Assembly: GCF_030463535.1 (NCBI RefSeq)
Contig: NC_132893.1
Location: 21,312,027 to 21,376,026, forward strand
Origin: Salminus brasiliensis
Taxonomy: Eukaryota; Chordata; Actinopteri; Characiformes; Bryconidae
Reading direction: 5' to 3'
Length of the DNA: 64,000 bases
The translations under genes and the position numbers were made by a program. The notes beneath the pieces are model-generated. The model saw nothing but the letters and a program-made list of their open reading frames with translations, ran no database searches and was not told the origin of the DNA. Positions 1-64,000 of this stretch are shown here, piece after piece. The number at the start of each line of letters is the position of its first letter. Position 1 is the first letter of the stretch.

Positions 1-445
1 CATTGCAGAGCACTCCATTGATCTCTTACCTGTTTGGTATTGTCTCAAGTGTCAGAATTGAAGTGCAGTGAAGCTAAAAATAGAGCAGAAAAATAGGATT
101 CTATCTATAGAGCACTATTGAAATTCTAAACTAAAGTACAAGCTGTAATGTTGCACACATCCATCTAAGCAGACTCAGCAAAACCTACTGGTGAACGCCT
201 TTGCTATGAACGGAACCCCTTGTGGAGAAATATAATTGTGCTTTAATGCACAGACAAGCTGTTTAAAAGGGTTTATTCACTAAGGGTTTATTCACTAAGC
301 TAAAGAAATCTATGAAGCACAATCCCTGTTTTTGAACTAAATGATTTTGAACTAAAATATTACTGTAACTGTAATCATACTATAAAACACAGGGTGATGC
401 CAGAGATCTCCCTCACTTTTGGCATATGTTGTGAACATAGCTCAG

Positions 446-523
446 ATCAAATCAAATCAAATTTTATTTGTCACATACATAGTCATACACAGTATAACTT
501 GCAGTGAAATGCTTTTTTGACAG
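446..523 (+). repeat. interspersed teleost repeat
   Basis: The stretch begins with reiterated AATCA followed by TTTTATTTGTCACATACATA and ends near TGCAGTGAAATGCTTTTTTG. This motif is scattered widely in fish genomes. The class (LINE tail or DNA element) is not resolved here. Confidence 0.5.
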
Positions 524-757
524 TCTGCTCACATCAAGCTATACAATAAAAATCTACATTTAAACTTAACTAAACCTTAACTTAATGAAGTAAAGTGCAA
601 AAGTGCAAAAGAAAAAATAAAATAAAAATGAAGAAAATAAAAATGGAATAAGTTACATTTAAGTTAAGAATAGAATATAAAAATGAAAATATAGAAATAT
701 AAGCAAAAAAAAGTACAGAATACAAATATACAAATATATATACAGAGATGAAATAGT

Positions 758-800
758 GCGTGTCTGTGTGTGTGTGTATATATACATACATATACATATG
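758..800. repeat. TG/TA microsatellite
   Basis: A run of TG dinucleotides passes into TATATACATACATATACATA. It is simple-sequence DNA. Reading frames across it are artefacts. Confidence 0.8.
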
Positions 801-1286
801 TACATATTTATCTGTATGTGAGTGTATGTGTGAGTTAAAAGAAATATTTTCATTGTTGTCCGTAGCTAATAATATTTAACAGTAATTAACACAAGCGGAA
901 ATGTTAGCAAACGTTAGTCCAATGCATCTAGCCAACTTAAGGCTATACAGTGGCTATTGCAAATAACCAGTGTTGACGCATTTTAAAAACGACGAGTACA
1001 AATGATTTTTCACAATTTACATTTAATACAAATAACCAGGAATACTTTTGCTCCCTTTGTAATGAAACATGTAGTTGGTCTATGTTATACAGGTGTTTAC
1101 TATATCCATGATGTGCATGCAAAAGTCCCCATATGACCCCCAGTCACCCCATCATCACATGCTGTAATAGTTTTTCATGTAGGATACATCTGTGCATACT
1201 CACCTATGAAGAATCCTTTTTCCTTTCTTTCAGGTTCATGTAAAGAACTGAAATGCATTTGAAGAGCAATTGATTAGTGGTTTTGA

Positions 1287-1759
<473 letters not shown>

Positions 1760-2659
1760 TGGCGTGAATTAAGACACTGTTTCTCTGACATAGCGTTGCC
1801 ACAGTAATGGGCTGGACCATCTGAAGCTAAATAGCACTGCCTCTGACAACCAAAAGAGGAACACACTGAAAAATGTCCAGACCAGTGTTCCTCAATTCTT
1901 GTAGTACGGGAGAGCCATAGCATGTCTGTCTGTTTATTTTCCTTGTTCTATCACCTCAGAAAAAACAATTCTGTTGTCTTAGGACCACGCTTAGGCCATC
2001 CAGGACCAGACGGCAGTATCTCCACTCTAGACTGCAAACTGTAAACAGCTGCAGGTTATCTTCTTTGGGCTTGGAACAGATGCCTGTAGATATAGCAGCC
2101 CTCTCTGAACCAGAGGTAAATCCTGTCCAAACTACAGTTTTAAAGCAAACAACCAAAACCACTACTTTGACAAATACACCACTATTCTATGCCAGAGTAG
2201 CCGTGGAGAAAAGGGGTGGTCTGCTCTTGTATTAGGGCTATAGAAAGAGAACGGATTATACGCTTGTATTTTTATTTTATTCATCCAAGCACATTTGCAC
2301 TACTAAGATCCTCACTTAAAAAGCAGCGGCCATAAAATAGGGGTTCAGCGCCCCCTATATGCTGATTTTGGGAATTGCAGGACTCCTCTGTTTATGACAT
2401 GATGCCATGTAGAAATTTTCCCTTTACTCCAAAACAAAGAAACAACATACGCCAACAACAGCTATTTATTCCTGTCGGCTTTGGGCCATATAAAGAGGAT
2501 CTGGTCAAATCACTGGATTTATCACTGAACACTGAGTGTATGATATGCAGGAAAAGATGTATTAAATATCGAATGCACTGTCTGATAAGACAGAACGTGT
2601 ACAGTTCAAGTCAATAAGCTCACAGTTTTTAAAAGATGTCATTAATATTAAAGATATGT

Positions 2660-2665
2660 AATAAA
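2660..2665 (+). terminator. candidate crybg3 poly(A) signal
   Basis: AATAAA lies about 900 bp after the crybg3 stop and is followed by a GT-rich stretch (TTCTGGTGTGGCTTTTT), as expected of a downstream element. No transcript evidence. Confidence 0.4.
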
Positions 2666-2872
2666 TTCTGGTGTGGCTTTTTAGAAACGTTTCATTCTTC
2701 TCCCAACACATCGGTGATGAGAAGAAAGGACAGCCTTGGCTCTGACAGGACTGGAGGCAATGACGCATGCAACTGCTATGTATACAGGCTTTTAGCTGTA
2801 GTTGTATTATGCTTGTTTATTTATATATTTTAAAACAAAACCATGAGAGACGGAGTATCATTCAAGTTTTTT

Positions 2873-2878
2873 TTTATT
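2873..2878 (-). terminator. candidate riox2 poly(A) signal
   Basis: AATAAA on the - strand lies about 1.2 kb beyond the riox2 stop. No nearer AATAAA was noticed in the 3' flank. Confidence 0.35.
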
Positions 2879-4065
2879 AAGCACTCAGTCAAAATGAGTC
2901 AGAACTGCCACTTCCAAATCATTTTGTAGGAGTTTAACACTTAAGGTCACATCAAAAGTGGCTGTGAATCTCACACACACACACACACATTTATTCCGAC
3001 AAAGTGAGTCAGAGATCTGTGCGTGTATGTGTGAGAGAGGAACAAACATGAGGCAATTATCAGAACAGTAGCTGTTCTGACAATGGTACTGAAAGGATCC
3101 TGGCTACATGTCACACTGCCCTGCTGGTAGCGTCACGACACAATGGTACACTCTGTTGCAGAAGACAAACTCCACTGTCTTACACACGTATGTACACATG
3201 CCTCATAGCTGAGTTTTCCACAGCTCAGGATCTTGGAACGCTGATGAGCAGTGCAAGTTGGCGATTTCCATGCCCAAATATACCGGATTCAATTCTCTTA
3301 TTGAAGGAATGGATCAGTGAAATATCATGTTTACCATTTTTCATTTACCCCAGCCAAGACGTGTTTAGTGTCCGAATGTTTTACTTTAGTAAACTGGAAC
3401 TATGACGCTGACAAACAGAGAAAGTCAAGTCACCCAAAATTGCATCATAGATGTCCACACACTTTACTCAACGCCTCAAACTGCATCCAGGTCTTCAGTA
3501 AGGTTGCACGGACCTACCAACTGCTTTAAGGCAAAGTAGGACTTCTACAATACAACAGTCCTTTTAGATACAGGTGTCCTGAGCATTCAGCTACACTGTG
3601 TTTAGTATTACATCAGTTTGCATCCAAGCATGCTGCTTATGCTGAAGCAAATCAACAAGTGGGCATGCCCTAATAAAGACCTGGATGTGGTTTAAGTGGG
3701 CTGAGAAAAGCGTGGACATTTTTGGTGACTATTGATGTAGGTGTTTGCTAACCACATTAGCCGGAAAGTTGGACACACAATCGACACCCAGCATGTCTTG
3801 ACTGATCGACTATTAACTAATCATCTTGGGCAAGTGGAGAATTATGTGAACTGTGAACCTTTGCCAAACTATTCCTTCTGCCAGGTTAAGTAGCTGTGTT
3901 TGAGCAAGACCAGACGAGAGAAGTGTTCTAATATCCATCTGCTTCAGTCTCTCCTCGTCAGTCCAAAAGCCGCTGCTTATAAACATGATGGTGAAAATGA
4001 CTGAAGCCCACATGCTGTATTCCTGTCCTGACCACATTGTGAGGCTAAGGCAAAAACAAAGCTGG

Positions 4066-10763
<6,698 letters not shown>

Positions 10764-11220
10764 TTAATAATTGATAATCGATGCATTGATGCACTTATTA
10801 ATCAATACATCACTAACTCGTAATAGAGCCATAACACCTCTCGCGAGAACCGCATTTCAGTAAAATCCTGAAATAATACTATATAAAATAATACCTAACG
10901 CAGAAATGCGTGTTTATAGTTGTTCATTAGTGGGGCACGCAAAGCTCAAAGTATTTACTTCAGTGGAGTAAAAGTCAATTACACTACACACCTGTAGAGG
11001 GAGCCCAAGAGCAAAAAAAAACAGTCTTCACATAAAGGTTTTAAATCTTTTTTTTATTTTTTATTTATTTATTTAAAGTCACTGAACTCAGACGCTGTCC
11101 AATCCGGTTCAGGACCTATAACTAATAAACTACTAAGAACTGTTTTATTTTGACTGTTTATTTTAACCGCTGTGTCTTTTCTAGCCGTTTCTGTACAGGT
11201 TTAGCAGCCCAGCAATCTCA

Positions 11221-11345
11221 CAGACCAATCGCATGCGTTGAAAATCTCACACGTGACGCTCCCCGGCCAATCAGATCTGTGCATTATAATGCGCGCTGCC
11301 ACTCGCTGTAGAACTGCAGCCTGAGAGGAAAGCGAGTCAGAGCCC
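11221..11345. promoter_or_regulatory. promoter-like cluster: CCAAT boxes, CACGTG E-box, TATAA
   Basis: ACCAAT lies at about 11224, CACGTG at 11250-11255, GCCAAT at about 11266 and TATAA at about 11284 within GC-richer DNA. The CCAAT/TATAA spacing reads as a + strand promoter, but no + strand gene follows. It may serve riox2 or an unannotated RNA. MINA is a known MYC target through CACGTG boxes. Inferred. Confidence 0.35.
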
Positions 11346-12455
11346 AGACCAAGCTTTTAATCAACAATCATAAATACTGAATTGTTTTGTACTTGGTAAC
11401 TTTTTAATTTCGTAACTTGATTTAACAGTCAGTTGTTGACTACAAAAAAATATTGATTTAACTACTAGACTACTTCAGTATACAGGATATGGCACTAAAT
11501 CATAATGCAAGTTAGACACTGTGCTGACCTGGACCTGGAGGGAATTTGTCTCTTACTGGATCTTACGAAATTTTAATCAATTACCCCCACTTTATTTAAA
11601 TAGTTCACTAAAAAGTAAAACGTATAAACTTGTCAAATCTAATTTAATTATCCCAAATGGACTGGGCAAGACATATTTGGTGACCAGGTTTGCTTCTTTA
11701 GATGTTCACTGCCGCTACAAGACTAATGTAAAACAAATATAATAAAGAAATAAAATAATAATAATAATAAAAAAATAAATAAAATAAAAAACCTTAAATC
11801 GATTCGCAGCTTTTCAGCAAAACTGAATAGGCAAACGTCTTGGGAATCAGCTAGATACATTTGGGGGAAACTGTAAAGGCTCTAACTAACAGGTTAAAAA
11901 ACGATGGCAATATTTGGTATAATGGCATTATTTTACAGAAGTGTATGGAAAACGTTTGATGTTTGGCCTGATTTACAATAGAAATGATGACATACTTCTG
12001 GTACTTACATAAAATATTAAGAAACTAGATTTAGCAGAGAAAACGATGAGAATCTGGAATAGTTGTAGCAGAAACTACAGAAGACTGTGATGAGAGCACG
12101 TATGAGTAAAACTGCAAAAGCTGTGAATCAGAGAAAATTATTAACTATATTTTGCACAATTCTGTAAGAAAACTGGAAGATTATGGATTAGGAGAGGGTT
12201 TTATACTGCACAGTTTGGCATAATTTAGAGAGATGGTGACAATTGGGAGATTTTAATTTAGCAGAGAAGTCGTTTGAAATTGGAAATGCTGTAAAAACCG
12301 CTTCAGCTGGAGCGTTAGAGTGAATTACTTTCGGCATCGACTAGTCAGGGGAATAAGGAGGTTTTCACATAGATAAATAAAACTGTCACTACGTACAGAG
12401 GCTAAAAGAAGAGACGTTTTAGTGAATATGATCAGCAACCGTGATCTGCACTTAC
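11345..12455. other. probable riox2 first intron, AT-rich
   Basis: Low-complexity A/T-rich sequence without supported exons. A (TAA)n-like tract lies at about 11754-11790. Confidence 0.4.
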
Positions 12456-12560
12456 TGCTCTCAGACTGCAGGGTCCCCACGTGAAGCATCAGCGTCACAC
12501 TGCTTAACGTCCGACTGGAAACATTCGTCTTCAATAATGTTCCGGGTATAATCTGCCCAG
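12456..12560 (-). promoter_or_regulatory. candidate noncoding first exon of riox2 with E-box
   Basis: On the - strand the sequence ends in the strong donor GAGAGCA|GTAAGTGC at 12455/12456 and contains CACGTG at 12478-12483. It could splice to the acceptor seven bases before the riox2 ATG (10692). The 5' end is undefined and transcript support is needed. Confidence 0.35.
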
Positions 12561-13095
12561 CGCCTTTAGGCCTTTAAGTTTCCAGTTAAGGGCTTCTGTT
12601 ACTTTAAGTATTTTCTACATCCATTTTTTATTTGTTTCATTTCATTCTTTGTGTAAATCACACACACTGCTGAGTGGTGCACCATTTACAAACACATATC
12701 TTTAATAAGCTATTCATCATTCTAACATCGATAATCAATGAAACTCTAGACCAGCAATTAATAACTCTAACATATTCACACAATAATCACATTCCACTTC
12801 TTTAGTTCTTTATAAAAAATACAGAATCATCACAGACCAATCTCTTACACCATGTGTGAGTTCAACTCTGAGAGTTTTACAGGACAACACTTACAGTGAT
12901 GTTCCTGTAACAGTGTCACAGATTGAGACAGGCTCTAAGTGTTTTGTTGTAAAAAGTCTTCAGTGTGAAATGAGAGCATGCTGGACCTGCACTCAAGGTC
13001 ATCTTTACAGGCAGAGGCAGGCGTGCAGCTCATCACAGCTCCAGTCCCGGGCTCGTATGCATCAAACATCTCACAGTACGAACGCTGATCTGGGT

Positions 13096-13101
13096 TTTAT
13101 T
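13096..13101 (-). terminator. tiprl poly(A) signal
   Basis: AATAAA on the - strand lies 70 bp after the tiprl stop, followed by ACCCAGATCAGCG. It would give a very short 3' UTR. Confidence 0.6.
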
Positions 13102-13170
13102 TACGGACATTATAGATCAGCCTTCTTACTCTGAGGTTTGTAAATGTGTAAGACACTGTGTGAATTTGTG

Positions 13171-16100
13171 TCACTGTGGCGCGTTGGTAGATTCGGATGA
13201 TAGCGCTTGCTCGGGGAACTCCAGCTTCTCACATTCTGTAAGCTTGAGGGGTAAGTGTTGAGCGATCTCGTTGGGGTCTGTGTAGAAGGCGGGAGGAACG
13301 TGCTGCAAAGAGAAAGAAACATCAAGAGAAATGAGTGGAAATAAGCAAAATAAATAAAATCATGCTTTTCATTGTTACATAAAATGTATTCATTTATGTG
13401 TGGCGTGTGAGGTGTTTTGTAAATCAACCAATTAAATAAATAAATAAATAAATAAAATGTAATAGTGGAAATTCCAGGGTACCAGCTTAACCTCTTCAGG
13501 AACTGCAAATAACAGGCACAGCCCATAAAAAAACACATGCATCAATTAGGTACAGTATGGTATGAAAATTATGGTTAGCGTGTCATATACACTTGCTGGG
13601 GGGAGATGAGGAGAGGAAAAAAAAGTAAAAAGGCAACCTAACAGACTCTCACCCACACACCATACAGACATATGAAAATGCAGAGGGAGAAGAGTCTCCA
13701 TCTCCCAAAAAAGAAATTAAAATCAGCAGCGGAGGATTACTTTTGGATATCCTAAAAACAAACAAGGTGCTGACAACGAGGACAGATGCGTAGTTTGCAA
13801 AAACCATGGACGTAAAGTGGCAGCTAAAGGAGGAAACATCAAACATGTTCAGCATTTTGAGAGTCATCTCTCTGTAGGTGTCCTGTTTTACAACTTTAAT
13901 CCCCAACGATAAAGCATGTATTTGTGTTGATAATAAAATGCAGGACTGAATTAAGGCTTTGCCTTGCGTGTGCATTCAGACACACACTGACCCCATAAAG
14001 AAACACACACAAACTTTCCCGCCTTGAATACTTTCTGAGATGGTGTCGTGAGATTATTTCACCGTCTTGAGTGTTAATAAATCCCTCACCTGAAGAGCTG
14101 ACACTTTGCTTTCTCGTGTGCTAAACTCTCTCAGCATGTAGTTCTTTCCAGCCTGCAGGCAAAAGAGATTAGGACATTTAATACCAGCTAAACTTCACTG
14201 CAGTACTCCACTGTAAAATTCTGTCACTCAAAAACACAAGCCTATAAGCTAGAACTATAACATTAGCAGCCATTAAAGTGATTCTGACTGATTCACAGAT
14301 TGATCCTTTAGTTACTTTCCTTTTGGTTGAGTTTCACTTGCCTCATGATAGAGCCGTGTGTCGTTAATCCGGATCAGCACTCCATCCACTCTCAGGAAGA
14401 AGCGTAGCAACACAAAAAAACTTGTGGGCATCACTCTCTAAAACAGACGTCACAAAATAATAAAAACGGCTTAATTAATTCATGTTTTTTCATTAAAATG
14501 TAAATCAGGATCACATTTCTACTTAATGTATAGTGACAGACTCTTTTCGTCAAAAATGTCTGTAGAAACAAGAGTTTTGAGATAAAACTGGCATCACTCA
14601 CAATTTTGACACTGATCATGGAAACACCATGATCATGGAGTTCATCCTCAAACAGCAACACATCCTCAAAAAACATGATCTGCTCCCGAGCCTTTAGTTT
14701 CTCCAGGTCTATTCTCTCTGTTGTGGGAGACACCTGGGTAACATTCACACAGAGTAAATGCCCATTTTTCAGAATAGGCAACAACAGTGCACTGCGAGTA
14801 GTACTGTGAATATGATGTAAATACTAGTGTAAAATCAACCAGAGATCAAACCAAGGTAGAAAATTGACTGCAATTTAAAACTGATAATCATTTTATCATT
14901 AGTTTAATTTTGGTTAACAGTTTAGAGCACTAAACACAAGCCTATAATCTATAGCATTAGCACCCATCAAAGAACCGATTCAGACTGACTGAAACATAAC
15001 TGATAATCATGGTATCCAGTATGATACCCAAAGCAAATCTCTTCCTCTACTGTGTAAACAATCCCTCTGGTCACATTCATGTATCCAGTGTCTCCAAATC
15101 TGCAGCCATTTCACCAACTACTCAGACAAACCTGCCAAATTACCTTTATCTGCAGGTCCTCGCCAATTAGTGTCCCTCTGTAATCTGTTGTGTACGTCCA
15201 GTCATAACGCTTCACAACCTCCTTGTGTTCAGATTCAGCTCTGCAGGGATGAAGGCACAAAAATAAAAGTGCTAATACAGGACCAGAAACAACACTTAGT
15301 TCATGTGGCTGAATTGTTTTAATGCATTTCTGATACTATATGTCCCCTACCTGCTCTCCTGCCACTCCTGAGCACATGCCACCTTTACCATGTCTTGTGC
15401 ATTGTTGACACGCTTGAGAGCATCGATGGCATTGAACTCCATGCCAAACCCATCAGTGTGCTGAATGCGCAATACATTGTCACCAAAAAGCATCTCTGGG
15501 AGAGAGGGCATGTGCATCTCCTCTGCTAACCTGAAACACCATTAACAACCAGTTATTATGGCTGCCTAATAAACAGTAATGAATCTAATCATAAATCGAA
15601 TAAAATACAACTACAAACAATGGGCATGCAGACATATTTTGCCAAAATGAACAATTAGAGATTTAGGAACTACTGAACTTAAATGTTTGCCACTTTACGA
15701 AGATTGTGTTATTATTACAGTTGCATTAGGCTCAGGTTAAGGCAAAGTCTAAATTAAATTTCCAGAGGGATTTACCTGACACTGAAATAACCTATTTCCA
15801 GTCAACTGACCCCTATGGTTTTGGATAATGATGAGTGTTTGCATATTTGCCACAGTATCATTCACTACCTAACGTGTGTCAGTCCTCACCCTCATTCAAA
15901 ATGAGGAAAATCAGAAATGAAGCTTTAAATAAAAGATAAATTTAAAAATATGGTATTCCTAATAACGTTTTTCTAATTTACCCCCAATTTCTACCCAATC
16001 TGGATAGCCAATTACCCAGTCCCCGTTCATGTGGACACTCCCATCACTAGGAGGGTGAAGACCAGCACACGTCTACTTCAACACATGTGAAGCCAGCCAA

Positions 16101-16933
16101 CAGCTCTTTTTGAACTGCCGCTGATGCAGCATCGCTTGGCAGCCAGCATGCTCTGAGGAAGGTGTGGTTCCCCAGCTCAGATACTTCAGCTCAAAATCAA
16201 ACCAGCGATCCTGTGATCCGGATCACAGCGACAGCGCTTTAGTCCACTGGACCACTCGGAGGCCCAAAACTCAGCTATTTTGACAGTTTTAGTCTCTACC
16301 TTTTGACTGATCCTTTAATGTTACAATCTGTATACTCAATTTAATAAATTGATTCATCTGTTTAGAGGGGACTCTTTAGGGAACAGAATTTTTTTAATTA
16401 AAGGAAACTATTTATTAAGCCATTGAAACAGACCAATTGAGGGAATGTTTTAAACCTTGTCATATTTTTCACCTTGATACTTTATGAGCTTCATAGAACT
16501 ACAATTTTTAAGTGGTTGATTCTATAAACCCTCTGCTAACCCGAGATGGAAACCAGTGTGTCTGACCACATAGTTATCTTGGTAAGGTCACATCCTGAGA
16601 CATACTGAATAAATTACCACCTCTTAGTACTAATTAACATACAACCATTCATCACACTGTCTTTTTTTAAAGCTTACACTTTAAGATCGCCCCTGCCTTT
16701 CTGGACCATCCATCACTGATGTTTTTTTTCTCTAGAGCACAGATTTGACAGGGTGACTAACACTGTACACAACACGAACAGCACCCCGACATCCAGAGCA
16801 CCGGTCTTGATAATATTACGCACCGTTCAATATCTTTAGACTTCATAATGTGGGTTTTTGCCGCAGTGACGTTCCATGGTCCAAACGTGAAGTCTTGCTT
16901 GCTGCTTTTAAAGCCATGAGATATGGTCGACAT
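13171..16933 (-). CDS. tiprl: tiprl, TIP41-like TOR signalling regulator, complete CDS in seven exons
   Basis: Cytosolic inhibitor/regulator that binds catalytic subunits of PP2A, PP4 and PP6 in TOR signalling (family knowledge). Exons in transcript order: 16933-16824, 15530-15351, 15240-15144, 14733-14602, 14437-14342, 14152-14090, 13302-13171. They sum to 810 bp (269 aa; human 272). Landmarks are [15 protein letters not shown] near the N-terminus, [18 protein letters not shown], the conserved KLKAREQI, and [10 protein letters not shown]. The C-terminus after residue 250 is less conserved. The start is chosen because MSTISHGF aligns with the human N-terminus and the next upstream in-frame codons fall in a UTR. 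The intron between HE and AGKN uses GC instead of GT as donor. An acceptor 19 bases before the ATG suggests a noncoding first exon near 17960-18050. Confidence 0.95.
15965..16265 (-). mobile_element. tRNA-derived SINE
   Basis: Read on the - strand it begins GGGCCTCCGAGTGGTCCAG with an A-box-like TGGTCCAGTGG. It then has GCTGGTTTGATTTT as a degenerate B box and a roughly 230-bp body. It lies in the first coding intron of tiprl. Length and layout fit a tRNA-derived SINE. Confidence 0.65.
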
Positions 16934-17291
16934 GGCTGGACCTTCTCTTTAGCTAAATGAAAACAGCACAAAGAGCACAGTTGACAAAAGCGAGCTGTGG
17001 TCTCACTTTCACTGCAACAGAAAAGCACATTAAGGGTGAAGCTGTACTCAGCAACATCACTGCCATATACAATCAACGGTACATGATCTTCAGCAGCAGA
17101 CTGACCCAGAGATCTTACTGAGCCACTGCAGACAGCCAAGTGCCTGGCTGGCATTCAGCTTACTTGGTAAGTTAATGATCACAGTTTGAGTTGAAAAATG
17201 CACGCCAGGCTTTATTAATCAAATTAAATAGTGCTAATTAACAAACGCGGTGTTTGTGTCATCTCTGTTTACAAACACACGCGCTAGTTAG

Positions 17292-17740
17292 CTAGCACTG
17301 GCACTAGCACTAGCACTGGCACTGGCACTAGCACTGGCACTAGCACTGGCACCGGCACCGGCACCGGCTCTAGTACTAGCCCTGGCACTGGCTCTGGCAC
17401 TAGCACTAGCACTGGCTCTGGCTCTGGCTCTGGCACTAGCACTAGCACTAGCACTGGCACTGGCTCTAGCACTAGCACTAGCACTAGCACTAGCACTGGC
17501 TCTGGCTCTAGCACTAGCACTAGCACTAGCACTAGCACTGGTACTGGTACTGGCTCTGGCACTAGCACTAGCACTAGCACTGGCACTGGCTCTAGCACTA
17601 GCACTAGCACTAGCACTGGCTCTGGCTCTGGCTCTGGCTCTAGCACTAGCACTAGCACTAGCACTGGCACTAGCACTGGTACTGGTACTGGTACTGGCTC
17701 TGGCACTAGCACTAGCACTAGCACTAGCACTGGCTCTGGT
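17292..17740. repeat. hexanucleotide minisatellite (GCACTA/GCACTG/GCTCTG)
   Basis: About 75 hexamers, mainly GCACTA, GCACTG, GCTCTG and GCACCG/GGTACT variants. The block CTCTGGCACTAG recurs at about 17428, 17554 and 17698 (126 and 144 bp apart), giving a loose higher-order period. It lies in the presumed first intron of tiprl. The open frames across it are a by-product of the period. Confidence 0.95.
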
Positions 17741-17957
17741 TGACTACCTGCTAAAAACACAGCACTGCTGCTAACACCATGACTCCTCACTCAGACTCAT
17801 TTACCGTCAAAGAAGTATCGCGACCCTCTGTAAAGTTTACCGAACCCGCTTTCTTGCAAAGGCTATCTAGCGATAGCTAACTTATGCAACCAGGTCACAT
17901 ATAGCTCTATAACTGCATTAGACACAACAGTCACTCAGTGTCGCTAGCCGTTAGCTC

Positions 17958-18060
17958 ACTCGCCCAAACCCCACTCGCAGCCGCCATGAACGCAGTGTGT
18001 CCGACGTTAAACGCAACCCGTAGTTCCACAGTCTCGTAGTTCCACCTTCATGTTCACAGC
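17958..18060 (-). promoter_or_regulatory. candidate tiprl noncoding first exon / start region
   Basis: On the - strand a GC-rich stretch ends in a good donor, GGGCGA|GTGAGC, at 17960/17959. It could splice to the acceptor CATTTAG|CTAAAG at 16952. It contains an out-of-frame ATGGCGGCT that would form a short uORF. Inferred only. Confidence 0.35.
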
Positions 18061-19005
18061 TGTGAAATAGTGAGTACGTTGATCCTTGTGTTTTATGTGA
18101 AGAAAATAAGTCATAAATAAAATAAGTCCAATATTCTGCTTTATTTTTTAACAACTGTTTTATTCGACAGGCTCAGCTATAGAGTATTAATGGCTTTATT
18201 GGAGGTTTGCAGAGTCTAGAAGGACACAGAGACACATTAGCTAGCTACAGTTTTTCAAGAAACAATTTAAAAATATGACCTAATGTACATTAATAATGCA
18301 GTGTAATAATGAAAAAATGTAGCTATAAAATATGTCTATACTAGCTATATTTATACACTGACCAAGCAGACTTCAGCCTGCATCTGCATCTTTAAGGGAG
18401 CACAAGTTGAAGCGGGGTGAAATGAGTAATCCTGGTCCTCACACATGTCCATAAGAGGACAGTTTCAGTTTCATAGTTTCATATATATAATTTTATATAT
18501 ATATACAGCTTCGGGGAAAAAATTAAGAGACCACCCTACATTTTCAGTTTTTTTTTGTTTTTACTGTTTTTCTGGAAAATTTCATTCATGTTGTATTTCA
18601 TAAACCATGGAACATTTCACCTAAATTCTAAATAAAATATTGCTATTTAGAGCATTTATTTCCCGAAATGACAACTGCTCAAAAACAACTGATCAAATAA
18701 TGCACAGAAGGTATTATCATAATTATAATTATATTATATATTATATTATAATTATAATGCAGAAGTTATTATTTAAATGTAAACAAAACAGTACTAATAT
18801 TTTAACTTTGAGAGCGTTCAAACTGCCAATCACAGCTTTCATGTCTATCATGTCTTGGCAGGCTCTCCACTAGTCTTTCAGATTGCTGTTGGGTGACTTT
18901 AAGCCATGTATGTCATTCACAGTCATAGTCATAGTCATATATATATATATATGAACATTCAACAGCACATTCAAAGCATATAAATAATTCACAGTAAGAG
19001 CATGA
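18060..19005. other. intergenic between tiprl and receptor A1
   Basis: No gene. It contains a dispersed repeat at about 18505-18900 and A/T tracts including a TA-rich palindrome near 18716-18760 and (TA)n at about 18937-18950. Confidence 0.6.
18505..18900 (-). mobile_element. dispersed repeat relic
   Basis: The - strand end reads GGTGGTCTCTTAATTTTTTC, a terminal motif common in teleost repeats. The other end reads CCAACAGCAATCTGAAAGAC. No coding capacity. Confidence 0.5.
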
Positions 19006-19009
19006 ATAG

Positions 19010-19015
19010 TTTATT
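19010..19015 (-). terminator. candidate poly(A) signal of receptor A1
   Basis: AATAAA on the - strand lies about 207 bp beyond the A1 stop codon. Confidence 0.35.
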
Positions 19016-19221
19016 GATTTTTTGAAGGTATCGGTTTGTAGCGATGTGCAGTTGCCTATATAAAAATACCCTTATATATAATATCTTTTTTTTTTGCATT
19101 TAGCAAAAACATTGAATGTCATTTCACTACAATTATTAGTGGAGGCGGACATACAGAAGACATGGTCCTCATGTATGTTTCAGTCTGTAAATCAGTCAGA
19201 CGTTTAGAGCTGCTTGACTGC

Positions 19222-22200
19222 TCAGCATCTGTTGTAGTAAGTAGTTGTGCTCTGGCTGCTGTTGATCCTGCACGGGACTGGCTGGTGGTTCCCCAGTGTT
19301 GAGTATGTGTCAAACTGTCCTTGAGAATGCGGCGAGGGCTGAGACCTTTCCGCAGGAGGCCGTGAATGGGTCCTACATCTTCCTATAAGGATAAACTACA
19401 TCAGTATTTAGACATTGCTTTTAAATATGCTACAATTACTGATGTGGAATTGTACACTGTATGTCCAAAAGTATCCAGACAGCCATTTTAATTAATTCAT
19501 GTCCATGAATTCAGTTGTGCACAAACAGCCTGTATAATCTCCATTTAAAAGCACTGTCACTAGATTAGCAGATCATGACTTCAGCTAGAATGGGAAACCC
19601 CCCTAACTGCATAGAGGACCATCTATGGGTGAACAAGGCACAACGTAATGTGATGGTGCCTGTAATGGAACAACAAACCACAGGAAGACAACATTACTCT
19701 ACATGCACGCAGGAAGCTGGCAAAAGCTCAACTTACTGAGACAATGACAGTGGACTGCAATCACCAAGATAGTCCCTGTCAACACTGCACTGGTGATGCC
19801 TGTGATTATGAGCAGATCTGTAAAAATATATTTTTTAATTAGTGTAAATGCAACTGGTTTGGGGGGGGGGGCAACGCAATCTCTGTGTAAAAACTGTGTG
19901 TGGAAAATCATACTTGTTCCCTGTTCCTCAGAGCACTCAGTGGAGGACATGTTGACGGCGATCGGCTGGTTCAGAGACGAGTGATTCACCCAGCAGCTGA
20001 ACATCACCTGTCTAGTTGTGTGTGTCAGTAGCTGAAGGTACGATGAGAGGCTGTGGGATCCATCTGTGTTGATGCTGGAGTTCCAGTGAACAGCAGAAGT
20101 GTTCAGGTGCTGTGTCTGTGTGTCTGTGTGTGAAGTGTTCAGGTAGGTGATAAAATCTCCATCTCTGATCCAGGCCTGCTCCACAGCAGCAGGATAGAAA
20201 CCCTCAGAGGTGCAAAGAGCTGTGGGAACTCCATCAGGCCCCTTCACACATGACAAAGACACTGCTGGACGAGCTGAAATATAATGAGGAATAAAGTACT
20301 ATTTTGTGGACAAATTGCCCCTACAGTCTGGAGGCTGTGGATAATTGCAAGGTACATAACACTTTTCATTTTCATAATACACAATATGTATCACAACATT
20401 TAACATTTGCAATCAAGACAAATATTCAAGCAAAACAGAATTTCCACATTTAAAAATATCACTGATTATTAAAGTATTGATAAAAACAGATTGGTATTGG
20501 CATCCAATCCAAGCCTACAACTATGCAGTAAATGCAGTTATTGTACAGTGAGCCCCATGTTACTGTACAGTCATCACTATAGCATGCAGCTAGATACCTA
20601 CATATTTAATTGACAGTGGCACTTGACAATGTTTATTCACACGCTAGAATGTTTTCAGTGTTTGAGGTGATTATGCTATTAAACACAAAGACTGTTTAAA
20701 AGTTTAGAATGGCTTCCTAAGTATGTTATGCTGTAATGCTGTCAATCAAGGGTCATTTAAGACATAATATGAGTAAACATGCAAATTCCGCTTTCATTGT
20801 TTGAATTGGAAACCATCCATTATGCAAATTTGTTTTTGAATTCAGATTAAGCAGTGAATCCCCAATAGCTAAAAATGTTAATAATAATAATGGTAATAAT
20901 AATAATAATAATGTTAGAAATCTGTAATCGAGTTATGTGAATACAGAATGAGAATGAGGATTAAATTTTGGAGAAGGTAATATACACGTGAATGCCATAG
21001 AAGACACTTTTGGTTCCATAAAGAACCATTTATGTAAATGAAATGTGTGAAATTTGAAAGAATCTTCAAAACATATAAAGATGTTTTTTATTTCAAGGTT
21101 CTTCACTCTCACACATTTCTTTTAAAAAGAGGTTCTTTATGGAACCAAATATGGTTATTTTATGGCACTGCTTAAGAAACTCTTTGCAGCAGTATGTAAG
21201 AGTCTAGTGTTTCACTTCAAAGAATTATAGAATTAAACCTGGTTAGGTACAGTGTAAAATATCACAAACCAAAAACAAGTATCAAAACAAATACTTTGTA
21301 CTTGTTTTTTTATTTTTATTGCTATAAAACAATTATATATATTGTGACATATTGATATATTGTGTATTATGAAATTATCTTCATGTCATATTGCCCATCC
21401 CTGCACTAAAGTCTCTGTGACCTCCACATGGATTTAGCTATGGCTACATTCAAAATATTTAGTGCCAAAAATTCAGATTTAATCAGAATAAGAATCAGCA
21501 AAAAATAGCTTATCTTTTATTCACTGCCTTGAAGAATCTGAGGTTTGTTTATACATACCATCTAAAAATATGAATGTTAATGGCAAGACGCTCTGATGTA
21601 GTCAGCAGGTTGTATATCTTTGTATATCAGTATCATTGCTGTGTATGTGTTACCATTTAAATGAATTACTCATTTTCCCATCAGAGTCTTAATATACATT
21701 GTTTTCTGTCCCTGACTTTTTTCATGTACAGAAAACATCTGTTTTATACATATAGGATCATGTAAAGGTTACAGAAAGCTACAACATGAATACAACGTGA
21801 ATTTCTTATTTTAAGGAGAAGTTTCGAACTAGCAAATGTAAGCATTCTTACCGATCATGTGAATGAATGTTTTTTTTAATCCCAGACACTTTACAGGAGG
21901 GGGTACATGTCTCTCCACAGCACACTTGTAGACACCAGAATCATTAAGCTGAAGATTCAACAGCTCATAGGATATTTCCTCTGTTTCTGGGATCCAGATT
22001 AATCTGATGTTGTCTTTACATGATTGAATGTTCCAGGATTTATACTGATAAATATATGAGCACAGTGACCGTTCCCTACTCAAAATAACTCTAAAAACTT
22101 CCCTTTCAATTGTTTTGTTGTAATCACAGTTGATGATGGTTGTCTTTCCCTGATGAACGATGTGAGTCGTATTGTCTGTCTGCACGGCTAAAAGAATTCA

Positions 22201-22785
22201 GTTAAAGAAGAGAAATATCAGTATGTATGTAAAAGCATCATCTTTATATAACTATGTTCCTTACAGAGGCTCTGATATGGCAGTGTTAAGACTTTTCATT
22301 TCTAATAACTACATACAGTGGCCCCAAATTATATTAGACACTTTAATCATTTGACATTTGGTGAGCTTGATGAAGATGTTCTTTAGGTTCCCATTACTTT
22401 TATTAAAACACATCAAATCACAACAACAGACTGATAGAGCACTGTTGAGCATAGATATGGAAGGGTCTGGTGTCTAAGTTAATGTGTATTGAAGGAATAA
22501 TGTAGTCAGATGTGCCCAAAGGCATTTTGGATGCAAACCTACAGAAGTCTACATAGAAACAGCTCAAATAGTATAATGATCTGAATCACACCAGCTGCCA
22601 GCTACCAGTTTAAAACATTGTCTTGGACAAGTCTGATTAAAATGAGATGAAATGAGATATTATGGTAATATTAATGAAAGTATACATGTATTTTACATAA
22701 ATGGAGAGTGAAATAAATACTTGCCCGAGAGAAAAGTCAGAAGCATCCACACAGAGCAGAGCAAACAGGAACACTGTACATATGT
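19222..22785 (-). CDS. receptor A1: CD28-like V + C1 Ig receptor, start codon probably damaged
   Basis: Exons in transcript order: signal-like about 22785-22728, V 22187-21852, C1 20273-19914, TM 19817-19737, tail 19382-19222 with stop. Phases agree from V to tail (about 312 codons). The V domain has the B-strand Cys (IINC), a second pair (SLC and QSC), the F-strand Cys (GVYKC), then RHVPPPVKC. It lacks the C-strand Trp, as CD28 and CTLA4 do. C1 has CTSEGFYP and FSCWVNH. TM is roughly LLIITGITSAVLTGTILVIA. The tail of about 53 residues contains FDTYSTLGN and ends YYNRC. The signal exon lacks an in-frame ATG compared with A2 (extra bases after the ATG) and ends in a GC donor, so A1 is a pseudogene or uses an unseen first exon. 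Closest relative: A2. Function unknown; a lymphocyte surface receptor is inferred. Confidence 0.65.
20274..21851 (-). other. A1 intron between V and C1
   Basis: AT-rich intron with a short (TAA)n run near 20878-20912 and a hairpin MITE at about 21004-21160. No exon is seen. Confidence 0.6.
21004..21160. mobile_element. hairpin MITE (GGTTCCATAAAGAACC ends)
   Basis: TTTTGGTTCCATAAAGAACC at about 21008 is mirrored by GGTTCTTTATGGAACCAAA at about 21131. Related ends occur at 56475-56700 and near 52360-52480. Confidence 0.65.
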
Positions 22786-22899
22786 CTATAAACAAAACAG
22801 AAAGCAGGGTAACAAAAGCTTAAATCTGTCTGTTTAGAAAGCTAAGACAAATATGTATTGCACTGATGAAGACCAATATCGTATCACTATCATGCAAAA

Positions 22900-23130
22900 A
22901 CCTTGGATCTGCATCTTTGGCATTTGTTCACTTTTTGACATAATGTGAATCTGGCAGATGTTCTTTATATCGTGTCCAAATTTATTGATGAATGTACCAA
23001 TAGAAATGCTTCAGAATGACTTGCCGTAAATTCTTTTTAGATTGACTTCCATTGAAAGTTAAGGAGGTATTTCCCTTCTCCTGTAAAGTTGACATTTTAA
23101 AGATGTAATGTTTTTTGCATGACAGCGACG
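22900..23130 (+). repeat. R1 repeat copy
   Basis: Contains ACCAATAGAAATGCTTCAGA and TTCTCCTGTAAAGTTGACAT. It is homologous to the intact R1 element at 57891-58097. Confidence 0.6.
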
Positions 23131-25990
23131 ACATGTAGTATTAAATAAAAACAACACAACTGCGTAGGCAATTTAAACTACCCTTTTTTTACGTTTCACA
23201 TGAACAGTATTTACTTTACGCTCTTTAATCACCCATTTTAACACTCATCTAAAACCACCAAAGTAAATAAAACAATGCTAAACACAGACAACAAAAGATG
23301 ACATTCGTCTATCTGAACTGGACTGAAATGAATTTACAGACAACATTTAGTAACATTAAACACGAACCCTAGCCTTCAGCAATCAGGCGATTTATACACA
23401 TAACCTTTGATATAATGATACAGGAACCACTTTCTCACCATCCCACGCAGCAGAACATGCACCCTTTCTATCAGCATTGCTCTAATGATATTCTTCCTCA
23501 TACAGCCTGCAGTCAAGAGCAGACTCGAGCTCAATGCATCTCTGTGGTCACAGTTTCCTTTCTGTAGAATGCAAACTAGCATTTTTTTTACAACTACAAT
23601 AATGCCGGCAAGATCCCTTTGTCTTGAAGAAAGACAAGGCATGCTTGTTATTTATGTACTTTAGGGACTAGAGAGGAAAAAAAGAGAGGTATACCCTTCA
23701 AAAAAAGAGGTGGGATTCTTCAAGAGTTTTTAAGTAAAGCCACTGGTTCTGTATAGAGCCATGACATTTGGTGAGCTTGATGAAGATGTTCATGACAATT
23801 ACACATGACAATTAAATGGTTTATCTGTATGAAGGATGTGGTACCTTGGTTCCAAATAGCAACAGAAAAGATTCCACAATTGTTACTGAGTCCGAGAGTC
23901 TCTTTAGAGTACCATACTGAACCCTTATTGCTGTTGAGGACAATATAATGGAACAGAAGATTCATAATTGAGTTATTAAATGTATTTAACTGCTGTAAAT
24001 CATTCAATATCTACTGTGAGTTGTGTAGTTTTGAAAGTGAGTAATTTAAACTTGGACCTACAAAAGAACCCCTAGGATCTTTTTCCTGGATGTGGAATGA
24101 AGTCTAGTCTAAGGACTACGCTATTCCTAATGGATAATCACTGTTCAGAATGCTGTGGCATACAGAACTAGGCTTAATCTTTATCAGAAAAAACTAACCA
24201 GTAGAATTTAACGAGTTAATCAAATGCACACTATCTATCCGGATTTGAATACCAACAGAGAGCTTCTGAAGTTAAACCACAAAGACCATAGACACCAAGG
24301 GTAAGCCCTCTTTACAGTACAACCGGGGACTCTCAAGCAAGAGAGTAAAACTCAGTAGAACCCCAGGAGTCTCTGGTATATAGCTGCAGAAACATCAACC
24401 AAGCTTGGATATAACAGGACTGAATGTATGTTATGCAGTCTTTTCTTAAAAAAAGATACATATTTTTTAGATTTTCAGTTATTGTAAGATTTAGACCTTT
24501 TTTCTCAGTGTAGTCATACAATCCAATGAGGCCTTTGTTGAACAGGGTTGGATGGATGAAGTATAGCTTCAAATTTAGGTACTGAAACTCTATGAACCTA
24601 CATATTTTATATATGCATATGATCCGGACCAGTTTTAGAGTCCTGGCAGAAGTATGAAGGTCTTCGCTCAGCATGCGATATAAATGTTACACAGGTTACA
24701 AAGTGCATAAAGAGTAATCAGTGTTTTTAATACTTGAGACACTGGTTTTGCTAGATTGCCTTTATGAGAACACAGGAAGTTGGTCATGACAAAGATGCAC
24801 CCCACATACTGCCCTTATGTAATCCCGCCATTTCAGCTGAAGAGGGTGTCTTTTCGGTTAGCTATGTTCAAAGATCTTATCTGATTGTAGTGTGGTTGGC
24901 AGATGTTGCTCTCAGAGAATGCAGCCTTTTTGTTTACTTTTCTGTGGGCAGTTAACAAACATTCAGCTTCTAACATGGTGCTACAGTCAGCTTTAATTCT
25001 GCTTTAACACTGATTCCTCAAATCAATCCACTGATTAGTCGTTCCACAACATACAGTGCATCCCTAAAACACAGGGATTTTATGTTCCACCTGAAATTGT
25101 GCAGAAGTTACAGGATGTTACTTAAAGAATTCACCCTGGTCGGAACATTACAGGTAGCTGACGTAGTTGCAAAATGAGTAATCCTGAATGGGCCTGTATT
25201 GGTGGCCTGTACCTTCATACACATTACATATTTACATAATACTTTATAGCAGTTACTCAGTAATTTATAATAAGTAGTGAAATAATTATAGTAGTTACCA
25301 AACACATAGCAGTTATTCAATTTATAGTTGTATATCATTTATTGTACTTACTGCATAATTACCCCATTTATAGTTGTGGCAGTGAATAATGTATAATAGT
25401 TACCAAATACGTTTTTCACCTTTGAATGCCCAGATGCTTTTTGGGATTACTAGAGAGTCTCCTAGAGGAGCCGAGAGGTTTAGCAGGGATAACCATGATC
25501 AGAGTTACATCAGGCAGCAGTATGTTTAATGTGATAAAAATAATAATTGTAATGACATCAATGTTTTTTTAATAAGGCATGTAAAAATCAAATAGAAAAT
25601 CTTAACCTTAACTTTAACCAAAAACCTAAATGCACTGCTTACCTTTCTTCTAATCCTAAAGCTAGCATTAATAGATAACCTGACCATTTTTAGATAATCA
25701 GTAAGTAAAGTGGGACCATTCTGTCTTATTAATATTATATAATTTCCCATTAATCTAATATTTTAATCTTTTTTCATTAATTGTAGCACTATGTGGACGG
25801 TCTTTCCAGTCATATTCAGTGTATTCAATGTATTTTTAAAAAGTCATTATAAAAAGGACAGTAGATTGGACTTGAAATTGGAAAAAAAGGTGAAATTGGA
25901 AATTCCATGAAGCATTGAATTATTTATAAGCCATAAAGAAGTCATATAAAGCAGTTCAACCAGATGTGTTCTAGATCAAAGAGACAAAAT
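23131..25990. other. spacer between A1 and A2, no gene seen
   Basis: AT-rich. A 30-bp exact duplicate of 22352-22381 (TGACATTTGGTGAGCTTGAT...) lies at 23762-23791. Scraps of dispersed repeats lie near 24060-24190. The reading frames here are short, lack splice-consistent neighbours and resemble no family. Confidence 0.5.
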
Positions 25991-26020
25991 AAGATTTCTG
26001 AAACATAAATATTCAGTCCC

Positions 26021-26026
26021 TTTATT
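26021..26026 (-). terminator. poly(A) signal of receptor A2
   Basis: AATAAA on the - strand lies 68 bp after the A2 stop codon within GAAATAATAATAAAGGG. Confidence 0.6.
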
Positions 26027-26093
26027 ATTATTTCAGAAGTGACAAAAATGACATGACAAACCATCAACAACTGCATCCTGTACAGCAGATGCT

Positions 26094-28395
26094 TCAGTTT
26101 GTGTTGCTGGAGTACATGATTAGAGAAGAGTGTGGAGATGCTAAGATGATGTGTGGAGATGCTGAGATCATGTGGAATTCCACCTGATGAAGGAAGATAA
26201 AGGATACGGGTGAAAGTTAGAGACAGTCCAGGAAAATTCCACAAGAGAGATATACTCAGGTAAACCCTCACCTGAGAGAGTTCAGATGTTTTAGTCCCAT
26301 CAGATGCAGACTTCAGACAACAACATCTACCTGAAACAACAATGTCAAATAACGAATGACTTCATCTCAGCACTGAAACTGCTCTACAAGCCTCTACACA
26401 GCATTACAGTCAGGAGACGTTCATTTGCGTTAATCCTCAGTAATGTAAACTTACTGAAGCACAGATAGGGAATGTCAGTGACGAAAGAAATGCCAGTCAA
26501 CACACCAAAGCTGATCCCGGCCACTATAAAAATCACTCCTGCAAATAGAGGAGGACCAATATGAACGCCACCACAGTAAAATAACAGAATCAGAGCAGTC
26601 CGGAACTCTTACAGTGAAATGAAGCTTTAAAGAGAGACACTTTAACAGAAGTGATGCACTTAAGGAATACAGGAACTAGAACAAACTCCTAAACCCATCA
26701 TAATTTTCTCCTTTCTTTTCTCTCCCCTATCTACTGAGCTGCCCACTTCTGTCTGCCTGCTGCTGATACAAGTCCATTTATTGGATCCTATCATGCTATA
26801 TTACCCCCACCCCAAACATTTTCCTGAAATAGTTGAAATAAGGTGCATTACACATGCTCACCTGTCAACTCCTCTTCTTCCTCAGAGCACTCAATGGAGG
26901 ACATGTTGACGGCGATCGGCTGGTTCAGAGACGAGTGATTCACCCAGCAGCTGAACATCACCTGTCTAGTTGTGTGTGTCAGTAGCTGAAGGTACGATGA
27001 GAGGCTGTGGGATCCATCTGTGTTGATGCTGGAGTTCCAGTGAACAGCAGAAGTGTTCAGGTGCTGTGTCTGTGTGTCTGTGTGTGAAGTGTTCAGGTAG
27101 GTGATAAAATCTCCATCTCTGATCCAGGCCTGCTCCACAGCAGCAGGATAGAAACCCTCAGAGGTGCAAAGAACTGTGGGAACTCCATCAGGCCCCTTCA
27201 CACACGACACGGAGACTGCAGGGCGTGCTGCAGACAGAGAGAGACAGAGAGAGAATCTGTATTTTAAGTGAATGCTGAAGATCTTTCCAGTAAAGAGCCA
27301 AACTACAAAACTACTGACTTTTCAGACAGTACAGTTGTAGGGAACAGGTGCAATTCCTGTGGATCTGTTTGTGGAGGGTGCAAGTAAATACTATTCCCCA
27401 GTCAAAAAAAGAAGCTCTCCAGAAGAGGTTCTTATGCAGAACCTGATGCCAAGGTTCATGGTTTTCCTACTATGGTAGGCTACCATTAATAGGCCGGAGA
27501 TTCTTTATTGACCTGGCCAATCTACTCATCATAAGGAACACACAATAATTAAGTAATTAGTGAATGTAATTAGTGAGGAGAGTTTGGGAATAAAATGTTG
27601 ATTAAAGAACTGACATCTTGATAGGTGCCAATAATGATCTAGTAATCATATAGTGAGCCAGTCCTGAGTAGGAAAGGGGGTGCGATCGACTCGACTCGGC
27701 TAACTGACACTGAAGACAGCAGAGCTAACAAAAGAACTGTAATAAATTAATATTATCTAAATATCAAAGAAATGTTATTAATAAAAGGAAAAAAAGATTA
27801 CTTATTATTATAGTTTCATGTAAGAAATACTAAATGGTAGTCACATTACATGTAAGAAGGCATGGCTGTTTGTTTATCTATGAAAAAATCTTATTTCTTA
27901 CCGATCACATGAATGAATGTTTTCTTTAATCCCAGACACTTTACAGGAGGGGCTACATGTCTCTCCACAGCACACTTGTAGACACCAGAATCATAAATCT
28001 GAAGATTCAACAGCTCATAGGATATTTCCTCTGTTTCTGGGATCCAGATTAATCTGATGTTGTCTTTACATGATTGAATGTTCCAGGATTTATACTGATA
28101 AATATATGAGCACAGTGACCGTTCCCTACTCAAAATGACTCTTAAAACTTCCCTTTCAATTGTTTTGTTGTAATCACAGTTGATGGTGGTTGTCTTTCCC
28201 TGATGAACGATGTAAGTCGCAGTGCTGTCTGTCTTCTTCACAACTGAAAAAAAGCAGTTCAAAGAAAAGAGATATATTAGTCTTACCCCTTATAACTGTG
28301 TAGAAGATGTACAGAAGATAGTGTAACACTACAGGCCAAACCTTCTGAAGAAATTAAGTTTAAACAAAAAAGAAGAAAAACATCTTATGTAGATA

Positions 28396-28463
<68 letters not shown>

Positions 28464-28962
28464 CACTGAAGGGTTCGAGTTCTGCTGAAAAAGTGAGTTT
28501 TACTCATGCTGATTCTACAGCAGAGGTTTATTGTAGCTTTCATCAGACGTGTAGCTTTCATTTAACTCTTGCATCAGATTAACCTGAACATCTGATAAAT
28601 CCAATCAGGTCTTAAATTATGAGACTGCAAAACATTTTTAGTTTGTATAAAAGAAGTTTACTTCAATGGCCTAAACACTTTTTCTACTGTTTATGAAGAT
28701 AAGAAAGAAAATGTGTTTAAGTTTAAGTTTAATCTTTGATCTTAATCTTTCATCTTTTAAAAAACAACCAAAATATATATTTTTCATAAACTAAGTAAAC
28801 ACTGCAGCCGTAATGTAATTCCATATTAAAATATCCATATAAAGTGAATATATTTAGGCTATTTGTCAGGATTTGAATAAATGAACAGTGAAACAAATGT
28901 GTGTGCCTACCTGAGAGAAACATCAGAGGCATCCACACGGAGCAGAGCACACAGAAACCCAT
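26094..28962 (-). CDS. receptor A2: CD28-like V + C1 Ig receptor, complete
   Basis: Exons in transcript order: 28962-28911 (signal peptide MGFCVLCSVWMPLMFLS), 28243-27902 (V), 27227-26862 (C1), 26538-26455 (TM), 26330-26272 and 26183-26094 (tail, stop TGA). They sum to 993 bp (330 aa) with consistent phase-1 domain junctions. The V domain has Cys at TINC, SLC, QSC and GVYKC, then RHVAPPVKC. The first proline of the loop is Ala, against Pro in A1. The C1 domain has CTSEGFYPAAVEQAWIRDG and FSCWVNHSS. TM (VIFIVAGISFGVLTGISFV) is followed by an Asp, then a Cys-rich juxtamembrane RCCC. The tail ends LIMYSSNTN. V and C1 nearly equal A1, but TM and tail differ. V-C1-TM is also the B7 layout, so a B7-like ligand is the main alternative. 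Immune function is inferred. Confidence 0.75.
28402..28461. repeat. (TA)n microsatellite in A2 intron 1
   Basis: About 30 perfect TA units between the A2 signal-peptide and V exons. Confidence 0.95.
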
Positions 28963-29109
28963 TACTGATAGAGTATCTACAAATTCAACAGCAAATATAT
29001 ATTTTAAACTTTCTTTATTCAAGTTATCAGAAAAATTTGATTCTATAAGATTCAGCTGCCCAAATGCTGGAATCACAGATCATGCTACACGTCCATAACA
29101 ATAAAACGA

Positions 29110-29490
29110 CTTACTTAATATTGTGTATATTGACCTTGTGCTGCCAAAACAGCTCTGATCTGTTGATGCAGTGGTATCTGGCACCAAGACATTAGCAGCA
29201 GATATCTTAAGTCTTGACTTCTTTGTCTAGCACATCCCATGTCTCTGCCACTTGTTTACCAGTTGCCTGGTGTTTTGGAGGTGCTCTGGCCCAGTCGTCT
29301 AGCCATCACAAATCGTTTCTTACGCTTGCCCATTTTTCCTGCTTCCAATGCATCACTTTTAAGAACTGACTGTTCACTTTCTGCCTAATATGTATATACA
29401 TATACACTCATTGACGGGTAACATTGTAACAAGATAATTAGGGTTCACTTCACCTGTCATTGGTTTTATTGTTCTGGCTGATTGGTGTAT
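29110..29490. mobile_element. dispersed element, one end
   Basis: Contains TGGAGGTGCTCTGGCCCAG and CTAGCCATCACAAATCGT and ends in TTGTTCTGGCTGATTGGTGT. The opposite-end signature (GGATCAGAGCTGTTTGG, GTTTTAATGTTATGGC) lies at about 31195-31275. A related scrap lies at about 61925-62010. Confidence 0.55.
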
Positions 29491-32400
29491 ACGGCAGCTA
29501 AATTGCTTGCTCTGTATCACTGTTACTTTGAATATTTTATATTATTACTTTGAATATATTTTATAAACACATCTCTAAAGCAGCTTTTTTGGAAGCATTT
29601 TAATTGCAATTTAAATTTAATTTAATTTATTTAACTCTGGTTTCTCTAACCAGTGATAGAAAATCACATTTTGAATCCCAGAGATGGCACTGTTGGAAGT
29701 GTTTTTAAAAAGGCCATTAAATGTATTTCCAAGTTTATTTGAGTAAATACATGTTACATAAATGTTTAGGAAAACCTTTTTGCCTATTTACACTCACCAT
29801 TTGTGTCAGGCCGAGGAGTCAGCTTCTCTCTTCAGTGGTTTCTGAGTTATGCACAGTTTCCGTTATTCTCAAAAGCAATGCTAGCAGCTATCGGGTGCAT
29901 ACACAGCTCAGCAGGGACTGGTAAAATGAAAAGTACCCACAACTAAAATGTAGGCTAGTGCAGGGTCATTTCTCAACTGTCACACATGATATTCAAGTCG
30001 CAGTGTTTCAGTTCTTCAAAATTGGGTCAACACTTGGTTCTAAGCCAGGTGCTTTGAATGCATGCAGTCTAGGCATTGCTTGAAATGGAAACAAAAAAGC
30101 GTCGGTACTCCATATATTCACATGTTCGTGTGTGTATCGGCTGTTATCAGCAAATCTGAATTTCTGCAGTGAATTTCTACAGTGAATGAAAGATGCTAAA
30201 AGATATTGCTGATGTTCAACACAACATATGTTTATTTTGACATTTGTAGAATTATTAATTTAGCATAACTAAAAATAATATAGAGATGTTACATAATTAA
30301 ATTACACTATACATCATGTGTGTAATATTTTTTTGTGTGTGTAAACACTCACTAAACTTGATGGCCTCAGTATTGCTACAGAATTTGCACTATTAATATT
30401 ACTTGCTTTAGTCTTGTCAATAAAATGGAAAGGTGATAGTTATGTCATGCAGTGCCCCCTGGGTATGAGTTCAGGCGTTTTACTGAATTCTGTCTCCTCC
30501 CTGGGAAACCAGTTCCACTTCCTGCAAAAGCAGGAAAAAGTCCTAGTCCTTCAACGAGTAAAATACTTAAGTTGCTGGTAGTGCATATCAGTGTGTACCG
30601 GCCTACTTTGAGGTAGTGTGTGTTTAGAATAAGGATGAAGGGAATTGGCTGGGCCCTTGTAACCCCAAGTATAAGGTGACGGTTTTGTTGTCTTTTCCTG
30701 TAGAACTTCACTTCAGCATTGAGTTTAACCGTTTTAACCAACAAGGCCATTCATTTGTTCACCAGGACAGAAAAGTCTAAAGAAAGGCAATTCAACAAGC
30801 TCAGGTGATTTGACATCTTACAAAGCCAAGATTATCATTTAGTGGAATAAAGAAGCCAAGAAGGAAAAGGTAGTGACTTCAACAATGACTTCATTAAAAC
30901 AACTTTAGCTAAAGTGATCCCTTTGGAAGTACATGGAATTCTGCACCAATTACTAATAAAATATTATCATTATCATTATTATAAGTCACAATTATAAACA
31001 CAATCTAACTGAACTAATAACACACCAACAGTACACTGTACATTTCTTTGGCTGAGCACATTGAGGAAACATCCACAGTGCAGGCTAGAAAAAGTGAGTG
31101 AACATCTGTGACAAATGACAGGGATATACTTCCAGGACTTAAACAGAGGTAACAGATACCACAGGACACCTTCAGAGGCCTTGTGCAGTTAATGCGTCAG
31201 TGGATCAGAGCTGTTTGGGCAGCACAAGGTTGATATACACAATATTAGGGAGTGGTTTTAATGTTATGGCCATGGAGAATGATCTGGAGATTCCAGCATT
31301 TGGCAGCTGTATCTTACAAAAGCTAATTTTATTTTCCAGAAGTTAGGCAAGCTGTTTACAAGTGCAAAAACATTAGCACTGTGGGCATCCTGAAAGAGGT
31401 AAAAATAAACACAGAAGGCTCTACAAACTAGAACACCCCCTTTTCATGTGTCCACTATTAGAAAAAAATGCTGTTGCGGTCTGTCTTAAGTTAGCCTAAG
31501 ACCACTTTGTCACGTATATGAGGAGGCAAGAAGTGGGTGAGAAGACTTTATTTAGCAAACCTATAGAAGAAAAAACACTGACATATGTGACTGTGTGAAA
31601 GCATTTACACAAACAAGTCTTGTGAAAGAAGGAAACAAACACAGGACTATCTATTCTACGGTAATCACAAACACCTGACAAAGGTGACCGGAGAGACAGG
31701 GCCTTGAACAATGACCACCTAGAGACACTGGGGTAGGACAAGGGCGGCAACAGGAAACACAAGACCAGGCAAATAGACATAAACATGAACAAGACAGCAT
31801 CAAAATCTCACAGTCCCTTATTGCACAAGTCAAATTTCAATTTGACATTTTTATTTATTTATTGTTTTAATTAATTATTTGCATTCTTCCACTATATTTC
31901 ACCTAATACAGGCACAGACACTAAATAAGCCTCTATTACATCCCAGTCACTTAACCTCTTGAGACCCTCGTCCTCATATTGTTTTTTGCAAAAACGACTT
32001 CCTGTACAAAGACTAACTTTAGTTTTTATACTTGTTAGGTCCTACTTATCCCAAAGAGGAGACATCAACAATGCACACCAAGCAAAAATCCGGGTCTCAG
32101 AAGGGTATTGCAGTGTACCAGTTCCACTGGCAGCAAAAGAAATCCCAGCGCATGATGCTACCACCACCATACTTAACAGTTGATACAGTGTTATAGGGGT
32201 CAGGTGCCTCACCTGTGCTCTTCCGTCATTGTTCCTGACCATCCAAACCAATTTCCTCTTAGCTGAGGGTAACAAATTATGTCTCCCTCCAGACTCTGGC
32301 AAGTTAGCAACACCTCCTGTTAACTGTATTTATGTACAGTTATTTGAACTGATGCTCTTGGAATCAAAATAAAGCAGAGTTTTGATGTGCCTCCAAGAGG

Positions 32401-32800
32401 CTTCAAGTCTATATTATTCACCTATGAATATGGATAACCTCACTTACATATCCACTTGTTGTCGAATAGATTTGACAACATTTCAAATTAACAGGAGATA
32501 AAGTCAGCAAAGCAAAGTCATTTTCTCTGAAACTCTCTCCTGGGAGAAGTTTTAATCCCATCAGCTAGAAATCAGACACAGGTAACAATGAAAATAACAA
32601 ATGATTTCAGATTAAAATTACAAACATCTAATTTTTAGTAATCTACAACAAAACATTACCAGCATATCTTCATTTGCATGAGCAGGTTCTACAGGTTATG
32701 GAATTAATGGGTTCACTTACATTTTCTAGCCTGCTCTGTAGACGATTACTCCACAGTGCTCGTTTACCTTTGAAACATAGTAAACAATAAAAAAAGAGAG
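29491..32800. other. spacer between A2 and B1, repeat debris
   Basis: No gene. It holds the element end at 31050-31275 and a stretch at 32050-32300 with GCATGATGCTACCACCACCA, resembling Tc1-type transposon relics. A decayed A-type tail-exon relic lies at about 32535-32590. Confidence 0.5.
31050..31275. mobile_element. dispersed element, opposite end of the 29110 family
   Basis: Shares CATCCACAGTGCAGGCTAGA with the MITE at 5637 and ends in AGTGGTTTTAATGTTATGGC. Probably two fused element ends. Confidence 0.45.
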
Positions 32801-32814
32801 AGGGATAACTTCAC

Positions 32815-32867
32815 CTGAGGGGGTTCAGAGGTTTTAATCCCATCAGCTGAAGGCCGGATACTTCTTT
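32815..32867 (-). pseudogene. orphan A-type cytoplasmic tail exon
   Basis: 53 bp with acceptor CTTTCAG... and donor CCCCTCAG|GTGAAG. In the expected phase 1 it reads KRSIRPSADGIKTSEPPQ, matching A2 tail residues KSASDGTKTSELSQ. The flanking intron (AACAATGTCAAATAAC) is also homologous to A2. No V or C exons for it were found nearby, so it is probably the remnant of a lost A-type gene. Confidence 0.55.
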
Positions 32868-33062
32868 CTGAAGGGTAACAATGTCAAATAACTAATCATT
32901 TCAAATCAAAAGCACAAACACACTTAATGTACATATTAAACGGATCCATAAGTCACCTCTAAACCAATTACCAGCACATGTTTATTTGTAGGAATGGTCA
33001 GCTTGCTCAAAAGCCTTCTGGAAACGGATCTCTGGAAAACTGCTTCGTGACAGCATTCGTTG

Positions 33063-33118
33063 TGAAAAGCGCTATATGAATAAATGTGAATTGAATTGAA
33101 TTAAATTGAATTGAATGA
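33063..33118 (+). mobile_element. LINE 3' tail, (TTGAA)n
   Basis: AAAAGCGCTATATGAATAAATG followed by tandem TTGAA/TTAAA units, the typical 3' end of fish L2/CR1-type LINEs. Confidence 0.6.
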
Positions 33119-34410
33119 CAGCAGATGTCATTTGGAGCAAGCGAGTTGGACTGAGCGAGCAAGTACCAGATGTAGTGAGAGAGAGTCACACAGAGAGCAT
33201 CCTGAGTGATCCCTCTTTGTGCCCAGTAGACCTATCAGTGTTCTCTGAGGGCGAGACTTACAGTCGACCCCTCTCATTGTGCATCAGTTTAGTTTAGTGT
33301 CCTGCAGAAACCGTACTAGCCCTGCCTACAGCCCTGCCTTCAACAACAACTTTTCTTTTGCCCATGATAAGCTAAGATGAGTAACAGCTGTCATTATTAT
33401 ATTGTCTATCTAGCTATCTATCTATATATCTATCTATATATATATCTATATATATATATGTGTGTGTGTGATGAACTGTCTTCAACTTTCTAGAATTTAG
33501 AAAGTATGTTGTTCCCTGAAATGATTTTTTGCAAGGTGGGATGTCTGAGAAGAGGAGCTCAAACTCAGCATGTGAAGAAGTGAAAGCCAGGAAAGGAAAC
33601 GGGCATCTGAGTTAGGCTAAAAGCTAACGATAACCTATGCTAGCTTATATCATCTGTTCTCTTTAACATTATCTCCCTCGAAAGCACACTAGACTACCAT
33701 AGCTGGCTAAACCGAAGCTAAACACGCATCAGAAGGGAAATATCATTTATTTATTTATTTATTGTCAGTAAGACTCGAGAAATCCAAACCCTGATAAGTG
33801 AGTGGAGGCAAGGCTAAGTTTATGTTAGTGTATGTTCAATTGTGTTATGGAATATGTTTTGTGTCTTTGCTTATCTGAGAATAAGAGCAGAAGCACCCAC
33901 ACAGGGCAGATCAATACCACATGGAGCGAGACATCAGCAGGCTCTGAGTAAGTGAAGGCCAATGGGCAGAGCTGGATTTGCATGCTGCAGTATAGAGCAC
34001 ACTGGGACACGTAAGTAGTTGGTTAAAGAGCATTGTTGGGGTTGGACTGTTACTACATGTGTTGTCAAAGTAAACATGTGTTGTGGATTAGTGTAAGGTG
34101 GGACTGTATGCGGCCACCAGGGATCAGATGTGTTATTGGTGGTCTGGCAACCATTCTAAGCATTCTTACCAGAAAATGGGTCTTGATATACTTTAGCTTC
34201 TTCCATTCTTCGCAGAGCTGTTTGTTATTTCAATAAAGAACCTCTATTGTGATTTCTTCAACGCCACAATTGCCATTTAAAAATAAAAGTTTAAAAAATC
34301 TGGAAAATTATTTTTTGTCATTTTTGGAGAATAAAGCCTTTGGGTTTAATTAATGAAATGACCATGTACATGGAAAAGGACTACTTTAATGTGTTTCCAT
34401 TTTGTATGTT
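33119..34410. other. spacer, nothing recognised
   Basis: A TATC/TA simple repeat lies at about 33405-33470. The rest has no supported exon. Confidence 0.4.
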
Positions 34411-34414
34411 AATG

Positions 34415-34600
34415 CATATGCAAAAACCTTGTATCTCCAACATGTCAATTTTCCAGGAGAAGGACAAACATACTTAACTCTTAATAGAAGTCAACATGGA
34501 AAGAGTTTATTTCAGGTCTTATTGGAGCATTTCTGTTGGTCTGTTCATTGTGAAACATGGACAGAATGTAATGAACAACTGCCAGATTCAAAACAGCCAA
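34415..34600 (-). repeat. R1 repeat copy
   Basis: Contains GTATCTCCAACATGTCAATT and GGAGCATTTCTGTTGGTCTG, the reverse orientation of the R1 body. Confidence 0.55.
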
Positions 34601-35226
34601 AATGAAGATACAAGGTTTTGTGATGATTATGTTTCACACATACTGGTCTGGTCAGTTTGACCTAGTAGTGTCAAAATAGGCCTCAATATAAAATTTGGAC
34701 CAAAACGGAGGCCTTTTTTGGTAAATTATCAGACCGCAGGTAAACCATGCTCTGGATGTGGTGACAATTTCAATTACATAAATATTTATTATTTATTTAA
34801 TATACTATTTCTATAAATAATATTTATAGTACTTGAGAAAAGGTGTCTCAATACTTTTGCCCATATAGTAAGGTGGAACTAGCTTGGATGTTATTTACTT
34901 TTTATTAGTTATATAAACTGCTTTAGGTGTTGATCAGGCCACACCATGCTGTTCTGTGCTGTTCTGTGTCATCACGCCTGAACGTCAGCTCATCACATTT
35001 GACCCCTGAGCATATAAAGCTTTCCCACTCTCTGGTGTGCTTGTGTCTCCGTCGAATGTGGTTACATATGCTAACACCTATTCAGGCTGGTAACTGACAG
35101 CATCACACATCTACTGCATGAGGCAAAATTGTGGCCTGCTTTTACTGTCACTGTTCAGCTGTGAAGATCTGTTTCCTTTAGAAAAGCATGACCACAGGAG
35201 TGCACAGAATCAAAATTCATTTCTCA

Positions 35227-35232
35227 TTTATT
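35227..35232 (-). terminator. poly(A) signal of receptor B1
   Basis: AATAAA on the - strand (GGAAATAAATGAG) lies about 220 bp after the B1 stop. Confidence 0.5.
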
Positions 35233-35357
35233 TCCAAGGAACAAAAATAACTTGCAGAGGCACAACGTGCACAGAGAAACTCCAATAGTGTCTTTGCATT
35301 GCTTGGGGTAAAAATAATATAAAGTGACTAGTCATAAACATACTTACATACACATGC

Positions 35358-35358
35358 C

Positions 35359-35400
<42 letters not shown>
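35358..35400. repeat. (CA)n microsatellite in B1 3' UTR
   Basis: About 20 CA units, (GT)n on the transcribed strand. Confidence 0.9.
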
Positions 35401-35405
<5 letters not shown>

Positions 35406-35454
35406 ACAAACAGAGATGATGAGAGGTTTCACAGCAGCAGGGACTTAGTTCTTG

Positions 35455-38400
35455 TTAGTTCTCGTAGATGCACTCTTCTCTCTGAGCCTGACATTCACCC
35501 TGTGGGTTGGGCCTGGGATTCACTGTAGAATTGGGACCAGTGCTAGGTCTCGATGTGAAGAAATTTAAGTTCTCATAGACTTTATTGCTGAAGACTATAG
35601 AGCCTGAGCGATCTTCTTGCTTTCTACCTGTCTCATCACACATACAGAGACACACAGAGACATAGAGAGAGAGAGAGAAAGAGAGAGAACAATTATATAT
35701 TTATAAGAACAATTATAAGAAAAATTATATTTTGGCATTATTGGATCTTACTCCAGCTTTAGAAATAGTTAACCATGAGATTCTAATCCACCATATTGAG
35801 AACGGGTTTAGCCCTTTAAGTACAGTTTAGGTTAAGTATAGTTTTATATAAGTATATAAGTATAAGTATATAAGTATAGTGACAAATATGTGCAACTTTA
35901 CCTTTACCTTTAGTCATCCCCAATGCTTGATTTATTGAGTGAGTGCCACAAGGTTCAATTTAAAGGCCTTTTCTTTTGTCTTTGTACATTTTACCTCTTG
36001 GTAATACGATCAGGAATCACAAGGACTTGTGATCTTGGGTAAATTACAGAAAAAAGAATCCTCTTTATGTTTTTAACCTTCTTTAAGCAAATCTTTAAGA
36101 AAGCTCTCTAATACTCCTAACTGCCAAATATAAATAGCTACTGTACTGGAACACTCGCTCATTTACTGTTTTGTCCAAAATCAAGGATATTAAAAAGAGT
36201 TTGTCCTGCTTTTGTTGGAGTAACTGTCTCTACTGTCCAGGGGAGGCTTTCTACTGGATTTTGGAGCATTACTGTGATGATTTGATTGCATTTAGTTACA
36301 GTTGCATTAATGAGGTCAAGATGTTGAATGATCACCACCTCACCTCATCCTCTACAACCCAACTCAACCCAAATGTATTGGATGGAGCTCCAACCATCAT
36401 TTCAAAGAACAAGAACCCACTGTTCCACAGCTCAATGCATTAATTAGAGGGGGTGTCCACAAACATTTGGACATACAGTAAAGTTAGTAAAGTAAGATTT
36501 AAAAAGGACAGCTTAAAGTGCATCTGCCAAAGGCCAAAACTGCTACATTTGGGCACATCTGAGGTCTAGGTATCAGTCGCTAAATGGTGCTTCACAATGT
36601 TTGGCTTGGTCTCTAGGTTCTACTAGCTGACCTAACATATCAGTTATAGATTGTGGGCCACCGAGTGATGTATAGACCAGTAGCAGCACTTTAAAAGCTG
36701 CCAGTATAATGTTTTTAGAACTGCAGGAATGTTCTTCTCGTCCTGTTTAAACTCTTGCAGCAGTGGTTTGAATAAGCTGGAGCTGTTTAAGGCTCTTTTG
36801 AGTCCAGTTAAGAGGCCATAACAATAGTCAATGCTGCTGGATGAGTTTCTCTAAGTCTTGTGGGGACACCACTGATTCTGGCTATATTGTTAAGATGATA
36901 TTTTAAAGCTGTTCTGGAGATTGCTTTAATTATGGCTCACTAGTCTATTAGAACAATATTTCTGACCTGGACTTTAGTTTTTAGAGCTGTGGTTTCAAGG
37001 TGTGTGCCAAGTGTCTTTATTTTTGTTGCCAAACACAATAATCACTGTTTTGTCCATATCCAATTATTTTTGTGTTCCAAGCATTGACACACTGAGTCCA
37101 TAGAGCTGCAATTATCTGGTGATAGAAATAGTTTTATCTGTGTATCATCAGCATGACTGTGGTAATCAGTGTTGCAGTTCTGAAGGAAATGGCTCAAAAA
37201 AAGCACATCTTCGCAGTCACGCAAAACCTTGTATTTGTATGGCAATTTCACACACTGACACTCACACATTTTGACACACTATAAACAACTCCCAGATTCC
37301 AGTTATGTGAAGAAGTGGAAAAATTGCAGAACTGCAAATGTGAGGTTTTTGTGTGACAGCAATAATGTAGAGATGAAACAAAAAGTGCCCAAAAAAACGA
37401 TACTTGGGGGATTCCATATGCCATAGGCATCCTACTAGGTTTATAACTGCCGAAAATAGAAACAAATTTACTCCGGCCTTCTAAATAGGACCTGAACCTG
37501 AAAGTGAGGACTGTCCCGGAAAGGACTGCACACTTTTCCAGGCGCTTTATAAGTACTCTATGATCTATGAGTCAAATGCAGTGTAGGACAAATTGTAAAC
37601 TTAGAAACTTTGCATCCTGCCCTGCTGCTCTGTTTACTCCCCCACCTTAATGGCTTTTCCACTGTATCTGTGAGTTTTGTACATAGGTGTTATTCATATG
37701 TAGTATATAGCCTCTGTTATCTGTATAATAGCCTTATTACTTCATTCATCGTCTTACTATACCATTAATGAATCCATCTTTCACCAACATGAAGTTTAGC
37801 CTGCTGGTTTGCAATCTTGTCAGAATATTCAGACATTAGTCACATAACTTAATCTATATGAAGTCAAATGAAAACAATAATTATATTCACACAACTGTTG
37901 TTGGGCCGGGTTCCCGGGGAATGGGTATACAGGATTAAAAAACCCTACAGCAGCATGCCTGTCATTTATTAGATCCTTTATGAGAGCAGTCTGGCTGTCC
38001 ACTAGAACAGTGGTGGGGTGGGAAACATGACTAAAACTTGTCCAACTAGCAATTTAAACGGAAAAAAATGACAGAGCTGCTCATAATAATATTAGCGGAC
38101 CAGCTATTGTACCACTACTGGACAACCGCTAGCCAGTTTTGATGTGGGCAGGGTACCAGCAGTGGCGGCAATATGGCAGAAGCTGGGGTGTGATGGTTTG
38201 TTCCTTTGTGGTACACTCTCTGATCATTTTAAAACCAACACATACCCTCACCCTTCTGATCTGATCTGATTACATATACAACTGATTTCAGATATAACTG
38301 ATATCTTCTAGTTAATCATCGTCTGTCTGCTTCTGACCACAGAATCTCTGTTGACTGAATATTATGTTAGTTGCAGGATATCCTCAAGCCAGCATTGACA

Positions 38401-38763
38401 CTACAGTGCCTGACAACGTCATACCAACACCCACCCACACGCACTACTATGCCACTGCCATGCTGGGGTGACCCCTGTGCTGAGTAGCATGGATATAAGT
38501 TAGGTGTAACTAATATGTATGGGGAAAAAAAATAATAGTAATGTGAGTGAGTCAGTGAGGGTTGGTGGAAACACTGCTCTCTACTGCACTCTAGTGGGAA
38601 AGTGTAAATGAATAGCCATTAACTTTGCATGTGTGTAAACATTCAGATAAAATAAATAAACAAACCAGTAAACGAAAAGTTACATTCCAAATGGTGTCTG
38701 CAATTCCGCATTAAATCTAACAGTATTCTCAAGTTTCATCGTATAGCCCTGGAATTTCTTGTT

Positions 38764-38816
<53 letters not shown>

Positions 38817-41800
38817 CTCTTAATAAGTCCTAACAAGAAAAATATATGAAAATGGAATTCAATACATTTTGGAACCAAACCCATAAGATTTTCTATGAAT
38901 ATCAACAAAGTGTTTTTTAATTTAAGACTAATTAACACAGAGGAAGTAGACTTGGTGTGTTTTGGCACTTGGAGCTGTAGCTAAACTTGAAACTAAAAGG
39001 CCACCCACGTGGGAAAGATAAAAACATCACACCAGATCTGGCCTTGACATAATAAGACAGAGAGAGAGAGAGAGAGATCAGAAGGCCTGAGAACAAATGT
39101 CAGCAAGAGGTGTTGAACAGAGGGTGGAGGACAGTCACAGTTTCCTCTTTGTAATTCTCCAGGAAATTCTGGTATTTTTTTTTTTTGTACTGTACTGAAT
39201 AAGTATTGCCTCAGATAACAGTGATGTTCATTTCTGAACATTTGCTTCCACAGGCAACAGGCCTTAAGAGCAGTGGGTTTGCCATATTATTATATTGTGC
39301 CAAGATGTTGAGAGGATTTCTGTTTGGTTTCTTTGCCAAAAAAATTGCCCACACTGGTGAGCACACAGCAATTTAGATACGGCACTAGATTAACAAGAAT
39401 GTTGTAATGAAATGAAATGCTTGCCATTAATAAAACAAGCCATATTACCACCCCCCCCCCAAAAAAAAAAAAAAAATAGAGGTATAAAAATGTAAAAAAA
39501 GTAGAAAAATGAGAGGGTATTAATACAACAATGATGATATGAGCCCTCACCTTTAAAGCAGGCGATGCTGAAAAGGAGGATGAGGAGAAGCCCCACGCAG
39601 CCACCAATAATCGAGGCAATCAGCAGCCAGGGTATTGTCGAAGTCCCACTGCACCCTGAAAACACACACAGAATGACTGAGTGGGTCTGACGGTGGGGAT
39701 CACAAGAGCTCTGCAATACAGTGTTATGATGACATTTTGTGGTTTTGTTACATTTATTATATTAAAATCTACCTACAAAAGAGGATCTCCAATTTGTCTC
39801 TAATAGAACTTCCTCAGTGATTGCAGAAAACCACAGTTATGAAGCAGACAAAGCAAAACTGTCCTTTTTACATACATAGCAGATGCTCTCGTCCATCTCA
39901 TCGCAGACAATATTATCTACAGTGATTTACTCTTGTCCGTGTGATCTTATTGGCATAGCAGTTGTGCTTTGGCCTGGACACGGAATCACACCCTCGTTTC
40001 CCAGGTGTAGGCCGGATGCGGTTCTCCACTATTTCCTCTTCAGAATTCCCCAGAACATTCTTAGAACTCTTTCTCTAAACATGTGGATGAGGAAACTACA
40101 ACAGAAATAACCTCAACCTCACCCACATCCAACATGAGCAGCTCAGTCACTACAAGGCCTCAGCAGAAGGAAAGTAGAGAGTCTGACCGTACTCAAGGAA
40201 TTTTACTTTACAGTGTTACTTTTGAAGATTTGTACTCTACTCAAGCTCAAACTCAAATAAATACCTTTGCATTTACTCAATTACATTTCCAAAATATCTG
40301 TTCCAAACAATTTTTCAGGGCTTTTTTTCAGTACATTAAACTCCATCCAGTAACTGGATGACCTTTAAGTGCTGAGAGTTTTTTTTTTCTGAAATGGTGA
40401 AATCTGATTTTAGCTACAGTGCATCAGCCAGCAGGACTTGTGTCACTCAATAATCAAAAAAATACATTTAAAAATGATTGGAAACATTTAGTCCTGATCA
40501 GCTCTAGGTTAGATTTTTGTTGATTCTTGAATTAGTTTTTGTTTTATTTTAATACGAGACCAGTTATGCTGTCTTGGACTCACAGCTACAGATGGCTATG
40601 GCAACACCAGGGATCTAACTGGTGGTCCTCCCATAATGGTGCCGACGCAAATAAAACCTGTGCCTCTGTGCATCAATATTATTTTACCCTTCAAACATAT
40701 TACTGACTTTCTGATTTCATGTGAGATCATTTTGGGTTGTTACGGGGTGGTAACAACCCAAAACATTTCTAGCAAATTGTTGTGCCCATGCAAAAATATA
40801 TATGTCAGTGTTTGCTGTCTTTCGCTTTAATAAATGGACCAATAGAATTTCAATATATATATATATATATATTTTTTTTTTTTAATTAAAGGTTAGTAGG
40901 ATTTTTCCTTCTCCTGTAAAGTAGATTTTTTGGAGACAGTTTTTTATTGTCCCAAAATTAACTTTGATCTGAAATGTAACAATTTATTTACTTCTTTATC
41001 TTAAAATAAATCTTTTAGTGTAAGTTACAATCCATTTGCTGACTTGCCTTGAAAGTCATTTGTTAATTTTTTTACCAAGTAAATGCAGAGGGTAAAGTTA
41101 CAGTGTGCTGCATTGTCAACACTGGATAAATAGATTTTCTGTTACTGTGAACGAGGAAGGACACACAGTGTCACTGATGCAAAGCATCACTCTTTTTTTC
41201 TGTGCTCTGTGAATTTCTTCACTGTGATATGTCAGGCATAAGCCTGACACTGTTACCAGTACTATGACCAGCAGCAGCACTAACACTGCTACTTCCTTTT
41301 GCAAGAGTATGTGTGCTGCTGGGAGGGTAGTGGCCTCTGACTTCATTGAGGGCCAGTTGGATGTCCTAATTCTGAATTTCTCAAAGCTTATTGTGGTTTC
41401 TGCTTGTCACACAGTTTATGTTTATGTGGAAAAATGCTGCAGTGGTTATCTACTATCAGAGCGGTTGAGTAAACATGCCTCTGTGAAGAAAGAGAAGATG
41501 AAACCAACGGAAGCTTGTGTGACCAAGCAAGTACCCAGCCTTACGAAGAAGTGACTGTTGTCTAAGAACAGGAGTCTCTCTACACAGTCAGTAGGCTTAA
41601 CTGAAAGCCTGATTTGAACAGTACTTGTAATGGCACTTCCAAATCAACACACAAGAACGGCTCACCGTCGCTGCATGTGAGTGTGATGTTCTGGCTGTAG
41701 AGCGTGTGGTTGCTGGAGTAGCTGGCGTGACAGATGACTATGTCTCCTTCAGTCCAGTGCGGCTTGCAGAGGTGCAGCGTGCTATTTAAGCCAGTGGGGA

Positions 41801-44800
41801 TGTTCTGGTGAAGAAGCTGCTCAGATCCTCTGGTCCAGGTGAAGTTCACCTGCTCTGGACTCAAACCCTCCAGAGAACAGAGCAGATCCACACAGCTGAG
41901 ATCACTGCTGTTCATCTGCTCTATGATAAGACCCGCTGAAACTGAGAGGGGACAGTGTTCAGTAGACAACACCAGGCTTTAGGAAACTCACACACACAGA
42001 ACTTGTGGAACTTTACAGAACATGTGACAATAATGTATGACATATTAATTATCATAAGAGAAAAAGAGTGTAATCATCAGTACCTTGAAGACTCAGGACT
42101 AAAAATTTCTCCTCTGCTGGTGGGGGGATCACTTTGGTCACAGAACAGTTATAAACACCAGCATCGCTGCTTCTCACATCAGTTATAATCAGTCCGATAG
42201 GTTCTTCATTTACTTTAAACCGAGACTTGCAGTTGTGGCCACTAGTCTTGTTTTTTTCTAAAAAATATTCACAGAGAGCTGACTCTCCATCCTTTTTCCA
42301 CTTAAAACTAACCTTCTCACTGGTTGGAAACAGTGAGGGACACGGCAGGACGACACTCTGTCCTCTGGACACTGTAAAAACTTTCTGTGCACCTGCAGAG
42401 TAAAAAAGGGGGTTAGTGTAATGTAGAGTACTGGGATGAGGAAATGCATCCTGGCCAAGGCTAAAAACCTCATATGAGGGTTTTATACAGACCTTCATAA
42501 CATCTACATTTCCACTTAAGCACTGCTCCCTATAGCCATCACAAGAACACATAGGTACTTTGTCTGGATTTGTACGGCCGCTGCTTACAAACAACAGTGT
42601 ATAAACAATACTCTTAAAAATAAAGGATCCCCACTGGTACTTGGAATAAGTATAATGTTCTAGGTAAGCTCACAATTGATAAATAACTGTTACACTGCGC
42701 TAACTAGTTTGCAGTGTTGGTAAAGGCTGTGTTTCTGCACTCTCTACCACAGTATTTACAGAACAGTACACATTTAGACTGCTCTCATAATGACTAGAAA
42801 CCTAAAGCAAGGAAGGCAGATAGGGCATTAGAACTTATAGAAGTGCAGAGCATTCTTTAAAAATTAGAGTGACGCGAATACTGTGTCCTACACCTTGTCA
42901 GAGGTCTGACAGACGGTCTCTGAGAGTCAACAGCTTGTGTGATAGGCAGCTCACATGACAACACCTTGTAGTAAAGCTTAACACTGGACCAAGTCTCTGT
43001 GCCAACTGTGGAGAGAAGACTTGTAGCTGCAGGGCTGACAGGTGGAGTGGCGGTATGATAGTCATTGCTAAGATGTCAAAACAGTGCAAGCAGACTTGCC
43101 TGGGCCATTTTCTTTTTCAACTGTCCAATTTGTGTCTGTGAAAGATGTAAGACAAATGGCTTGGAACGTTAGCAGCAGTGGTGAAGGCAGTCGTCTGGAA
43201 ATCAGTCATTTTTCCAGGTAGGTGGTTCTAATGGTTAAAGTGAACCTTGATGAACTTAGATGAACTTAGATGAACATTCTACGTGCAGCTTGATCTTTAT
43301 AGTTCATCCTAAAATGAACTATAAAATGAGCAATAACTGTGTTTTAATTATGTCATTACAGTATTTACATGATTTACAGTAAAGATTTAATGAAGGTCAA
43401 GACTGTGCTTATGTTATGAAATAATTCTGTATTAATTCTGTGTAAATGCCGAAATCCAGGTAGTCCCAAATGGGGACTCATTACCATCACAACCAGTTTT
43501 GTGTTGGTAACGACTTCTTATGACAATGACAATTTTGTTTTTCAGGAAAAACAGATCCCAGATCAGGTAGATGGTTAATGTTTAAAATGAAACCTAGATG
43601 AACTTAGATGAATCGTGATCATTTTTTACACTTAGTTCAATCTGCCATTTTATTTCTTAATCTGCATGGGTCGTCTTTGCTCAGATGCTGGCCTGCTTGC
43701 CAGTTTGCAGGTTGATGTCGGGCCAATTGCAGTAAAATTTGTCACAACTGCCAGCGTGATTCTTTTTTACCAGTCCCAGTACAAGTTCTCTGACAGCTCT
43801 GATCTCCCAGTTAAAAAAACAAACTGTGTAGTAAATCAGTCCTCGCTAAACAGTACTAATCAGGAAGCATAACCACATTAGACATGTACTGATAAAACAC
43901 AAACCAACATGGCAAAAAATGAATATAACCAAGGCACAACCACAACTGTCTGCACTGGTAGATCACAAACCAACGTGCCAGAAAGGGAAATTTCAGAACT
44001 TAATTTCCTCTACTTTAACAGTTCTGCACTGTACATCTCTGCCAACCTAGAATTAATTACAGATTCTCTGTTTGAATATTGAACAGTTGTTCAGTACACT
44101 GTACACTTTGTTGAGGGTTTTTTTTTAGAACCATGACGTCTTGATGATTTAGATGCTTAAATGGTTCTTTGGCTGGTTACTGTGTTCTTCAAATGGTTCA
44201 ACAGTGCACCAAAAAGGTTTCCACGAACATTACAAGTCAAATAACCCTTTAGACTTCATGTACTGTCAAAAACTGTACTATAGTTGATGCATTCTCTGAT
44301 CTCTGTAATCTAATGTGTTTTAATACTTGTACTCCCAGTCTCAGTTATGCCGCATTACTGCCTACTGTTTTCATTTTAGTTGTAAAATCTCAAACTGGTT
44401 TACACAAGAATAAGGGGTGATTCCTTAATCAGGGGCCCATTTTGCCATCTTAACCTTTGTTTTAATTATGTCTAGACAGTGTTTACATGCTTTATAGTAA
44501 AGACTTCATGAAGGCCAAGACTGTGCTTATGTTATTAAATAATTCTGTATTAATTCTGTATTAATGCCGATATCCAGGTAGTCCCAAATGGCCCACTTTT
44601 TCCTGTGCTCTCTAAAGCTACTGTCTTATGGCCATATTTTCTGAAAAACAGTGAAAAATAGTTTTAGGCAGTTTAGTTTGCATTTAACTTACAAGTAAAC
44701 AGTCCAAAGTGAAACTGATAACTTTGCATACCATCACAACCAGTTTTGTGTTGGTAATAATGACAATTTTCACTTTTTTAGCAAAAAAATCTCCCAGATT

Positions 44801-47800
44801 AACACTTATCCTAACACTATTCAGCAGTAGTATTAGATGCAATTCAGATACGTACACATAAAGGGAAATTAGATTTCTTTATTAAGTATTGCCATAACGT
44901 TATACATGCTAATGGCAATCAATTCCTTTTTCTTACATGATCTGCAAAATACATGATTAACTTACTCACTTTTCCAGGCATCAAAATGTCACTTTCCTCT
45001 CATGGCTGTCATGTGCTCCCCTGTCAGTCTTTCCATGGGTAGATCGTAAAGAAGTGTTACCTTGTGACATTGGCTGTTGTAGTTATATATATATATAGTT
45101 GTCATGAACATTAGGTTATTTCTTTTGTAATAGTATTTCTAACACAAATCTATAATCTGCGGACACACACCCACTTCTGAATAAAGAATCACCCATCAAT
45201 GAAACATTAAAAAGGTCAAACAAACTGAAACCTAATAGAAATATCAGCAAAATTAGATAATAAAGAAAAACAAATATGCATAATCTAACCTAGATTAATA
45301 TATTCTTAATCTGCATCTTCCAGAGTTTAAGGGGCATTAAAGAAAAGATAAAATAATATTTTTATTAATGTATAGCCAAACAGAGGTTTTGGAGCATGCT
45401 GTTGGCCTCGCTGTTGAATATGGAATGGCGGTAGAATGGCAGTGGTTGGTGTGGCGCAACAGACAACACCTTTACCTGACAGTGAGCTACCACTCCACAT
45501 TGGAGACCGGGGTTCAATTCCTGGTCTGGGTGACTATGCTGCGCTACACTAATAAGAATTGGAACAAGACTTCCAATTCTACATTGGCCCTCCTCTGTAA
45601 TATGAGTAACCTTGTAAGTCGCTCTGGATAAGAGCGTCAGCTAAATGCTGTAAATGTAAATAGAATGTAGTTGCCCATCGTACATTTCCAAATGCTCAAA
45701 AAGACTCATGAAAATGAGTTCTAAAAATGGCACATGCAATTAAATGATTTTCAGGATTGATCTAAGGCACACTTGTGACACAATGCAAATTGTATGTGGT
45801 CATATGTGATAACATCCATGAAATCACAGAGAAAAAGTTGTGATTAACATGACTGGCACAATGAATGGCACAGGGACACAGCTGCAGGGGGTGCACAGGG
45901 TGCATTGCCAACTCAAAAGAGTTGTCTCATTAGTTTGCAAATCGCTTCTCAAATGAAATAGCATCCATTGAAAGTTTATCCATTGAAAGCAAAATTTTCC
46001 TACCCAACTCCTTCACGTAAATACGCTCTTAAAAAGAAATGTTCCACAGTAATTCTAGACGTGGATGTGCGGTTCTAGAGAACCTGGCGACTCAGTCGAC
46101 TTATTGCGTTATATGTATTATATGTTAATTACAGTAGAGCCGAGCAGAGGTTTTGGAGCTGCTATTAGCCACTTTGTCGAATATAGTTGCCTATTGCACA
46201 TATGTACATGTCCACCCAAGAAGAGATTTCTGGTAATATCACTGACTGTCACACGACACTCCTTAAAAAAAAAAAAAAGACATCAGGTAAAAGACTATTT
46301 TAGAGACCCAAAAGTTAAAGCAAGAACGTGCTGCCCAACCCAAGACTGGCTGTGCAGTTCTAAGGAAACAAACATGATTTTGGAGATGCTATTGGCCTCT
46401 TTTTGGAAAACACTTCTTTAGAAATTAAATATAATTTAAAAGAATACTTTAGGGAAGCAAAAGTGCTTTTAAAAATGACATCCAGTAAAAAATTACTTTA
46501 GGGAACCAAAAGTACTTTTAAAGCAAGAATGAGCTGCAAAGCCCCTCACGCAAACAGTTCTCAGTAGTTCTAGGCTTGGCTGTACAGTTCTAACGGGACC
46601 ACATAAGAATCTGTTGAGTATGCATTCCTTATGTTTACTGTTATATTATATTTGAAGTATAGGAGGTATTGAAGAAAAGAAGAAAATAATATGTTCATTA
46701 TTACAGAGGCAACCAGAGAGGTTTTGGAGCTGTTATTGGCCTCTTTTTAGGTTGAATGTAGTTGCACATATCACATCCACATGCAGAGTTTGGAAAACAT
46801 TCATAATTTTAGAGAACCAAAAGTCCTTTTAAAGCAAAAATGTGCTGCCCAGCCCCTTCACATATATACACTTAAAAATAGGTTCCTTAGTAGTTCTAGG
46901 CGCAGTGGAGTGCAGATATCCTTATATTCACTGAGATAAAATGGTAAGTTCATTACTGTAGAGGCAAGCAGAGGTTTTGGAGCTGCTATTGGGGTTTTTA
47001 TCAAGTTGAATGTAGGTGCCCATCCTACATACCCAAATGCTGAGTTTGGAAAACATTCATAATTTTAGAGAACCAAAAGTCCCTTTAAAGCAAGAATGTG
47101 CTGCCCAGCCCCTTCACATGAATACACAATTAAAAATAGGTTCCTTAGTAGTTCTAGGTGCAGTGGAGTGCAGATATCCTTATATTCACTGAGATAAAAC
47201 GGTAAGTTCTTTATTGTAGAGGCAAGCAGAGGTTTTGGAGCTGCTATTGTTTTTTTTTTATCAAGTCGAATTTAGGTGCCCATCCTACATACCCAAATGC
47301 TGAGTTTGGAAACCACTTCTTTAAAGCTAATGTCCATTGGAAGATTATTTTAGGGAACTAAAACCCAGAAATGTGCTGCCCAGCCTCTTAACATTAGCAT
47401 ATTCTTTAAAATAAAGGTTTCTCACTAGTTCTAGGCAGTTCTGCTCATGTTGTTAAACCTTCACATTATATGAAGGTTCTTTCAATTTTAAAAGGTTATA
47501 AAAGGTTCTTCGCATTCACACATTTGGAGTGAATTAACAATGCTCTTTAGGCAAGAAAGCATGTCTTTATGGTCTCGCCTCAAAATAAACTACCTTTCTG
47601 GCACCTTCATTTTGAAGAGTGTAGTCAATGAAGTGGCAGAACACATCCTCGAAGAGAATGAATGTAAACCCGATGAGTTATTCACAAACACATCTCTACA
47701 TGTACTCACTATCTGGGAGTAAAATCTTGAACAGAAAGCAAAAGTAGGCTGACTTTAAAGCCATAGATACTCATGTAAAGACTCTTTTCGTTGTAGAAGA

Positions 47801-47996
47801 ATCTGTCAGGAAACAGTTGAACGCTGTCTATTACCAGGCAGTTCACATTAGTTACATCAAGAACACTATACTTGGGCAGCAGAAGCACCACAATAATCAA
47901 GCTGGTAGCACAATACAGTGTCTTACCTGAGAGTGAAGCAGAAGACAAAAGAAAAAGTGGTATAAAATAAGATGAGTACAGATCAACAGCGAACAT
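35455..47996 (-). CDS. receptor B1: CD28-like V + C2-like Ig receptor with YEN tail, complete
   Basis: Exons in transcript order: 47996-47927 (signal MFAVDLYSSYFIPLFLLSSA), 42392-42084 (V), 41941-41666 (C2-like), 39655-39551 (TM), 35627-35455 (tail, stop TAA). They sum to 933 bp (310 aa), all junctions phase 1. The V domain has B-strand Cys VLPC, C-strand Trp FKWKK, a second pair ALC...HNC, F-strand VYNC, then SVTKVIPPPAEE. The second domain has LLCSLEGLSPEQVNFTW, HLC and VICHAS, a short C2-type domain with an extra Cys pair as in CD2/SLAM-type D2. TM is IPWLLIASIIGGCVGLLLIL. The tail carries NKVYENLNF and C-terminal CIYEN. YxN fits the GRB2-family SH2 consensus; neither site is a strict ITIM. 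The 5.5-kb first intron holds a tandem array. A surface immune receptor is inferred. Confidence 0.75.
35738..36015 (+). mobile_element. L2-like LINE reverse transcriptase scrap (+)
   Basis: Translates as LLDLTPALEIVNHEILIHHI and, after an insertion, VPQGS...PFLLSLYILPLG with a stop. These are LINE RT motifs. The intervening 35870-35925 carries a SINE tail (GTGACAAATATGTGCAACTT). Confidence 0.7.
36205..36480 (+). mobile_element. second copy of the 9325-9775 element
   Basis: TTGGAGTAACTGTCTCTACTGTCCAGG through CCACAAACATTTGGACATAC matches the riox2 intron copy with an internal deletion. Confidence 0.7.
36490..37300 (-). mobile_element. L2-like LINE reverse transcriptase relic (-)
   Basis: On the - strand HADDTQIKLFLSPDN is the decayed (Y/F)ADD catalytic motif of LINE RT. 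Further on, LQEFKQDEKNIPAVLKTLYW matches the C-terminal LINE region. Several stops. It lies in the last intron of B1. Confidence 0.75.
37301..39550 (-). other. B1 last intron, remainder
   Basis: AT-rich. Contains (GT)n at 38770-38812 and a short (GA)n at about 39057-39077. No exon is supported. Confidence 0.5.
38770..38812. repeat. (GT)n microsatellite
   Basis: About 20 GT units on the + strand. Confidence 0.9.
40795..40955 (+). repeat. R1 repeat copy
   Basis: Contains AATGGACCAATAGAATTTCA, a (TA)n insertion and TTCTCCTGTAAAGTAGATTT, as in the R1 body. Confidence 0.6.
41223..41315 (-). CDS. alternative TM exon in the B1 locus
   Basis: 93 bp, phase 1 on both sides, acceptor CCCTCCCAGCAG| and donor CACA|GTGAAG. 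It reads AHILLQKE then VAVLVLLLVIVLVTVSGLCL and TYH, a clear membrane span. It sits 350 bp downstream of the B1 C2-like exon. Its length equals the B3 TM exon and its phases equal all other TM exons here. It could be an alternative TM or a leftover from a neighbouring gene. Splicing to the tail at 35627 would stay in frame. Confidence 0.45.
43340..44830. repeat. pair of direct duplicated blocks about 1.1 kb apart
   Basis: 43345-43600 and 44457-44800 share AAGACTGTGCTTATGTTAT, ATCCAGGTAGTCCCAAATGG and CCATCACAACCAGTTTTGTG in the same order. The second copy has an insertion of about 150 bp. Confidence 0.75.
45113..45370. repeat. block duplicated at 48353-48595
   Basis: Both copies share ATAGTATTTCTAAC, TGAATAAAGAATCA and CATCTTCCAGAGTTTAAG in order. 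They lie either side of the B1 signal-peptide exon. Confidence 0.7.
45370..47440. repeat. roughly 250-bp tandem array in B1 intron 1
   Basis: AGAGGTTTTGGAGC recurs at about 45382, 46146, 46720, 46970 and 47228. Shared unit parts are CCCAAATGCTGAGTTTGGAA, GCCCAGCCCCTTCACAT and GGTTCCTTAGTAGTTCTAGG. The last two periods are about 250-258 bp; earlier ones are stretched by insertions including a SINE. Confidence 0.8.
45448..45660 (+). mobile_element. tRNA-derived SINE
   Basis: A box TGGCGCAACAG at 45452-45462, B box GGTTCAATTCC at 45511-45521, and the fish SINE/LINE tail AAGTCGCTCTGGATAAGAGC followed by GCTAAATG. Inserted into a tandem-array unit. Confidence 0.85.
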
Positions 47997-48352
47997 GTTG
48001 ACCACACAACACTATAAGCCTTTTCCTCTGTTTCTCTGAGCGAGATGGCAGATAAGTCAACCACTCTCCCACACACTCATCAACACAATGTCCTATCTTG
48101 ATATGCTAACACGTCAAACTTCCACAAGACAAGTGACGAAACCACTGAGCTGTCTTTGCTTTCAGTAAAACCAGGAACTTGTCATTGCATTACACAGCTC
48201 TCAGCTATGTGCAGATTAGTATTGTGTTTACACTGAAGTCTTTTAAACAGACCAGACCAATAAAAGATTAATGATCTGTGGGACATTGACTCAGAACCCT
48301 GTGGTGTTTAAGTTTGTGTATACAGACACATAATATATTTAATACCTGAGCT

Positions 48353-48595
48353 ATTTCTTTTGGAATAGTATTTCTAACATTAATTTATAACCTGTGGACT
48401 CACCTACATCTGAATAAAGAATCATATATACCCATAAAAGGTGAAAAATAAAAAAGTCCAAATGAAAGATCAGCAAAATTGAACAATTATGAGACCTAAC
48501 ATGTGCACATAATATAACCTAAATTAATATATTCCTAATCAGCATCTTCCAGAGTTTAAGAAAATATAAAATAATATGTTTATTAATGTAGATGC
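48353..48595. repeat. copy of the 45113-45370 block
   Basis: See the partner block. Same order of shared motifs, ending TTATTAATGTA in both. Confidence 0.7.
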
Positions 48596-50440
48596 AGGAC
48601 CACTTTTATTAGACATACACAAACGTGTACACAAAATAAAAGGATAGCTGAAATTTGTGGTTGTTTTTGTGTGTCCCATCTTTCCTGGGAAATGCCTCAC
48701 TGGAACACAGGAACTGCACAGCTAATGACCTCAGATGACACTGTAATGTACTGTACAAAATTTTCATCAAGAACAAACACTTCATCCTTTCTATTCAGAC
48801 AAGAGAATTCTATTTACAATACCATGTGACGGGAGAGGGGGGTAGTTCCCCTGTCTGTTTTGTGTGACAGGGTGGTTGGGTTGAGCTTGACAGACCCTGT
48901 CTACCATGAAAAAGCAACACATAAATAATGTGAAAGGATTGTTAATGATAAGGGTCTGCTACAAAAGATTATATGAATTTTGTCATATTTTAGATGCAGA
49001 TATCATGTTGGTTCCTACAGAAATGTAAATGTGGTCATATGAATGTACAATTAACAATAGCATGTCATTCTTTAAGAAACAGTGTTTTCTCAGATCATGT
49101 TAACAAGAACACTTGAGTTGATAGCTTTAAACTTTAAGGAAACATTCTTTGGCAGATTTTTTGTGCAACAGATGTTGAAGACGCAAATGGCATGCGCTTT
49201 AGCAATCATTTCAGGGTATTTTCAGTGTTGTGTTAGCTTTACGGTAGGTGTGGTTTTCTAGCCAAAACACAGACAGTCAAAGCTCGTAACAGACAATGAA
49301 ACCTTAAAATTAAAGCCCAACTCTGAACATTGCTGGATGAGCCTGTTAGCTGCCGAGCTGGTTGTTCTTACCAGAAGTGAGGAAATATGGTTCCTAGATG
49401 CTTTGAAATCCTCTCTTGGATGACTCAAAGTGTTGTAATTGAATTTTAACATGAAAAAAGATCCCATTGAAGGTGCCATCGGTTTCTGTCAGGCAGGTCG
49501 TCAGTGGCTGCCTATTAAGCCTCCATTTATAAGTGAGATTGTCTCCTACAGCAAACCGTGGCTTAGCTTTTTCTTCAGTATTTTTTGAGCATGTTTGCAG
49601 GATGCATTTATGCATAATTGCAGCCCACTGAATGTGTGTGTGTGTGTGGTGGAAGTGTGTACCCTGTAACTAGACCATCTTTGTGCTTTCTTAATTTTTT
49701 CTGCCAGTATGTAATTGTTTGTATCATCAGCTATGTTTAGTCATTTTACAGTAATATTGCAGGTTTACATAGATGTTGCATGTTTGCCTTTATTTGTATC
49801 CCAAAACTGAGGATTAAGACTTAAAGACCAATATTTATTTAAACCAACATTGTTTTGTAGTTCCAAAAATGTCATCTTAGTGAAGTAAATATTTTATTGG
49901 TACTGTGAGAGAAACCATGAATTAAACTTTAACATATAACTATAAATTCATGATTGAAATTTTGAATTTTTTTTTCAATGACCTTTAAAAGAATGACAGT
50001 TTGCATTTCACTTTTCAACCTAGATTTCAAATGTAGAGATGTCTGGCAAAGTCATCAGTTTTTGCTGGTTGGCACAACATAGTAAATAAAATTCTTATAA
50101 AGTGAAGTAGTGGTAGTTTTTACTTTGAACACTATGGGCCAGCCCGCCATATGAGGATTAAGCCTAGTCCTGGACTACACAGCATTCTGAGTGGAGATTA
50201 TTTCCTATTGAAAAAAATAAACAGTCCATGACTGGGCTAAATTCTTGCCTGAGAAACCAGATCTGTCATATGATATGATTCATGATCTCATGAAATAAAG
50301 AACTGAGTTAAACACTGGCTAGAAAAGGGACTTTTCACACATATAATTAAAGACAGTTCTTTTTATGGATTACTTTATTTTTGTCTGTGTATAAAGACAT
50401 AATTACATAATCACATATAAACAAACCAAAGCTTTCAGTA
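48596..50440. other. spacer between B1 and B2
   Basis: Contains an inverted copy (48757-48908) of the element core at 50515-50680 and a common fish repeat near 50155-50260 (CTAGTCCTGGACTA). No exon is supported. The 49258-49615 frames resemble nothing known. Confidence 0.45.
48757..48908 (+). repeat. inverted copy of the 50515-50680 core
   Basis: ATTCAGACAAGAGAATTCTA and TTGGGTTGAGCTTGACAGAC are reverse complements of the 50.6-kb sequence. The copy has lost the outer arms. Confidence 0.8.
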
Positions 50441-50780
50441 TTGCAAGAGGTCAGTACTGCAAGAGATGTGTGGCACTTTGTCAAAGCAATTTCAAAATTT
50501 TCATCAAGAACAAACACTTTTTCATGGTAGACAGGGTCTGTCAAGCTCAACCCAACCACCCCGTCACACAAAACAGACAGGGGAAATACCCCCCCCCCTT
50601 CCCCCCCGTCACATGGTATTGTAAATAGAATTCTCTTGTCTGAATAGAAAGGATGAAGTGTTTGTTTTTGATGAAAATTTTGTAATTGCTTTGACAAAGT
50701 GCCACACATCTCTTGCAGTACTGACCTCTTGCAAGAGGTCAGTACTGCAAGAGATGTGTGGCACTTTGTCAAAGCAATTT
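50441..50780. mobile_element. inverted-repeat element with a zero-loop palindrome
   Basis: Arm a 50441-50520 (starts TTGCAAGAGGTCAGTACTGC), core 50521-50655, reverse-complement arm a' 50656-50734, then a third part-arm 50729-50780. a' and the third arm abut as a palindrome with about 48-bp arms centred on TTGCAA. The core has G/C homopolymers. No transposase. Confidence 0.8.
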
Positions 50781-50854
50781 CCAGCTTCCAGTGTTGAAAT
50801 TCCCAGCATACTGTGATAGATATCTTTCTCTCTGTTGTGGTGGTCATCTAACAT
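50729..50854 (-). CDS. possible B2 tail exon, interrupted
   Basis: After an acceptor-like GTGAGCAG the - strand reads MLDDHHNREKDIYHSMLGIS, then LEAGNCFDKVPHISCSTDLLQ, where the palindrome begins. YHSM fits YxxM. The intact arm at 50441 would end the frame with Tyr-stop. Phase does not fit direct splicing from the B2 TM exon, so at least one intermediate exon is needed. Weak. Confidence 0.25.
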
Positions 50855-52150
50855 CTGCTCACAGTTTCATTCTGAAGGTCCACTGGTCGTGACATGGATG
50901 TGAAGGCTCTTGCTCACTTACCTGCAGGATGTGGTTAACAATTCTCATAAAAGCATCACATAAACAAGTACCGACATACAGACAAAGATGCTAAATTGGT
51001 GCCATTGCTCACGGCACCAACAGTAAATTTAAATAACCGAATAAAAACTAAATACTCCATTAGCTCGGTATTTGCTTTTTTGTTCTACAGATGAGTCATG
51101 ATGTGATGTTATAACACAGTCTAGTCAGCTATGTTACCAGAAACAAGCCAGTGCAAGCCAGACATGAGTACTTTGGAGAACATATCCTCTGGTTGACACT
51201 GGATAGCACCACATATCAAGGAAGCAGTAGAACAAATAGTCAGATGAAAACATTGGTCTGTTAGCTAGTTGCCAGATGTGGGACTGTAAGTATTGTCATG
51301 GTCAGTCACATGGAGGGTGTTTTCCATAGTGAGCTACTAAAAGAATGATGAAATAGGTGAAGTAAGCAGTAGAATAAATGGTCAGATAAAGTGAGATAAT
51401 GGAGTATGACCATGACTAACTATGACTCGGTACATGGAAGTGACATGCTGTAAACCTTAAACACTGTTGTGTCCTTGTTGATGAAAAAATCTAGCATAAC
51501 CAAAACTGGGCTGTAAAACTGCCAAGTTCCAAAACACCAAAACTCTCACATAACAGTCTGAATTTGGGAGATGTGATAGTGGCTTTTCCTGTGCCAGTAT
51601 CCACAGAAGGGTGAATCTGCTAGACTAAATCCTAAAAATCCCCTATATCCCAAACTGCAAACTGGATTACCTTAGTCTAGAACTAACCCCACATCAGAAA
51701 GGGAACTTAAAAGTGCTGTTTAGCCAAAGGAAGCCAAACCCAGGCAGTGAGCGGGTGCTAAACGGGTGCTAGGCTAAAAGCTAACCAGCTACAATCTCAT
51801 CAGCTAGCTTACTAGGCAGTGACACCAAGAGGACCGCAACAGTATCCGTTAAGACAAGGTTTGGTTACAGGGCTAAAATCAAAGCTACGCTTCAAGGCTC
51901 CTGTGAGTCACTGCAGTGCTGTAAACCAGCCAATGAAAGAGCTTATCATATTATTTCCACAAGCCCTTCATATAGGGAAAATCAGCTTGAGTCAATTAGA
52001 GGCAAAATATGATTCTACTGGTGTGGCGCTGCAATACCGGTACACACAATGGATCACCTGGCACTATGCCAGTGTCTTTTAAATAACACCCTAATATTGC
52101 ATGTAAAAAGAGTGGGTAAACAATGATAGAAATGAAGGTTTGGGTCTTAC
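50855..52150. other. B2 downstream intron or spacer
   Basis: No supported exon. A donor-like CCTGCAG|GTAAGT (-) near 50920 has a homologous position in B3 near 59245. The rest is unremarkable. Confidence 0.35.
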
Positions 52151-55121
52151 GAGAATAAATTAAATATATTATCCAAATGACTGTGATGGAGCTGATGAAG
52201 AGGCCGATCCAGAACAGATGAATAGCTGTGAGGTGAGGTGAGTGAGGTGAGTCTGAAAGTAGACAAAGTGGACAACATGTGAACAATACATCAGCAATGA
52301 CTCTGAATCTCAAAAAGCATCCTGAATATGAAAAGGCAATGGAAGCTTAAGTAAATACATTTGGGTGATGCCATAAAAGAACCACTTTTGGATTGCAGAA
52401 GAATCATAAGTGTGTGTAAAGAATGTTGATGTAAAGCTTCTTAAGGTTTCTTCATACACTCATACTCGTAAAAGTTATAGAAATTGAAAATATTGTAAGG
52501 AAATGAGATTTGTGTTTTTTTAAAGGAGCAAAGTCAATGCTACCGTTCATAGTGTATGATCAGGGGTCAGCGGACCTAAAACTCAACATTTTTTGTGTTG
52601 CAAACTACAAAAATGTATGCAAAAGTAAAATATTTGGAGTCTACAAAAAAGTTCATAAATGTATTTAATGCTGGTATATTTTCAATTCTAAATTTGACAT
52701 ACACTCATAATGGCACTCGTCAATGTCATGTTGGCTATTGCTGAATTCTTTACACTTTTTGTTTTCTGGGTCAGAAAAAAACAATTTTGGTGCTTAAAGT
52801 TTGTTCTTTTTTTTCCCCTGAAACTAACACAGTGTCAGTTATACCTACATGGTCCAAAATACACATACAGCACACCTAATGTTTGGTTAAATGCCCTTTA
52901 GCAAGTTGTACCTTCACCAAATGCTTTTGGTAGCCAACAACAAGCTTCTGGCAGACTCTGGTTGGATATTTGACCACTGTTCTAGGCAGAATTGTTAAAG
53001 CTCTGTTACATTGGTTAATTTACTGGCACAATTCATGGCAGGTCTGTGCTTTGGTGGCTCTTGAGTTGTTCCTGGCCCTCTGAACTAATTTCCTGTCAGC
53101 TGAGGCTGACGGTTGGGATCTTTCATCACCACTGAATTAATAATAAACTAAATGTGTGTATGGATATTTTTGACCCTGTGTTCATTTCACAAATCCCCCC
53201 AAGATTGAAGACTTGTTTTTCTATTAAAGATATGTTGGACACTTATTCTGCCCCAGAATAATTTCAATAAATCACTGAAAGCCAAATAAAACCATGACAT
53301 GTATGTCCATAATAAGTGTATGTGAACATCTGACTCTAACTGTATGTTGATAAACTTCATATCACAACTTTCCTTATGTACTGAGCTGTGATAGAATGTG
53401 ATACATTTATGCCACCATGGGGCAAGTGTAATTTCTTGCTGTCTGCAAGGGCTCAGATTTCTTTAACAGATTAAAATTGCCCACCTTTATCTGTGCGTGG
53501 AAGTGTGATGTTCTTGCTGTAGAGCGTGTGGGTGCTGGAGAAGCTGGCGTGGCAGGTGATCGTGTCTCCTTCTGTCCAGTGCGGCTTGCAGAGATGCAGT
53601 GTGCTATTTAAGCCAGTGGGGATGTTCTGGTGAAGAAGCTGCTCAGATCCTCTGGTCCAGGTGAAGTTCACCTGCTCTGGACTCAAATCCTCCAGAGAAC
53701 AGAGCAGATCCACACAGCTGAGATCACTGCTGTTCATCTGCTCTATGGTAAGAACTGAGAGGGGACAGTGTTGAGTAGACAACACCAGGCTTTAGGAAAC
53801 TCACACACACAGAACTTGTAGAACTTTACAGAAAGAACACGGTAAACACAGTACTGCTGTCTGACTGAAAGTAAAGTGAGTGACAAACTGGTCTTAATTA
53901 TTGACTGTCAGTAGACACAAGAAAAGAGAAGAAGAGTGTAATCACCAGTAACTTGAAGACTCAGGACTAAAAATTTCTCCTCTGCTGGTGGGGGGATCAC
54001 TTTGGTCACAGAACAGTTATAAACACCAGCATCGCTGCTTCTCACATCAGTTATAATCAGTCCGATAGGTTCTTCATTTACTTTAAACCGAGACTGGCAG
54101 TAGTCACGCTTAGTCTTGTTTTTTTCTAAAAATTTTTTACAGAGAAATGACTTTCCATCCTTTTTCCACATAAAACTAACCTTCTCACTGGTTGGAAACA
54201 GTGAGGGACACAGCAGGACAACACGCTCTCCTCTGGATGCTGTAATAACCTTCTGTGCACCTGCAGAGTAAAAAAGGTGATTATTGCACTATAAAGTACA
54301 CATAGCTTGAGGAAATATGTCTGTCTGAAATATGTCACACACCATTACCATCACCATTACACAATGATAGTCACAGTAATCTTTTCGTAATCTTTAGAAT
54401 GTTGTATATACACTAAAAACTACCAAGAAGAAATCTGCATTTGTCTTGGGTAGGGGTGTAACGAGACTTGCTTTCATGCAAAAGGCATGAAACTCACACA
54501 CAATGGACACACAGTGAACAGGCTTACATGGCTAACGCACATAGGTATCAGTGCCACAAGAGCGCAGAGGAAAGTAATTAACAGTTGGTGTAGCAACAAG
54601 AGAGCAACAGCACCACCTTTTTAGCTCCATTTATGGCCAACTTAAAAATTCATAATGAATGGACCAATAAAAATTACTTGGAATGGAGTTTTTTTTACAT
54701 TGATGGCCAATAAAAGTTTTTTTTTTGTAAAGTCGCCATTTAGGAGATCATGACTATGGCGTTACAAAGGTCCCTCTGGATGAGACCACCAGCCAAACGT
54801 CGCTTCATGGACCTAAAGCTGAGATTCGTAATGCCATAGTGCAGGCACATCTGTAGAGGACCTATAGTCAAGCAATTAACGTCCGACCCCTTCATACACA
54901 CTCATTTCCCAAGCTTCTTAAATCGTTTTTGGGAGTAATAACACAAGCAGAACTTTAAACAGAGCTAGACTTACGGTCACTCTGGATTTGTGAGGACATT
55001 GTTGAACACAGAACATCAGATGTTTAAAAGGGGAATTAACTTGAATGGTCCTACCTGTGAGTGCAGCAGAAGATACCAAGATAAAACCAAGAAGAAAATA
55101 CGATAACCAAACTGAGAACAT
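52151..55121 (-). CDS. receptor B2: CD28-like V + C2-like Ig receptor, tail unresolved
   Basis: Exons in transcript order: 55121-55055 (signal MFSVWLSYFLLGFILVSSAA), 54260-53946 (V), 53754-53485 (C2-like), 52252-52151 (TM). They sum to 754 bp, ending phase 1 into an unresolved tail. V keeps LLC, FMWKK, the extra pair FLC...DYC, VYNC and VTKVIPPPAEE. The second domain keeps LLCSLEDLSPEQVNFTW and ITCHAS. TM is LFWIGLFISSITVIWIIYLI, unrelated to B1 but similar to B3. The V exon uses a donor six bases further on than B1 (G|GTGATT), adding two residues. Ectodomain near-identical to B1. No stop codon could be assigned, so the 3' end is open. Confidence 0.65.
52253..53484 (-). other. B2 intron between C2-like and TM exons
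   Basis: Contains MITE-type ends near 52360-52480 and a possible transposon relic at 52930-53125 (TCCTGTCAGCTGAGGCTGAC). No exon. Confidence 0.45.
54645..54745 (+). repeat. R1 repeat fragment
   Basis: ATAATGAATGGACCAATAAAAA with TGTAAAGTCGCCATTTAGGA, matching R1. Lies in B2 intron 1. Confidence 0.5.
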
Positions 55122-55689
55122 GTTGATCACAAGACCCTGAGCCTTTTCCTCTGAATGTGTGACAGACTAGTTATGGTAGTATATCAGCCACTCCCCAGCA
55201 CACACTCCTCAATCTAGTGTTCTCACCCACTCACGTCTAGAAGTTGTAGGGGACAGGACAAATAACGAGAAACGACTGAAAGAATGAGGAACATCTATCC
55301 CCAGACACAGATTAGGGTCAGTGTTCACAATGGACTCATTAGAAACCAAAAAAACAGTAGAACAAACACACAAAATAAAATGATCTGGAAATTGTAGTTA
55401 TTTATTGTCAGTCAGTCAATCTGTACAGCACCCCCCAAGGTTCTGCTTTCTGAGGAACACAGAAGCACAGGAAACACACACCATCACCATCACCATTACA
55501 CAATGACAGTCACAGTAATCTTTTCATAAACCCCTCTTAACCCATTTAACACAAAAAGGTTATTACACACTAAGGTGTATTATTCTGTCCAGACTGTTAG
55601 GACTGTTTTTAGTAATAGCAGTTTGTAATTATACTTTCGGCCTGCCGACGAGCCATGGGCTTTTAAAGTGGTTAATTATCAATGGAAGT

Positions 55690-55830
55690 CAATGTAAAAA
55701 TATTTTGGAACATTTCTATTGGTCCATTCATTATAATATTATGACAGGATGTAAAGCATTCAAAGATTCACATTATGTCAAAAAGTGAGAATACAAAAAT
55801 CGTCATACAAGGTTTTTGCGTGCCAGCTCA
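55690..55830 (-). repeat. R1 repeat copy
   Basis: ATGGAAGTCAATGTAAAAAT and GGAACATTTCTATTGGTCCA, the reverse of the R1 body. Confidence 0.6.
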
Positions 55831-56474
55831 TATAAGTCTATTTTTTCCAGGGTTATTATTGGTAAGGAAAACTATTACTTAAATGGAAACTAACTTAACT
55901 GTGTTGAGAATAACAGTAACTGTTTTTCAAAGACACAAGCTCTCTATATATGTATTACTGCAGCGTACACTATACCACACTATGTCATAAGTATGCAGCA
56001 CACATAGTATACAAACCTTTACTTTTAAATAGACGCAATTTGTGACAGCAAACATTTTTATTTACGTGGGAACGGTGTCGAAAATAATTGCCACCAATAT
56101 TTCTTGTAATTCTGTATGTATACTTCCTTCTTCAGGTCAGGCAGCAGTAACCCAATTCATAGTAAGGGAAACTGGTTTCAGATGCAGTGCAGAGGACGAT
56201 TTTCTTAGTTTTGTGGTTTGCCTCTTTCATAAGTATCATGTCATGTGTTACATTGGAAACATTCCAATTTATTGCACAATATCCGTATTCATATATCATA
56301 AAATCAAATCCCAAACCATTACACAGATAGTTAAGAACATTTTTTATTGGCTGTTTAAATCAGAAAAGATAAAGTGGTTTATCTGTGGTATACTGTGTTT
56401 ATTTTGCTTTGCTTTGATGTAGTGAAATTAACTTTTTAGAAGAAATAAAAACAAAAAAACAACAAGCCCACACT

Positions 56475-56700
56475 TCTAAAAATAAGAGTTCTACAAATGG
56501 TTCTTTCAAGTGATGCAATAGATGAACCACTTTTGGCTCCATAAAGAACTGTGTGTGAATGTCAGGAACCTTCAAATTGCTTAAGAACCTTTACAGCAAA
56601 TTTCTTTGGACCTTTACACCTTCTGCACATCATTCACTCATCTCAATTGCAAACATGGTTCTTCATGGAACCAAAAGTGATTCATCTATGGCACTGGTCA
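56475..56700. mobile_element. hairpin MITE related to 21004
   Basis: CACTTTTGGCTCCATAAAGAAC at about 56527 and GGTTCTTCATGGAACCAAAAG at about 56658 form inverted parts of the same family. Confidence 0.5.
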
Positions 56701-57890
56701 CCTGAATCACCTTTAATTTTTAAGACCGCAGGTAATATAAGTGTTATACCCAAAGTAACACAATGCAAATTTAAAAGCAAAAGTCTGTGGTGCAAAACAG
56801 TGTGAAGCTTCTTCTGATCAGTAAGAAATTGTAGTAGGTTACCTGGAATCGTGCACAGTATCATTACATTAAATAAAGAAAATGTACTCTTTAAAATAAA
56901 GATCTCAAATGGAAGAAGCACCTTTTCCAGACAGTCACTGAAAAGATGTTAAATCAATGTTAAACTGTCAGCATTAACTTCTGAACACTGAATCAACATT
57001 TTAATCTGATGTTAATTCATCATCACTTTTTCACACTGAATTAATACTGAAACAAAACATCAACAGAAAAGCATCACTACTTCTGTCATCTTTAAACCTT
57101 GTACTAAAGTACCTCCTGTTACAGCAGTAAAATATGTTAAATCAGCCCTGCTTTATGAATATTTTTGTGAAAGAAAAAAAGAAGTGCAAAGAGACTTCAG
57201 GGTCCAATGTAGAAATGTTCTTTTTCAGGAATATCAGTAAACATCAGCACAGTGAAATAGCAGTACATTTGCATAAAATATATGCATAAATACATTTGTA
57301 CAAATAAATACATACATGTCTGCATACAAACATCCCAAAAACTATTTGAATTTTAACTGGGAATTTTTATGGTGCCAAATGTGATCCTTTAGATTGAAAA
57401 CTGCCAGAGTTGAGGGGGATGTATTCTCATCAAAATCTGTTTTATGATCTTCAGCCCAGCTATAACTAAATGTATATTCAGTGTTATTGCTGCCAACATT
57501 AGAAAACAGCAACTTTCACCAATATTTTACCATTATCCAACATAGTACTGATATCATAATTTCAGCCTCAATTAAAATGATGATTCTGATCAAAACTCAT
57601 TGATGTATCAACATCACCTTGATGTCTTGGTTGGTTGCCTAAAAATATTTCAGTGACTGGTTATCTTTTTGGTAAATAGTCATTTGAAACTTGTTTTCAA
57701 AGTTGAACCTTTTTCCTCATGTTTCCTGGCTTCCAGTTATCAAGCTAACAAAGCTGAGCTAAATAATTTATCATTCTGAACAAACACATGAAAACAGAAG
57801 AATGGTTTATTAGTTTGATTTGAAAAACAGTTGAGAATAAAACCACAGCATATCCAACAAGATAGAAAGCCTAGTACATTATATACTGCT

Positions 57891-58097
57891 GCTGTCCAAT
57901 GAAAACCATGTATCTTTCATGGTTTGAACCCTGCAGATGCTCTGTACACTGTGTGAATAATCATAATGAATGGACCAATAGAAATGCTCAAAATTACTTT
58001 TTTTAATTTTACGTTGATTTCAATTTAAAGTTACGATGATTTTTGCGCTCTCCTGTAAAGTTACCATTTTGGAGATACATGGTTTTCATTGGACAGC
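57891..58097. mobile_element. R1, intact MITE with 25-bp perfect inverted ends
   Basis: The left end GCTGTCCAATGAAAACCATG (continuing TATCT) is the exact reverse complement of the right end at 58073-58097. The 207-bp element is the reference for at least six partial copies in the window. Confidence 0.85.
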
Positions 58098-58364
58098 GAG
58101 GAAATCCAGCAGTAAAAAAACTGAATGAGTCACAGAATGTCGTAATTCCACAACTACTGATCTATTTTTATATGAACATGCACATGCTGTAAGTCCTCTG
58201 CCCACAAAGTTTTCACAGGTCTTTCTCCAGGATGTGGCCATCTGTGGCTGGGCAGCTAAGATAGCATGATTGGTCCTACTCTCTCTGGGTGAGTAGGATG
58301 CCCCTCTTTCTCCCCATCACTCAGTATGATGCTAGCCAACACAGTTGTTCTCTTCCATGCACAC

Positions 58365-58963
58365 TAAGGCTACGTTCACACTGCAGGTAAAGGAGGCCCA
58401 AATCCGATCTTTTTTGTCATATGTGTCACAGGCAGTGTGAACGGCAAAAAAAAAACACTGAATCTGACATTTTCAGTTCAGATTTTGGCTGCTTTCATAT
58501 CTGGTATTGCAATCCGATTCATATCTGACACACATAACGTGGCTCACTCTGTACAGCCAGTTCGAAATTCTTTCGGCTTTTATGTCAATCCAACTCAACA
58601 TTGCTTATAACTGTATGCTGAGAAGAAGGGGAAATTGGACATCAGCATACAAATAATAATATAATAATTTATCATTTGCTTCTAATTCTGCAGCCGGGCT
58701 CTACTGCACATTATCATGACCATTAATGGAGTGGCTGTTACTGATGACTTCATTTTGATTGTTTACCTGTGGACGAGCGGGTCACGTGTAGCATTACTCT
58801 TTTATGCATGTGCCAGTTCCATGTCAGTTCAGGAGTGTGAACTGTTCAGATGAACGGCGGATATAGGTCACATTAGGAAGATAATGTGAACAGCCTGTAA
58901 AAATGGATTTGATGAGAAAAATGGGTTTGGGCCACATTACCTGCTGTGTGAATTGTAGCCTAA
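58365..58963. mobile_element. roughly 600-bp MITE, hAT-like ends
   Basis: The left end TAAGGCTACGTTCACACTGC and right end CTGCTGTGTGAATTGTAGCC with TAAG are imperfect inverted repeats. GGCCCAAAT/GTTTGGGCC is also mirrored. Nonautonomous; the hAT assignment is by end resemblance only. Confidence 0.7.
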
Positions 58964-60300
58964 GCTCTTCAGTGACGTTGTGTTAGCCTGTCGGCATTTT
59001 TAGATGGCTGGTGGAACTAGCATTGACAAAATTACAAATGTAATGTAAGAGTACAAATGCCAAAACCAAAAAAAACAGAATGTAGTAAGACATGCAGAAA
59101 CAAGAAATGGGGCATTAGTTCAGTGGTATCATTGGCAAATAAAAAACAAACATTGTACAGCTGAAGTATCCATCATCTGTTCACTGTGAGGGCCTGCCGG
59201 TCTTGACTCGAACATGAAAGCTCTCACCCACCCACCGTTAGGATGTGGTTAACACTTCTTGAACACAGGGCTCGGTTTTTGCCCACCCATCTCAAAGAGG
59301 ACATAACACAAACAGAGATGCTGTCAGATTGCTCAGGACACCCAAAGCAAAAACCAAATTTTTTATGTTAGAATGTTCCATCAAAGCATGAGACTTTATT
59401 AGGCAGCTGTGTGCTCTCTGTCATACAGATGTAATTTAGAGGCCATGTTCCAGCAGTTATTTCAGTATTATCATGACTAGGGTGGCCAAGAATATTAAAG
59501 CTCACACTTCCCATAAGCATTAGAGATAAGATAAGGTGATTCTTGTTCTGCTTTGAATCAATGAAATGCGGTACCAATTTACGACTATAGATATATAGTA
59601 ATCCAGTTCCCAATCTTTGTTTTAACCACAGTATTCAGAGCGCCATCTGGTGTCTTCAAGGCGTCATCAACGGATATTATTTCCTAACCGGCAGCAGTGC
59701 CGACGGTCTCAGAAGGTAAATAAAAGATTTGAAAGTCTGCAGTGTGGAGCTATTTTACAGTGGAACATGAAAACAGACAATTAGGGAGAAAATCTGTGAA
59801 AATCTGATAAATTTATATAAAAAACCTGCAAACTCTTACTAAAAATAAAGGGATCTTACTTCAGTATTAATCAGCAGCTCATCTTATCTAACTGTGTGGC
59901 TTTATTATTTACACAAACACAAAGTTCCGGTTGGTATAGGCTGATACTCATCATTACGTGACTCAGATTTGATCAGTGGGCAAAATAACTTGATCAGGAT
60001 ATCCCTAATATATGATACTGAAAACAAAGGGGTGCCATTCATCATCTTCATAATATTTTTTTTTGTTTGTTTTTAAGAAAAGTCCTAGTAACATTCTACA
60101 GCGTCATGATGTTTTAAACCACAAAATTAACTAATAATGATTAATCATTTTGTCATCCTAATTTAAACAAATCTTAAAGAAGAAAACATTGGTCAGTGTC
60201 AGAGTCTTCCTGAAAAGGAAGAAACGTCTTTTTAGGAATAGTTGGTGAATGAGGCCCAAAGAGCGGAAAAATCAGTTTCCCACCAGTAAATAAATGCATA
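58964..60300. other. spacer between B2 and B3 TM exon
   Basis: A tail exon of B3 may lie here (acceptor-like GTGAACAG on - near 59178, homologous in position to 50855), but no convincing reading frame was found. Confidence 0.35.
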
Positions 60301-60735
60301 AGACTCTGGGCAGCACTGGGCAGCTCCTTAAGCATCAGACTGCTTCACCCCAAGTGTGTGAAGGAGCAGTATTGCAGGTCTTTCCTTCCTGCTGACTCTA
60401 CAACCAGCACTGCTCCCAGCAGACCAGATACACACGCACTTACACAAACTCTACACACTTACAGGAAATAGAGCGCCTTCAATGTAACATTACAATGTGC
60501 AATATGTTTCTCAGCCCCCTCATGTGCAATTAAGGGTCACTGTGCAATTATCTGTAAATACTCTGTAAATAATATTGAGTTTTTGACTTTTATTGTTTGT
60601 ATTGTAAATGCACTGCTAATTAATCGACTTTTTTGTAACTGAGTGTCTTGCTATTATCCCTTAGCTGCTGTGACACTGTGAATTTCCCCACTGTGGGACT
60701 AATAAAGGATCATCTTAACTTATCTTATCTTAAAT
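60300..60735 (+). mobile_element. LINE 3' end
   Basis: A region reading HPKCVKEQYCRSFLPADSTT in the LINE C-terminal style is followed by a 3' UTR ending GTGAATTTCCCCACTGTGGG, ACTAATAAAGGA and (TCTTA)n. Typical of fish CR1/L2/Rex-type LINEs, 5' truncated. Confidence 0.75.
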
Positions 60736-60910
60736 AGGGCGTTTCTGTGTGCTCCTCTCGTTAATACAGTATTTCCAACATGACTTTAGGGCAGAATTAA
60801 TAATCTATTCTTCAAGAAACTGACTCCAGTTTAGCAGTATGAAGGATTTAAGTGAAGAAAAGAGAGAGAGAGTGACTAAACTGAGGGAGAAGCAACAGTT
60901 TGGGTCTTAC

Positions 60911-61536
60911 AGGAACAGATACAATACAGTATCCAGATTAATGAGGTGATGATGATGAAGCTGATCTGGAAGACATGGATAACTGGACAGAGGAGAGGGC
61001 ATTCTGAAACAAGACAAAATAGAAAACATAACATAACAACAGCTTAGCAATCATTTCAAGATCAGGGTCAAGCCCCCAAGAAGCCCACATGCCTCATAAG
61101 CCCACTCACACTCACTTTTTATGTGAAGTATTTTACATTTCAAATATAAATCATTTCTAAAATGCTGAGCGTCTCAGTTGTAAACATCGTCCGTGTCTGT
61201 TACAGTAATTCTGAGCCAAAGTAAGTCTTTTTAGCTTAAGATCTTTGTGTCAACATGAAAACTGTGATTTCAAATGTGGCTTTGGAAAGAATTTTCCGTT
61301 GGAAAACAAGGCTAATGTTGAGAATAATCAGGGGTGTAGTACTGAGGGTAATGATGCATCTGACTAACCAGGGCCCTCACTGGATGGGGGCCCCAGAGGC
61401 TTTGAGATGTTTAAAAGGTTTCTCATGCTCACACTCTTTTAGAAATGTGACTATGAGTGTACTATGACATTTTCAGTTTCTCTGCCTGTGGTTTCTATTA
61501 AACGCCCCCAACCCAAACTCACCCAACCCCTCCTGC

Positions 61537-61582
<46 letters not shown>

Positions 61583-63049
61583 GTCAGGTCAGGCATGTTC
61601 TGAGTCTTTTCTTTCAGACAAACAGGTGAGACTGAAGTGCCAAACCGTAAATATGTTATAGTAAAGTAAACACATTAGCTGCATTAAACCAAAGCCCTGC
61701 TGTTCCTTATTAGCCTCAGGGCTGCTCGAGGCTAATAAGGAACAGCAGGGCTTTGGTTTAATGCAGCTAATGTGTTTGTTGTAAAGTAGTAATTGCAGCA
61801 TATGTGCCATCATTACTCAGGGAAGTTAGCCTCAGCTCTGCTGCACTTTATTTTGGTTAAATTGAGAGGGTCGCATTACCGAGCCGTCAACCACTTTTCG
61901 TTCTGACCACTGACACCAGAAAACCCATACAACACCTGTCTGATGCTTTGGAGCTGCTCGGGCCCAGTCGTCAAGCCTTCACAATCTAGTCCTTGTCAAA
62001 GTGACTGTAATGCTTGTAATGCAGCTCTGCTGCACTGCATTATTTAAAAGCTGAATCTAATCTAATCCTCTAATTTGAATCTAGTGTAATCCTTACTGAA
62101 TTATAGTTAGTTTTGGGTCTGGCGAAAATAAAACATATTATTAACTGGAATTCAATATGAAAAAAACAAACATTAAAACCTATTCCTTTTATTGTGTAGC
62201 TTCCCCTCGTGCTGCCAGTTAAAACAGCTCTGACTCCATTAAGAACCATGTTTGTTATAGAGATGTGTAAGTGTGGACAAACCATGACTTTCTTCAAGAT
62301 TCTTTAAAACTTTCTGTTGAAGTAAAGGTTCTTTATCAAGTTCACCTTTTTATTGTTAGAGTGTACATAAGATAACTCAAAATGTAGGAATGGCCTGAGG
62401 TTAAGCCAATAAATGCCCAATAAATATTGTTATTAACAATGGTTCCCAGTGTAAATACTTGCTTGTGCTCCTGAAAACTGTTTCTGTTGACATGAGACTA
62501 GAAATTATTCAAATATATATTTTTTATGAAATACAGCAATGACAAGTGCCTTTTAGAGAAGTATCTAAGAAGAGTCTAGGATTCCCATTGTTTCTGTTAT
62601 TTATTTTAGTATAATATAAAACCTGCTTAATTTTTTTAAAAATAGACAAAATGATCTTAAAAAACAAAAAATCTTAAAAAATCCACCCTGTGCCTCCAAG
62701 TAATTCTAGTATTTTTTAGTTCTGTTTTGTTGTTGTTGTTGTTGTATTTCATAATTCAATACAATTTACAGTTAATACATATACATTCAATACACTGGAT
62801 TATGTGCATTTTTAAGAAGAGTCAGCATGTTGCTGCTGTCCAATAAAAAACATATAGGGGCAGTGGTGGCTCAGCGGTTAGAGCGCCGGGTTATCGATAA
62901 CAGGGTTGTGGGTTCGCACAGGGTTGTGCCTTGGCAAGCCACTGTTGGGCCCTTGAGCAAGGCCCTTTACCCTCTCTGCTCCCCGGGCACTGGAGTTGGC
63001 TGCCCACCGCTCTGGGTGTGTGTGTGTGTGTACTCACTGCCCCTAGCTC

Positions 63050-63086
<37 letters not shown>

Positions 63087-64000
63087 TGTGTGTTCACTAC
63101 CACAGATGGGTTAAACGCGGAGGACCCATTTCGCTGTACAGTGACAAATATGTGCACCTTTACCTTTTTTTTTATATATCTCATGTATGCAGTTAATAAA
63201 CTCTTATTTTACATTGACTTCCATTCACAGTTAAAAACAGATTTGCCTTCTTTTTTTTTTAGAGATTTGACAGCAAGAATATTTATATATAAATTATATA
63301 AATACATAAAAATTTACAGTATTCGGGTATTTAATACTTTTTGTACATCCTAATTTACAGCCTTCTAGAGTGATTTCTGTTTTAGTTAAAATGACCCACC
63401 TTTATCTGTGTGTGGGAGTGTGATGTTCTGGCTGTAGAGCGTGTGGTTGCAGGAGTAGCTGGCGTAGCAGGTAACCATTTCTCCTCCTGTCCAGTTTGGC
63501 ATGCAGAGGTGCAGCATGCTACTCATTTCTGTAGAGAAGCTCTGGTGAAGAAGACGCTGCTCAGATCCTCTGGTCCAGGTGAAGGTCACCTGCTCCGGAC
63601 TCAAACCCTCCAGAGAACAGAGCAGATCCACACAGCTGAGATCACTGCTGTTCATCTGCTCTATGATAAGACCCGCTGAAACTGAGAGGGGACAGTGTTC
63701 AGTAGACAACACCAGGCTTTAGGAAACTCACACACACAGAACTTGTAGAACTTTACAGAACATGTGACAATAATGTATGACATATTAGTTATCATTATTG
63801 ACTGTCAGTAGACACAAGAAAAGAGAAGAAGAGTGTAATCACCAGTAACTTGAAGACTCAGGACTAAAAATTTCTCCTCTGCTGGTGGGGAGATCACTTT
63901 GGTCACAGAACAGTTATAAACACCAGCATCGCTGCTTCTCACATCAGTTATAACCAGTCCGATAGGTTCTTCATTTACTTTAAACCGAGACTTGCAGTTG
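60911..64000 (-). CDS. receptor B3: CD28-like V + C2-like Ig receptor, partial at window edge
   Basis: Exons in transcript order: V from beyond 64000 to 63843, C2-like 63681-63400, TM 61003-60911. The V part keeps the second Cys pair region, VYNC and VTKVISPPAEE, where the first loop proline is Ser. It uses the B2-type shifted donor. The second domain reads LLCSLEGLSPEQVTFTW, HLCMPNW and VTCYASYSCNH, with one extra Cys. TM is VIHVFQISFIIITSLIWILY, related to B2. It ends phase 1; the tail is unresolved and the signal peptide is outside the window. Confidence 0.65.
61542..61579. repeat. (GA)n microsatellite
   Basis: About 18 AG units on the + strand. Confidence 0.95.
61668..61777. repeat. perfect palindrome, 50-bp arms, 10-bp loop
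   Basis: The left arm 61668-61717 (AAACACATTAGCTGCATTAA...) is the exact reverse complement of the right arm 61728-61777. The loop is AGGGCTGCTC. GTAAAGTA flanks both sides (61661-61668 and 61781-61788). Confidence 0.95.
62857..63170 (+). mobile_element. tRNA-derived SINE inserted in R1
   Basis: A box TGGCTCAGCGG at 62867-62877 and B-box-like GGTTCGCAC at 62911. The body has CCTTGAGCAAGGCCCTTTAC and two TG microsatellites; the tail is GTGACAAATATGTGCACC and T-rich. Flanked by R1 sequence on both sides (62833-62856 and about 63175-63260). Confidence 0.85.

Follow-up and report, generated by a model that had tools for sequence, protein, structure and literature searches.

A tandem array of V-C1 receptor genes with CD28-family hallmarks in Salminus brasiliensis

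Exon organization of the array

The window, by which we mean the whole 64,000-nucleotide stretch of Salminus brasiliensis DNA analyzed here, contains five immunoglobulin V exons, all in frame and on the minus strand. A C1-set exon follows every V exon (5/5), and the V and C1 reading frames are open in every copy. We refer to the copies as type A (A1 and A2) and type B (B1, B2, and B3). Their V-C1 anatomy and motifs, the phylogenetic link of type A, and the homogeneity of the exons were all computed directly. The exons are as follows.

22725..22773, minus: uncertain A1 leader-like remnant; resembles the A2 leader, starts without an in-frame ATG, donor GC rather than GT
21852..22187, minus: A1 V exon (in-frame stretch 21850-22188); loop VPPP, Cys spacing 14, C-strand Trp absent; Pfam V-set 31.7 and V-set_2 24.4 bits; AG/GT splice sites in phase 1-1
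19914..20273, minus: A1 C1-set exon with a stalk Cys (TECSEEQ); Pfam C1-set 27.6 bits; splice signals
19737..19817, minus: A1 transmembrane exon; hydrophobic stretch LLIITGITSAVLTGTILVIAV; splice signals, phase 1-1
19223..19382, minus: A1 cytoplasmic exon to the stop codon; proline-rich, in frame with the transmembrane exon, DTYSTL and TYYNRC as putative motifs
28911..28962, minus: predicted A2 leader exon (MGFCVLCSVWMPLMFLS); ATG, hydrophobic core, CAG/GTAGGC donor, phase 1
27902..28243, minus: A2 V exon (in-frame stretch 27900-28244); VAPP loop, open frame, Pfam match
26862..27227, minus: A2 C1-set exon; Pfam C1-set 30.2 bits; acceptor CTGCAG by eye, donor found
26455..26538, minus: A2 transmembrane exon; splice signals, frame by eye
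26272..26330, minus: candidate first cytoplasmic exon of A2, from splice signals only
47927..47996, minus: predicted B1 leader exon (MFAVDLYSSYFIPLFLLSSASLS); ATG, hydrophobic core, CAG/GTAAGA donor
42084..42392, minus: B1 V exon (in-frame stretch 42085-42396); loop VIPPP, Cys spacing 14, with the C-strand Trp; Pfam V-set 46.2 and V-set_2 14.1 bits
41666..41941, minus: B1 C1-set exon, Ig heavy-constant-like; Pfam C1-set 20.9 bits (cut-off 21); splice signals
39551..39655, minus: B1 transmembrane exon, predicted in the open B1 frame
35455..35627, minus: B1 cytoplasmic exon; KVYENLNF, and IYEN at the C terminus; in frame from leader to stop codon
55055..55121, minus: predicted B2 leader exon (MFSVWLSYFLLGFILVSSAALT)
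53953..54260, minus: B2 V exon (in-frame stretch 53953-54264); the donor site of B1 is altered here, and a likely donor lies 6 nt downstream (by eye)
53492..53776, minus: B2 C1-set coding stretch; Pfam C1-set 24.3 bits
52151..52252, minus: B2 transmembrane exon
63850-63999, minus: 3' part of the B3 V exon, cut by the window end; VISPP loop
63407..63703, minus: B3 C1-set coding stretch; Pfam C1-set 20.1 bits, just below the cut-off
60911..61003, minus: candidate B3 transmembrane exon; splice signals, coordinates by eye

The frame of B1 is open from leader to stop codon across five predicted phase-1 exons, with its C1 exon in frame and spliceable. The entire B3 V exon corresponds to C16:21375876-21376187, so that its missing half, including the first canonical Cys, lies outside the window. 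The searches yielded no convincing leader exon for A1 and no tails for B2 and B3. The C1-set domain exceeds the Pfam cut-off in three of the five copies and falls just below it in B1 and B3. The preliminary description placed the array at 21852..64000, a span that holds the V exons and omits the C1, transmembrane, and tail exons of A1 at 19223-20273. The neighboring genes found are a TIP41 (TIPRL-like) and a JmjC_2 gene, which are not synteny markers in the main text of a 2024 survey of the CD28 family (PMC11599192).

Motifs of the V domains

All five V exons encode the canonical Cys pair, counting the first Cys of B3 beyond the window. Six residues lie between the F-strand Cys and a proline loop, in the same alignment register as in CD28, CTLA4, ICOS, and the CTLA4/CD28 gene of this genome (L010). 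The loop reads PPP in A1, B1, and B2 (3/5), APP in A2, and SPP in B3, so that the array carries an FG/CDR3 proline motif at the distance from the F-strand Cys that is conserved in the CD28 family. A second Cys pair, 14 residues apart and a candidate for an extra disulfide, is likewise present in 5/5 when the outside half of B3 is counted. It lies after the C strand, as in CD28, CTLA4, and ICOS, and its first Cys aligns with that of CD28; the spacing of 14 differs from 20 in CD28, 18 in CTLA4, and 19 in L010. Type A lacks the C-strand Trp and possesses a stalk Cys, both as in CD28, CTLA4, and ICOS, and type B has the Trp. The preliminary description of the V domain features and of the second C domain was largely correct. 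Structures predicted for A1 and B1 from five sequences each had a mean pLDDT of 38 in both cases.

Other features set the array apart from CD28, CTLA4, and ICOS. It has an added C1 domain, and it lacks the tyrosine after PPP and the G-strand GxG. By eye, we found no YxxxxT in the transmembrane segments and no YxxM in the tails, which are incomplete beyond A1 and B1. The tyrosine motifs present are YENL and YEN in B1 and YSTL and YYNR in A1.

A V-set search of the genome returned 2252 candidates, with 150 places among the matches listed. For comparison we took 46 further V exons of the same genome. Their loci had been retrieved with A, B, L010, the C1 of type A, and related queries as similarity probes, and near-copies were kept. 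Because the loci were chosen by similarity, this panel is not a random sample. Two of the 46 carry a Cys pair of this kind, eight have a Pro at +7 or +8, and only L010 combines both. The other exon with such a pair, L054_1, is thus the only one among the 45 besides L010, and it has no proline loop.

In human CD28H/TMIGD2, the second Cys pair is also spaced by 14 residues, with W.KDG followed by LC. Type B shares this arrangement with human TMIGD2, and B1 has a YxN tail motif, as in the TMIGD2 and CD28HL1-3 group. A1, B1, and B2 also fit the CD28HL3 motif of PMC11599192 (a hydrophobic residue, then Pro at +6/+7). Unlike the array, TMIGD2 and CD28HL1-3 have a single V domain. We considered whether type B might be orthologous to CD28H and rejected the idea: human TMIGD2 as query gave one significant match in the genome, at C6:45.68 Mb, with no match to the type B exons, and the unconstrained tree does not join type B with TMIGD2. 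Both V exons read at the C6 locus (L069) lack the second Cys pair.

Relationships of the type A and type B domains

We assessed the similarity of the type A V domain to the CD28 family with profiles, pairwise comparisons, and trees. Pfam V-set_2 (ICOS) scores A1 at 24.4 bits and A2 at 21.4 bits, under the cut-off of 28, alongside human CTLA4 (20.4) and L010 (23.8); it matched none of nine other V exons of this genome (0/9), nor human CD80, PD-L1, PD-1, or TMIGD2. Across the 1.07-Gb genome, the A1 V exon was the best V-set_2 match found (23.6 bits), followed by CTLA4/CD28 (22.8 bits). A profile of CD28, CTLA4, ICOS, and L010 ranked A1, A2, B1, B2, and B3 first to fifth of 54 targets. Among 55 targets, a human-only profile placed L010 first (80.1 bits), A1 second, and A2 third. 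Masking the motif residues lowered A1 to rank 2 with the full profile and to rank 7 with the human-only profile. A genome search with the A1 V domain gave, besides A1 and A2, only B1 and B3 under E 0.05.

The trees contained 45 of 58 rows; the other 13, which are near-copies or additional exons, were dropped according to their name prefix. Type A falls into one clade with CD28, CTLA4, ICOS, and L010 (96/88). When the extra Cys and FG-loop residues were blanked in the rows of A, B, the CD28 family, and TMIGD2, the clade of type A with CD28, CTLA4, and ICOS remained (93/93, not starred). Without ICOS the values are 95/87. Within the CD28 group of the masked tree, the position of type A has very weak support. 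Pairwise z-scores of A1 are as high for human PD-1 and a TCR V exon as for CD28. A single-sequence phmmer search with A1 reached CD28/CTLA4 with E values of roughly 0.07-0.2, after TCR alpha and SCN3B, with the "Uncharacterized protein" 4n8p, which we take to be platypus CTLA4, in fourth place. The similarity is evident by profile and tree, not by pairwise scores alone, and at this level the sequences support a CD28-related V domain in type A.

The type B V domain behaves differently under the same checks. With the unmasked human-only profile, type B takes ranks 5, 6, and 9 of 55 and is preceded by a CD28HL-like exon; its ranks lie between 5 and 12 of 56 when one human member is left out. With the motif residues masked, type B falls to ranks 25-28, and its likeness to CD28, as measured by these profiles, is almost wholly in the motif residues. 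In the trees, type B branches with V domains outside the CD28 group, grouped with L030 and L035 or close to them, and a clade of B, CD28, and A is not rejected (p-AU 0.454). The nearest V exons to B1 in the genome belong to non-CD28 genes, with A1 tenth. The B2 V domain is matched by mouse-type CTLA4 chains at E 0.004-0.006, among other Ig domains, and Pfam Receptor_2B4 scores B1 and B2 at 17.3 and 15.0 bits (cut-off 21). The preliminary description had proposed an undescribed CD28-related branch. For type A, a relationship to CD28 is supported by V-set_2, profiles, and both trees; for the whole array it exceeds the evidence, because type B is CD28-like in its motif residues only and sits elsewhere in the tree, even with the joint clade not rejected.

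The C1 domains also differ between types. That of type A has its best matches in MHC C1 domains, and the 60 matches listed include B7-H6 (6yjp); that of B2 matches Ig heavy constant domains. A joint A and B profile searched against the PDB matched pIgR best, then Robo and contactins; NITR and PD-1 chains were among the 60 matches listed, and CD28 was not.

Taken together, we consider it reasonably probable that five type I membrane receptors with two Ig domains each (V, C1, transmembrane segment, tail) are arranged in tandem in the window. In this reading, the V domain of type A comes from the CD28/CTLA4/ICOS lineage and stands ahead of a C1-set domain, and type B combines the second Cys pair and the proline loop with a V-set domain of a more ordinary kind. 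A somewhat less probable alternative, which we nonetheless regard as a serious contender, restricts kinship with CD28 to type A. Type B would then be a separate, unrelated V-C1 family in which the proline loop and second Cys pair arose convergently or were copied from a neighboring type A gene by conversion. The masked ranks of type B (26-28 of 54), its position near L030 and L035, its closest V exons in other genes, its C-strand Trp, and a heavy-constant-like rather than MHC-like C1 domain all agree with this alternative. Against it, types A and B lie in one cluster and agree in their intron phases, in the order V-C1, and in a Cys spacing of exactly 14 residues. Under E 0.05, the A1 V domain matches no further sites in the genome than B1 and B3 besides type A itself, and the joint clade with CD28 is not rejected (p-AU 0.454). 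In addition, human PD-1 and TMIGD2, family members according to PMC11599192, themselves rank low with the CD28/CTLA4/ICOS profile (46 and 28 of 54), so that a low rank does not exclude a domain from the CD28 family.

NITR, CD300/pIgR-like, and NILT genes are clustered fish IgSF receptors with varied tails, and CD300 and TREM types have a second Cys pair located elsewhere than here. Membership in such a known innate receptor family (NITR, CD300/pIgR-like/NILT, DICP, or SLAM) appears unlikely. Type B takes ranks 6, 7, and 9 of 53 with a small NITR-like profile from one locus, B2 comes sixth, A1 tenth, and B3 twelfth of 49 with a CD300/pIgR-like profile (both labels on exons of this genome were assigned by eye), and pIgR and NITR chains appear in the PDB search. 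However, type A does not rank with the NITR-like profile (35 and 40 of 53), and the one panel exon besides L010 with a comparable Cys pair has no proline loop. A B7-family or other V-C1 ligand (butyrophilin or B7-H6 type) with CD28 motifs by chance is more doubtful still. The V-C1-transmembrane architecture is that of B7, and B7-H6 is among the C1 matches of type A, but a two-sequence profile of CD80 and PD-L1 ranks type A 29 and 32 and type B 19, 21, and 24 of 53, V-set_2 matches neither CD80 nor PD-L1, and the two human B7 V domains have no FG proline loop.

Paralogue divergence and proposed function

The ectodomain (V and C1) exons are 88-98% identical between paralogues. Their transmembrane and tail regions gave no match to one another, and most of the introns compared could not be aligned. 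Since similarity is retained in the V and C1 exons but not in the transmembrane exons or in those tails that were found, the copies probably resemble paired receptors in joining a common ectodomain to different outputs. It is improbable that the copies are degenerate pseudogenes, as the unclear A1 leader and missing B2 and B3 tails might suggest, given the open V and C1 exons, a B1 frame open across five exons with good splice signals, and a dN/dS of 0.15 between the A1 and A2 C1 exons (9 changes).

Under the favored reading of a V-C1 receptor array, the V domain would contact a B7-like ligand through its proline FG loop, and the C1 domain would serve as a membrane-proximal spacer. The type A stalk Cys could form a covalent dimer. 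The tails would deliver co-signals, with YENL and the C-terminal YEN of B1 as putative Grb2/GADS-type YxN sites. We infer ligand, dimerization, signaling, and cell type here rather than compute them.

According to the PMC11599192 survey, the CD28 family has nine members, all with a single V domain followed by transmembrane and cytoplasmic regions, in agreement with the preliminary description; the genes described here encode V plus C1 and fall outside that published definition. The same work left the origin of the family unrevealed. We found no two-domain CD28 branch in the literature, with most subscription journals and all preprints outside the search. One speculative and improbable scenario is that V-C1 receptors are the surviving form of an ancestor of both the single-V CD28 receptors and the V-C1 B7 ligands, with CD28 arising by loss of the C1 exon and the present genes forming a paired-receptor array with homogenized ectodomains and divergent signaling tails.

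If a CD28-related V domain is indeed joined to C1 in these genes, the CD28 family would have to be defined more broadly, and the kinship between its receptors and the V-C1 ligands of the B7 family could be examined on a concrete case. One ectodomain combined with several tails may represent a paired co-receptor system that could be tested in fish.

Gene structure and surroundings of the array

The minus strand of the 64-kb window (C16:21312027-21376026 of a 1.07-Gb genome) carries five V exons, two of type A (A1, A2) and three of type B (B1, B2, B3), each followed by a second immunoglobulin exon. The fish origin named beforehand agrees with the presence in this genome of V exons that, by eye, resemble NITR and pIgR/CD300. 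Pfam assigns the first exons to V-set and the second exons to C1-set, which bears out the expectation of a second domain behind the V domain in all five cases, with A1, A2 and B2 above the C1-set cut-off of 21 bits and B1 (20.9) and B3 (20.1) just under it. The B3 V fragment, cut by the window end, scores 20.6 bits with V-set (cut-off 26). Phase 1 introns flank the V, C1 and transmembrane (TM) exons wherever phase could be read. In B1, a stop-free frame connects the predicted leader (47996) with V, C1, TM and the terminating codon (35455). The exons assigned to A2 are a leader (predicted), V, C1, TM and a tail candidate, its C1 acceptor (27227) being placed by eye. In A1, the V, C1, TM and tail exons share one frame, and the gene may be impaired because its leader-like stretch lacks an in-frame ATG at its start and has a GC donor. 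The preliminary description began within this gene and thereby left its C1, TM and tail exons outside. By eye, the V donor of B2 is unlike that of B1, and a frame-keeping GT lies 6 bases downstream. The surroundings of the array are as follows:

1287-1481, plus strand: Ricin-type beta-trefoil exon (25.5 bits, cut-off 29), probably belonging to a larger gene
14434-15541 and 8814-10763 (coordinates listed jointly), minus strand: TIP41 family gene (TIPRL-like) and JmjC_2 domain gene, the latter of which we take to be RIOX2/MINA-like
17287-17790, open on both strands: repetitive stretch in which dipeptides alternate (SASARA, VLVLVP), likely a tandem repeat rather than a gene

CD28 likeness of the V domains

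The second cysteine pair proposed as a CD28 hallmark, with a spacing of 14, is present in all five V exons. The proline loop had also been ascribed to all five; its register, six residues past the F-strand cysteine, holds throughout, but PPP occurs only in A1, B1 and B2, with APP in A2 and SPP in B3. For comparison, 46 further V exons were drawn from this genome on the basis of resemblance to A, B, L010 and related queries, near-copies included; 2 of them have a comparable cysteine pair, 8 have a proline at position 7 or 8, and L010 alone combines both features. This V exon at C8:13.26 Mb appears to be the genome's own CTLA4/CD28, judging from its IFPPPY, its GNG and the 80.1 bits it scores against a profile of human CD28, CTLA4 and ICOS.

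Two further observations concern these loops. Type A has an unusual additional cysteine behind the proline loop (PPPVKC, 21850-22188) and a second one early in C1 (SLSC, 19933-20274), between which an interdomain bond could form. The V exons of B1 (42085-42396) and B2 (53953-54264) differ at several positions within the loop of the second cysteine pair, ALCEYFLEKNKTSGHNC versus FLCKKFLEKNKTKRDYC, and at none in the proline loop.

A genome search with the Pfam ICOS V-set model (V-set_2) placed A1 first (23.6 bits, E 0.045) and L010 second (22.8 bits, E 0.077) among five matches listed from seven first-look candidates, none above the curated cut-off of 28. Scanned per protein, A1, A2, B1 and B2 scored 24.4, 21.4, 14.1 and 13.6 bits, with no match in the B3 fragment. 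The positive controls human CD28, L010 and human CTLA4 reached 46.0, 23.8 and 20.4, and neither nine other V exons of the genome (0/9) nor human TMIGD2 (CD28H), PD-1, CD80 and PD-L1 matched. A profile of CD28, CTLA4, ICOS and L010 ranked A1 (30.6 bits), A2 (26.4), B1 (23.0), B2 (22.9) and B3 (19.5) as the top five of 54 targets, ahead of a CD28HL-like exon (19.3 bits). Since human PD-1 ranks 46 and human TMIGD2 28 of 54, this profile detects the CD28/CTLA4/ICOS branch rather than the family at large. The human-only profile gave the order L010, A1, A2, the CD28HL-like exon, B1 and B2, with B3 ninth of 55; omitting one human member left A at ranks 3 and 4 and B at 5 to 12 of 56.

Masking the inner cysteines and FG prolines in both types left A1 and A2 at ranks 2 and 3 of 54 with the four-member profile and at 7 and 8 of 55 with the human-only profile, with type B at 26-28 and 25-28, respectively. 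Masking thus drops B far and A somewhat, indicating that the CD28 signal of B, and part of that of A, lies in the motif residues. A B7 profile of two sequences only placed A at 29 and 32 of 53, and a small NITR-like profile placed A at 35 and 40 and B at 6, 7 and 9 of 53. A CD300/pIgR-like profile ranked B2 sixth, A1 10th, B3 12th, A2 14th and B1 18th of 49. As counter-evidence to a CD28 link, A1 scores as high in plain pairwise comparison with PD-1 and a TCR V exon as with CD28, and B1 finds its best partners within the genome among other V exons, A1 being tenth.

A maximum-likelihood V-domain tree of 45 rows, built after 13 near-copies or extra exons had been set aside, unites A1, A2, CD28, CTLA4, ICOS and L010 in one clade (96/88 unmasked; 95/87 unmasked when ICOS is dropped) and groups type B with two other V exons with weak support. 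With the extra cysteines and FG-loop residues of both types, the CD28 members and TMIGD2 hidden, the clade of A and CD28 persists at 93/93 (not starred), with A nested inside it at very weak support (83/6). In line with the earlier suggestion, type A shares a clade with CD28 and CTLA4, masked or unmasked. Constraints joining A, B and CD28 (p-AU 0.454), A and B alone (p-AU 0.308), B and CD28 (p-AU 0.281), or A, CD28 and the CD28H group (p-AU 0.53) were not rejected. Because the sequences compared are short and several of them sit on long branches, the tree gives support but falls short of proof. Together, the profiles and the 96/88 clade support, at the level of sequence, the reading of type A as a V-C1 receptor whose V domain is related to CD28; type B, to which this reading had been extended, drops to ranks 25-28 under masking and lies elsewhere in the tree, although a clade including it is not rejected.

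Second domains and similarity between copies

The type A C1 domain has its best matches in MHC C1 domains, with B7-H6 among the best 60 matches listed, and no further close copy of it was found in the genome (next match E 0.077). For the type B C1 domain, represented by that of B2, the matches are Ig heavy constant domains, chiefly IgA. The copies match one another over these stretches:

19924-20276 and 26878-27230, minus-strand array: A1 against A2, C1 exons
21845-22182 and 27895-28231, minus-strand array: A1 against A2, V exons
41676-42431, 53471-54299 and 63386-64000, minus-strand array: B1, B2 and B3, respectively

Over aligned codons, A1 and A2 are 94.7% identical in V and 97.4% in C1 (dS 0.09 and 0.08), their BLAST matches end at or near exon borders, and none of their four intron flanks scores above its own shuffles. 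V and C1 are 88-98% identical among B1, B2 and B3: B1 and B3 share 98.4% in V and 89.8% in C1, and B1 and B2 share 93% in both, a pattern that resembles the patchwork conversion leaves. The short V-C1 intron is also similar between B1 and B2, and their V 5' flank scores slightly over shuffles; the C1 3' flanks (B1-B2, B2-B3) have no similarity above shuffles. TM and tail regions compared by BLAST at E 1e-4 gave no match. By eye, the TMs of A1 and A2 are related-looking yet diverged, and that of B1 is unlike those of B2 and B3. Ectodomain-limited gene conversion occurs in paired receptors. The near-identity of the A1 and A2 exons, next to introns that cannot be aligned above shuffles, suggests gene conversion confined to ectodomain exons as the simplest reading. 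V dN/dS is nominally 1.3-1.4 for B2 versus B1 or B3, from few changes.

Relation to the CD28 family and possible function

A 2024 survey of the CD28 family (PMC11599192) bases membership on an IgV-TM-cytoplasmic layout, on motifs in CDR3 and tail, and on synteny, and recognizes nine members, each with a single V; by its own statement, the survey did not reveal the family's origin. This published definition excludes the V-C1 receptors of the array, and we recognized no two-domain CD28-type receptor in the literature at the level of titles and abstract openings. According to the survey, channel catfish and other siluriforms have cd28h in a different genomic context, which could in principle be the locus described here. 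Against this, a human TMIGD2 search of the genome found a match at C6:45.68 Mb (E 2.7e-4) and none within the window. The corresponding region (C6:45676600-45684600) contains a pair of CD28H/CD28HL-like V exons (YYC..WQELP in one, YYC..WQDVP in the other, with GSGTELRV), neither of which has the second cysteine pair.

For the array receptors, a CD28-family-like function can at most be inferred. The proline FG loop of V would bind a B7-like partner, and C1 would lift V away from the membrane. Stalk cysteines link the dimers of CD28 and CTLA4, and the type A stalk cysteine (TECSEEQ/IECSEEE) could likewise link a dimer. The B1 tail contains KVYENL and a terminal IYEN, putative YxN sites of the Grb2/GADS kind, and the A1 tail contains YSTL and YYN. 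The survey (PMC11599192) reports a YxN motif for CD28H and its YxNF form for teleost CTLA4. The differing tails behind one shared ectodomain suggest that the array may supply stimulating partners together with inhibiting or decoy ones.
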